From the NCBI GenBank assembly GCA_949130485.1, contig OX422183.1, positions 26,241,316 through 26,305,315 of the forward strand: a stretch of 64,000 nucleotides of DNA. The letters run 5' to 3'. The stretch's first letter is position 1. Every line of letters starts with the position of its first letter. Positions 1 through 64,000 of the stretch are shown one piece after another. The DNA is from Agelas oroides (lineage: Eukaryota; Porifera; Demospongiae; Agelasida; Agelasidae). A program made the position numbers and the translations under genes. The notes below the pieces were generated by a model. That model searched no databases. It was not told the origin of the DNA and saw nothing but the letters and a program-made list of their open reading frames with translations.

Positions 1-640
1 ATTCTTCCCTCTGTTCCTCTGTCCCTATCCATGTTCTCCTATCTCTGCCCCTGTCCTTGTCCTTGTACCTATTTGTCTGCCTCTTCCCTATCCTTCTTTC
101 CAAGTCCCTCTGTTCCTGTTCATCTGTTCCGGCCCCTCTGTCCCTGTCCATCTGTTCCTGTCACTCTGTCCCTGTTCCTATCTATCTGTTACAGTCGCCC
201 TATCATTGTACCCCTGTCACTCTGTTCCAGTCCCTGTGCCTTTGTTCCTGTTCCTTTCCGTCTGTCCGTATGCTGGCCTCTGTCCATGTCCCTCTGTTCC
301 TGTGACCCTAGACGTCCTTGTCCTTGTCACTATCCCTCTCTCCCTGTCCCTGTACCTGTGCCTTTGTCCCAAACTCTTTGTCCTTGTCCCTCTGTGCCTA
401 ACTCTTTCTCCTCTGTCCCTGTCTGTCCATCTTCCAGTTCCTCTACCTGTCCACCTCCCTCTCTCCCTGTCCCTGTCCCTCTGTCCGTATCTCAGTCCCT
501 GTCTTTCTCTCCCTGTCCCCGTCCCTGTCCCTCATTCCCTATTCATGTCCCTCTCTCCCTGTTCCTATGTCCCTTTCCCTGTCTCTCTCTCCCTGCCTCT
601 TTCGCTCTATCCCCCTGTCCCTGTGTTTGTCCTTCTGTCC
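1..640. repeat. Satellite array segment 1, pre-core module
   Basis: Degenerate TGTCCC / CCCTCTGT satellite. This 640-bp stretch is the module that precedes a core: closely similar sequence lies immediately upstream of the cores at 19811, 32006, 53203 and 60371, and a shortened version lies before 43217. Landmarks are the phrases around 34-60 (tatccatgttctc) and 268-310 (gctggcctctgtcc, gacgtccttg). Several forward frames are open, but they read the same Leu/Ser/Cys/Pro/Val peptide and are not genes. Confidence 0.9.
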
Positions 641-855
641 TTGACTCTACCCTCCCTTTTGTTGATATACCTGGTTCTACTAGGTTCATTATGACATCCC
701 CCAACTTTTGTAGTTGTACTGGATTACCCTTAACTCTACTTGGTTGTACTTGACTCTACCCAACTCTATGCTATAATGCTCTACCAGGTTTAGTTGAACT
801 CTCCTACAGTCTGCTACTTTGTACTACTAGAATCTATACAACACTCTGTATCCCA

Positions 856-1050
856 CTCTACCATAGCTTCTAATGGAATCTGCCTGACTCCACTACACTC
901 TACCATAGCTCTACCTGATTCTAAGGGACTCTGCTTCACTCCACCTCTCTCTGCCATGGCTCTATCTGATTCTACAGGAGAGTATTTGACTCCACCTCAC
1001 TTCACCATGGATTTCCTGGTTCCAATCAATGCCACCCTTACTCTACATCT
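856..1050 (+). repeat. 51-bp minisatellite inside core 1
   Basis: Units start at 898, 949 and 1000 (exactly 51 bp apart), with a shortened 42-bp unit at 856. Each reads roughly ctctaccatagctctacctg followed by a gattctaagggactctg-like half and a gactccacct end. The matching stretches are near 20025, 32214, 43432, 53418 and 60585. Because 51 and 42 are multiples of three, one frame stays open for about 90 codons with a 17-residue repeat ending LTPP. That frame has no ATG at its start, is frameshifted in core 3, and most differences between copies change the residue, so I call it a non-coding minisatellite. Confidence 0.8.
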
Positions 1051-1566
1051 TTCTAGTTCTACTTGACTGTTGTTATTTTGCAAAGATAGTGGTTTTGTTG
1101 CTTCTTACTTCCTTTTGTTCCTACTTATATGCACTTACTCCTCACTAAAGCATCCCTACATGTCTCAAGAAGTCATGCTAGTAGAACTAGGGCAGAATCT
1201 GCATCTAGTGAGGTTTTCTGTATTGAAGAAGTCCCACAATCAACTTTACACTGACAAGAATTCTGCACAATGTAACACGCTATTACAGCAGAAACCCTTC
1301 CCCCTGACTCGCCTCAGAACCAGCCAACTCCCCCTCCACTTATCCCCAGTAACAGTCTAACCTCTTTCCACAACACGTACACTAGCTCCCAGCATGAAGA
1401 GTCCTTATCTCGATTCCTTCAATTATTCAGCCCTACCCTAGCATACATGTAATCTGAAACAAATGGCCATCACCCTCCCCCCTTCTCCCTCTCCCTCAAA
1501 GTTCCCTAAGGATTAGGGGAAGACATAATTTGCACAGTTTTGTGAGTGTTACCTCAGCAAATGGGA

Positions 1567-1586
1567 GCTACGATGTGCGTCGTAGC
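1567..1586. other. Short perfect hairpin in core 1
   Basis: GCTACGA (1567-1573), 6-nt loop, TCGTAGC (1580-1586). It is intact in core 7 and mutated in cores 2 (one arm) and 6 (both arms). It is lost in cores 3 and 5, which carry overlapping deletions of about 490-500 bp. The lack of compensating changes argues against a selected RNA stem. Confidence 0.6.
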
Positions 1587-2160
1587 AGTGTTGGCGCTCC
1601 CCCACCCGACACCCCAACCACTGCTGTGTAGCTATCTCTTGGATACACTGACAACGCAGTCGGAATGGAGGTGATGTAGCTAGCTACACTACCTGCAAGG
1701 TTGAACTTCTTAGAAGCTAGTAGCTATAGATAGTCAAGAGTACAAAAATCATATAAGCTAGGCAGTAATCTTGATGACATTCTGCCAAATGCATGCAAGT
1801 GAACCAAAAAAATGAGCAAAAAGTTTCCCCACTAGGGTGAGGTCTTGGGGTATTGGGCTACCACGACACACGCAACACTACATGGCCAGAACAAGTCCCA
1901 GGTAACACCTGATGGCAGAACCAGAGCCCCTCTCCTCCTTGCAGCTGGCTAGGCTGACACCCCTGGTTCCACTCCGTGTCCAGAGTCTGTGGGATGTAAG
2001 GGAGGAACAGAGCGGCCCCTAGACCATATCGAGCAGCCAACTCGCATAGCTCTGAACCTTCTAACAGCTTTGGTTATGACTGTTAGTCCCCACAGTCTCC
2101 ATGTAGGACACTCCCCAACAGCTGCGGACAGTGTGGGTACTAGTAAAAGTGTTTTTCTCC

Positions 2161-2180
2161 TATTTATACTGCTATAAAAT
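2161..2180. promoter_or_regulatory. Back-to-back TATA-like boxes, candidate bidirectional promoter
   Basis: On the minus strand 2161-2168 reads TATAAATA followed by GG, a good match to the TATA consensus. Five bases away the plus strand reads TATAAAAT (2173-2180). The minus-facing box is invariant in the other cores that contain this block: 21322-21329, 33022-33029, 44233-44240, 54722-54729 and 61883-61890. The plus-facing box is TATATAA in core 2. A CpG-rich segment (2245-2320) lies upstream of the minus-facing box. A minus transcript would run through the core into the pre-core satellite and be rich in GGGACA. The promoter role is inferred from motifs only. Confidence 0.4.
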
Positions 2181-2219
2181 GCGTCCCTAATAATTATGGG
2201 TTTCGAAACAATGAATCTC

Positions 2220-2236
2220 ATTAACGTCTCGTTAAT
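2220..2236. promoter_or_regulatory. Perfect palindrome ATTAACG-TCT-CGTTAAT
   Basis: Seven-base arms with a 3-base centre, about 40 bp from the TATA-like pair. The palindrome is identical in cores 2, 5, 6 and 7, with a small change in the right arm of core 3. It could be a dimeric factor site or simply a conserved feature of a young repeat. Confidence 0.35.
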
Positions 2237-2244
2237 TACATTTC

Positions 2245-2317
2245 CGCTTGCGCGTGCGCGCGTTCGCTTGCACCTCATTAGCCCTCGCGGTCGCGGAACC
2301 AGACTCGGACTCCGCGA
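2245..2317. other. CpG-rich segment with Z-DNA-like tract and 7-bp hairpin
   Basis: A 14-bp alternating purine-pyrimidine tract (2249-2262, tgcgcgtgcgcgcg) lies between two direct CGCTTGC repeats (2245-2251 and 2265-2271). Next comes TCGCGGA (2291-2297) pairing with TCCGCGA (2311-2317) across a 13-base loop. The CpG density contrasts with the rest of the window. Core 7 has lost exactly one CGCTTGC-to-CGCTTGC interval (20 bp), as expected of slippage. The hairpin coincides with the MITE target in core 2 and with breakpoints in cores 4 and 5. Confidence 0.7.
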
Positions 2318-2769
2318 GCTAACCAGATCCAAACGCAGTTTTTGTCACTACTGGCAGGAGCCGTGTGAAGGTCTGCAGTCTAGATCAAAGGACAAATGTT
2401 AGCTTCAAGCTAGGGTATAGCTGGAAGTAACAGCTAGCCACACGATCATGGCTGAGAGTCAACGTATCAGAAACAGTGCTGCATTACGTCTCAGATGATG
2501 TGGTGTCTTCTGGTTTCCCATGGTGTCTCATCGTCTAGCAGGTACAGGGTGCACTTGCAGATTGCTCTGAGATGAACAGTCAGTAAGATATCAAGGTGAT
2601 TGTGTAACCAACATAGGCAGTGTTGTCCCATTGTGTCTCATGTCACATGGGATCTCATCATCTTACATGATGGTTCGTGTTGTCTGATGGTTTCAAGGTT
2701 TCATGTCGAAGCACCCTGATGACCAGTGTTTTTGAAGCATATCTACCAAAAAACAAGTCACTTTGACAT

Positions 2770-2889
2770 AACTGCCCAACCCATTTGAGCCATAAATGCC
2801 CCACCCATTTATGACGAATATGCCCCACCCATTTGTGACCTAAATGCCACACCCATTTATGACATAAATGCCACACCTATTCAAGCGAT
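2770..2889. repeat. 24-bp VNTR in core 1 (5 units)
   Basis: Five tandem units of exactly 24 bp, roughly AAATGCCCCACCCATTTATG plus ACGT. The same locus holds 3 units in core 2 (22408-22480), 6 in core 3 (33619-33759), 3 in core 4 (40855-40926), 4 in core 5 (44631-44726), 5 in core 6 (55336-55455) and 2 in core 7 (62475-62522). On the minus strand it translates as an 8-residue HKWVGHL-type repeat because 24 is a multiple of three, which is incidental. Confidence 0.9.
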
Positions 2890-3182
2890 GAATGTCTCAT
2901 TCCGGATTTGCCAACTGGTGCTGGTGCACCCCCACTTGACACACAACTGCCTATGTTGCTGTCCCACTATCCATTCCGTGTTCTGCTTCTGTGTCTTTCA
3001 CTTTAGTCCATCTGTCCCTGTCCCTAAGTCCCTGTTTCCTTCCATGTGTCCCTGTCGTGGAAATTTTCACCTAATGATCATCGATTTGCCAGCTGGTGTT
3101 GGTGCACCCCCACTTGACGCACAACTGCCTCTGTTGCTGTCCCACTATCCATTAAATGTTCTGCTTCTGTGTCTTTCACTTT

Positions 3183-6100
3183 GTCTGTCTGTCCCTGTCC
3201 CTATGTCCCTGTCAATGTCCCTGTCACTATCCCTGTTCCCCTGTCCCTGTTGCTGTCACTATCCCTGGTCCCTGTCCCTATTCCTCTGTCCCTTTCTCTG
3301 TTCTAATCCGTCTGTCCCTGTCCCTATGTCTGTCCTTCTCCCCTTGTCCCGGTACCTGTCCCTGTCCATCTTCCTCTGTCCCAGGTCTGTCTCTGATGTC
3401 GTACCGGTACCAGTCCTCGCTTCTTTGTCATCTTCCCTCTCCCCTCCACTGTGTCCTCCTGCTCCTGTTTTTATCCCTCCAAGGCCATTTCTGGCCCTCT
3501 GTTCCCGTTCCCCCATTCCTGTCCCTCTGTCCCTGTCTCTCTGTCCCTGTCCCTCTGTCCCTGTCACTCTGTCCGTGTCTCAGTCGCTATTCCAGTCCCT
3601 CTTTCCTTATTCTTGTCCGTCTGTTGTGCTTCTGTTCCTGTCCACGTCCCCCTTTCCATGTCCCTTTCTGTAGATGCCCGTTTCTGTCCTCCTTTCCCTG
3701 TTCCTGTCCCTGTCTGTCTGTCACAGTCCCTGTCCTTCGGTCCATGTCCATCTGCCCTTTCTCTGTTCCTGCACCTTTCGCTGTGATTCCTTCCTGTCCC
3801 TCTCTCATCCTGTCACTGTCCCTCTGTCCCTTTCCCTACCTCTGTCAATTGTCCCTCCGTCCCTGTGTCCTTGTTCGTCTGTCCTCGCCCCTATTTCTGT
3901 GTCGCTCTCCCTGTTCACCTTTCCCCCTGTCCCTGTCCTCTGTTCCGATCCCTGTCCCTCTGTCCTTGTCCCTCTGTCCTTGTCCCCTGTTACTCTCCCT
4001 GTCACTCTCCCTGTCCCTCTGTGCTGTCCGTCTGTCCTTCTCCCTCTGTCCTTGTCCCTCTGTCCTTGTTCCTCTGTCCTTGTCCCTCTGTCCTTGTCCC
4101 CTGTCACTCTCCCTGTCCCCCTGTCCCTTTCCCTGTGTTCCGGTCCCGTACCCTGTGTCCTTGTCCCTCTGTTCCGGTCCCGTTCCCTCTGTCGTTGTCC
4201 CCTGTCCCCCTGTCGCTGACCCTCTCTCCCTGTCCCTCTGTCCTTATTCATCTGTCACTCTGTCCCTGTTCCAGTCCTTGTCCGTCTGTATCTGTTCCTC
4301 TTTGTGTACCTCTCCTTGTCCCTCTGTCCCTGTACCTATCTCCCTTTCTCTGTCCCTGTCCTCATCTCAATCTCCCTCTTCATTATCCATATCCCTTTGT
4401 CCCTGTACATCTGGCCCTGTCACTATGTTCCTGTTCCTTTCTTTGTCCCGATCCATCTCCCTCTTCCATGTCCCCATCCCTCTGTCCTTGTCTCTCTGTC
4501 CTTGTCCCTCTGTCCCTGTCCCTCTGTCCCTGTCCCTCTATCCCTGTCCCTCTGTTCTTGTCCCTGTCCTTGTCCCTCTGTTTCTGTCTCATCTCTACTT
4601 GTCCCTATACCTCTTTCCTTATTCCAGTGCCTGCGTCCTTGTGCATCTGTCCTTCCCCTATTTCTGTGTCCCTCTCCCTGTCCTCCTGTCCCACTGTCCC
4701 TGTCCCTCTGTCCCTGTCCCTGTCCCTCTGTCCTTGTCACTCTGTCCCTGTCCCTCTGTCCTTTTTCCCTGTCACTCTCCCTGTACCCCTGTCCCTGTCC
4801 CTGTTTGTGTCCTTCTCCGTGTCCCTCTGTCCCTGTACCTGTCTACTTGTCTCTCTTCCTGCCCTTGTCTCTATCTCCCTCTTCCTTGTCCATATCCCTT
4901 TGTCCCTGTACATCTGGCACTGTCACTCTGTCCTTGTACCTATCTCCCTGTCTCTGTCCCTGTCCTCATCTCTATCTCCCTTTACCTTATCCGTATTCAT
5001 TTGTCCCTGTACATCTCGCCCTGTCACTCTGTGCCTGTTCCTGTCTTTGTCCCTATCCATCTCCCTCTTCCTTGTCTACATCCCTCTGTCCCTGTACCTC
5101 TCTACTTTTCCCTCTGTCCCTGTCCCTCTGTCCTTGTACCTCTGTCTCTGTCCCTCTGTCCTTGTCCCTCTGTCCCTGTCCCTCTGTCCCTGTCCCCTGC
5201 CTCTCTCCCTGTCCCCCTGTCCTTGTCCCTCGGTTGTGTCCCTCAGTCCCTGTCCCTCTGTCTCTGTCTCATCTCTCCTTGTCCCTATACCTCTTTCCTT
5301 ATTCCAGTCCCTGTGTCCCTGTCCCTATGTCCTTGTGCATCTGTCCTTCACCTACTTCTGTGTCCCTCTCCCTGTCCTACTGTCGCGCTGTCCCTGTCCC
5401 TTTGTCCCTGTCCCTCGGTCCCTGTCCCTGTCCTCTGTCCTTGTCTCTCTGTCCCTGTCCCTCTGTGGCACTCACCCTGTCCCCCTGTCCATGTCCATAT
5501 TTGTGTCCCTCTCCATGTCCCTCTGTCCCTGTACCTGTCTCCTTGTCTCTGTCCCTGTCCTTGTCTCTATCTCCCTCTTCCTTGTCCATATCCCTTTGTC
5601 CCCGTACATCAGGCACTGTCACTCTGTCCCTGATCCTGTTTGTGTCCATATCCATCTCCGTCTTCCTTGTCCCTTTCCCTCTGTCCTTGTCCATCTGGCC
5701 CTGTCTCTCTGTCCCTGTTCCTGTCCATCGCTCTCTGTCCCTCTCACTGTCACTCTATCCCTCTCTCTCTCCCTGTGTCCCTTTCAATTTGTACATCCCT
5801 CAGTCCCAGTTCTCCTGTCTATGTCCCAGTCCAAGTCCTTGTCCCTATGTATCTCTCTCTTCCCTGTCCTTCTATCCTGGTCCCCCTGTCCCCGTTCCCT
5901 TCTATCTGTCATAGTGCCTGTCCCTTTGCTGTCATTCATTTCCTATCCCTGTCCCAGTCCCTCTGTCCCCCAGTCTCTGTCCCCATGTGTGTCCTTGTCC
6001 CTGTCACTCTATCCCTGTTCCTGTTCCTATCCCTCTGCAGCTGTCCCTGTGCTTCAACTCCTGACCCTGTACCTGTCGTTATCACCATCGGTTCGTTCCT

Positions 6101-9100
6101 GTCTGTATCACCCTGTCCCCGTTCCTGTCCCTCTCCCGGTTGCCATCCGTCTGTCCCTCTGTTTCGCTTTCCCTCTGTTCCTGTCCCTATGTCTGACCTT
6201 ATCCCTCTCCCCCGGTCTGACTATTCCTGTTGGTCCCTGTCCTTGTTCCACTCTTTGTCCCTGCCCTTGTTCCTGTTCCCATCCATGTCTGTGTCACTTT
6301 GTCTATGTCACTCTGTCCCTCTTCCTGTGCCTCTGTTTCTGTTGCTATATGTCCCTGTCCTGGTCCCTCTGTCTCTATCCATCTGTTCCCGTCACTCAGT
6401 CCCTGGTGCCTGTTCCTGTCTATCTGTCACAGTCCCTATCCATCTGTCATTGTCTCTGTCATTGTCTCTGTCCCTGTGTGTTTCGCTGTCCTTATTGGTA
6501 TCCCCAGCTCGCTGTCCCTCTGTCCCTGTTCATCTCCCTCTTCCTTGTTCATACCCCTTTCTCCCTATCCATCTCCCTCTTTCTTGTACCTATCCCTCTG
6601 TCCCAGTCCCTCTGTCCCTGTTCCTGTCGTTGTCCGTCTGTCCTTGTCTCTGTCCCTATTTGTGTCCCTCTCCCTGTTCCTCTGTCCCTGCACCTATCTC
6701 CCTGTCTCTGTCCCTCTACTCATCTCTATCTCCCTTTTCCTTATCCATGTCCTTTTCTTCCTGTACATCTCGCCCTGTCACTCGGTCTCTGTTCCTGTCT
6801 TTGTCCCTATCCATCTCCCTCTTCCTTGTTCATATCCGTTTGTCCCTGTACATCTGGCCCTGTCACTCTGTTCCTGTTCTTGTCCATCTGTCTCTGTCCC
6901 TGTCACTGTCCCTCAATCCCTCTCTCTGTCCCTGTGTCCCTTTCAATTTGTCCGTCCCTCTGTCCCTGTTCTCCTGTCTATGTCCCAGTCCCAGTCCTTG
7001 TGCCTATATATCTCCCTCTTTCCTGTCCTTCTATCCTTGTCCATCTGTCCCCATTCCTTTCTATCTGACATAGTCACTGTCCCTTTGCTGTCATTCATTT
7101 CCTATCCCTCCTGTCATTGTCCCTGTCCCTGTCACTCTATCTCTCTTCCTGTTCCTGTCCCTCTGCAGCTGTCCCTGTCCTTCAACCCCTGTCCCTGTTC
7201 CTGTCGTTATCACTACCGCTCTGTCCCTGTCTGTGTCACCCTGTCCCCGTTCCTGTCCCTCTCCCGGTTCCCATCCGTCTGTCCCTCTGTTTCTCTTTCC
7301 CTCTGTTGCTGTCCCTATGTCTGGGCTTGTCCCTTTCCCCCGGTCTGACTATACCTGTCGCTCCCTGTCCTTGTTGCTCTCTTTGTCCCTGCCCTTGTTC
7401 CTGTTCCTGTCCCTGTCTGTGTCACTTTGTCTGTGTCACTCTGTCCGTATCCCTGTCCCTCTGTCCCTGTTTGTGTCACCCTGTTCATGTTCCTGTCCTA
7501 TGTCACTGTTCCTCTGTCCCTGTCCCTATGTCTGTCCTTGTTTCTCTGTCCCTGTCTGACTATTCCTGTCGCTGTCCCTGTTGTTTCTCTGTTCGTGTCT
7601 GACTATTCCTGTCACTGTCCCTCTGTCCCTGTCATGTCCTGTCCCTGTCCAGTCCCTGTCCATCTGTCCCTCTGTCCCTCTCTCCCTGTCCTGTCCATGT
7701 TCCTGTCCGTGTTCCAGTGCCTTTCTTCCTGTTCCTATGTCCCATTGCCTGTTTGTGTGTCCATGTCCCAGTCCATTTCCCTCCACCCCTGTCCTCTCCT
7801 GGTCCCTCTGTCCCTGTCTATCTGTTCATGTCACTCAGTCCGGTGTCCCTGTTCCTGGGAGCTGTCTATCTGTCACAGTCCCTATCCCTCTGTCCCTGTC
7901 GATTTGACCTTGTCTTTGTCCCTGTCCCGATTGCTGTGATTTACTTCCTGTCCCTATCGCTGTCCCAAACTACCTTTTTCTCTCTCCGTCTGTCCCTATC
8001 CCTCTGTCCCTGTCCCTTTTCCTGTCCCTATCCTTGTCCGTCTGTCCTGTCTGTGTCATCCTGTCCCTGTTCCTGTCCCTCTTTCCTTATTCTTCTCCGT
8101 CTGTTGTCCTTCTGTTCCTGTCCAATTCCCCCTTTCCATGTCCATTTCCGTAGATCCCCGTTTCTGTCCTCCTTTCCCTGTTCCTGTCCCTGTCTGTCTG
8201 TCACAGTCCCTGTCCTTCGGTCCATGTTCATCTGCCCTTTCTCTGTTCCTGTACCTTTCACTGTCATACCTTCCTGTCCCTCTCTCAGCCTGTCACTGTC
8301 CCTCTGTCCCTTTCCCTACGTTTGTCAATTGTCCCTCCGTCCCTGTGTCCTTGTCCGTCTGTCCTTCCCCTATTTCTGTGTCCCTCTCCCTGTCCTCCTG
8401 TCCCTGTCCCTCTGTCCCTGTCCCTCTGTCCCAGTCCCTCTGTCCCTGTCCATCTGTCCTTGTCCCCTGTCACTCTCCCTGCCCCCCTGTCCCTATTTGT
8501 GTCCCTCTCCATGTCATACCTGTCTCCTTGTCTCTGTCCCTGTCCTTCTCTCTATCTCCCTCTTCCTTGTCCATATCCCTTTGTCCCTGTACATCTGTCA
8601 CTGTCACTCTGTCCCTGTTCCTGTCTTTGTCCATATCCATCTCCGTCTTCCTTGTCCCAATCCCTCTGTCCCTGTACATCTGGCCCTGTCACTCTGTTCC
8701 GCTTCCTGTCTTTGTCCTATCCATCTGTTCATATCCCTTTGTCCTTGTACATCTGGCCCTGTCACTCTGTCCCTGTTCCTGTCTTTGTCCCTACCCATCT
8801 CCCTCTTCCTTGTCCCCATCCCTCTGTCCCTGTACATCTGTCCCTGTCACTCTGTCCCTCTTCCTGTCTTTGTCCCTATCCATCCCCTTCTTCCTTGTTC
8901 ATAGCCCTTTGTCCCTGTGCATCTGGCGCTGTCACTCTGTCCCAGTCCCTGTTCCTCTTTGTGTCCTTCTCCTTGTCCCTCTGTCCCTGTACCTATTTGT
9001 GTCCCTCTCCTTGTCCCTCTGTCCCTGTACCTATCTCCCTTTCTCTGTCTCTGTCCTCATCTCTATCTCCCTCTTCATTATCCATATCCCTTTGTCCCTG

Positions 9101-9140
9101 TACATCTGGCCCTTTCTCTCTGTCCCTGTTCCTGTCCATC
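3183..9140. repeat. Satellite array segment 2
   Basis: Begins with the post-core module (3183 to about 3850) that follows every core. Its landmarks are the 10-bp palindrome gtaccggtac (3401-3410) and the phrase ggccattt-ctggccctctg. The rest is 14-mer satellite. From about 8500 to 8950 a ladder of sub-repeats marked by tgtacatctg recurs every 73-85 bp (tacatc at 8590, 8675, 8748 and 8833). Long open frames occur on both strands; they follow from repeat composition and I do not call any of them a gene. Confidence 0.9.
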
Positions 9141-9323
9141 AAACAAACAAACTCCTTCATTGTATTGCATGAGACATACATTACAAGAGAAGGGGGTGGT
9201 ATACTCCAGTTACATGCCAAAATGCTGAGCAATCGCATTGTACATAAATAATTGGTCCACCACAGTAATCGTATGGCTATAACTTATAGTTTACAAAACA
9301 GTATGGATTTACACAAACAATTT
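9140..9323 (-). other. LINE 3' UTR and TTTG-type tail
   Basis: About 180 bp between the ORF stop (TAA at 9326-9324) and the satellite. On the minus strand it ends tttgtttgttt next to satellite. There is no AATAAA on the minus strand here. A short 3' tandem tail instead of poly(A) is known in several LINE clades. A weak plus-strand frame crosses this region but has no recognisable product. Confidence 0.6.
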
Positions 9324-12113
9324 TTACATGACATTCCTGTTTCTGCAACACCAAATGCTATAGGAGCCTTGGATGGTCCGTTTGCAAAGTTCAAACATCA
9401 ATTTTGTCATCTCACTAGTGGTGATGTTCAAGGTGGTCTTTAGGTGCTGGAAGCCAGCAGAGTTTATTACTCCTCTGGAGCCAACTTCCAGGGTGATGAG
9501 TTCAGTTTCATAACCTGCATTACAGGCTCCAGTGACCAGTTCTTCGTACTTTTCCTCCTTTCTCTCAGCTGCTACTTCAAAGTTTGTCTCATAGCTGATC
9601 GTCAGTTCAGCAAGCATGAGTGACTTCTGCTGGTCGTCCCACCAAACAATGTCCGGGCGAAGATCTGTAGGAACAATGTGCATGGGAAATTCATATCCAT
9701 CACCGAGGTCGGCAGTTAGTCGGGTGGTTGGGGAAAGCTTGGGTTGGATGACTTTTACAATCTCTTGGAGAACTGCATCGTGGCGCTGATTGTACCGCCT
9801 AAGGTTTCTAGCCACTTTGCAGTTGTTGAGTACATGTAAGAGGCTCTGTCTCTCACCACACAGTGGGCAGGCAGCGTTGTCCTTCTTCTTCCACAGCTGC
9901 AGGTTGGCATTATGTGGAAGGGTGTCATGTGCAGCATTTAGGGCGAACTTCATGGTGTTGGATGGTAGAGCCTGGACCGCCTTTGCCCACACGGTTGCTG
10001 TGTCGGAGGTGGTGGTACGGAGCATCTCTCCTTGTTTCTGGAGGTCTTGCACCTGCAGTAGCCTATCAGCGTCTTCCTGACTTTTGACCTTCCTTTTTGC
10101 AGCTGCAGCTAAGGCTTTCCTGCTACGACTGGGATCTTCAGCCAGTGCATCTCGAACCACCACTGCAGGCTTGAAAATCTTTCTGGTCAGCTGGTCTTCC
10201 TTCTGTAGGTGCTTCTCTGCTAGATGGCGTACACATGGATCAATTGAAGTCAGGAGCTGGCACTGTCTAGAGACCTGCAGCTGTTTGTGGAATACAGAAA
10301 GGGAGGGTAGGTTCAAGCCACCCATCTTCTGGGGGAGGTAGAGCAGTGATGTGTTGGCTGACTTTGCAAGACCAGCCCACTTCTTCACAAACCGCGTGGC
10401 TGTTGCCTCTAGCTGCCTCTCAACCCATGTGAACGGGAGCTCTTCAATATTCAGCAGCCAGCTAAGACGTGGGCATATCCCAACCTTGTACAACCGTAGC
10501 TTTTGTCTGCGTGTTACTGGGGCAGCATCCACAGCTTTGAGCATGCGCTGGAGGTTGGTTACCAACTCCCTCTTTGTGCCTGACAAGTCAGCTGGAACCT
10601 GGATGGTCATGCCAAGGAACTTGATTGAGTTACTTCCAATGAAGGGGATGGTTTGGTTTGTGATTGATAGGTGGGGATCATAGAGCTTGCCTGTGGAACC
10701 TTGCAACACTAGGCAGTGGCATTTCGGAACCTTGGCCCTCATCCCTGACCATTGGAGCCACCTGTCAACCATGTCCAGGAGATGCTGACCAGCAGCTGGG
10801 CTGTTGGCCGTGATGCAGGTGTCGTCTGCATATTGCAGGAGGTTGACCTGGTGGCGAGAGTTGGGGAAAAGGAAACCAAGATCTGGTCTGGTCTGCAAGG
10901 TGTCAACCATAGTGTTGATAACTGTGTTGAAGATCACAACTGAGAGCGGGTCACCCTGGTAGACACCAAGCTCCAATGGGATGGTAGCAGTAGACCAGTC
11001 ATTAGTCACAACTGTTCCATAGAGGTCAGAGTACAGAGACTGGATGATACTGCAGAACTGAGGTGGTGCATGGTAGTGGCAGATTGAGAACTGGATAAGA
11101 GAATGATGAACGCTGCCATAGGCATTAGCCAGATCCAGCCAACACACTGCCAGAGATTTGTGGTTCTTCCTGGCTTCAGCTAGGATGGCAGCTAGCTTGC
11201 ATTGGTGTTCGATGCAACCAGGAGTGGCCTTCATGAAGGCTTTCTGGATGGAGCTGCTGAGATAGCCATTGCGGGTCATGTAGTTGAGCCATCGGGTCTT
11301 TAATATGGTGGTGAATAGCTTGCCTACACAGGAGGTAAGCGCAATGGGGCGGAAATTGGCTGGGGTTGTGGGATCTTCTACAGCTGAGCCCTTCCCAACC
11401 AGTTTGATTGCCGCAAGCTTCCACTCTGGTGGGATCACAGCTTGGGACCAACAACAGTTGAACAGGTTGAGGAGGGCCTTGCCAAGCGAGCGGCACTGTT
11501 TGAAGACAGTGTAGGGAACCTGGTCGAAAGGGGAGGGGCTGGATGTGGATTTGGTGTGCTTGATGGCAGCCAGCAGCTCACCAGCGTTAATCTCATCACA
11601 GGGTAGTTCTTCTGTTGGGGCCTGGGGGGTTGGCATCCAATCTGGCTGGCTGAAGATGTGGGGGGTGGAGCTGTAGACATCCTTGAAGTAGTCAAAGGCC
11701 ACATCTTCTCCAAACTGAGGTGAGGTTTGATTGGTGGCATTATCATCAAGGAGCTCCTTGGCATATTGCCAGAAATGTTGGTGGCAGCACTGCCTTGCCT
11801 TCCTGGCCTGATTACTCAGGCTAGTATTGCGGGAGGCTCTCTTCAGCTGGTTGTACTCCCTCACAAGCTTGAAAAAGTTTCGTGCAAGGGACTGGATGGT
11901 TTCAGGTTGTAAGCCTTCCCGTTTTGCTCTCTGAAACTCCTTTTTGGCATCACCTTTCAGTTGCTTCACTCTCTTCAGTGCTCTGTCATGTTTCTGTCTC
12001 CTCTTTGTGTTCCTGTCTGTTTTGGGCTGCTTTGTGCCATACCTTTCAGAGAAGTATGCGTAGATGCCATCACACAGAATTCTGTTCTTGGTCTGTACAG
12101 ATGGTTCACTCAC
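9141..12113 (-). mobile_element. 5'-truncated non-LTR retrotransposon with restriction-like endonuclease
   Basis: A 2,973-bp block of non-satellite DNA with satellite on both sides. Read on the minus strand it contains one long ORF (reverse transcriptase, CCHC knuckle, PD-(D/E)XK endonuclease), then about 180 bp of 3' UTR ending in a short TTTG-type tandem tail (plus-strand CAAA units at 9140-9151). No LTRs, terminal inverted repeats or poly(A) are visible. The reading frame runs without a stop past the 5' boundary into satellite, so the true 5' end, where R2-type elements usually carry zinc fingers or Myb domains, is missing. 5' truncation is typical of target-primed reverse transcription. 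The flanks come from different satellite positions, so no target-site duplication can be defined. Confidence 0.88.
9324..12113 (-). CDS. Reverse transcriptase / endonuclease of R2-like LINE (5' partial)
   Basis: 929 codons ending at TAA. The first codon of the listed frame is GTG, not ATG, and the frame stays open upstream into satellite, so the protein is N-terminally incomplete. A basic region (1-110) leads to a pre-RT FW..Y motif (114-117). The reverse transcriptase follows: NFRPIALTS at 253-261, motif A LDLANAYGSV with catalytic D327, motif B QGDPLS 386-391, motif C YADDT 428-432 with D430/D431, and FLGMTI 499-504. A CX2CX7HX4C knuckle uses C749, C752, H760 and C765. The C-terminal PD-(D/E)XK-type nuclease shows RPD (819-821), E836 in AELT, and the RKEEKY segment (851-856). 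Domain order matches the R2/R4/NeSL/HERO group, which nick DNA and copy RNA at the target. RT and nuclease catalytic residues are present with no internal stop or frameshift, which suggests a young copy. The exact clade is not resolved. Confidence 0.9.
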   Translation of the reverse strand: MSEPSVQTKNRILCDGIYAYFSERYGTKQPKTDRNTKRRQKHDRALKRVKQLKGDAKKEFQRAKREGLQPETIQSLARNFFKLVREYNQLKRASRNTSLSNQARKARQCCHQHFWQYAKELLDDNATNQTSPQFGEDVAFDYFKDVYSSTPHIFSQPDWMPTPQAPTEELPCDEINAGELLAAIKHTKSTSSPSPFDQVPYTVFKQCRSLGKALLNLFNCCWSQAVIPPEWKLAAIKLVGKGSAVEDPTTPANFRPIALTSCVGKLFTTILKTRWLNYMTRNGYLSSSIQKAFMKATPGCIEHQCKLAAILAEARKNHKSLAVCWLDLANAYGSVHHSLIQFSICHYHAPPQFCSIIQSLYSDLYGTVVTNDWSTATIPLELGVYQGDPLSVVIFNTVINTMVDTLQTRPDLGFLFPNSRHQVNLLQYADDTCITANSPAAGQHLLDMVDRWLQWSGMRAKVPKCHCLVLQGSTGKLYDPHLSITNQTIPFIGSNSIKFLGMTIQVPADLSGTKRELVTNLQRMLKAVDAAPVTRRQKLRLYKVGICPRLSWLLNIEELPFTWVERQLEATATRFVKKWAGLAKSANTSLLYLPQKMGGLNLPSLSVFHKQLQVSRQCQLLTSIDPCVRHLAEKHLQKEDQLTRKIFKPAVVVRDALAEDPSRSRKALAAAAKRKVKSQEDADRLLQVQDLQKQGEMLRTTTSDTATVWAKAVQALPSNTMKFALNAAHDTLPHNANLQLWKKKDNAACPLCGERQSLLHVLNNCKVARNLRRYNQRHDAVLQEIVKVIQPKLSPTTRLTADLGDGYEFPMHIVPTDLRPDIVWWDDQQKSLMLAELTISYETNFEVAAERKEEKYEELVTGACNAGYETELITLEVGSRGVINSAGFQHLKTTLNITTSEMTKLMFELCKRTIQGSYSIWCCRNRNVM

Positions 12114-13499
12114 ATCCCTCTGTCCCTGTATATCTCTCCCTGTCCCTCTGTCCCTGTCCCTCTTTCCTTGTCCCTCTGTCCTTGTTCCTTTCTCTCTGTC
12201 TCATCTCTCCTTGTCCCTATACCTCTTTCCTTATTCCAGTCCCTGTGTCCTTGTGCATCTGTCCTTCCCCTATTCCTGCGTCCCTCTCCCTTTCCTCCTG
12301 TCTCGCTGTCTCTGTCCCTCTGTCCCTGTCCCTGTTCCTCTGTCCTAATCACTATGTCCCTGTCCCTTTGTCCTTGTTCCCTGTCACTCTTCCTGTACCC
12401 CTGTCCCTGTCCCTGTTTGCGTGTCCCTCTCCATGTCCCTCTGTCCCTGTACCTGTCTCCATGTCTCTCTCCCTGACCTTGACCCTATGTCCCTCTTCCT
12501 TGTCCATATCCCTCTGTCCCCATACATCTGCCCTGTCACTCTGTCCCTCTTCCTGTCTTTGTCCTATCCATCTGTTCATATCCCATTGTCCTTGTATATC
12601 TGGCCCTGTCACTCTGTCCCTGTTCCTGTCTTTGTCCTTATCCATCTCCCTCCTCCATGTCCCCATCCCTCTGTCCCTGTCCCTCTGTCCTTGGCCCTCT
12701 GTCACTCTGTCGCTGTTCCCTGTCACTCTGTCCCTGTTCCTGTCCTTGTCCGTCTGTCCTTGTCCCTGTCCCTATTTGTGTCCCTCTCCCTGTCCCTCTG
12801 TCCATGTACCTGACTTCCTCTCTGTGTCCCTGTCATCGTCTCTATCTCCCTCTTCCTTGTTCATATCCCTATGTCCTTGTACATCTCGCCCTGTCACTCT
12901 GTCCTTGTTTCTTCGTTCCTATTCATCTCCCTCTACCATTTCCATATCCCTTTGTTCCTGTACATCTCGCCCAGTCACTCTCTCCCTGTTCCTGTCTTTG
13001 TCCCTATCCATCTCCCTCTTCCTTGTCCCTATCCCTCTGTCCGTCTACATCTGACCCTGTCACTCTGCTCCTGTTCCTGCCTTTGTTCCCTTCCATCTCC
13101 CTCTTCCTTGTTCATATCCGTTTGTCCCTGTACATCTGGCCCTGTCACTCTGTTCCTGTTCCTGTCCATCTGTCTCTGTCTTTGTCACTGTCCCTCTATC
13201 TCTCTCTCTGTCCCTGTGTCCCTTTCAATTTTTCCGTCCCTCTGTCCCTGTTCTCCTGTCTATGTCCCAGTCCCAGTCCTTGTGCCCATGTATCTCCCTC
13301 TTCCCTGTCCTTCTATCCTTGTCCGTCTGTCCCCGTTCCTTTCTATCTGTCATAGTCCCTGTCCCTTTGCTGTCATTCATTTCCTATCCCTCCTGTCATT
13401 GTCCCTGTCCCTGTCATTCTATCCCTCTTCCTGTTCCTGTCCCTCTGCAGCTGTCCCTGTCCTTCAACCCCTGTCCCTGTTCCTGTCGTTATCACTACC

Positions 13500-16400
13500 G
13501 CTCTGTCCCTGTCTGTGTCACCCTGTACCCGTTCCTGTCCCTCTCCCGGTTCCCATCCGTCTGTCCCTCTGTTTCTCTTTCCCTCTGTTCCTGTCCCTAT
13601 GACTGGCCTTGTCCCTTTCCCCCGGTCTGACTATACCTGTCGCTCCCTGTCCTTGTTGCTCTCTTTGTCCCTGCCCTTGTTCCTGTTCCTGTCCCTGTCT
13701 GTGTCACTTTGTCTGTGTCACTCTGTCCGTATCCCTGTCCCTCTGTCCCTGTTTGTGTCACCCTGTTCATGTTCCTGTCCTATGTCACTGTTCCTCTGTC
13801 CCTGTCCCTATGTCTGTCCTTGTTTCTCTGTCCCTGTCTGACTATTCCTGTCGCTGTCCCTCTGTTGTTGTTTCTCTGTCCCTGTCTGACTATTCCTGTC
13901 ACTGTCCTTCTGTCCCTGTCATGTCCTGTCCCTGTCCAGTCCCTGTCCAGTCCCTGTCCATCTGTCCCTCTGTCCCTGTCCTGTCCATGTTCCTGTCCGT
14001 GTTCTGTCCCTTTCTTCCGGTTCCTATGTCCCATTGCCTGTTTGTGTGTCCATGTCCCAGTCCATTTCCCTCCACCCCTGTCCTTCTCCCCTGGTCCCTC
14101 TGACCCTGTCTATCTGTTCCTGTCACTCAGTCCGTGTTCCCTGTTCCTGGGAGCTGTCTATCTGTCACAGTCCCTATCCCTCTGTCCCTGTCGATCTGGC
14201 TTTGTCTTTGTCCCTGTCCCTATTGCTGTGATTTTCTCCCTGTCCCTATCACTGTCCCAAACTACCTTTTTCTCTCTCCCTCTGTCCCTATCCCTCTGTC
14301 CCTATCCCTCTGTCCCTGTCCCTTTTCCTGTCCCTATCCTTGTCCATCTGTCCTGTCTGTGTCACCCTGTCCCTGTTCCTGTCGAAGTCCCCCTTTCCAT
14401 GTCCATTTCCGTAGATCCCCGTTTCTGTCCTCCTTTCCCTGTTCCTGTCCCTGTCTGTATGTCACAGTCCCTGTCCTTCGGTCCGTGTCCATCTGTCATG
14501 TCTCTGTTCCTGTCCCTTTCGCTGTCATTCTTTCCCGTCCCTCTCTCACTCTGTCACTGTCCTGCTGTCCCTTTCCCTACGTCTGCCAATTGTCCCTCCG
14601 TCCCTGTTTACTCTATCCCTGTCCCTGTGTCCTTGTCCATCTGTCCTCGCCCGTATTTCTGTGTCCCTCTCCCTGTCCCCCTGTCATTGTCCCTCTGTTC
14701 CTGTCCCTGTCCGTCTGTCCTTGTCCCCAGTCACTCTCCCTGTCCCCCTGTCCTTGTCCCTCTGTCGTGTCCCTCAGTCCCTGTCCCTCTGTCTCTGTCT
14801 CATCTCTCCTGGTCCCTATACCTCTTTCCTTATTCCAGTCCCTGTGTCCCTGTCCGTATGTCCTTGTGCATCTGTCTTTCACCTACTTCTGCGTCCCTCT
14901 CCCTGTCCTGTTGTCACACTGTCCCTGTCCCTTTGTCACTGTCCTCTGTCCTTTTCTCTCTGTCCCTATCCCTCTGTCCTTGTCCCCTGTCACTCACCCT
15001 GTCCCCCTGTCTCTATTTGTGTCCCTCTCCATGTCCCTCTGTCCCTGTACCTGTCTCCTTGTCTCTGTCCCTGTCCTTGTCTCTATCTCACTCTTCCTTG
15101 TCCATATCCATTTGTCCCCATACATCTGGCACTGTCATCCTGTCCCTGATCCTTTCTGTGTCCATATCCATCTCCGTCTTCCTTGTCCCTATCCCTCTGT
15201 CCCTGTACATCTGGCCCTGTCACTCTGTTCCTGTTCCTGTCCATCTGTCTCTTTCCCTGTCACTGTCCCTCTATCCCTCTCTCTGTCCCTTTGTCCCTTT
15301 CAATTTTTCCATCCCTCTGTCCCTGTTCTCCTGTCTATGTCCCAGTCCCAGTCCTTGTGCCTACGTATCTCCCTCTTCCCTGTCCTTCTATCCTGGTCCC
15401 TCTGTCCCCATTCTTTTCTATCTGTAATAGTCCCTGTCCCTTTGCTGTCATTAATTTCCTATCCCTGTCCCAGTCCCTCTGTCCCTCAGTCTCTGTCCTT
15501 ATGTGTGTCCTTCTCCCTGTCACTCTATCCATTCCCCTGTTCCTATTCCCGTCTCTTTGCAGCTGTCCCTCTCCTTCAGCCCCTGTCCCTGTTCCTGTCG
15601 TTATCACTATCGCTCTGTCCCTGTCTGTGTCACCCTGTACCCGTTCCTGTCCCTCTCCCGGTTCCCATCCGTCTGTCCCTCTGTTTCTCTTTCCCTCTGT
15701 TCCTGTCCCTATGACTGGCCTTGTCCCTTTCCCCCGGTCTGACTATACCTGTCGCTCCCTGTCCTTGTTGCTCTCTTTGTCCCTGCCCTTGTTCCTGTTC
15801 CTGTCCCTGTCTGTGTCACTTTGTCTGTGTCACTCTGTCCGTATCCCTGTCCCTCTGTCCCTGTTTGTGTCACCCTGTTCATGTTCCTGTCCTATGTCAC
15901 TGTTCCTCTGTCCCTGTCCCTATGTCTGTCCTTGTTTCTCTGTCCCTGTCTGACTATTCCTGTCGCTGTCCCTCTGTTGTTGTTTCTCTGTCCCTGTCTG
16001 ACTATTCCTGTCACTGTCCTTCTGTCCCTGTCATGTCCTGTCCCTGTCCAGTCCCTGTCCAGTCCCTGTCCATCTGTCCCTCTGTCCCTGTCCTGTCCAT
16101 GTTCCTGTCCGTGTTCTGTCCCTTTCTTCCGGTTCCTATGTCCCATTGCCTGTTTGTGTGTCCATGTCCCAGTCCATTTCCCTCCACCCCTGTCCTTCTC
16201 CCCTGGTCCCTCTGACCCTGTCTATCTGTTCCTGTCACTCAGTCCGTGTTCCCTGTTCCTGGGAGCTGTCTATCTGTCACAGTCCCTATCCCTCTGTCCC
16301 TGTCGATCTGGCTTTGTCTTTGTCCCTGTCCCTATTGCTGTGATTTTCTCCCTGTCCCTATCGCTGTCCCAAACTACCTTTTTCTCTCTCCCTCTGTCCC

Positions 16401-17723
16401 TATCCCTCTGTCCCTATCCCTCTGTCCCTGTCCCTTTTCCTGTCCCTATCCTTGTCCATCTGTCCTGTCTGTGTCACCCTGTCCCTGTTCCTGTCGAAGT
16501 CCCCCTTTCCATGTCCATTTCCGTAGATCCCCGTTTCTGTCCTCCTTTCCCTGTTCCTGTCCCTGTCTGTATGTCACAGTCCCTGTCCTTCGGTCCGTGT
16601 CCATCTGTCATGTCTCTGTTCCTGTCCCTTTCGCTGTCATTCTTTCCCGTCCCTCTCTCACTCTGTCACTGTCCTGCTGTCCCTTTCCCTACGTCTGCCA
16701 ATTGTCCCTCCGTCCCTGTTTACTCTATCCCTGTCCCTGTGTCCTTGTCCATCTGTCCTCGCCCGTATTTCTGTGTCCCTCTCCCTGTCCCCCTGTCATT
16801 GTCCCTCTGTTCCTGTCCCTGTCCGTCTGTCCTTGTCCCCAGTCACTCTCCCTGTCCCCCTGTCCTTGTCCCTCTGTCGTGTCCCTCAGTCCCTGTCCCT
16901 CTGTCTCTGTCTCATCTCTCCTGGTCCCTATACCTCTTTCCTTATTCCAGTCCCTGTGTCCCTGTCCGTATGTCCTTGTGCATCTGTCTTTCACCTACTT
17001 CTGCGTCCCTCTCCCTGTCCTGTTGTCACACTGTCCCTGTCCCTTTGTCACTGTCCTCTGTCCTTTTCTCTCTGTCCCTATCCCTCTGTCCTTGTCCCCT
17101 GTCACTCACCCTGTCCCCCTGTCTCTATTTGTGTCCCTCTCCATGTCCCTCTGTCCCTGTACCTGTCTCCTTGTCTCTGTCCCTGTCCTTGTCTCTATCT
17201 CACTCTTCCTTGTCCATATCCATTTGTCCCCATACATCTGGCACTGTCATCCTGTCCCTGATCCTTTCTGTGTCCATATCCATCTCCGTCTTCCTTGTCC
17301 CTATCCCTCTGTCCCTGTACATCTGGCCCTGTCACTCTGTTCCTGTTCCTGTCCATCTGTCTCTTTCCCTGTCACTGTCCCTCTATCCCTCTCTCTGTCC
17401 CTTTGTCCCTTTCAATTTTTCCGTCCCTCTGTCCCTGTTCTCCTGTCTATGTCCCAGTCCCAGTCCTTGTGCCTACGTATCTCCCTCTTCCCTGTCCTTC
17501 TATCCTGGTCCCTCTGTCCCCATTCTTTTCTATCTGTAATAGTCCCTGTCCCTTTGCTGTCATTAATTTCCTATCCCTGTCCCAGTCCCTCTGTCCCTCA
17601 GTCTCTGTCCTTATGTGTGTCCTTCTCCCTGTCACTCTATCCATTCCCCTGTTCCTATTCCCGTCTCTTTGCAGCTGTCCCTCTCCTTCAGCCCCAGTCC
17701 CTGTTTCTGGCGTTATCACTATC
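13500..17723. repeat. Recent 2,112-bp tandem duplication of satellite
   Basis: Every landmark between about 13500 and 15585 reappears 2,112 bp later. The two copies differ at only a few bases that I can find, such as ctatcactg versus ctatcgctg (near 14248 and 16360) and ttttccatc versus ttttccgtc (near 15307 and 17419). Such identity is exceptional in an otherwise strongly diverged array. The junction near 15585-15612 lies in a shared phrase (gttatcacta-cgctctg), as expected from unequal crossing over. Copy collapse or duplication during assembly is the alternative. Confidence 0.85.
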
Positions 17724-18248
17724 GCTCTGTCCCTGTCTGTGTCACCCTGTCCCCATTCCTGTCCCTTTGTCCCTTCTCCTCTGTCCCTTTCTCTGATCCC
17801 ATCCGTCTGTCCCTGTCCCTCTGTTTCTCTTTCCCTCTGTTGCTGTCACTGTGTCTGGCCCTGTCCCTCTATCCCTGTTTGACTATTCCTGTCGGTCCCT
17901 GTCCTTGTTCCTCTATTTGTCCCTGCCCTTGTTCCTGTTCCTGTCCCTGTCTGTGTCACTTTGTCTCTGTCATTCTGTCCCTGTTCCTGTCCCTTTGTTC
18001 CTGTTCCTCTGTCCCAGTCCTTGTTTTGTCTGTCCCTGTCCCGGTCCATTTCCCTCTCTCCCTGTTTCCGTCACTGTCCTTCTGTCCTGGTCCCTCTGTC
18101 TCTATCCATCTGTTCCTGTCACTCAGTCCCTGTTGCATATTCCTGTCTATCTGTCACGGTCCCTGTCCATCTGTCATTGTCTCTGTCCCTGTGCATTTCG
18201 CTGTCCTTATTGCTGTCCCCAACTCGCTGTCCCTCTGTCCCTGTCCCT

Positions 18249-18400
18249 ATGAGTTCCTTAAGCTTGTCCCTCTGTCCCTATTAACTCTACCCCTTGTTCA
18301 TAATGCCATGGGTGCATGTGTTATATTTGCCATGTCCAAAGTTGTTTGGTGTATAATTTATATGTATATAGGCTGCCTTAACTGTTCTGAGGGTTATTGT
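18249..18400. repeat. AT-rich island, copy 1
   Basis: About 150 bp of non-satellite sequence beginning gagttccttaagcttg and running through an AT-rich stretch (gtataatttatatgtatata) to gagggttattg. It lies about 1.4 kb before core 2. Other copies are at 31076-31225 and 51625-51774. No ORF, inverted repeat or tRNA-like fold was seen. It may be an old insertion carried along by array amplification. Confidence 0.75.
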
Positions 18401-21400
18401 CCCTATCCCTGTCCCTCTGTCCCTGTTTGTGTCACCCTGTTCATGTTGCTGTCCTTTGTCACTGTTCCTCTGTCCCTGTCCCTATGTCTGTCCTTGTATC
18501 TCTGTCCCTGTCTGACTATTCCTGTCACTGTCCCTCTGTCCTTGTTTCTCTGTTCCTATCTATCTGTTCCTATCCCTGTCACAGTCCCTCTGTCCCTGTC
18601 ATATCCTGTCCCTGTCCCTGTCCTGTCCCTGTCCTGTCCCTGTCCATCTGTCCCTCTGTCCCTGTCCTGTCCACGTTCCTGTCCCTCCTCCTGTCCCTTT
18701 CTTCCTGTTCCTATGTCCCATTGCCTGTTTGTGTGTCCATGTCCCAGTCCATTTCCCTCCACCCTTGTCCTTCTCCCCTGGTCCCTCTGTCCCTGTCTAT
18801 CTGTTCCTGTCACTCAGTCCCTGTTCCCTGTTCCTGGGTACTGTCTATCTGTCACAGTCCCTGTCCCTCTGTCCCTGTCGATCTGGCCTTGTCATGTCCC
18901 TGTCCCTATCGCTGTCCCAAACTACCTTTTCCTCTCTCCCTCGGTCCTTATCCCTCTGTACCTGTCCCTTTTCCTGTCCCTATTCTTGTCCCTCTGTCCT
19001 GTCTTTGTCACCCTGTCCCTGTTGCTGTCGCTTTGTCTCTGTTTCTCCATCCCTTTCCCTGTTTCTATCTTTCTGTCCCAGTCCCTGTTTGTATGTCCCT
19101 CCGTTCCTGTCCCTGTCCATTTCCCTGTCCATCTCCCTCTCTCCTTGTCCCAGATGTTGTCTCTCTATTCCTCCCTCTGTCCCTCTGTCCCTATCCATGT
19201 TCTCATATCTCTGCCCCTGTCCTTGTCCTTGTGCCTATTTGTCTCCCTCTTCCCTATCCTTCTTTCCAAGTCCCTCTGTTCCTGTTCATCTGTTCCGGCC
19301 CCTCTGTCCCTGTCCATCTGTTCCTGTCACTCTGTCCCTGTTCCTATCTATCTGTTCCAGTCGCCCTATCCTTGTACCCCTGTCACTCTGTTCCTGTCCC
19401 TGTGCCTTTGTTCCTGTCCCTTTCCGTCTGTCCATGTGCTGGCCTCTGTCCATGTCCCTCTGTTCCTGTGAGCCTCGACGTCCTTGTCCTTGTCACTATC
19501 CCTCTCTCTCTGTCCCTGTACCTGTGCCTTTGTCCCAAACTCTTTGTCCTTGTCCCTCTGTTCCTAACTCTTTCTCCTATGTCCCTGTCTGTCTGTCCAT
19601 CTTCCAGTTCCTCTACCTGTCCATATCCCTCTCTCCCTGTCCCTCTGTCTGTATCTCGGTCCTTGTCTTACTCTCCCTGTCCCCGTCCCTGTCCCTCATT
19701 CCCTATTCATGTCCGTCTCTCCCTGTCCTTATGTCCCTTTCCCTGTCTCTCTCTCCCTGCCTTTTTCGCTCTATCCCCCTCTCCCTGTCCCTGTGTTTGT
19801 CCTTCTGTCCTTGACTCTACCCTCTCTTTCGTTGATATACCTGGTTCCACTAGGTTCATTATGACATCACCCAACTTTTGTAGTTGTACTGGATTACCCT
19901 TAAGTCTACTTGGTTGTACTTGACTCACCCAACTCTATGCTATAATGCTGTACCAGGTTTAGTTGAACTCTCCTACTGTCTGCTACGTTGTACTACTAGA
20001 ATCTATACAACACTGTGTATCCCACTCTACCATAGCTTCTAATGGAATCTGCCTGACTCCACTACACTCTACCATAGCTCTACCTGATTCTAAGGGACTG
20101 TGCTTGACTCCACCTCTCACTGCCATGGCTCTATCTGATTCTACAGGAGAGTATTTGACTCCACCTAACTTCACCATGGATTTCCTGGTTCCAATCAATG
20201 CCACCCTTACTCTACATCTTTCTGGTTCTACTTGACTGTTGTTATTTTACAAAGATAGTGGTTTTGTTGCTTCTTACTTTCTTTTTTCCTACTTATATGC
20301 ACTTACTCCTTACTAAAACATCCCTGCATGTCTCAAGAAGTCATGCTAGAACTAGGGCAGAATCTGCATCTAGTGAGGTTTTCTGTATTGAAGAAGTCCC
20401 ACAATCAACTTTACACTGACATGAATTCTGCACAATGTAACACGCTATTACAGCAGAAACCCTTCCCCCTGACTCACCTCAGAACCAGCCAAATCCCCCT
20501 CCACTTATCCCCAGTAACAGTCTAACCTCTTTCCACAACACGTACACTAGCTCCCAGCATGAAGAGTCCTTATCTGGATTCCTTCAATTATTCAGCCCTA
20601 CCCTAGCATACATGTAATCTGGAACAAATGGCCGTCACCCTCCCCCCCTCTCCCTCTCCCTCAAAGATCCCTACAGATTAGGGGAAGACATAATTTGCAC
20701 AGTTTTGTGAGTGTTACCTCAGCAAATGGGAGCTACAATGTGCGTCGTAGCAGTGTTGGCGCTCCCCCACCCGACACCCCAACCACTGCTGTGTAGCTAT
20801 CTCTTGGATACACTGACAACGCAGTGGGAATTGAGGCGATGTTGCTACACTACCTGCAATGTTGAAGTTCTTAGAAGTTAGTAGCTATAGATAGTCAAGA
20901 GTACAAAAATCATAAGCTAGGCAGTAATCTTGATGACATTCTGCCAAATGCATGCAAGTGAACCAAAAAAAAATGAGCAAAAAGTTTCCCCACTAGGGTG
21001 AGGTCTTGGGGTATTGGGCTACCATGACACACGCAACACTACATGGCCAGAACAAGTCCCAGGTAACACCTGATGGCAGAGCCAGAGCCCCTCTCCTCCT
21101 TGCAGCTGGCTAGGCTGACACCCCTGGTTCCACTCCGTGTCCAGAGTCTGTGGGATGTAAGGGAGGAACAGAGCGGCCCCTAGACCATATCGAGCAGCCA
21201 ACTCGCATAGCTCTGAACCTTCTAACAGCTTTGGTTATGACTGTTAGTCCCCACAGTCTCCATGTAGGACACTCCCCAACGGCTGCGCACAGTGTGGGTA
21301 CTAGTAAAAGTGTTTTTCTCCTATTTATACTGCTATATAATGCGTCCCTAATAATTATGGGTTTCGAAACAATGAATATCATTAACGTCTCGTTAATTAC

Positions 21401-21451
21401 ATTTCCGCTTGCGCGTGCGCGCGTTCGCTTGCACCTCATTAGCCCTCGCGG

Positions 21452-21927
21452 TCGCGGAATAGGGTTGGGCGGATTATGCTCAATTTATTACCCATTATGC
21501 TATTCCAATATGCTCAAAATTGTACCAATTATGCCTAAAATTATGCCCCAAATTTGCCTATTATGCTCAAACTATGCCCATTATTTCTAGAAGGAGCAAA
21601 CTCGTGTGTTCAATTTTACACTGTACAGAAAAAGTAAATTGAAACAGGATGGCGTTTCATCGACCATTGAACTGTAACATCATGGAAAGTTCAATGTAGT
21701 CCACCAGACTCTGCGATTTCTGCCCTTCGCCGCTTACCAACAGGCCATGGGACGAGATACTCTTCACTATCTGGGATTGGGACACGGTCTGAGGACGAGA
21801 CTACCAGTCTATCACAGACACATTATGCTCAAGATGTACCTATTATTCCCGCATAATGCTCGATGCTTTCTGGTACCTATTATTCCCAAAATTATGCCAG
21901 CATAATCCGCCCAACCCTATCGCGGAA
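21452..21927. repeat. 8-bp target-site duplication flanking the MITE
   Basis: tcgcggaa at 21452-21459 and again at 21920-21927, directly abutting the element ends. Cores 1, 6 and 7 hold a single tcgcggaa followed by ccagactc, which gives the empty site and proves the boundaries. Confidence 0.92.
21460..21919. mobile_element. hAT-type MITE, 460 bp
   Basis: Terminal inverted repeats of 21 bp match perfectly; both ends begin tagggttgggcggattatgc reading inward. The element is flanked by an 8-bp target duplication, the hallmark of the hAT superfamily, and the TAGGG..GGGCGG start fits hAT termini. The subterminal regions contain repeated attatgc words on both sides. There is no ORF long enough for a transposase, so it is non-autonomous. 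It is absent from the other cores, so it inserted after the core had been amplified. Confidence 0.92.
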
Positions 21928-22838
21928 CCAGACTCGGACTCCGCGAGCTAACCAGATCCAAACGCAGATTTTATCACTACTGGCAGGAGCCGTGTGAAGG
22001 TCTGCAGTCTAGATCAAAGGACAAATGTTAGCTTCAGGCTAGGGTATAGCTGGAAGTAACAGCTAGCCACACGATCATGGCTGAGAGTCAACGTATGTTA
22101 CGTATCAGAGACAGTGCTGCATTACGTGACAGATGATGTGGTGTCTTCTGGTTTCCCATGGTGTCTAATCGTCAAGCAGGTACAGGGTGCACTTGCAGAT
22201 TGCTCTGAGATGAACAGTCAGTAAGATATCAAGGTGATTGTGTAACCAACATAGGCAGTGTTGTCCCATTGTGTCTCATGATGTCACATGGGATCTCATG
22301 TTACATGATGGTTCGTGTTGTCTGATGGTTTCAAGGTTTCATGTCGAAGCACCCTGATGACCAGTGTTTTTGAAGCATATCTACCAAAAAACAAGTCACT
22401 TTGCCATAACTGCCCAGCCCATTTGAGCCATAAATGCCCCACCCATTTATCACATCAATGCCACACCTATTCAAGCCATCAATGTCTCATTCCCATATTA
22501 CATTACATTTTTTAACTTCAGACTTTATGCATCTGGAAATTTCACCTAATGAACATCGATTTGCCAACTGGTGCTGGTGCACCCCCACTTGACACACAAC
22601 TGCCTCTGTTGCTGTCCCACTATCCATTCCGTGTTCTTCTATTTCTGTGTCTTTCACTTTAGTTCATCTGTCCCTGTCCCTATGTCCCTGTTTCCTTCCA
22701 TGTGTCCCTGTCCTGGAAATTTTCACCTAATGAACATCAATTTGCCAGCTGGTGTTGTTGCACCCCCACTTGACGCACAACTGCCTCTATTGCTGTCCCA
22801 CTATCCATTCCATGTTCTGCTTCAGTGTCTTTCACTTT

Positions 22839-25800
22839 GTCCATCTGTCCCTGTCCCTATGTTCCTGTCAATGTCCCTGTCACTATCCCTGTTCCCCTGT
22901 CCCTGTTGCTGTCACTATCCCTGGCCCCTGTCCCTATTCCTCTGTCCCTTTCCCTGTTCTAATCCGTCTGTCCCTGTCCCTATGTCTGTCCTTCTCCCCT
23001 TGTCCCGGTACCTGTCCCTGCCCATCTTCCTCTGTCCCAGGTCTGTCTCTGATCTCGTACCGGTATCAAACCTTGCTTCTTTGTCATCTTCCCTCTCCCC
23101 TCCACTGTGTCCTTCTGCTCCTGTTTTTATCTGTCCAGGATCATGTCTGGCCCTCTCTTCCCGTACCGCCATTCCTGTCTCTCTGTCCCTGTCACTCTGT
23201 CTGTGTCTAAGTCGCTATTCCAGTCCCTCTTTCCTTATTCTTGTCCATCTGTTGTGTTTCTGTTGGTGTCCAATCCCCCCTTTCCATGTCCCTTTCCGTA
23301 GATCCCTGTTTCTGTCCTCCTTTCCCTGTTCCTGTCCCTGTCTGTCTGTCACAGTCCCTGTCCTTCGGTCCATGTCCATCTGCCCTTTCTCTGTTCCTGT
23401 ACCTTTCGCTGTGATTCCTTCCTGTCCCTCTCTCAGCCTGTCACTGTCCCTCTGTCCCTTTCCCTACCTCTGTCAATTGTCCCTCCGTCCCTGTGTCCTT
23501 GTCCGTCTGTCCTCGCGCCTATTTCTGTGTCCCTCTCCCTGTTCACCTGTCCCCCTGTCCCTGTCCTCTGTTCCGATCCCTGTCCCTCTGTCCTTGTCCC
23601 CTGTCACTCTCCCTGTCCCTCTGCCCTTCTCCCTCTGTCCTTGTCCCTCTGTCCTTGTCCCCTGTCACTCTCCCTGTCCCTCTGCCCTTCTCCCTCTGTC
23701 CTTGTCCCTCTGTCCTTGTCCCCTGTCACTCTCCCTGTCCCCCTGTCCTTGTCCCCTGTCACTCTCCCTGTCCCTCTGCCCTTCTCCCTCTGTCCTTGTC
23801 CCTCTGTCCTTGTCCCCTGTCACTCTCCCTGTCCCCCTGTCCATGTCCCTCTGTTCCGGTCCCGTTCCGTCTGTCCTTGTCCCCAGTCCCCCTGTCGCTG
23901 ACCCTCTGTCCCTGTCCCTCTGTGCTATCCCTCTGTCCTTCTCCCTCTGTCCTTGTCCCTCTGTCCCTGTCCCTCTGTCCTTGTTCCCTGTCACTCTCCC
24001 TGTCCCACTGTCCCTGTCCCTCTGTCGTGTCCCTTAGTCCCTGTCCCCTGTCACTCTCCGTGTCCCCCTGTCCCTCTCCCTCTGTTGTGTCCCTCAGTCC
24101 CTGTCCTTATTTCCCTATTCCAGTCCATTTGTCCCCTTTCATGTGTCCTTGTCCATCTGTCCTTTCCCCTATTTCAGTGTATCTCTACCTGTTCCCCTGT
24201 CCCCCTGTCCCTGTTCCTCTGACCCTCTCACTGTGTCCCCGTTCCTGCCTATGTTTCTATCCACCTCCCTCTTCCTTCTCCCCATCCCTCTGTCTCTGTA
24301 CATCTCTCCCTGTCCCTCTGTTCCTGTCCCTGTCCCTCTGTCCTTATCCATCTGTCACGTTGTCCCTGTTCCAATCCTTGTCCGTCTGTCTCTGTTCCTC
24401 TTTGTGTACCTCTCCTTGTCCCTCTGTCCCTGTACCTATCTCCCTTTCTCTGTCCCTGTCCTCATCTCAATCTCCCTCTTCATTATCCATATCCTTTTGT
24501 CCCTGTTCATCTCGCCCTGTCACTCTGTCCCTGTTCCTGTCTTTGTCCCTATCCATCTCCCTCTTCCTTGTTCATATCCGTTTGTCCCTGTACATCTGGC
24601 CCTGTCACTCTGTTCCTGTTCCTGTCCATCTGTCTCTGTCCCTGTCACTGTCCCTCTATCCCTCTCTCTGTCCCTGTGTCCCTTTCAATTTTTCCATCCC
24701 TCTGTCCCTGTTCTCCTGTCTATGTCCCAGTCCTTGTGCCTATGTATCTCCCTCTTCCTTGTCCTTATATCCTGGTCCCTCTGTCCCCATTCATTTCTAT
24801 CTGTCATTGTCCCTGTCCCTGTCACTATATCCCTCTTCCTGTTCCTGTCCCTCTGCAGCTGTCCCTGTCCTTCAACCCCTGTCCCTGTTCCTGTCGTTAT
24901 CACTACCGCTCTGTCTCTGTCTGTGTCACCCTGTCCCCGTTCCTGTCCCTCTCCCAGTTCCCATCCGTCTGTCCCTCTGTTTGTCTTTCCCTCTGTTCCT
25001 GTCCCTATGTCTGGCCTTGTCCCTTTCTCCCGGCCTGACTATACCTGTCGCTCCCTGTCCTTGCTGCCCTTGTTCCTGTTCCTGTCCCTGTCTGTGTCAC
25101 TTTGTCTGTGTCACTCTGTCCGTATCCCTGTCCCTCTGTCCCTGTTTGTGTCACCCGGTTTATGTTCCTGTCCTATGTCACTGTTCCTCTGTCCCTGTCC
25201 CTGTGTCTGTCCTTGTTTCTCTGTCCCTGTCTGACTATTCCTGTCGCTGTCCCTCTGTCATTGTTTCTCTGTCCGTGTCTGACTATTCCTGTCACTGTCC
25301 CTCTGTCCCTGTCATGTCCTGTCCCTGTCCTGTCCCTGTCCATCTATCCCTCTGTCCCTCTCTCCCTGTCCTGTCCCTCTCTCCCTTTCCTGTCCATGTT
25401 CCTGTCCGTGTTCCTGTCCCGTTCTTCCTGTTCCTATGTCCCATTGCCTGTTGTGTGTCCATGTCCCAGTCCATTTCCCTCCACCCCTGTCCTTCTCCCC
25501 TGGTCCCTCTGTCCTTGTCTATCTGTTCCTGTCACTCAGTCTCCGTTCCCTGTTCCTGGGAGCTGTCTATCTGTCACAGTCCCTATCCCTCTGTCCCTGA
25601 CGATCTGGCCTTGTCTTTGTCCCTGTCCCTATTGTGGTCATTCTCTTCCTGTCCCTATCGCTGTCCTAAACTACCTTTTTCTCTCTCCCTCTGTCCCTAT
25701 CCCTCTGTCCCTATCCCTCTGTCCCTGTCCCTGTCCCTCTGTCCTTTTCCCTGTCACTCTCCCTGTACCCCTGTCCCTGTCTCTGTTTGTGTCCTTCTCC

Positions 25801-28800
25801 GTGTCCCTCTGTCCCTGTACCTGTCTCCTTGTCTCTCTTCCTGCCCTTGTCTCTATCTCCCTCTTCCTTGTCCATATCCCTTTGTCCCTGTAGATCTGGC
25901 ACTGTCACTCTCTCCCTCTTCCGGTCTTTGTCCTATCCATCTGTCCATATCCTTTGTCCTTGTACATCTGGCCCTGTCACTCTGTCCCTGTTCCTGTCTT
26001 TGTCCTTATCCATCTCCCTCCTCCATGTCCCCATCACTCTGTCCCTGTCCCTCTGTCCTTGGCCCTCTGTCACTCTGTCGCTGTTCCCAGTCACTCTGTC
26101 CCTGTTCCTGTCCTTGTCCGTCTGTCCTTGTTCCCGTCCCTATTTGTGTCCCTCTCCCTGTCCCTCTGTCCATGTACATGTCTTCCTGTCTGTGTCCCTG
26201 TCCTCGTCTTTATCTCCCTCTTCCTTGTCCATATCCCTATGTCCCTGTACATCTCGCCCTGTCACTCTGTGCCTGTTCCTGTCTTTGTCCCTATCCATCT
26301 CCCTCTTCCATGTCCCCATCCCTCTGTCCCTGTATATCTCTCCCTGTCCCTCTGTCTCTGTCCCTCTGTCCTTGTCCCTCTGTCCTTGTTCCTCTCTCTC
26401 TGTCTCATCTCTCCTTGTCCCTATACCTCTTTCCTTATTCCAGTCCCTGTGACCTTGTGCATCTGTCCTTCCCCTATTTCTGTGTCCCTCTCCCTTTCCT
26501 CCTGTCTCGCTGTCTCTGTCCCTCTGTCCCTGTCCCTGTCCCTCTGTCCTAATCACTCTGTCCCTGTCCGTTTGTCCTTGTTCCCTGTCACTCTCCCTGT
26601 GCCCCTGTCCCTGTCCCTCTTTGTGTCCCTCTCCATGTCCCTCTGTCCCTGTACCTGTCTCCTTGTCTCTCTCCCTGACTTTGACCCTATCTCCCTCTTC
26701 CTTGTCCATATCCCTCTGTCCCCATACATCTGCCCTGTCAAGCTGTCCCTCTTCCTGTCTTTGTCCTATCCATCTGTTCATATCCCTTTGTTTTTGTACA
26801 TCTGGCCCTGTCACTCTGTCCCTGTTCCTGTCTTTGTCCTTATCCATCTCCCTCCTCCATGTCCCCATCCCTCTGTCCCTGTCCCTCTGTCCTTGGCCCT
26901 CTGTCACTCTGTCGCTGTTCCCAGTCACTCTGTCCCTGTTCCTGTCCTTGTCCGTCTGTCCTTGTTCCTGTCCCTATTTGTGTCCCTCTCCCTGTCCCTC
27001 TGTCCATCTACATGTATTCCTGTCTGTGTCCCTGTCCTCGTCTCTATCTCCCTCTTCCTTGTCCATATCCCTATGTCCCTGTACATCTCGCCCTGTCACT
27101 CTGTGCTTGTTTCTTCGTCCCTATTCATCTCCGTCTTCCTTGTCCATATCCCTATGTTCCTGTACATTTCACCCTGTCACTCTGTTCCTGTTTCTTCGTC
27201 CCTATTCATCTCCCTCTACCATTTCCATATCCCTTTGTCCCTGTACATCTCACCCAGTCACTCTCTCCCTGTTCCTGTCTTTGTCCCTATCCATCTCCCT
27301 CTTGTACCTATCCCTCTGTCCGTGTACATCTGACCCTGTCACACTGCCCCTGTTCCTGCCTTTGTTCCCTTCCATCTCCCTCTTCCTTGTACCTATCCCT
27401 GACTTTAGCCCTATCCATCTCCCTCTTCCTTGTCCCTATCCCTCTCTCCCTGTACATCTGACTCTGTCACTCTGTCCCTGTTCCTTCCTTTGTCCCCTTC
27501 CATCTCCCTCTTCCTTGTACCTATCTCTCCGTCCCTGTACATCTGACCCTGTCACTCTGCTCCTGTTCCTGCCTTTGTCCCCTTCCATCTCCCTCTTCCT
27601 TGTACCTATCCCTCTGTCCCTGTCCCTCTGTCCTTGGCCCTCTGTCACTCTGTCTCTGTTCTTGTCCTTGTCCGTCTCTCCTTGTCCCTGTCCCTATTTC
27701 TGTCCCTCTCCCTGTCCCTCTGTCCCTGTACCTATCTCCCTGTCTCTGTCCCTCTCCTCATCTCTATCCCCCTTTTCTTTATCCATCTCCTTTTGTCCCT
27801 GTACATGTCGCCCTGTCACTCTGTCCCTGTTCCTGTCTTTGTCCCTATCCATCTCCCTCTTCCTTGTTCATATCCGTTTGTCCCTGTACATCTGGCCCTG
27901 TCACTCTGTTCCTGTTCCTGTTCCTGTTCCTGTCCATCTGCCTCTGTCCCTGTCTATGTCCCAGTCCCAGTCCTTGTCCCTATGTATCTCCCTCTTCCCT
28001 GTCCTTCTATCCTGGTCCCTTTGTCCCCGTTCCTTTCTATCTGTCATAGTCCCTGATCCTCTCTGTGTCCATATCCATCTCCGTCTTCCTTGTCCCTATC
28101 CCTCTGTCCCTGTACATCTGGCCCTGTCACTCTGTTCCTGTTCCTGTCCATCTCTCTCTGTCCCTGTGTCCCTTTCAATTTTTCCGTCCCTCTGTCCCTG
28201 TTCTCCTGTCTATGTCCCAGTCCCAGTCCTTGTGCCTATGTATCTCCCTCTTCCCTGTCCTTCTATCTCTATCCTGGTCCCTCTGTCCCCGTTCTTTTCT
28301 ATCTCTCATAGTCCCTGTCCCTTTGCTGTCATTCATTTCCTATCCCTCCTGTCATTGTCCCTGTCCCTGTCACTCTATCGCCTTCCTGTTCCTGTCCCTC
28401 TGCAACTGTCCCTGTCTTTCAACCCCTGTCCCTGTTCCTGTCGTTATCACTACCGCTCTGTCCCTGTCTGTGTCACCCTGTCCCCGTTCCTGTCCCTCTC
28501 CCGGTTCCCATCCGTCTGTCCCTCTGTTTCTCTTTCCCTCTGTTCCTGTCCCTATGTCTGGGCTTGTCCCTTTCCCCCGGTCTGATTATACCTGTTGCTC
28601 CCTGTCCTTGTTCCTGTTCCTGTCCCTGTCTGTGTCACTTTGTCTGTGTCACTCTTTCCGTATCCCTGTCCCTTTGTCCCTGTTTCTGTCACCCTGTTCA
28701 TGTTCCTGTCCTATGTCACTGTTCCTCTGTCCCTGTCCCTATGTCTGTCCTTGTTTCTCTGTCCCTCTCTGACTATTCCTGTCGCTGACCCTCTGTCGTT

Positions 28801-31800
28801 GTTTCTCTGTCCATGTCTGACTATTCCTGTCACTGTCCCTCTGTCCCTGTCATGTCCTGTCCCTGTCCCTGTCCATCTGTCCCTCTGTCCCTCTCTCCCT
28901 GTCCTGTCCATGTTCCTGTCCATGTTCCTGTCCCTTTCTTCCTGTTCCTATGTCCCAGTGCCTGTTTGTGTGTCCATGTCCCAGTCCATTTCCCTCCACC
29001 CTGTCCTTCTCCCCTGGTCCCTCTGTCCCTGTCTATCTGTTCCTGTCACTCACTCCGCGTTCCCTGTTCCTGGGAGCTGTCTATCTGTCACAGTCCCTAT
29101 CCCTCTGTCCCTGTCGATCTGGCCTTGTCTTTGTCCCTGTCCCTATTGCTGTCATTTTCTTCATGTCCCTATCGCTGTCCCAAACTACCTTTTTCTCTCT
29201 CCCTCTGTCCCTATCCCTCTGTCCCTATCCCTCTGTCCCTGTCCCTTTTCCTGTCTCTATCCTTGTCCGTCTGTCCTGTCTGTGTGACCCTGTCCCTGTT
29301 CCTGTCCCTCTTTCCTTATTCTTCTCCGTCTGTTGTCCTTCTGTTCCTGTCCAAGTCCCCCTTTCCATATCCATTTCCGTAGATCCCCGTTTCTGTCCTC
29401 CTTTCCCTGTTCCTGTCCCTGTCTGTCTGTCACAGTCCCTGTCCTTCGGTCCGTGTCCATCTGTCATGTCTCTGTTCCTATCCCTCACGCTGTCATTCTT
29501 TCCCGTCCCTCTCTCACTCTGTCACTGTCCTTCTGTCCCTTTCCCTATGTCTGCCAATTGTCCCTCCGTCCCTGTTTTCTCTATCCCTGTCCCTGTGTCC
29601 TTGTCCATCTGTCCTCGCCCCTATTTCTGTGTCCCTCTCCCTGTCCCTCCCTCTGTTCCTGTCCCTGTCCCTCTGTCCTTGTCCCCAGTCACTCTCCCTG
29701 TCCCCCTGTCCTTGTCCCTCTGTCGTGTCCCTCAGTCCCTGTCCCTCTGTCTCTGTCTCATCTCTCTTAGTCCCTATACCTCTTTCCTTATTCCAGTCCC
29801 TGTGTCCCTGTCCCTATGTCCTTGTGGATCTGTCCTTCACCTACTTCTGTGTCCCTCTCCCTGTCCTCTTGTCACGCTGTCCCTGTCCCTTTGTCACTGT
29901 CATCTGTCCTTGTCTCTCTGTCCCTATCCCTCTGTCCCTATCCCTCTGTCCTTGTCCCCTGTCACTCACCCTGTCCCCCTGTCTCTATTTGTGTCCCTCT
30001 CCATGTCCCTGTACCTGTCTCCTTGTCTCTGTCCCTGTCCTTGCCTCTATCTCACTCTTCCTTGTCCATATCCATTTGTCCCCATACATCTGGCGCTGTC
30101 ATCCTGTCCCTGATCCTGTCTGTGTCCATATCCATCTCCGTCTTCCTTGTCCCTATCCCTCTGTCCCTGTACATCTGGCCCTGTCACTCTGTTCCTGTTC
30201 CTGTCCATCTGTCTCTGTCCCTGTCACTGTCCCTCTATCCCTCTCTCTGTCCCTGTGTCCCTTTCAACTTTTCCGTCCCTCTGTGCCTGTTCTCCTGTCT
30301 ATGTCCCAGTCCCAGTCCTTATGCCTATGTATCTCCCTCTTCCCTGTCCTTCTATCTCGGTCCCTCTGTCCCCGTTCTTTTCTATCTGTAATAGTCCTAT
30401 CCCTGTCCCAGTCCCTCTGTCCCTCAGTCTCTGTCCCTATGTGTGTACTTCTCCCTGTCACTCTATCCATTCCCCTGTTCCTATTCCCGTCCCTTTGCAG
30501 CTGTCCCTCTCCTTCAGCCCTAGTCCCTATTTCTGGCGTTATCACTATCGCTCTGTCCCTGTCTGTGTCACCCTGTCCCGATTCCTGTCCCTTTGTCCCT
30601 TTTCCTTTGTCCCTTTCTCTGTTCCCATCCGTCTGTCCCTGTCCCTCTGTTTTTCTTTCCCTCTGTTGCTGTCACTGTGTCTGGGCCTGTCCCTCTATCC
30701 CTGTTTGACTATTCCTGTCGGTCCCTGTCCTTGTTCCTCTCTTTGTCCCTGCCCTTGTTCCTGTTCCTGTCCCTGTCTGTGTCACTTTGTCTCTGTCATT
30801 CTGTCCCTGTTCCTGTCCCTTTGTTTCTGTTCCTCTGTCCCAGTCCTTGTTTTGTCCGTCCCTGTCCCGGTCCATTTCCCTCTCTCCCTGTTTCCGTCCC
30901 TGTCCTTCTGTCCTGGTCCCTCTGTCTCTATCCATCTGTTCCTGTCACTCAGTCCCTGTTGCTTATTCCTGTCTATCTGTCACGGTCCCTGTCCATCTGT
31001 CATTGTCTCTGTCCCTGTGCATTTCGCTGTCCTTATTGCTGTTCCCAACTCGCTGTCCCTCTGTCCCTGTCCCTATGAGTTCCTTAAGCTTGTCCCTCTG
31101 TCCCTATTAACTCTACTCCTTGTTCATAGTGCCATGGGTGCATGTGTTAAATTTGCCGTGTCCAAAGTTGTTTGGTGTATAATTTGTATGTATATAGGCT
31201 GCCTTAACTGTTCGGAGGGTTATTGTCCCTATCCCTGTCCCTCTGTCCCTGTTTGTGTCACCCTGTTCATGTTCCTGTCCTTTGTCACTGTTCCTCTGTT
31301 CCTGTCCCTATGTCTGTCCTTGTTTGTCTGTCCCTGTCTGACTAAACCCATGTCTCTCTATTGCTCCCTCTGTCCCTCTGTCCCTATCCATGTTCTCATA
31401 TCTCTGCCCCTGTCCTCGTCCTTGTGCCTATTTGTCTCCCTCTTCTCTATCCTTCTTTCCAAGTCCCTCTGTTTCTGTTCATCTCTTCCGGCCACTCTGT
31501 CCCTGTCCATCTGTTCCTGTCACTCTGTTCCTGTTCCTATCTATCTGTTACAGTCGCCCTATCATTGTCCCCCTGTCACTCTGTTCCTGTCCCTGTGCCT
31601 TTGTTCCTGTCCCTTTCCCTTTCCGTCTGTCCATGTGCTGGCCTCTGTCCATGTTCCTCTGTTCCTGTGACCCTCGACGTCCTTGTCCTTGTCACTGTCC
31701 CTCTCTCCCTGTCCCTGTACCTGTGCCTTTGTCCCAAACTCTTTGCCCTTGTCGCTCTGTCCCTGTCTGTCTGTCCATCTTCTGGTTCCTCTACCTGTCC

Positions 31801-32005
31801 ATCTCCCTCTCTCCCTGTCCCTGTACCCTTGCTCCTGTCCATGTCCCTCTGTGCGTATCTCAGTCATGTCTTTCTCTCCCTGTCCCAGTCCCTGTCCCTC
31901 ATTCCCTATTCATGTCCCTCTCCCTATGTCCCTTTCCCTGTCTCTCTCTCCCTGCCTCTTTTGCTCTATCCCCCTCTCCCAGTCCCTGTGTTTGTCCTTC
32001 TGTCC
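22839..32005. repeat. Satellite array segment 4
   Basis: 14-mer satellite with the post-core module at its start (22839 to about 23500), an island at 31076-31225 and the pre-core module at its end. Between about 25950 and 27100 a block of roughly 834 bp is present twice: the variant ctgttcccag occurs at 26081 and 26915. From 27082 to 27244 the tacat-type sub-repeat recurs exactly every 81 bp. At about 31345 a phase jump (tgactaaaccca then tgtctctctattg) joins two modules that are normally separated. Confidence 0.88.
31076..31225. repeat. AT-rich island, copy 2
   Basis: Matches the island at 18249-18400 with a few substitutions (gttaaatttgccgtg for gttatatttgccatg). It lies only about 0.8 kb before core 3 because of the phase jump near 31345. 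Confidence 0.75.
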
Positions 32006-34118
32006 TTGACTCTACCCTCTCTTTCGTTGATATACCTGGTTCTACTAGGTTCATTATGACAGCCCCCAACTTTTGTAGTTGTACTGGATTACCCTTAAGT
32101 CTACTTGGTTGTACTTGACTCTACCCAGCTCTATGCTATAGCTCTACCAGGTTTAACTCTCCTACAGTCTGCTACGTTGTACTACTAGAATCTATACAAC
32201 ACTCTGTATCCCACTCTACCGTAGCTTCTAATGGAATATGCCTGACTCCACTACACTCTACCATAGCTCTACCTGATTCTAAGGGACTCTGCTTGACTCC
32301 ACCTCTCTCTGCCATGGCTCTACCTGATTCTACAGGAGAATATTTGACTCCACCTCACTTCACCTGGATTTCCTGGTTCCAATCAATGCCACCCTTACTC
32401 TACATTTTCTGGTTCTACTTGACTGTTGTTATTTTGCAAAGATAGTGGTTTGTTGCTTCTTACTTCCTTTTTTCCAACTTACATGCACCTACTCCTTACT
32501 AAGATACACTGACAATGCAGTGGGAATGGAGGCGATGTAGCTAGCTACACTACCTGCAAGGTTGAACTTCTTAGAAACTAGTAGCTATAGATAGTCAAGA
32601 GTACAAAAATCATATAAGCTAGGCAGTAATCTTGATGACATTCTGCCAAATGCATGCAAGTGAACCAAAAAAATGAGCAAAAAGTTTCCCCACTAGGGTG
32701 AGGTCTTGGGGTATTGGGCTACCACGACACACGCAACACTACATGGCCAGAACAAGTCCCAGGTAACACCTGATGGCAGAGCCAGAGCCCCTCTCCTCCT
32801 TGCAGCTGGCTAGGCTGACACCCCTGGTTCCACTCCGTGTCCAGAGTCTGTGGGATGTAAGGGAGGAACAGAGCGGCCCCTAGACCATATCGAGCAGCCA
32901 ACTCGCATAGCTCTGAACCTTCTAACAGCTTTGGTTATGACTGTTAGTCCCCACAGTCTCCATGTAGGACACTCCCCAACAGCTGCGCACAGTGTGGGTA
33001 CTAGTAAAAGTGTTTTTCTCCTATTTATACTGCTATAAAATGCGTCCCTAATAATTATAGGTTTCGAAACAATGAATATCATTAACGTCTCGTTACTTAC
33101 ATTTCCGCTTGCGCGTGCGCGCGTTCGCTTGCACCTCATTAGCCCTCGCGATCGCGGAACCACACACTGGATCCGCAAGCTAACCAGATCCAAACGCAGT
33201 TTTGTCACTACTGGCAGGAGCCGTGTGAAGAGTCTAGATCAAAGGAGAAGTGTTAGCTTCAGGCTAGGGTATAGCTGGAGGTAACAGCTAGCCACACGAT
33301 CATGGCTGAGAGTCAACGTATCAGAGACAGTGCTGCATTGCGTCTCAGATGATGTGGTGTCTTCTGGTTTCCCATGGTGTCTCATCGTCTAGCAGGTACA
33401 GGGTGCACTTGCAGATTGCTCTGAGATGAACAGTCAGTAAGACATCAAGGTGATTGTGTAACCAACATAGGCAGTGTTGTCCCATTGTGTCTCATGATGT
33501 TACATGGGATCTCATCATGTTACATGATGGTTCGTGTTGTCTGATGGTTTCAAGGTTTCATGTCAAACCACCCTGATGACCAGTGTGTTTGAAGCATATC
33601 TACTAGTCACTTTGCCATAACTGCCCAACCCATTTGAGCCATAAATGCCCCACCCATTTATGACGTTTTGCCCACCCATTTATGACGTAATGCCCACCGA
33701 TTTACGACGTAAATGCCACACCCATTTATGACATAAATCCCACACCTATTCAAGCGATGAATGTCTCATTCCCATATTACATTACATTTTTTAACTTGAG
33801 ACTTTATGCATCTGTGGAAATTTTCACCTAATGAACATCGATTTGCCAACTGGTGCTGGTGCACCCCCACTTGACAGAACTGCCTCTGTTGCTGTCCCAC
33901 TATCCATTCCATGTTCTTCTGTTTCTGTGTCTGTCACTTTTGTCCATCTGTCCCTGTCCCTATGTCCCTGTTTCCTTCCATGTGTTCCTGTCCTTGAAAT
34001 TTTCACCTAATGAACATCGATTTGCCACCTGGTGTTTGTGCACCCCCACTTGACGCACAACTGCCTCTGTTGCTGTCCCACTATCCATTCAATGTTCTGC
34101 TTCTGTGTCTTTCACTTT
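32006..34118. repeat. Core unit, copy 3 (internally deleted)
   Basis: Core lacking about 490 bp between the stretch ending cttactaa (about 32503) and gatacactgac, equivalent to roughly 1150-1640 of core 1. A 1-base deletion near 32365 breaks the 90-codon frame of the 51-bp minisatellite. Minus-facing TATA-like box 33022-33029. The CpG hairpin has a mismatch in its right arm (33152-33158 with 33172-33178). The VNTR has six units, some shortened. It carries the 70-bp AT-rich segment (33770-33838). Tail module twice. Confidence 0.88.
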
Positions 34119-37100
34119 GTTCGTCTGTCCCTGTCCCTACGTCCCTGTCAATGTCCCTGTCACTATCCCTGTTCCCCTGTCCCTGTTGCTGTCACTATCA
34201 CTGGCCCCTGTCCCTATTCCTCTGTCCCTTTCCCTGTTCTAATCCGTCTGTCCCTGTCCCTTTGTCTGTCCTTCTCCCCTTGCCCCAGTACCTGTCCCTG
34301 TCCATCTTCCTCTGTCCCAGGTCTGTCTCTGATCTCGTACCGGTACCAGTCCTTGCTTCTTTGTCGTCTTCCCTCTCCCCTCCACTGTGTCTTTCTGCTC
34401 CTGTTTTTATCCCTCCAGGACCATTTCTGGCCCTCTCTTCCCGTTCCCCCATTCCTGTCCCTCTGTCCCTGTCTCTCTGTCCCTGTCCCTCTGTCCCTGT
34501 CACTCTGTCCGTGTCTCAGTCGCTATTCCAGTCCCTCTTTCCTTATTCTTGTCCGTCTGTTATGTTTCTGTTGCTGTCCAAGCCCCCCTTTCCATGTCCC
34601 TTTCCGTAGATCCCCGTTTCTGTCCTCCTTTCCCTGTTCCTGTCTCTGTCTGTCTGTCACAGTCCCTGTCCTTCGGTCCATGTCCATCTGCCCTTTCTCT
34701 GTTCCTGTACCTTTCGCTGTGATTCCTTCCTGTCCCTCTCTCAGCCTGTCACTGTCCCTCTGTCCCTTTCCCTACGTCTGTCAATTGTCCCTCCGTCCCT
34801 GTGTCCTTGTCCGTCTGTCCTCGCCTCTATTTCTGTGTCCCTCTCCCTGTTCACCTGTCCCCCTGTCCCTGTCCGCTGTTCTGATCCCTGTCCCTCTGTC
34901 CTTGTCCCCTGTCACTCTCCCTGTCACTCTCCCTGTCCCTCTGTGCTGTCCCTCTGTCCTTGTCCCTCTGTCCTTGTCCCTCTGTCCTTGTCCCTTGGCA
35001 CTCTCCCTGTCCCCCCATCCCTCTCCCTCTGTCGTGTCCCTCAGTCTCTGTCCTTCTTTCCCTATTGCAGTCCATTTGTCCCCTTTCATGTGTCCTTGTC
35101 CATCTGTCCTTTCCCCTATTTCTGTGTATCTCTACCTGTTCCCCTGTCCCCCTATTCCCCTCTCCCCTGTCCCTGTCCCTTTGTCGCTCTCACTGTGTCA
35201 CCGTTCCTACCTATGTTTCTATCCACCGCCCTCTTCCTTCTCCCCATCCCTCTGTCCATGTACATCTCTCCCTGTCCCTCTGTTCCTGTCCCTGTCCCTC
35301 TGTCCTTATCCATCTGTCACTCTGTCCCTGTTCCAGTCCTTGTCCGTCTGTCTCTGTTCCTCTTTGTGTATATACCTCTCCTTGTCCCTCTGTCCTTGTA
35401 CCTATCTCCCTTTCTCTGTCCCTGTCCTCATCTCAATCTCCCTCTTCATTATCCATATCCCTTTGTCCCTGTACATCTGGCCCTCTCACTGTGTTCCTGT
35501 TCCTGTCTTTGTCCCGATCCATCTCCCTCTTCCATGTCCCCATCCCTCTGTCCTTGTCCCTCTGTCCCTGTCCCTCTGTCCGTGTCCCTCTATCCCTGTC
35601 CCTCTGTCCTTGTCCCTGTCCTTGTCCCTCTGTTTCTGTCTCATCTCTACTTGTCCCTATACCTCTTTCCTTATTCCAGTGCCTGCGTCCTTGTGCATCA
35701 GTCCTTCCCGTATATCTGTGCCCCTCTCCCTGTCCTCCTGTCCCACTGTCCCTGTCCCTCTGTCCTTTTTCCCTGTCACTCTCCCTGTACCCCTGTCCCT
35801 GCCCCTATTTGTGTCCGTCTCCATGTCCCTCTGTCCCTGTACCTGTCTCCTTGTGTCTCTTCCTGTCCTTGTCTCTATCTCCGTCTTCCTTGTCCATATC
35901 CCTTTGTCCCTGTACATCTGGCACTGTCACTCTGTCCCTGTTCCAGTCTTTGTCCATATTCATCTGCATCTTCCTTGTCCCTATCCGTCTGTCCCTGTAC
36001 ATCTGGCCCTGTCGCTCTCTCCCTCTTCCTGTCTTTGTCCTATCCATCCGTCAATATCCCTTTGTTCTTGTAGATCTGGCCCTGTCACTCTGTCCCTGTT
36101 CCTGTCTTTGTCCTTATCCATCTCCTTCCTCCATGTCCCCCTCCCTCTGTCCCTGTCCCTCTGTCCTTGGCCATCTGTCACCCTGTCGCTGTTCCCTGTC
36201 ACTCTGTCCCTGTTCCTCTCCTTCTCCGTCTGTCCTTGTCCCTGTCCCTATTTGTGTCCCTCTCCCTGTCCTCATCTCTATCTCCCTTTACCTTATCCGT
36301 ATCCCTTTGTCCCTGTACATCTCGCCCTGTCACTCCTGTGCCTGTTCCTGTCTTTGTCCCTATCCATCTCCCTCTTCCTTGTCCCCATCCCTCTGTCCCT
36401 GTACATCTCTACTTTTCCCTCTGTCCCTGTCCCTCTGACCTTGTCCCTCTGTCTCTGTCCCTTTGTCCTTGTCCCTCTGTCCCTGTCCCTCTGTCCTTGT
36501 CCCCTGTCAATCTCCCTGTCCCCCTGTCCTTGTCCCTTGGTTGTGTCCCTCAGTCCCTGTCCCTCTGTCTCTGTCTCATCTCTCCTTGTCCTTATACCTC
36601 TTTCCTTATTCCAGTCCCTGTGTCCCTGTCCCTATGTCCTTGTGCATCTGTCCTTCACCTACTTCTGTGTCCCTCTCCCTGTCCTCCTGTGACGCTGTCC
36701 CTGTCCCTTTGTCCCTGTCCCTCCGTCCCTGTCCCTGACCTCTGCCTTTGTCTCTCTGTCTCTGTCTCTCTGTGGCACTCACCCTGTCCCCCTGTCGCTG
36801 TCCCTATTTGTTTCCCTCTCCATGTCCCTCTGTCCCTGTACCTCTCTCCTTGTCTCTGTCCCTGTCCTTGTCTCTATCTCCCTCTTCCTTGTCCATATCC
36901 CTTTGTCCCCGTACATCTGCCACTGTCACTCTGTCCCTGATCCTGTTTGTGTCCATATCCATCTCCGTCTTCTTTGTCCCTATCCCTCTGTCCCTGTCCA
37001 TCTGGCCCTGTCTCTCTGTCCCTGTTCCTGTCCATCTGTCTCTGTCCCTCTCACTGTCACTCTATCCCGCTCTCTGTCCCTGTGTCCCTTTCAATTTTTT

Positions 37101-40100
37101 CATCCCCCTGTCCTCGTTCTCCTGTCTATGTCCCAGTCCCAGTCCTTGTCCCTATGTATCTCCCTCTTCCCTGTCCTTCTGTCCTGGTCCCTCTGTCCCA
37201 GTTCCTTTCTATCTGTCATGGTCCCTGTCCCAGCCCCTCTGTTGCCCAGTCTTTGTCCCTATGTGTGTCCTTGTCCCTGTCACTCTATCCCTGTTCCTGT
37301 TCCTGTCCCTCTGCAGCTGTCCCTGTCCTTCAACCCCTGTCCCTGTACCTGTCGTTATCACCATCGGTCTGTCCCTGTCTGTATCACCCTGTCCCTGTTC
37401 CTGTCCCTCTCCAGGTTCCCATCCGTCTGTCCCTCTGTTCCTGTCCCTATGTCTGACCTTGTCCCTCTCCCCCGGTCTGACTATTCCTGTCGGTCCCTGT
37501 CCTTGTTCCACCCTTTGTCCCTGCCCTTGTTCCTGTTCCCATCCCTGTCTGTGTCACTTTGTCTGTGTCACTCTGTCCCTGTTCCTGTGCCTTTGTTTCT
37601 GTTGCTGTATGTCCCTGCCCTTTCCCTCTGTCTCTATCCTTCTGTTCCCGTCACTCAGTCCCTGTTGCCTGTTCCTGTCTATCTGTCACAGTCCCTATCC
37701 ATCTGTTATTGTCTCTGTCATTGGCTCTGTCCCTGTGCATTTCGCTGTCCTTATTGCTATCCCCAACTCGCTGTCCCTCTGTCCGTGTTCATCTCCCTCT
37801 TCCTTGTTCATACCCCTTTGTCCCTATCCATCTCCCTCTTCCTTGTACCTATCCCTCTGTCCCTGTCGGGTCTGTCCTTGGCCCTCTGTCACTCTGTCAC
37901 TATTCCCTGTCACTCTGTCCCTGTTCCTGTCCTTGTCCATCTGCCCTTGTCCCTGTCCCTATTTCTGTCCCTCTCCCTGTCCCTCTGTCCCTGTACCTAT
38001 CTCCTTGTCTTCCTTTTCTTTATCCATATCCTTTTGTCCCTGTACATTTCGCCCTGTCACTCTGTCCCTGTTCTTGTCTTTGTCCCTATCCATCTCCCTC
38101 TTCCTTGTTCATATCCGTTTGTCCCTGTACATCTGGCCCTGTCACTCTGTTCCTGTTCCTGTCCATCTGTCTATGTCCCAGTCCCAGTCCTTGTCCCTAT
38201 GTATCTCCCTCTTCCCTGTCCTTCTATCCTGGTCCCTCTGTCCCCGTTCCTTTCTATCTGTCATAGTCCCTGTCCCTTTGCTGTCATTCATTTCCTATCC
38301 CTCCTGTCATTGTCCCTGTCCCTGTCACTCTATCCCTCTTCCTGTTCCTGTCCCTCTGCACCTGTCCCTGTCCTTCAACCCCTGTCCCTGTTCCTGTCGT
38401 TGTCACTACCGCTGTGTCCCTGTCTGTGTCACCCTGTCCCTGCTCCTGTCCCTCTCCCGGTTCCCATCCGTCTGTCCCTCTGTTTCTCTTTCCCTCTGTT
38501 CCTGTCCCTATGTCTGGCCTTGTCCCTTTCCCCCGGTCTGACTATACCTGTCGCTCCTTGTCCTTGTTCACTCTCTGTCCCTATGTTCCTGTCAATGACC
38601 CTGTCACTATCCCTGTTCCCCTGTCCCTGTTCCTGTCCCTATCCCTGGCCCCTGTCGCTATTCCTCTGTCGCTTTCCCTGTTCTAATCCGTCTGTCCCTG
38701 TCCCTATGTCTGTCCTTCTCCCCTTGCCCCGGTACCTGTCCCTGTCCATCTTCCTCTGTCCCAGGTCTGTCTCTGATCTCGTACCGGCACCAGTCCTTGC
38801 TTCTTTGTCATCTTCCCTCTGCCCTCCACTGTGTCCTTCTGCGCCTGTTTCTATCCCTCCAGGACCATTTCTGGCCCTCTCTTCCCGTTCCCCCATTCCT
38901 GTCCCTCCGTCCCTGTCTATCTGTCCCTGTCCCTCTGTCCCTGTCACTCTGTCCGTGTCTCAGTCGCTATTCCAGTCGCTCTTTCGTTATTCTTGTCCGT
39001 CTGTTGTGCTTCTAATAATGACAATTCGATTATCAAAACCACGCATAAAACCACGCATAGTACGTCACGGGTGCACGTGATCAGATCTTCCAGGCTCTCT
39101 CCCCACTTTTCGGCATGGGGAGGAGCCTGGGTACGAGGCTAGTCCTTGTCTCTATCTCCCTCTTCCTTGTCCATATCCCTTTGTCCCCGTACATCTGGCA
39201 CTGTCACTCTGTCCCTGATCCTGTTTGTGTCCATATCCATCTCCGTCTTCCTTGTCCCTATCCCTCTGTCCCTGTCCATCTGGCCCTGTCTCTCTGTTCC
39301 TGTTCCTGTCCATCTGTCTCTGTCCCTCTCACTGTCACTCTATCCCTCTCTCTGTCCCTGTGTCCCTTTCAATTTTTACATCCCTCTGTTCCCGTTCTCC
39401 TGTCTATGTCCCAGTCCCAGTCCTTGTCCCTATGTATCTCCCTCTTCCCTGTCCTTCTATCCTGGTCCCTCTGTCCCCGTTCCTTTCTATCTGTCATAGT
39501 CCCTGTCCCTTTGCTGTCATTCATTTCCTATCCCTGTCCCAGTCCCTCTGTCCCCCAGTGTCTGTCCCTATGTGTGTCCTTGTCCCTGTCACTCCTATCA
39601 CTGTTCCTGTTCCTGTCCCTCTGCAGCTGTCCCTGTCCTTCAACCCCTGTCCCTGTACCTGTTGTTATCACCATCGGTCCGTCCCTGTCTGTATCACCCT
39701 GTCACCGTTCCTGTCCCTCTCCTGGTTCCCATTCCGTCTGTCCCTCTGATCCTGTCCCTATGTCTGAACTTGTCCTTCTCCCGCGGTCTGACTATTCTTG
39801 TCGGTCCCTGTCCTTGTTCCACCCTTTGTCCCTGCCCTTGTTCCTGTTCCCATCCCTGTCTGTGTCACTTTGTCTGTGTCACTCTGTCCCTGTTCCTGTG
39901 CCTTTGTGTCTGTTGCTATATGTCCCTGTCCTTGTCTCTCTGTCTCTATCCTTCTGTTCCCGTCACTCAGTCCCTGTTGCCTGTTCCTGTCTATCTGTCA
40001 CAGTCCCTGTCCATCTGTCATTGTCTCTGTCCCTGTGCATTTCGCTGTCCTTATTGCTATCCCAACTCGCTGTCCCTCTGTCCCTGTCCATCTCCCTCTT

Positions 40101-40369
40101 CCTTGTCCCTGTACATCTGTCCCTGTTACTCTGTCCTTGTTCCTGTCTTTGTCCCTATCCATCTCCCTGTTCCTTGTCCCCATCCCTCTGTGCTTGTACT
40201 CCTGACCCTGTCCCTCTGTCCTTATCCATCTGTCACTCTGTCCCTGTTCCTGTCCTTGTCCATCTGTCCTTGTCCCTGTCCCTATTTGTGTCCCTCTGTC
40301 CCTGTACCTGTCTTCCTGTCTGTGTCCCTGTCCTCGTCTCTATCTCCCTCTTCCGTCTCTATCTCTCTC
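34119..40369. repeat. Satellite array segment 5
   Basis: Post-core module followed by 14-mer satellite. At about 38572-39013 a second post-core module (caatgaccctgtcactatcc onward, including the modified palindrome gtaccggcac) appears without any core before it, joined directly to a mid-array block. A Helitron-like fragment follows at 39014-39142 and then a different mid-array module, so at least two rearrangements are stacked here. Confidence 0.88.
39014..39142 (+). mobile_element. Helitron-like 3' terminal fragment
   Basis: About 129 bp of non-satellite DNA. Its right end has the Helitron signature: a strong hairpin (8-bp stem 39090-39097 with 39123-39130, one bulged T at 39098, then 7-bp stem 39099-39105 with 39116-39122, 10-nt loop) followed after 8 nt by CTAG (39139-39142) and a host T. 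There is no target duplication, as expected. The left end could start at TCTAATAATG (39011) but is preceded by T rather than the usual A, and the piece is very short, so it may be a 5'-truncated copy. A direct repeat of aaaccacgcata lies at about 39038-39058. Confidence 0.72.
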
Positions 40370-41110
40370 TCGCAGTTGCGGAACCAGACTCTGGCTCCGC
40401 GAGCTAACCAGATCCAAACACAGCTTTTGTCACTACTGGCAGGAGCCGTGTGAAGGTCTGCAGTCTAGATCAAAGGACAAATGTTAGCTTCAGGCTAGGG
40501 TATAGCTGGAGGTAACAGCTAGCCACACGATCATGGCTGAGAGTCAACGTATCAGAGACAGTGCTGCATTGCATCTCAGATGATGTGGTATCTTCTGGTT
40601 TCCCATGGTGTCTGATCATCTATCAGGTACAGGGTGCACTTGCAGATTGCTCTGAAATGTACAGTCAGTAAGATACCAAGGTGATTGTGTAACCAACAAA
40701 GGCAGCGTTGTCCCATTGTGTCTCATGATGTCACATGGGATCTCATGTTACATGATGGTTCGTGTTGTCTGATGGTTTCAAGGTTTCATGTCAAAGCACC
40801 CTGATGACCAGTGTTTTTGAAGCATATCTACCAAAAAACAAGTCACTTTGCCATAACTGCCCAACCCATTTGAGCCATAAATGCCCCACCCATTTATGAC
40901 ATAAATGCCACACCTATTCAAGCCATGAATGTCTCATTCCCATATTACATTATGTTGTTTCACTTCAGACTTTATGCATCTGTGGAAATTTTCACCTAAT
41001 GCACATCGATTTGCCAGCTGGTGCTGGTGCACCCCCACTTGACACACAACTGCCTCTGTTGCTGTCCCACTATCCATTCCGTGTTCTTCTGTTTCTGTGT
41101 CTTTCACTTT
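40370..41110. repeat. Core unit, copy 4 (5'-truncated)
   Basis: Only the last third of the core is present. It starts exactly at the CpG hairpin (tcgcagttgcggaacc; arms 40376-40382 and 40396-40402) next to satellite, so the TATA-like boxes and everything upstream are missing. The VNTR has three units, the 70-bp AT-rich segment is present (40937-41007), and the tail module is single. It shares the variant atcatctatcagg with core 5, its nearest neighbour. Confidence 0.88.
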
Positions 41111-43216
41111 GTCCGTCTGTCCCTGTCCCTATGTCCCTGTCAATGTCCCTGTCACTATCCCTGTTCCCCAGTCCCTGTTGCTGTCACTATTCCTGGCCCC
41201 TGTCCCTATTCCTCTGTCCCTTTCCCTGTTCTAATCCGTCTGTCCTTCTCCCCTTGCCCTGGTACCTGTCCCTGTCCATCTTCCTCTGTCCCAGGTCTGT
41301 CTCTGATCTCGTACCGGTACCAGTCCTTGCTTCTTTGTCATCTTGCCTCTGCCCTCCACTGTGTCCTTCTGCTCCTGTTTTTATTCCTCCAGGACGATTT
41401 CTGGCCCTCTCTTCCCGTTCCCCCATTCCTGTCCCTCTGTCCCTGTCTCTCTGTGCCTGTCCCTCTGTCCCTGTCACTCTGTCCGTGTCTCAGTCGCTAT
41501 TCCAGTCCCTCTTTCCTTATTCTTGTCCGTCTGTTGTGCTTCTGTTCCTGTCCAAGTCCCCCTTTCCATGTCCCTTTCTGTAGATCCCCGTTTCTGTCCT
41601 CGTTTCCCTGTTCCTGTCCCTGTCTGTCTGTCACAGTCCCTGTCCTTCGGTCCATGTCCATCTGCCCTTTCTCTGTTCCTGTACCTTTCGCTGTGATTCC
41701 TTCCTGTCCCTCTCTCAGCCTGTCACTGTCCCTCTCTCCCTTTCCCTACGTCTGTCAATTGTCCCTCCATCCCTGTCTCCTTGTCCGTCTGTCCTCGCCC
41801 CTATTTCTGTGTCCCTCTCCCTGTTCACCTGTCCCCCTGTCCCTGTCCGCTGTTCCGATCCCTGTCCCTCTGTCCTCGTCCCCTGTCACTCTCCCTGTCA
41901 CTCTCCCTGTCCCTCTGTGCTGACCCTCTGTCCTTCTCCCTCTGTCCTTGTCCCTCTGTCCTTGTCCCCTGTCACTCTCCCTGTCCCCCTGTCCCTGTCC
42001 CTCTGTTCCGGTGCCGTTCCCTCTGTCCTTGTCCCCTGTCCCCCTGTCGCTGACCCTCTGTCCCTGTCCCTCTGTGCTATCCCTCTGTCCTTCTCCCTCT
42101 GTCCTTGTCCCTCTGTCCCTGTCCCTCTGTCCTTGTTGCCTGTCACTCTCCCTGTCCCACTGTCCCTGTCTCTCTGTCGTGTCCCTCAGTCCATGTCCCC
42201 TGGCACTCTCCCTGTCCCCCTGTCCCTCTCCCTCTGTCGTGTCCCTCAGTCCCTGTCCTTCTTTCCCTATTCCAGTCCATTTGTCCCCTTTCATGTCTCC
42301 TTGTCCATCTGTCTTTTCCCCTATTTCTGTGTATCTCTACCTGTTCCCCTGTCCCCCTGTCCCTGTCCGCCTGTCCCTCTCCCTCTGTCGTGTCCCTCAT
42401 TCCCTGTCCTTCTTTCCCTATTCCAGTCCATTTGTCCCCTTTCATGTGTCCTTGTCCATCTGTCCTTTCCCCTATTTCAGTGTATCTCTACCTGTTCCCC
42501 TGACCCCCTGTTCCCCTGTCCCCCTGTCCCTGTCCCTTTGTCCCTCTCACTGTGTCCCCGTTCCTGCCTATGTTTCTATTCACCTCCCTCTTCCTTCTCC
42601 TCATCCCTCTGCCCCTGTACATCTCTCCCTGTCCCTCTGTTCCTGTCCCTGTCCCTCTGTCCTTATCCATCTGTCACGCTGTCCCTGTTCCAGTCCTTGT
42701 CCGTCTGTCTCTGTTCCTGTTTGTGTACCTCTCCTTGTCCCTCTGTCCCTGTACCTATCTCCCTTTCTCTGTCCCTGTCCTCCTCTCTATCTCCCTTTAC
42801 CTTATCCGTATCCCTTTGTCCCTGTACATCTCGCCCTGTCACTTTGTGCCTGTTCCAGTCTTTGTCTCCATCCATCTCCCTCTTCCTTGTCCCCATCCCT
42901 CTGTCCCTGTACCTCTCTACTTTTCCCTCTGCCTCTGTCCCTCTGTCCTTGTCCCTCTGTCCCTGTCTGTCTGTCCATCTTCCGGTTCCTCTACCTGTCC
43001 ATCTCCCTCTCTCCCTGTCCCTGTACCCTTGCTCCTGTCCCTGTCCCTCTGTGCGTATCTCAGTCCCTGTCTTTCTCTCCCTCTCCCAGTCCCTGTCCCT
43101 CATTCCCTATTCATGTCCCTCTGTCCCTGTCCCTATGTCCCTTTCCCTGTCTCTCTCTCTCCCTGCCTCTTTCGCTCTATCCCCCTCTCCCAGTCCCTGT
43201 GTTTGTCCTTCTGTCC
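41111..43216. repeat. Satellite array segment 6 (short)
   Basis: Only 2.1 kb between cores 4 and 5. It has the post-core module (41111 to about 41800), a short 14-mer stretch, and just the last 260 bp of the pre-core module (from about 42955). It lacks the island and most mid-array blocks, so it is a contracted interval. Confidence 0.88.
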
Positions 43217-44841
43217 TTGACTCTACCCTCTCTTTCGTTGATATACCTGGTTCTACTAGGTTCATTATGACAGCCCCCAACTTTTGTAGTTGTACTGGAT
43301 TACCCTTAAGTCTACTTGGTTGTACTTGACTCTACCCAACTCTATGCTATAATGCTCTACCAGGTTTAGTTGAACTCTCCAACAGTCTGCTATGTTGTAC
43401 TACTAGAATCTATACAACACTCTGTATCCCACTCTACCGTAGCTTCTAATGGAATCTGCCTGACTCCACTCCACTCTACCGTAGCTCTACCTGATTCTAA
43501 GGGACTCTGCTTGACTCCACCTCTCTCTGCCATGGCTCTACCTGATTCTACAGGAGAATATTTGACTCCACCTCACTTCACCATGGATTTCCTGGTTCCA
43601 ATCAATGCCACCCTTACTCTACATCTTTCTGGTTCTACTTGACTGTTGTTATTTTGCAAAGTTGGTGGTTTTGTTGCTTCTTACTTCCTTTTTTCCTACT
43701 TACATGCACTTACTCCTTACTAAAGCATCCCTGCATGTCTCAAGAAGTCCTGCTACTAGAACTAGGGGAGCATCTGCATCTAGTGAGGTTTTCTGTATTG
43801 AAGAAGTCCCAGAATCAACTTTCCAAAAATCATATAAGCTAGGCAGTAATTTTGATGACATTGTGCCAAGTGAACAAAAAAAAATGAGCAAAAAGTTTTC
43901 CCACTAGGGTGAGGTCTTGGGGTATTGGGCTACCACGACACACGCAACACTACATGGCCAGAACAAGTCCCAGGTAACACCTGATGGCAGAGCCAGAGTC
44001 CCTCTCCTCCTTGCAGCTGGCTAGGCAGACACCCCTGGTTCCACTCCGTGTCCAGAGTCTGTGGGATGTAAGGGAGGAACAGAGCGGCCCCTAGACCATA
44101 TCAAGCAGCCAACTCGCATAGGTCTGAACTTTCTAACAGCTTTGGTTATGACTGTTAGTCCCCACAGTCTCCATGTAGGACACTCCCCAACAGCTGCGCA
44201 CAGTGTGGGTACTAGTAAAAGTGTTTTTCTCCTATTTATACTGCTATAAAATGCGTCCCTAACAATTATGGGTTTCGAAACAATGAATATCATTAACGTC
44301 TCGTTAATTACATTTCCGCCTGCGCGTCCGCGCGTTCGCTAGCACCTCATTAGCCCTCGCGGTCGCGGAACCAGACTCTGGATCCGCGACATCATCTATC
44401 AGGTACAGGGTGCACTTGCAGATTGCTCTGAAATGAACCGTCAGTAAGATATCAAGGTGATTGTGTAACCAACATAGGCAGGGTTGTCCCATTGTGTCTC
44501 ATGATGTCACATGGGATCTCATGTTACATGATGGTTCGTGTTGTCTGATGGTTTCAAGGTTTCATGTCGAAGCACCCTGATGACCAGTGTTTTTGAAGCA
44601 TATCTACCAAAAAACAAGTCGCTTCACCATAACTGCCCAACCCATTTGAGCCATAAATGCCCAACCCATTTATGACGAAAATGCCCTACCCATTTATGAC
44701 GTAAATGCCACATCTATTCAAGCGATGAATGTCTCATTCCCGATTTGCCAACTGGTGCTCGTGCACAACCACTTGACACACAACTGCCTCTGTTGCTGTC
44801 CTACTATCCATTCCATGTTCTGCTTCTGTGTCTTTCACTTT
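43217..44841. repeat. Core unit, copy 5 (two internal deletions)
   Basis: Deletion 1, about 500 bp, joins caacttt to aaaaatcatataagc near 43824 (core 1 positions about 1245-1743). Deletion 2, about 210 bp, joins the right arm of the CpG hairpin (44383-44389) to atcatctatcagg. Minus-facing TATA-like box 44233-44240 is retained. The VNTR has four units; the 70-bp AT-rich segment is absent; the tail module is single. Confidence 0.88.
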
Positions 44842-47340
44842 GTCAGTCTGTCCCTGTCCCTACGTCCTTGTCAATATCCCTGTCACTATCCCTGTTCCTC
44901 CGTCCCTGTTGCTGTCACTATTCCTGGCCCCAGTCCCTATTCCTCTGTCCCTTTCTCTGTTCTAATCCGTCTGTCCCTGTCCCTATGTCTGTCCTTCTCC
45001 CCTTGCCCCGGTACCTGTCCCTGTCCATCTTCCTCTGTCCCAGGTCTGTGTCTGATCTCGTACCGGTACCAGTCCTTGCTTCTTTTTCGTCTTCCCTCTG
45101 CCCTCCACTGTGTCCTTTTGCTCCTGTTTTTATCCCTCCAGGATCATTTCTGGCCCTCTCTTTCCGTTCCCCCATTCCTGTCTCATGGTCCCTGTCCCTC
45201 TGTCCCTGTCACTCTGTCCGTGTCTCAGTCGCTATTCCAGTCCCTCTTTCCTTATTCTTGTCCGTCTGTTCTGCTTCTGCTCCTGTCCAAGCCCCCATTT
45301 CCATGTCCCTTTCCGTAGATCCCCGTTTCTGTCCTCCTTTCCCTGTTCCTGTCCCTGTCTGTCACATTCCCTGTCCTTCGGTCCATGTCCATCTGCCCTT
45401 TCTCTGTTCCTGTACCTTTCGCTGTGATTCCTTCCTGTCCCTCTCTCAGCCTGTCACTGTCCCTCTGTCCCTTTCCCTATGTCTGTCAATTGTCCCTCCA
45501 TCCCTGTCTCCTTGTCCGTCTGTCCTCGTCCCTATTTCTGTGTCCCTCTCCCTGTTCACCTTTCCCCCTGTCCCTGTCCTCTGTTCCGATCCCTGTCCCT
45601 CTGTCCTTGTTCCCTGTGACTCTCCCTGTCCCCCTGTCCCTGTCCCTCTGTTCCGATCCCGTTCCCTCTGTCCTTGTCCCCTGTCCCCCTGTTGCTGACC
45701 CTCTGTCCCTGTCCCTCTGTGCTATCCCTCTGTCCTTATCCCTCTGTCCTTGTTCCTCTGTCCCTGTCCCTCTGTCCTTGTTCCCTGTCAATCTCCCTGT
45801 CCCACTGTCCCTGTCCCTCTGCCGTGTCCCTCAGTCCCTGTCCCCTGTCACTCTCCCTGTCCCCGTGTCCCTCTCCCTCTGTCATGTCCGTCAGTCCCTG
45901 TCCTTCTTTCCTTATTCCAGTCCATTTGTCCCTGTTCATGTGTCCTTGTCTGTCTGTCCTTTCCCCTATTTCTGTGTATCTCTACCTGTTCCCCTGTCCA
46001 CCTGTCCCCCTGTCCCTGTCCCTCTGTCCCTCTGACTGTGTCCCTGTTCCTGCCTATGTTTCTATCCACCTCCCTCTTCCTTCTCCCCATCCCTCTGTCC
46101 CTGTACATCTCTCCCTGTCACTCTGTCCCTGTTCCACCCCTTGTCCGTCTGTATCTGTTCCTCTTTGTGTCCCTCTCCTTGTCCCTCTGTCCCTGTACCT
46201 ATCTCCCTTTATCTCTCCCTGTCCTCATCTCAATCTCCCTCTTCATTATCCATATCCCTTTGTCCCTGTACATCTGGCCCTGTCACTGTGTTCCTGTTCC
46301 TGTCTTTGTCCCGATCCATCTCCCTCTTCCATGTCCCCATCCCTCTGTCCTTGTCTCTCTGTCCTTGTCCCTCTGTCCCTGTCCCTCTGTCCCTGTCCCT
46401 CTATCCCTGTCCCTCTGTTCTTGTCCCTGTCCTTGTCCCTCAGTTTCTGTCTCATGTCTACTTGTCCCTATACCTCTTTCCTTATTCCAGTGCCTGCGTC
46501 CTTGTGCATCTGTCCTTCCCCTATTTCTCTGTCCCTCTCCCTGTCCTCCTGTCCCACTGTCCTTGTCCCTGTCCTTGTCCCTCTGTCCTTGTCACTCTGT
46601 CCGTGTCCCTCTGTCCTTTTTCCCTGTCACTCTCCCTGTACCCCTGCCCTGTCCGTGTTTATGTCCCTCTCCATGTCCCTCTGTCCCTGTACCTGTCTCC
46701 TTGTCTCTCTTCCTGTCCTTGTCTCTATCTCCGTCTTCCTTGTCCATATCCCTTTGTCCCTGTACATCTGGCACTGTCACTCTGTCCCTGTTGCAGTCTT
46801 TGTCCATCTTCATCTCCGTCTTCCTTGTCCCTATCCCTCTGTCCCTGTACATCTGGCCCTGTCTCTCTCTCCCTCTTCCTGTCTTTGTCCTATCCATCTG
46901 TCCATATCCCTTTGTCCTTGTACATCTGGCCCTGTCACTCTGTCCCTGTTCCTGTCTTTGTCCTTGTCCATCTCCCTCCTCCATGTCCCCATTCCTCTGT
47001 CCCTGTCCTTCTGTCCTTGGCACTCTGCCACTCTGTCGCTGTTCCCTGTCACTCTGTCCCTGTTCCTGTCCTTGTCCGTCTGTCCTTGTCCCTGTCCCTC
47101 TGTCCCTGTACCTATCTCCCTGTCTCGGTCCCTGTCCTCCTCTCTATCTCCCTTTACCTTATCCGTATCCCTTTGTCCCTGTACATCTCGCCCTGTCACT
47201 CTGTGCCTGTTCCTGTCTTTCTCCCTATCCATCTCCCTCTTCCTTGTCCCCATCCCTCTGTCCCTCTACCTCTCTACTTTTCCCTCTGTCACTGTCCCTC
47301 TGTCCCTTTGTCCTTGTCCCTCTGTCCCTGTCCCTCTGTC

Positions 47341-47518
47341 CTTGTCCCCTGTCACTCTCCCTGTCCCCCTGTCCTTGTCCCTCGGTTGTGTCCCTCACTC
47401 CCTGTCCCTCTGTCTCTGTCTCTTCTCTCCTTGTCCCCTGTCACTCTCCCTGTCCCCCTGTCCTTGTCCCTCGGTTGTGTCCCTCACTCCCTGTCCCTCT
47501 GTCTCTGTCTCTTCTCTC
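47341..47518. repeat. 89-bp tandem duplication in array 7
   Basis: Two adjacent units of 89 bp (starting 47341 and 47430) that appear identical by eye, containing the marker tcggttgtgtccctcactcc. This is local slippage or unequal exchange at the sub-repeat scale. Confidence 0.85.
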
Positions 47519-50500
47519 CTTGTCCCTGTACCTCTTTCCTTATTTCAGTCCCTGTGTCCCTGTCCCTATGTCCTTGTGCATCTGTCCTTCACCTACTTCT
47601 GTGTCCCTCTCCCTGTCCTACTGTCGCGCTGTCCCAGTCCCTTTGTCCCTGTCCCTCGGTCCCTGTCCCTCGGTCCCTGTCCCTGTCCTCTGTCCTTGTC
47701 TCTCTGTCCCTGTCCCTCTGTGGCACTCACCTTGTCCCCCTGTCCCTGTCCTTATTTGTGTCCCTCTCCATGTCCCTCTGTCCCTGCACCTGTCTCCTTG
47801 TCTCTGCCTTTGCTGTCATTCATTTCCTATCCATGTCCCAGTCCCTCTGTCCCCCAGTCTCTGTCCCTATGTGTGTCCTTGTCCCTGTCACTCTATCCCT
47901 GTTCCTGTTCCTGCCCCTCTACAGCTGTCCCTGTCCTTCAACCCCTGACCCTGTACCTGTCGTTATCACCATCAGTCCGTCCCTGTCTGTATCACCCTGT
48001 CCCCGTTCCTGTCCCTCTCCCGGTTCCCATCCGTCTGTCCCTTTGTTTCCCTTTCCCTCTGTTCCTGTCCCTATGTCTGACCTTATCCCTCTCCCCCGGT
48101 CTGACTATTCCTGTCGGTCCCAGTCCTTGTTCCACTCTTTGTCCCTGCCCTTGTTCCTGTTCCCATCCATGTCTGTGTCACTTTGTCTGTGTCACTCTGT
48201 CCCTGTTCCTGTGCCTTTGTTTCTGTTGCTATATGTCCCTGTCCTGGTCCCTCTGTCTCTATCCATCTGTTCCCGTCACTCAGTCCCTGTTGCCTGTTCC
48301 TGTCTATCTGTCACAGTCCCTATCCGTTTGTCATTGTCTCTGTCATTGTATCTGTCCCTGTGCATTTCGCTGTCCTTATTGCTATCCCCAACTCACTGTC
48401 CCTCTGTCGCTGTTCATCTCCCTCTTCCTTGTTCATACCCTTTTCTCCCTATCCATCTCTCTCTTTCTTGCACCTATCCCTCTGTCCCTGTCCCTCTGTC
48501 CCTGTTCCTGTCCTTATCCCTGTCCCTATTTGTGTCCCTCTCCCTGTCCCTCTGTGCCTTCACCTATCTCCCTGTCTCTGTCCCTCTCCTCATCTCTATC
48601 TCCCTTTTCCTTATCCATGTCCTTTTGTCCCTGTACATCTCATCCTGTCACTCTGTCCCTGTTCCTGTCTTTGTCCCTATCCATCTCCCTCTTCCTTCTT
48701 CATATCTGTTTGTCCCTGTACATCTGGCCCTGTCACTCTGTTCCTGTTCCTGTCCATCTGTCTCTGTCCCTGTCACTGTCCCTCTATCCCTCTCTCTGTC
48801 CCTGTGTCCCTTTCAATTTTTCCGTCCCTCTGTCCCTGTTCTCCTGTCTATGTCCCAGTCCCAGTCCTTGTGCCTATGTATCTCCCTCTTCCCTGCTCTT
48901 CTATCCTGGTCCCTCTGTCCCCGTTCCTTTCTATCTGTCATAGTCCCTGTCCCTTTGCTGTCATTCATTTCCCATCCCTCCTGTCATTGTCCCTGTCCCT
49001 GTCACTCTATCCCTCTTCCTGTTCCTGTCCCTCTGCAGCTGTCCCTGTCCTTCAACCCCTGTCCCTGTTCCTGTCGTTATCACTACCGCTCTGTCCCTGT
49101 CTGTGTCACCCTTTCCCCGTTTCTGTCCCTCTCCCGGTTCCCATCCGTCTGTCCCTCTGTTTCTCTTTCCCTCTGTTCCTGTCCCTATGTCTGGCCTTGT
49201 CCCTTTCACCCAGTCTGACTATACCTGTCGCTCCCTGTCCTTGTTCCTCTCTTTGTCCCTGCCCTTGTTCCTGTTCCTGTCCCTGTCTGTGTCACTTTGT
49301 CTGTGTCACTCTGTCCGTATCCCTGTCCCTCTGTCCCTGTTTGTGTCACCCTGTTCATGTTCCTGTCCTATGTCACTGTTCCTCTGTCCCTGTCCCTATG
49401 TCTGTCCTTGTTTCTCTGTCCCTGTCTGACTATTCCTGTCGCTGTCCCTCTGTCGTTGTTTCTCTGTCTGTGTCTGACTATTCCTGTCACTGTCCCTCTG
49501 TCCCTGTCATGTCCTGTCCCTGTCCTGTCCCTGTCCATCTGTCCCTCTGTCCCTCTCTCCCTGTCCTGTCCATGTTCCTGTCCATGTTCCTGTCCCTTTC
49601 TTCCTGTTCATATGTCCCATTGCCCCTGTTCATCTGGCCTTGTCTTTGTCCCTGTCCCTATTGCTGTGATTTTCTTCCTGTCCCTATCGTTGTCCCAAAC
49701 TACCTTTTTCTCTCTCCCTCTGTCCCTATCCCTCTGTCCCTATACCTCTGTCCCTGTCCCTTTTCCTGTCCCTATCCTTGTCCGTCTGTCCTGTCTGTGT
49801 CGCCCTGTCCCTGTTCCTGTCCCTCTTTCCTTATTCTTCTCCGTCTGTTGTCCTTCTGTTCCTGTCCAAGTCCCCCTTTCCATGTCCATTTCCGTAGCTC
49901 CCCGTTTCTGTCCTCCTTTCCCTTTTCCTGTCCCTGTCTGTCTGTCACAGTCTCTGTCCTTCGGTCCGTGTCCATCTGTCATGTCTCTGTTCCTGTCCCT
50001 TTCACTGTCATTCTTTCCCGTCCCTCTCTCACTCTGTCACTGTCCTTCTGTCCTTTTCCCTACGTCTGCCAATTGTCCCTCCGTCCCCCTTTTCTCTATC
50101 CCTGTCCCTGTGTCTTTGTCCATCTGTCCTCACCCCTATTTCTGTGTCCCTCTCCCTGTCCCCCTGTCATTGTCCCTCTGTTCCTGTCCCTGTCCCTCTG
50201 TCCTTGTCCCCAGTCACTCTCCCTGTCCCCCTGTCCTTGTCTCTCTGTCGTGTCCCTCACTCCCTGTCCCTCTGTCTCTGTCTCATCTCTCTTGGTCCCT
50301 ATACCTCTTTCCTTATTCCAGTCCCTGTGTCCCTGTCCCTATGTCCTTGTGCATCTGTCCTTCACCTACTTCTGTGTCCCTCTCCCTGTCCTCTTGTCAC
50401 GCTGTCCCTGTCCCTTTGTCACTGTCTTCTGCCATTGTCTCTCTGTCCCTATCCTTCTGTCCTTGTCCCCCGTCACTCACCCTGTCCCCCTGTCTCTATT

Positions 50501-51624
50501 TGTGTCCCTCTCCATGTCCCTCTGTCCCTGTACCTGTCTCCTTGTCTCTGTCCCTGTCCTTGTCTCTATCTCACTCTTCCTTGTCCATATACATTTGTCC
50601 CCATACATCTGGCACTGTCATCCTGTCCCTGATCCTGTCTGTGTCCATATCCATATCCATCTCCGTCTTCCTTGTCCCTATCCCTCTGTCCCTGTACATC
50701 TGGCCCTGTCACTCTGTTCCTGTTCCTGTCCATCTGTCTCTGTCCCTCTCACTGTCCCTCTATCCCTCTCTCTGTCCCTTTGTCCCTTTCAATTTTTCCG
50801 TCCTTCTGTCCCTGTTCTCCTGTCTATGTCCCAGTCCCAGTCCTTGTGCCTATGTATCTCCCTCTTCCCTGTCCTTCTATCCTGGTCCCACTGTCGCCAT
50901 TCTTTTCTATCTGTAATAGTCCCTGTCCCTTTGCTGTCATTCATTTCCTATCCCTGTCCCAGTCCCTCTGTCCCTCAGTCTCTGTCCCTATGTGTGTCCT
51001 CCCTGTCACTCTATCCATTCCCCTGTTCCTATTCCCGTCCCTTTGCAGCTGTCCCTCTCCTTCAGCCCCAGTCCCTGTTTCTGGCATTATCACTATCGCT
51101 CTGTCCCTGTCTGTGTCACCCTCTCCCCATTCCTGTCCCTTTGTCCCTTTTCCTCTGTCCCTTTCTCTGTTCCCATCCGTCTCTCCCTGTCCCTCTGTTT
51201 CTCTTTCCCTCTGTTGCTGTCACTGTGTCTGGGCCTGTCCCTCTATCCCTGTTTGACTATTCCTGTCGGTCCCTGTCCTTGTTCCTCTCTTTGTCCCTGC
51301 TCTTGTTCCTGTTCCTGTCCCTGTCTGTGTCACTTTATCTCTGTCATTCTGTCCCTGTTCCTGTCCCTTTGTTTCTGTTCCTCTGTCCCAGTCCTTGTTT
51401 TGTCCGTCCCTGTCCCGGTCCATTTCCCTCTCTCCCTGTTTCCGTCCCTGTCCTTCTGTCCTGGTCCCTCTGTCTCTATCCATCTGTTCCTGTCACTCAG
51501 TCCCTGTTGCCTATTCCTGTCTATCTGTCACGGTCCCTGTCCATCTGTCATTGTCTCTGTCCCTGTGCATTTTGCTGCCCTTATTGCTGTCCCCAACTCG
51601 CTGTCCCTCTGTCCCTCTCCCTAT

Positions 51625-51774
51625 GAGTTCCTTAAGCTTGTTCCTCTGTCCCTATTAACTGTACCCCTTGTTCATAGTGCCATGGGTGCATGTGTTAAAT
51701 TTGGCATGTCCAAAGTTGTTTGGTGTATAATTTATATGTATATAGGCTGCCTTAACTGTTCTGAGGGTTATTGT
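51625..51774. repeat. AT-rich island, copy 3
   Basis: Third copy of the island at 18249 and 31076, about 1.4 kb before core 6, the same offset as copy 1. Confidence 0.75.
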
Positions 51775-53202
51775 CCCTATCCCTGTCCCTCTGTCCCTGT
51801 TTGTGTCACCCTCTTCATGTTCCTGTCCTTCGACACTGTTCCTCTGTCCCTGTCCCTATGTCTGTCCTTGTTTCTCTGTCCCTGTCTGACTATTCCTGTC
51901 GCTGTCCCTCTGTCCTTGTTTCTCTGTGCCTGTGTGACTATCCCTGTCACAGTCCCTCTGTCCCTGACATATCCTGTCCCTGTCCTGTCCCTGTCCTGCC
52001 CTGTCCTGTCCCTGTCCTGTCCTTGTCCATCTGTCCCTCTGTCCCAGTCCTGTCCACATTCCTGTCCCTCTTCCTGTCCCTTCCTGTTGCTATGTCCCAT
52101 TGCCTGTTTGTGTGTCCATGTCCCAGTCCATTTCCCTCCACCCCTGACCTTCTCCCCTGGTCCCTCTGTCCCTCTCTATCTGTTCCTGTCACTCAGTCCC
52201 TGTTCCCTGTTCCTGGGTACTGTCTATCTGTCACAGTCCCTGTCCCTCTGTCCCTGTCGATCTGGCCTTGTCTATGTCCCTGTCCCTATCGCTGTCCCAA
52301 ACTACCTTTTCCTCTCTCCCTCTGTCTTTATCCCTCTGTCTTTATCCCTCTGTCCCTGTCCCTTTTCCTGTCCCTATTCTTGTCCCTCTGTCCTGTCTTT
52401 GTCACCCTGTCCCTGTTCCTGTCGCTTTGTCTCTGTTTCTCCATCCCTTTCCCTGTTTCTATCTTTCTGTCTCAGTCACTGTTTGTATGTCCCTCCGTTC
52501 CCGTCCCTGTCCATTTCCCAGTCCATCTCCCTCTCTCCTTGTCCCGGATGTTGTCTCTCTATTCCTCCCTCTGTCCCTATCCATGTTCTCATATCTCTGC
52601 CCCTGTCCTCTTCCTTGTGCCTATTTGTCTCCCTCTTCCCTATCCTTCTTTCCAAGTCTCTCTGTTCCTGTTCATCTGTTCCGGCCCCTCTGTCCCTGTC
52701 CATCTGTTCCTGTCACTCTGTCCCTGTTCCTATCTATCTGTTACAGTCGCCATATCATTGTACCCCTGTCACTCTGTTCCTGTCCCTGTGCCTTTGTTCC
52801 TGTCCTTTTCCGTCTGTCCATGTGCTGGCCTCTGTCCATGTACCTCTGTTCCTGTGACCCTCGACGTCTTTCTCCTTCTCACTATCCCTCTCTCCCTGTC
52901 CCTGTACCTGTGCCTTTGTCCCAAACTCTTTGGCCTTGTCCCTCTGTTCCTAACTCTTTCTCCTCTGTCCCTGTATGTCTGTCCATCTTCCAGTTCCTCT
53001 ACCTGTCCATCTCCCTCTCTCCCTGTCCCTGTCCCTCTGTCTGTATCTCAGTTCCTGTCTTTCTCTCCCTGTCCCAGTCCCTTTCCCACATTCGCTATTC
53101 ATGTCCCTCTCTCCCTGTCCCTGTGTCCCTTTCCCTGTCTCTCACTCCCTGCCTCTTTCGCTCTATTCCCCTCTCCCTGTCCCTGTGTTTGTCCTTCTGT
53201 CC

Positions 53203-55749
53203 TTGACTCTACCCTCTCTTTCGTTGATATACCTAGTTCTACTAGGTTCATTATGACATCCCCCAACTTTTGTAGTTGTACTGGATTACCCTTAACTCTA
53301 CTTGGTTGTACTTGACTCTACCAAGCTCTATACTATAATGCTCTACCAGGTTTAGTTGAACTCTCCTACAGTCTGCTACGTTGTACTACTAGAATCTATA
53401 CAACACTCTGTATCCCACTCTACCGTAGCTTCTAATGGAATCTGCCTTACCCCACTACACTCTACCGTAGCTCTACCTGATTCTAAGGGACTCTGCTTGA
53501 CTCCACCTCTCTCTGCCATGGCTCTACCTGATTATACAGGAGAGTATTTGACTCCAACTCACTTCACCATGGATTTCCTGGTTCCAATCAATGCCACCCT
53601 TACTCTACATCTTTCTAGTTCTACTTGACTGTTGTTATTTTGCAAAGATAGTGGTTTTGTTGCTTCTTACTTCCTTTTTTCCTACTTATATGCACTTACT
53701 CCTTACTAAAGCATCCCTACATGTCTCAAGAAGTCATGCTAGTAGAACTAGGGCAGAATCTACATCTAGTGAGGTTTTCTGTATTGAAGAAGTCCCACAA
53801 TCAACTTTACACTGACATGAATTCTGCACAATGTAACACGCTATTACAGCAGAAACCCTTCCCCCTGACTCCCCTCAGAACCAGCCAACTTCCCCTCCAC
53901 TTATCCCCAGTAACAGTCTAACCTCTTTCCACAACACGTACACTAGCTCCCAGCATGAAGAGTCCTTATCTGGATTCCTTCAATTATTCAGCCCTACCCT
54001 AGCATACATGTAATCTGGAACAAATGGCCATCACCCTCCTACCCTCTCCCTCTCCCTCAAAGATCCCTACGGATTAGGGGAAGACATAATTTGCACAGTT
54101 TTGTGAGTGTTACCTCAGTAAATGGGAGCTACGATATGCATCCTAGCAGTGTTGGCGCTCCCCCACCCGACACCCCAACCACTGCTGTGTAGCTATCTCT
54201 TGGATACACTGACAACGCAGTGGGAATGGAGGCAATGTAGCTAGCTACACTACCTGCAAGGTTGAACTTCTTAGAAGCTAGTAGCTATAGATAGTCAAGA
54301 GTACAAAAATCATATAAGCTAGGCAGTAATCTTGATGACATTCTGCCAAATGCATGCAAGTGAACCAAAAAAATGAGCAAAGAGTTTCCCCACTATGATG
54401 AGGTCTTGGGGTATTGGGCTACCACGACACACGCAACACTACATGGCCAGAACAAGTCCCAGGTAACACCTGATGGCAGAGCCAGAGCCACTCTCCTCCT
54501 TGCAGCTGGCTAGGCTGACACCCCTGGTTCCACTCCGTGTCCAGAGTCTGTGGGATGTAAGGGAGGAACAGAGCGGCCCCTAGACCATATCGAGCAGCCA
54601 ACTCGCATAGCTCTGAACCTTCTAACAGCTTTGGTTATGACTGTTAGTCCCCACAGTCTCCATGTAGGACACTCCCCAACAGCTGCGCACAGTGTGGGTA
54701 CTAGTAAAAGTGTTTTTCTCCTATTTATACTGCTATAAAATGCGTCCCTAATAATTATGGGTTTCGAAACAATGAATATCATTAACGTCTCGTTAATTAC
54801 ATTTCCGCTTGCGTGTGCACGCGTTCGCTTGCACCTCATTAGCCCTCGCGGTCGCGGAACCAGACTCGGACTCCGCGAGCTAACCAGATCCAAACGCAGT
54901 TTTTGTCACTACTGGCAGGAGCCGTGTGAAGGTCTGCAGTCTAGATCAAAGGACAAATGTTACCTTCAGGCTAGGGTATAGCTGGAAGTAACAGCTAGCC
55001 ACACGATCATGGCTGCGAGTCAACGTATCAGAGACAGTGCTGCATTGCGTCTCAGATGATGTGGTGTCTTCTCGTTTCCCATGCCATGGTGTCTCATCGT
55101 CTAGCAGGTACAGGGTGCACTTGCAGATTGCTCTGAAATGAACAGTCAGTAAGATATCAAGGTGATTGTGTAACCAACATAGGCAGTGTTGTCCCATTGT
55201 GTCTCATGATGTCACATGGGATCTCATGTTACATGATGGTTCGTGTTGTCTGATGGTGTCAAGGTTTCATGTCGAAGCACCCTGATGACCAGTGTTTTTG
55301 AAGCATATCTAGCAAAAAACAAGTCACTTTGCCATAAATGCCCAATCCATTTGAGCCATAAATGCCCCACCCATTTATGACGAATATGCCCCACCCATTT
55401 GTGACCTAAATGCCACACCCATTTATGACATAAATGCCGCACCTATTCAAGCGATGAATGTCTCATTCCTGATTTGCCAACTGGTGCTGGTGCACCCCCA
55501 CATGACACAACTGCCTCTGTTACTGTCCCACTATCCATTCCGTGTTCTTCTATTTCTGTGTCTTTCACTTTTGTCCATCTGTCCCTGTCCCTATGTCCCT
55601 GTCTCCTTCCATGTGTCCCGGTCCTGGAAATTTTCACCTAATGAAGATCGATTTGCCAGCTGGTGTTGGTGCACCCCCACTTGACGCACAACTGCCTCTG
55701 TTGCTGTCCCACTATCCATTCCATGTTCTGCTTCTGTGTCTTTCACTTT
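53203..55749. repeat. Core unit, copy 6 (full length)
   Basis: Closest in structure to core 1: 2.55 kb, VNTR with the same five-unit pattern, and no 70-bp AT-rich segment. Minus-facing TATA-like box 54722-54729; CpG hairpin 54852-54858 with 54872-54878. The hairpin corresponding to 1567-1586 is degraded (gagctacgatatgcatcc). A 5-bp duplication (catgccatgg) lies near 55080. Confidence 0.9.
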
Positions 55750-58700
55750 GTCCGTCTGTCCCTGTTCCTACGTCCCTCTCAATGTCCTTGTCACTATCCC
55801 TGTTCCCCTGTCCCTGTTGCTGTCGCTATCCCTGGCCCCTGTCCCTATTCCTCTGTCCCTTTCTCTGTTCTAATCCGTCTGTCCCTTTCCCTATGTCTGT
55901 CCTTCTCCCCTTGCCCCGGTACCTGTCCCTGTCCATCTTCCTCTGTCCAAAGTCTGTCTCTGATCTCGTACCGGTACCAGTCCTTGCTTCTTTGTCATCT
56001 TCCCTCTCCCCTCCACTGTGTCCTTCTGCTCCTGTTTTTATCCCTCCAGGACCATTTCTGGCCCTCTCTTCCCGTTCCCCCATTCCTGTCCCTCTGTCCC
56101 TGTCTCTCTGTCCCTGTCCCTCTGTCCCTGTCTCTCTGTCCCTGTCCCTCTGTCCCTGTCACTCTGTCCGTGTCTCAGTCGCTATTCCGGTCCCTCTTTC
56201 CTTATTCTTGTCCGTGTGTTGTGCTTCTGTTCCTGTCCAAGCCCCCATTTCCATGTCCCTTTCCATAGATCCCCGTTTCTGTCCTCCTTTCCCTGTTCCT
56301 GTCCCTGTCTGTCTGTCACAGTCCCTGTCCTTCGGTCCATGTCCATCTGCCCTTTCTCTGTTCCTGTACCTTTCGCTGTGATTCCTTCCTGTCCCTCTCT
56401 CATCCTGTCACTGTCCGTCTGTCCCTTTCCCTACCTCTGTCAATTGTCCCTCCGTCCCTGTGTCCTTGTCCGTCTGTCCTCGCCCCTATTTCTGTCTCCT
56501 CCCTGTTCACCTGTCCCCCTGTCCCTGTCCTCTGTTCTGATCCCTGTCCCTCTGTCCTTGTCCCCTGTCACTCTCCCTGTCACTCTCCCTATCCCTCTGT
56601 GCTGTCCCTCTGTGCTTTTCCCTCTGTCCTTGTCCCTCTGTTCCGGTCCCGTTCCCTCTGTCCTTGTCCCCTGTCCCCCTGTCGCTGACCCTCTGTCCCT
56701 GTCCCTCTGTGCTATCCCTCTGTCCTTCTCCCTCTGTCCTTGTCCCTCTGTCCTTGTCCCTCTGTCCCTGTCCCTCTGTCGTGTCCTTCTGTCCCTGTCC
56801 CCTGTCCCCTGTCCCTCTCCCTCTGTCATGTCCCTCGGTCCCTGTCCTTCTTTCTCCTATTCCAGTCCATTTGTCCCTGTTCATGTGTCCTGGTCGGTCT
56901 GTCCTTTCCCCTATTTCTGAGTATCTCTACCTGATCCCCTGTCCCCCTGTCCCCCTGTCCCTGTGACTGTGTCCCTGTTCCTGCCTATGTTTCTATCCAC
57001 CTCCCTCTTCCTTCTCCCCATCCCTCTGTCCCTGTACATCTCTCCCTGTCCCTCTGTCCTTATCCATCTGTCACTCTGTCCCTGTTCCAGTCCTTGTCCG
57101 TCTGTATCTGTTCCTCTTTGTGTCCCTCTCCTTGTCCCTCTGTCCCTGTACCTATCTCCCTTTCTCTCTCCCTGTCCTCATCTCAATCTCCCTCTTCATT
57201 ATCCATATCCCTTTATCCCTGTACATCTGGCCCTGTGACTGTGTTCCTGTTCCTGTCTTTGTCCCGATCCATCTCCCTCTTCCATGTCCCCATCCCTCTG
57301 TCCTTGTCTCTCTGTCCTTGTCCCTCTGTACCTGTCCCTCTGTCCCTGTCCCTGTCCCTCTATCCCTGTCCCTCTGTTCTTGTCCCTGTCCTTGTCCCTC
57401 TGTTTCTGTCTCATCTCTACTTGTCCCTATACCTCTTTCCTTATTCCAGTGCCTGCGTCCTTGTGCATCTGTCCTTCCCCTATTTCTGTGTCCCTCTCCC
57501 TGTCCTCCTCTCCCACTGTCCCTGTCCCTCTGTCCTTGTCACTCTGTCCCTGTCCCTCTGTCCTTTTTCCCTGTCATTCTCCCTGTACCCCTGTCCCTGT
57601 CCCTGTTTGTGTCCTTCTCCGTGTCCCTCTGTCCCTGTACCTGTCTCCTTGTCTCTCTTCCTGCCCTTGTCTCTATCTCCCTCTTCCTTGTCCATATCCC
57701 TTTGTCCCTGTACATCTGGCACTGTCACTCTGTCCCTGTACCTATCTCCCTGTCTCTGTCCCTGTCCTCCACTCTATCTCCCTTTACCTTATCCGTATCC
57801 CTTTGTCCCTGTACATCTCGCCCTGTCACTCTGTGCCTGTTCCTGTCTTTGTCCCTATCCATCTCCCTCTTCCTTTTCCCCATCCACCTCTCTACTTTTC
57901 CCTCTGTCTCTGTCCCTCTGTCCTTGTCCCTCTGTCTCCGTCCCTCTGTCCTTGTCCCTCTGTCCCTGTCCCTCTGTCCTTGTCCCCTGCCACTCTCCCT
58001 GTCCCCCTGTCCTTGTCCCTCGGTTGTGTCCCTCAGTCCCTGTCCCTCTGTCTCTGTCTCATCTCTCCTTGTCCCTATACCTCTTTCCTTATTCCAGTCC
58101 CTGTGTCCCTGTCCCTATGTCTTTGTGCATCTGTCCTTCACCTACTTCTTTGTCCCTCTCCCTGTCCTACTATCGCGCTGTCCCTGTACCTTTGTCCCTG
58201 TCCTTCGGTCCCTGTCCCTGTCCTCTGTCCTTGTCTCTCTGTCCCTGTTCCCCTGTCCCTGTCCTTATTTGTGTCCCTCTCCGTGTCCCTCTGTCCCTGT
58301 ACCTGTCTCCTTGTCTCTGTCCCTGTCCTTGTCTCTATCTCCCTCTTCCTTGTCCATATCCCTTTGTCCCCGTACATCTGGCACTGTCACTCTGTCCCTG
58401 ATCCTGTTTGTGTCCATATCCATCTCCATCTTCCTTGTCCCTATCCCTCTGTCCCTGTCCATCTGGCCCTGTCTCTCTGTCCCTGTTGCTGTCCATCTGT
58501 CTCTGTCCCTCTCACTGTCACTCTATCCCTCTCTCTGTCCCAGTGTCCCTTTCAATTTTAACATCCCTCTGTCCCCGTTGTCCTGTCTATGTCCCAGTCC
58601 AAGTCCTTGTCACTATGTATCTCCCTCTTCCCTGTCCTTCTATCCTGGTCCCTCTGTCCTCGTTCCTTTCTATCTGTCAAAGTCCCTGTCCCTTTGCTGT

Positions 58701-60370
58701 CATTCATTTCCTATCCCTGTCCCAGTCCCTCTGTCCCCCAGTCTCTGTCCCCATGTGTGTCCTTGTCCCTGTCACTCTATCCCTGTTCCATTTCCTGTCC
58801 CTCTGCAGCTGTCCCTGTCCTTCAACCCCTGACCCTGTACCTGTCGTTATCACCATCGGTCCGTCCCTGTCTCTATCACCCTGTCCCCGTTCCTGTCCCT
58901 CTCCCGGTTCCATCCGTCTGTCCCTCTGTTTCCCTTTCCCTCTGTTCCTGTCCCTATGTCTGATCTTATCCCTCTCCTCCGGTCTGACTATTCCTGTCGG
59001 TCCCTGTCCTTGTTCCACTCTTTGTCCCTGCCCTTGTTCCTGTTCCCATCCATGTCTGTGTCACTTTGTCTGTGTCACTCTGTCCCTGTTCCTGTGCCTT
59101 TGTTTCTGTTGCTATATGTCCCTGTCCTTGTCCCTCTGTCTCTATCCTTCTGTTCCCGTCACTCAGTCCCTGTTGCCTGTTCCTGTCTATCTGTCACAGT
59201 CCCTATCCGTCTGTCATTGTCTCTGTCCCTGTGCATTTCGCTGTCCTTATTGCTATCCCCAACTCGCTGTCCCTCTGTCCCTGTCCCTCTGTCCCTGTTC
59301 CTGTCCTTGTCCGTCTGTCCTTGTCCCTGTCCCTATTTGTGTCCCTCTCCCTGTCCCTCTGTTCCTGTACCTATCTCCCTGTCTCTGTCCCTCTCCTCAT
59401 CTCTATCTCCCTTTTCTTTATCCATGTCCTTTTGTCCCTGTACATCTCGCCCTGTCACTCTGTCCCTTTTCCTGTGTTTGTCCCTATCCATCTCCCTCTT
59501 CCTTGTTCATATCCTTTTGTCCCTGTACATCTGGCCCTGTCACTCTGTTTCCTGTTCCTGTCCATCTGTCTCTGTCCCTGTTTGTATGTCCCTCCGTTCC
59601 TGTCCCTGTCCATTTCCCTGTCCATCTCCCTCTCTCCTTGTCCCGGATGTTGTCTCTCTATTCCTCCCTCTGTCCCTCTGTCCCTATCCATGTTCTCATA
59701 TCTCTGCCCCTGTCCTCGTCCTTGTGCCTGTTTGTCTCCCTCTTCCCTATCCTTCTTTCCAACTCCCTCTGTTCCTGTTCATCTGTTCCGGCCCCTCTGT
59801 CCCTGTCCATCTGTTCCTGTCACTCTGTCCCTGTTCTTATCTATCTGTTACAGTCGCCCTATCATTGTACCCCTGTCACTCTGTTCCTGTCCCTTTCTGT
59901 CTGTCCATGTGCTGGCCTCTGTCCATGTCCCTCTGTTCCTGTGACCCTCGACGTCCTTGTCCTTGTCACTATCCCTCTCTCCCTGTCCCTGTACCTGTGC
60001 CTTTGTCCCAAACTCTTTGTCCTTGTCCCTCTGTTCCTAACTCTTTCTTCCTCTGTCCCTGTCTGTCTGTCCATCTTCCAGTTCCTCTACCTGTCCATCT
60101 CCCTCTCTCCCTGTCCCTCTGTCCGTATCTCAGTCCCTGTCTTTCTCTCCCTGTCCCCGTCCCTGTCCCTCATTCCCTATTCATGTCCCTCTCTCCCTGT
60201 CCCTCTGTCCGTATCTCAGTTCCTGTCTTTCTCTCCCTGTCCCCGTCCCTGTCCCTCATTCCCTATTCATGTCCCTCTCTCCCTGTCCCTATGTCCCTTT
60301 CCCTGGCTCTCTCTCCCTGCCTCTTTCGCTCTCTCCCCCTCTCCCTGTCCCTGTGTTTGTCCTTCTGTCC
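55750..60370. repeat. Satellite array segment 8
   Basis: 4.6-kb interval with post-core and pre-core modules but no AT-rich island. An 86-bp tandem duplication sits in the pre-core module (about 60104-60275). It is not seen before the other cores. Confidence 0.9.
60104..60275. repeat. 86-bp tandem duplication in pre-core module of core 7
   Basis: The phrase gtccgtatctcag occurs at 60121 and again at 60207, and the surrounding sequence matches over the whole unit with one visible change (agtccc versus agttcc). Pre-core modules elsewhere have this unit once. Confidence 0.85.
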
Positions 60371-62882
60371 TTGACTCTACCCTCTCTTTCGTTGATATAC
60401 CTGGTTCTACTAGGTTCATTATGACATCCCCCAACTTTTGTAGTTGTACTGGATTACCCTTAACTCTACTTTGTTGTACTTGACTCACCCAACTCTATGC
60501 TATAATGCTCTGCCAGGTTTAGTTGAACTCTCCTACAGTCTGCTACGTTGTACTACTAGAATCTATACAACACTCTGTATCCCACTCTTCCGCAGCTTCT
60601 AATGGAATCTGCCTGACTCCACTACACTCTACCATAGCTCTACCTGATTCTAAGGGACTGTGCTTGACTCCACCTGTCTCTGCCATGGCTCTATCTGATT
60701 CTACAGTAAAGTATTTGACTCCACCTCACTTCACCATGGATTTCCTGGTTCCAATCAATGCCACCCTTACTCTACATCTTTGTGGTTCTACTTGACTGTT
60801 GTCATTTTTCAAAGATAGTGGTTTTGTTGCTTCTTCCTTTTTTCCTACTTATATGCACTTACTCCTTACTAAAGCATCCCTGCATGTCTCAAGAAGTCAT
60901 GCTAGTACAACTAGGGCAGAATCTACATCTAGTGAGGTTTTCTGTATTGAAGAAGTCCCACAAGCAACTTTACACTGACATGAATTCTGCTCAATGTAAC
61001 ACGCTATTACAGCAGAAACCCTTCCCCCTGACTCACCTCAGAACCAGCCAACTCCCCCTCCACTTATCCCCAGTAACAGTCTAACCTCTTTCCACAACAC
61101 GTACACTAGCTCCCAGCATGAAGAGTCCTTATCTGGATTCCTTCAATTATTCAGCCCTACCCTAGCATACATGTAATCTGGAACAAATGGCCATCACCCT
61201 CCCACCCTCTCCCTCTCCCTCAAAGATCCCTATGGATTAGGGGGAGACATAATTTGCAGTTTTGTGAGTGTTACCTCAGCAAATGGGAGCTACGATGTGC
61301 GTCGTAGCAGTGTTGGCGCTCTCCCACCCGACACCCCAACCACTGCTGTGTAGCTATCTCTTGGATACACTGACAACGCAGTGGGAATGGAGGCGATGTA
61401 GCTAGCTACACTACCTGCAATGTTGAAATTCTTAGAAGCTAGTAGCTATAGATAGTGAGGTGTACAAAAATCATATAAGCTAGGCAGTAATGTTGATGAC
61501 ATTCTGCCAAATGCATGCAAGTGAACTAAAAAAATGAGCAAAAAGTTTCCCCACTAGGGTGAGGTCTTGGGGTATTGGGCTACCACGACACAAGCAACAC
61601 TACATGGCCAGAACAAGTCCCAGGTAACACCTGATGGCAGAGCCAGAGCCCCTCTCCTCCTTGCAGCTGGCTAGGCTGACACCCCTGGTTCCACTCAGTG
61701 TCCAGAGTCTGTGGGATGTAAGGGAGGAACAGAGCGGCCCCTAGACCATATCGAGCAGCCAACTCGCATAGCTCTGAACCTTCTAACAGCTTTGGTTATG
61801 ACTGTTAGTCCCCACAGTCTCCATGTAGGACACTCCCCAACAGCTGCGCACAGTGTGGGTACTAGTAAAAGTGTTTTTCTCCTATTTATACTGCTATAAA
61901 ATGCGTCCCTAATAATTATGGGTTTCGAAACAATGAATATCATTAACGTCTCGTTAATTACATTTCCGCTTGCACCTCATTAGCCCTCGCGGTCGCGGAA
62001 CCAGACTCGGACTCCGCGAGCTAACCAGATCCAAACGCAGTTTTTGTCACTACTGGCAGGAGCCGTGTGAAGGTCTGCAGTCTAGATCAAAGGACAAATG
62101 TTAGCTTCAGGCTAGGGTATAGCTGGAAGTAACAGCTAGCCACACGATCATGGCTGCGAGTCAACGTATCAGAGACAGTGCTGCATTGCGTCTCAGATGA
62201 TGTGGTGTCTTCTGGTTTCCCATGGTGTCTCATCGTCTAGCAGGTACAGGGTGCACTTGCAGATTGCTCTGAGATGAACAGTCAGTAAGATATCAAGGTG
62301 ATTGTGTAACCAACATAGGCAGTGTTGTCCCATTGTGTCTCATGATGTCACATGGGATCTCATGTTACATGATAGTTCGTCTTGTCTGATGGTTTCAAGG
62401 TTTCATGTCGAAGCACCCTGATGACCAGTGTTTTTGAAGCATATCTACCGAAAAAAAAAATGTGACTTTGCCATAACTGCCCAACCCATTTATGACATAA
62501 ATGCCACACTTATTCAAGCGATGAATGTCTCATTCCCATATTACATTGCATTTTGTAACTTCTGACTTTATGCATCTTGAAATTTTCACCTAATGAACAT
62601 CGATTTGCCAACTGGTGCTGGTGCCCCCCCACTTGACACACAACCGCCTCTGTTGCTGTCCCACTATCCATTCCGTGTTTTTCTGTTTCTGTGTCTTTCA
62701 CTTTTGTCCATCTGTCCCTGTCCCTATGTCCCTGTTTGCTTCCATGTGTCCCTGTCCTGGAAATTTTCACCTAATGAACATCGATTTGCCAGCTGGTGTT
62801 GGTACACCCCCACTTGACGCACAACTGCCTCTGTTGCTGTCCCACTATCCATTCTATGTTCTGCTTCTGTGTCTTTCACTTT
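60371..62882. repeat. Core unit, copy 7 (full length, small deletions)
   Basis: 2.51 kb. It has lost exactly 20 bp between the two CGCTTGC repeats of the CpG-rich segment (near 61970), removing the Z-DNA-like tract. Minus-facing TATA-like box 61883-61890; CpG hairpin 61993-61999 with 62013-62019; 1567-type hairpin intact. The VNTR is down to two units; the 70-bp AT-rich segment is present (about 62533-62600); tail module twice. A run of A (about 62453-62460) replaces the usual ccaaaaaacaagtc. Confidence 0.9.
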
Positions 62883-64000
62883 GTCCATCTGTGCCTGTCC
62901 CTACGTCCCTGTCAATGTCCCTGTCACTATCCCTGTTCCCCTGTCCCTGTTGCTGTCACTATCGCTGGCCCCTGTCCCTATTCCTCTGTCCCTTTCCCTG
63001 TTCTAATCCGTCTGTCCCTGTCCCTATGTCTGTCCTTCTCCCCTTGCCCCGGTACCTGTCCCTGCCCATCTTCCTCTGTCACAGGTCTGTCTCTGATCTC
63101 GTACCAGTATCATTCTTTGCTTCTTTGTCATCTTCCCTCTCCCCTCCACTGTGTCCTTCTGCTCCTGTTTTTATCCCTCCAGGACCATTTCTGGCCCTCT
63201 CTTCCCGTTCCCCCATTCCTGTCCCTCTGTCCCTGTCTCTCTGTCGCTGTCACTCTGTCCGTGTCTCAGTCACCATTCCATTCCTTCTTTCCTTATTCTT
63301 GTCCGTCTGGTGTGTTTCTGTTGCTGTCCAAGCCCCCATTTCCATGTCCCTTTCCGTAGATCCCCGTTTCTGTCCTCCTTTCCCTGTTCCTGTCCCTGTC
63401 TGTCTGTCACAGTCCCTGTCCTTCGGTCCATGTCCATCTGCCCTTTCTCTGTTCCTGTACCTTTCGCTGTGATTACTTCCTGTCCCTCTCTCAGCCTGTC
63501 ACTGTCCCTCTGTCCCTTTCCTTACGTCTGTCAATTGTCCCTCCGTCCCTGTGTCCTTGTACGTCTGTCCTCGCGCCTATTTCTGTGTCCCTCTCCCTGT
63601 TCACCTGTCCCCCTGTCCCTGTCCTCTGTTCCGATCCCTGTCCCTCTGTCCTTGTTCCCTGTCACTCTCCCTGTCACTCTCCCTGTCACTCTCCCTGTCC
63701 CTCTGTGCTGTCCCTCTGTCCTTGTACCTCTGTCCTTGTCCCTCTGTCCTTGTCCCTCTGTCTTTGTCCCCTATCACTCTCCCTGTCCCCCTGTCCCTGT
63801 CCCTCTGTTCCGGTCCCGTTCCCTCTGTCCTTGTCCCCTGTCCCCCTGTCGCTGACCCTCTGTCCCTGTCCCTCTGTGCTATCCCTCTGTCCTTCTCCGT
63901 CTGTCCTTGTTCCCTGTCACTCTCCCTGTCCCACTGTCCCTGTCCCTCTGACGTGTCCCTCAGTCCCTCTCCCCTGGCACTCTCCCTGTCTCCCTGTCCC
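62883..64000. repeat. Satellite array segment 9 (runs off the window)
   Basis: Post-core module closely matching those after cores 1-6, then 14-mer satellite continuing past the window edge. Around 63655-63700 a short run of ctccctgtcact units shows local slippage. No gene seen. Confidence 0.9.

Follow-up and report, generated by a model that had tools for sequence, protein, structure and literature searches.

A 600-kb sponge macrosatellite as a probable tandem array of U6-type genes for an RNA absent from Rfam

What does a macrosatellite that fills an entire stretch of sponge DNA multiply? The window analysed here, a 64,000-bp stretch of the Agelas oroides genome (1..64000, no strand assigned), had been described in an earlier note as a hierarchical macrosatellite with a core-phased higher-order repeat, a description that our analysis supports and extends to about 600 kb and 48 copies of a conserved block. 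The 14-bp word said to recur throughout gave 459 matches at up to one mismatch in the 64 kb, whereas 100 shuffles averaged 3.64 and never exceeded 11, and the 200 matches listed all lie on the plus strand. The 73-, 85- and 158-bp sub-repeats recur near 8.6–8.9 kb as claimed, as do the 2,112-bp duplication (13692 to 15804) and the 834-bp step (26043 to 26877, 26156 to 26990 and 26257 to 27091). The proposed GC bias and strand asymmetry are likewise evident in a GC content of 0.46–0.56 inside the array compared with 0.39–0.45 in the left flank, and in a GC skew of about −0.3 to −0.55 across most satellite stretches of the window. All seven core copies were recovered: an unbroken module at 601..3000 on the plus strand, further copies at 19780, 31975, 43171, 53172 and 60340, and a fragment without the RNA gene described below that starts at 40369 in the core search of the window. 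The idea of a fixed core holds for the three copies that match the core query without a break (601, 53172 and 60340) and fails for the others, which carry deletions or insertions. Pyrimidine-rich CCCTGTCCCTCTGT satellite forms the spacer at 3001..9060 on the plus strand and further long CCCTGTCCCTCTGT stretches at ~12115–19780, 22840–31970, 34115–40360, 41107–43170, 44838–53170 and 55746–60340, all limits being approximate. A reverse transcriptase open frame of 958 codons from stop to stop sits in the satellite at 9324..12200 on the minus strand (Pfam RVT_1, E 9.6e-27; zf-RVT under its cut-off).

The whole window is embedded in a macrosatellite that extends over about 600 kb of a 32.7-Mb contig (C1) in the 259-Mb genome. 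The array spans C1:25.747–26.348 Mb, with an inverted piece to about 26.354 Mb, and was followed to 26.355 Mb, its middle being viewed through pattern matches and 4-kb loci only. Block words lie on the plus strand in 48/48 array places, and kilobase units repeat in one orientation over hundreds of kilobases, as in a macrosatellite. The 44 exact copies of the promoter described below define 43 steps of 7.0–44 kb, with a median of 12.4 kb. Fuller-core steps within the window are 19.2, 12.2, 11.2, 10.0 and 7.2 kb, as the earlier note had reported, but the shrinkage seen there does not extend to the whole array, where step length follows no trend (Spearman 0.15, p 0.32, 43 steps between exact promoter copies). 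Parts of the core are present outside the array too.

Variation is unevenly distributed along the core. Among array copies the stretch 1818–2203 contains 75 mismatches in 11,074 letters (0.68%) compared with 2.2% and 2.4% in the core on either side, making it about three times less variable than the rest of the core, and the least variable 360 bp of the core begin at 1838. These rates come from 30 of the 48 known array copies, core copies covering fewer than 600 bases having been dropped and the rows including near-duplicates (L046 with L047, L035 with L043); they persist at 0.69% compared with 2.1% and 2.6% without the six copies that are best matches to the window (L002–L007). The conserved block is present in six of the seven window cores. 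In dispersed copies the RNA part is 96–99% identical and the flanks 80–94%, with the block better kept in all ten copies that have enough flank (Fisher p <0.001 in 7/10); this comparison needed at least 40 letters of both block and flank, which left aside 6 of 16 copies with fewer than 40 flank letters, and a seventeenth place (C17:3132 kb) lies outside it. A coding test of the block in six frames revealed no clear synonymous excess, many indels that are not multiples of three and no open frame under selection; the block is non-coding.

On its minus strand the block carries a PSE AAACCCATA, 26 bp, a TATA box TATAAATA, 22 bp and a predicted start, with a T-run about 316 nt further on. The U6 gene of this genome at C18:1529636 has the same PSE–TATA gap of 26 and TATA–start gap of 22 and shares TTACTAGT before the start, and the PSE and TATA of the block stand at the U6 distance expected of a Pol III type-3 gene. 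Block and U6 promoter, in a comparison based on a single complete U6 gene and promoter, are identical in 47 of 65 letters (best of 2,000 shuffles, 32), and a scan of the window with the U6 promoter returns the six block copies as the six best minus-strand 65-mers (46–47/65), the next on either strand reaching 34. The exact promoter is kept in 24 of the 28 array copies that cover it.

Genome-wide, the PSE–TATA pair gave 144 matches compared with 5 for a reversed control, and the gaps fall into distinct spacing classes. Of the 100 matches listed among these 144, the array accounts for 44, each with a gap of 26 bp, and the 56 elsewhere have gaps of 23, 22 and 21 bp (26, 6 and 3 places) or 26 bp (21 places, three of them dispersed block copies), with none at 24, 25 or 27. 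Twenty of these 100 places were fetched, and AATTTTTGG follows the promoter in five of the six with a gap of 21–23 and in none of the 14 with a gap of 26, among which one U6 start and two Y-like RNAs are the only recognisable genes. The gap is 22 in all nine U2 genes read. A TATA–start gap of 22–23 bp is common to U2 as well, and since U2 genes here possess a TATA box, the polymerase was judged from spacing and U6 likeness only. Both a U6-like match on C5 and the RNase MRP gene are without the exact PSE–TATA layout. A Pol II Sm-class snRNA was rejected: the gap is 26, not 21–23, and the consensus RNA contains neither AATTTTTGG nor ATTTTTG.

Six copies of the predicted RNA gene lie in the window, all on the minus strand. 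Copy 1 (1818..2138), delimited by the low-substitution block, the promoter layout and the first T-run, has a predicted transcript of about 316–321 nt, a PSE at 2195..2203, a TATA box at 2161..2168 and a T5 terminator at 1818–1822. The others are copy 2 at 20979..21299 (PSE 21356–21364, TATA 21322–21329), copy 3 at 32679..32999 (PSE variant AAACCTATA 33056–33064, TATA 33022–33029), copy 4 at 43890..44210 (PSE 44267–44275, TATA 44233–44240), copy 5 at 54379..54699 (PSE 54756–54764, TATA 54722–54729) and copy 6 at 61540..61860 (PSE 61917–61925, TATA 61883–61890). Human type-3 Pol III genes end at a T-run, and a first run of at least four Ts occurs at +285 to +326 in 23/23 array copies retrieved with the start-site word, a search that misses copies with a change in that word. 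In copy 5 the first T-run is interrupted and the next lies about 10 nt further. The T-run is less constant than the RNA (2 mismatches of 143, 2 gaps), and the absence of inner T-runs is weak evidence for an RNA gene. A plus-strand transcript, suggested by eye from A/B-box-like words, an intron-like GT..AG at about 1901–1944 and a T5 at 2152–2156, was dropped because the U6-type promoter lies on the minus strand and a plus-strand unit would leave the conservation of 2157–2203 unexplained.

From this sequence evidence we consider it very likely that the array is one of Pol III type-3 genes encoding a ~320-nt RNA absent from Rfam, with transcription and function predicted. The core probably holds a conserved non-coding U6-type transcription unit, overlooked in the earlier note, and this unit would be what the array multiplies. 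Rfam searches of window and block returned nothing credible, with no match of the right kind up to E 10 and no 5S in the window, and a tRNA scan found none. Telomerase RNA was rejected on the lack of a CTAACCC, TAACCC or CCCTAA template in the consensus RNA, the telomere repeat presumably being TTAGGG. RNase MRP RNA was also rejected: the block is negative for RF00030, and a separate RNase MRP gene is found at C15:8522385 (RF00030, 128.6 bits), which argues against a divergent known RNA. The same gene could nevertheless encode a familiar Pol III RNA, with 7SK the leading candidate, that has diverged beyond recognition by Rfam, a reading we regard as unlikely. The predicted length and the type-3 promoter would fit 7SK, whose sequences are described as poorly conserved in an excerpt of PMC8406779; however, the HEXIM-contact word GAUC of the 5′ hairpin is missing from the consensus RNA, and Rfam is silent even at the permissive threshold.

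We give the same low probability to a conserved DNA element, such as a promoter, insulator or replication site, that borrows the PSE–TATA pair and whose 316 bp downstream act as DNA. The RNA structure signal, which is weak, would suit such an element: the whole RNA folds at z −0.5 and the whole block is no more stable than shuffles; a 120-nt stretch reaches z −3.5 as the best of 15 segments per strand, with −1.5 for the 150-nt segment around it; and the consensus folds at z −2.6 on the minus and −1.9 on the plus strand against column shuffles that do not keep dinucleotides. In an alignment of 21 chosen rows (A2; L032 and L033 too short on one side), the structure from an array copy pairs 96.6% of cells compared with 39–48% when slid, with no pair changing both sides. 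Several dispersed copies are truncated or without PSE or TATA, some promoterless ones keep part of the block, and L034 has an altered PSE and a block that is still conserved. Yet the conserved tract begins at the PSE, crosses the predicted start and stops near the first T-run, which matches the span of a transcription unit.

An ordinary functionless satellite array, its block made uniform by biased gene conversion, is highly improbable: homogenisation is evident, for example where two consecutive steps both measure exactly 12,426 bp, but this account requires conversion to have started and stopped at the same points on several contigs, and at points that match promoter and terminator. Least probable is a centromeric or pericentromeric satellite, which a large one-orientation array with higher-order structure might suggest, whereas the searched block words form an array on C1 only, with single places on other contigs, a distribution unlike a genome-wide centromere satellite and compatible with a C1-only centromere, and matches to the 14-bp word, among those listed, form small clusters.

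Under the preferred reading, an array of type-3 RNA genes, each unit would combine a minus-strand non-coding RNA gene, with external snRNA-type promoter and T-run terminator, and a spacer of CCCTGT-type pyrimidine satellite that is several kilobases long and evolves fast. Pol III would read the gene as it does U6 to yield an RNA of about 316–321 nt, unequal exchange and conversion may raise the number of units and keep them alike, and purifying selection would preserve the gene while spacers drift and vary in length. The product would most likely serve as the RNA component of an RNP required in large amounts. We also lean, with less assurance, towards a broader view in which a lineage-specific, previously undescribed Pol III RNA of ~320 nt, distinct from 7SK, MRP, P and SRP, is supplied at high dose by an array dedicated to it. 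That array would have RNU2-macrosatellite-like organisation and a U6-type promoter in an early-branching animal, and its pyrimidine satellite would be an expansion-prone spacer between genes, not a free satellite. An apparently meaningless satellite would become a probable array of small-RNA genes, and a specific RNA is predicted in a non-poly-A RNA library of the animal. As a working rule for this genome, gaps of 21–23 bp mark U2-like and gaps of 26 bp U6-like snRNA-type genes, and with this rule there are already signs of further RNA families that are unlisted. Studies of concerted evolution would gain a new setting in a type-3 Pol III gene with a large tandem array maintained around it.

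Among known systems, 5S rDNA arrays likewise hold a Pol III gene constant amid variable tandem spacer, and differ in the internal promoter and length of about 120 nt of the 5S gene. To our knowledge, animals carry type-3 Pol III genes singly or at scattered sites and not in arrays of hundreds of kilobases, and an open-licence literature search gave no report of such an array among the matches listed. Human type-3 genes such as U6 share the external PSE and TATA at fixed distance (excerpt of PMC6004067), whereas human Pol II snRNA promoters, described as TATA-less in the same excerpt, differ from this genome, where U2 has a TATA box. Drosophila, with 8 bp to PSEB in Pol II genes and 12 bp to TATA in U6 (excerpt of PMC4227766), shows the same 4-bp difference between Pol II and U6 as the 22 and 26 bp found here; according to that excerpt the PSEA sequence, not spacing, decides the polymerase, whereas in the sponge the spacing difference alone is observed. 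The human RNU2 macrosatellite comprises 5–82 copies of a 6.1-kb unit with a U2 snRNA gene (excerpt of PMC4132748); per the title of reference 36 therein, a (CT)n·(GA)n tract within the unit diversifies in spite of concerted evolution. The likeness between RNU2 and the sponge locus lies in the tandem array of a small nuclear RNA gene, predicted in the sponge; U2 is a Pol II, Sm-class RNA, whereas the sponge array has U6 spacing, an RNA without Rfam match and a pyrimidine spacer kilobases long, built of 14-bp words.

We aligned 30 array core copies to the window core (the ~2.4-kb module of the higher-order repeat, reference copy at window 601–3000) and observed 0.6% substitution at 1841–2200 compared to 2.3% elsewhere in the core. 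The least-substituted 360-bp core window begins at 1838, and variable sites (>5% variants) occupy 13 of 360 positions in this block compared to 225 of 1,780 core positions outside it. The complete unit from PSE to T-run, 1818–2203, has 0.68% substitution between core sides at 2.2% and 2.4%, and removal of six tool-chosen copies leaves these values at 0.69%, 2.1% and 2.6%. Tests of coding capacity indicate a non-coding block. Window 1619–1649 forms another short stretch of conservation, ~170 bp past the predicted RNA 3′ end, and is also kept in the dispersed copies L032 and L036.

To compare promoters, we located the U6 and U2 genes of this genome with Rfam models and read their upstream regions. 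The full U6 gene is laid out as AAACCCATA, 26 bp, TATAAATA, 22 bp and the start, which is preceded by TTACTAGT; the block minus strand carries AAACCCATA, TATAAATA and TTACTAGT at identical distances. When the U6 promoter was scanned ungapped over the window as a 65-base template, the top six minus-strand places were the window's six block copies (46–47 of 65 identical), with runners-up at 33/65 on the minus strand and 34/65 on the plus strand. U2 genes instead place ACCCATA 22 bp from TATA (9 of 9 read). Human Pol II snRNA promoters have no TATA box (PMC6004067), but U2 in this genome does, so the argument for Pol III rests on spacing and likeness to U6. A U6-like hit on contig C5 and the RNase MRP gene both lack the PSE–TATA layout common to the block and U6. 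The likeness to U6, with the genome-wide spacing classes described below, indicates that the block is most likely a Pol III type-3 gene.

The predicted RNA starts at window 2138, and the first downstream run of at least four T residues, at 1818–1822, lies near the end of conservation; such a run stands at +285 to +326 in every one of the 23 array copies that a search with the start-site word recovered. Rfam searches of the block returned nothing credible up to E 10, with best values in two runs of E 8.7 (a single match) and E 2.4, far below cut-offs, and the consensus RNA contains no GAUC, Sm or telomere-template words. The RNase MRP gene is present elsewhere, on C15. Folding gave no convincing RNA structure: the full-length RNA fold is of ordinary stability, one 120-nt piece selected as the best of 15 windows per strand is stable (z −3.5), and a search for compensatory change found no base pair altered on both sides. 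Judged against Rfam 15 and the papers listed in literature searches, the putative RNA family appears to be new.

Outside the array, the whole or partial block occurs at 17 places: eight on the array contig, C1 (6.6, 25.2–25.5 and 26.5 Mb), and the others on C2, C3, C6, C15, C17 (four) and C18. We read 16 of the 17 and found the block better conserved than its own flanks in all ten with enough flank for comparison (Fisher p <0.001 in seven; 0.047, 0.055 and 0.41 in the other three). Mismatches number 2/289 in the block versus 60/606 in the flank of L032, and 7/316 versus 34/239 in L034; the blocks of L037 and L038 are more diverged (20/259 and 30/269), and some dispersed copies are truncated or broken. 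The copy L042 (C1:26.532 Mb) contains an internal fold-back insertion, CCTAGCCTCGTTCCCAG..CGAGGCTA, resembling a small mobile element.

Genome-wide, AAACCCATA followed by TATAAA at 21–27 bp gives 144 matches compared to 5 for a reversed control. Among the 100 matches listed, 44 are array copies, every one at gap 26, and the other 56 have gaps of 26 (n=21, three being dispersed block copies), 23 (n=26), 22 (n=6) or 21 (n=3), with none at 24, 25 or 27. We fetched 20 listed places, none of which Rfam named at gathering scores, and found AATTTTTGG, which we take to be an Sm site, downstream of the promoter in 5/6 with gap 21–23 and 0/14 with gap 26. Fifteen of the listed gap 21–23 promoters lie at C3:4.1–5.4 Mb, where L077 was read, and L073, L074, L076 and L078 are single places; AATTTTTGG lies 52–82 nt past the TATA word in all five. 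L077 has one weak SmY match (E 0.17), and these places appear to represent a family of unlisted Sm-class RNAs, perhaps resembling SmY or spliced-leader RNA. The 14 fetched gap-26 places comprise one U6 start (L065), two short hairpin RNAs and 11 without a name. The hairpin RNAs (L066 and L067, C3:3.61 and 3.82 Mb) are 79 and 77 nt including the T-run, carry GGTCCGG..TTTGACC and have no Rfam match; by motif they look like Y RNAs. An unnamed 26-bp-promoter family at C2:3.24–3.98 Mb (L061, L062, L063) has GTTGAYATTGC in common, with CCACAAAAATGTGG in L061 and L062.

We searched 259,295,671 bases in 141 contigs, in which the window is C1:26241316–26305315. The 14-bp pyrimidine word described in the earlier note, which took the window for a macrosatellite of no family it could name, is indeed recurrent, with 459 matches in the window compared to a shuffle maximum of 11, and the 73–89-bp sub-repeats, kilobase blocks and seven cores were likewise all found. 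Genome-wide, this word has 1,220 + 183 matches, array included (control 83 + 37), and those listed include small clusters on many contigs, among them C4, C11, C16 and C22. A long reverse transcriptase open frame (RVT_1) lies inside the satellite at window 9324–12200. The left edge of the array is sharp, at C1:25,746.7 kb within a truncated core, and over the left 150 kb the tested satellite words are plus-stranded in all 2-kb bins but one. At the right end, orientation flips near C1:26,348 kb, and a piece reversed relative to the remainder (L031, 26.348–26.354 Mb) extends to about 26,354 kb, as followed to 26,355 kb. A 32-bp block word has 63 matches genome-wide; the array accounts for 48 of them, each in plus orientation. 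Neighboring exact promoter copies (n=44) are 7.0–44 kb apart (median 12.4 kb), with two consecutive steps of exactly 12,426 bp. The proposed shrinkage of core spacing holds inside the window but is local, as these 44 copies display no trend across the array.

We propose a model in which SNAPc and a TFIIIB would recruit Pol III to every unit, allowing about 44 intact promoters to supply a single RNA pool. Unequal exchange would maintain likeness among units and selection would target the promoter and RNA, while the intervening pyrimidine satellite would be free for slippage and duplication.

Drosophila snRNA promoter classes likewise differ by 4 bp in spacing, but in the fly it is the PSEA sequence that decides (PMC4227766). 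The proposed arrangement resembles the human RNU2 macrosatellite (PMC4132748), which likewise embeds a CT tract, judging by the title of a paper cited there, but the C1 array carries a predicted Pol III-type gene of a family without a name.
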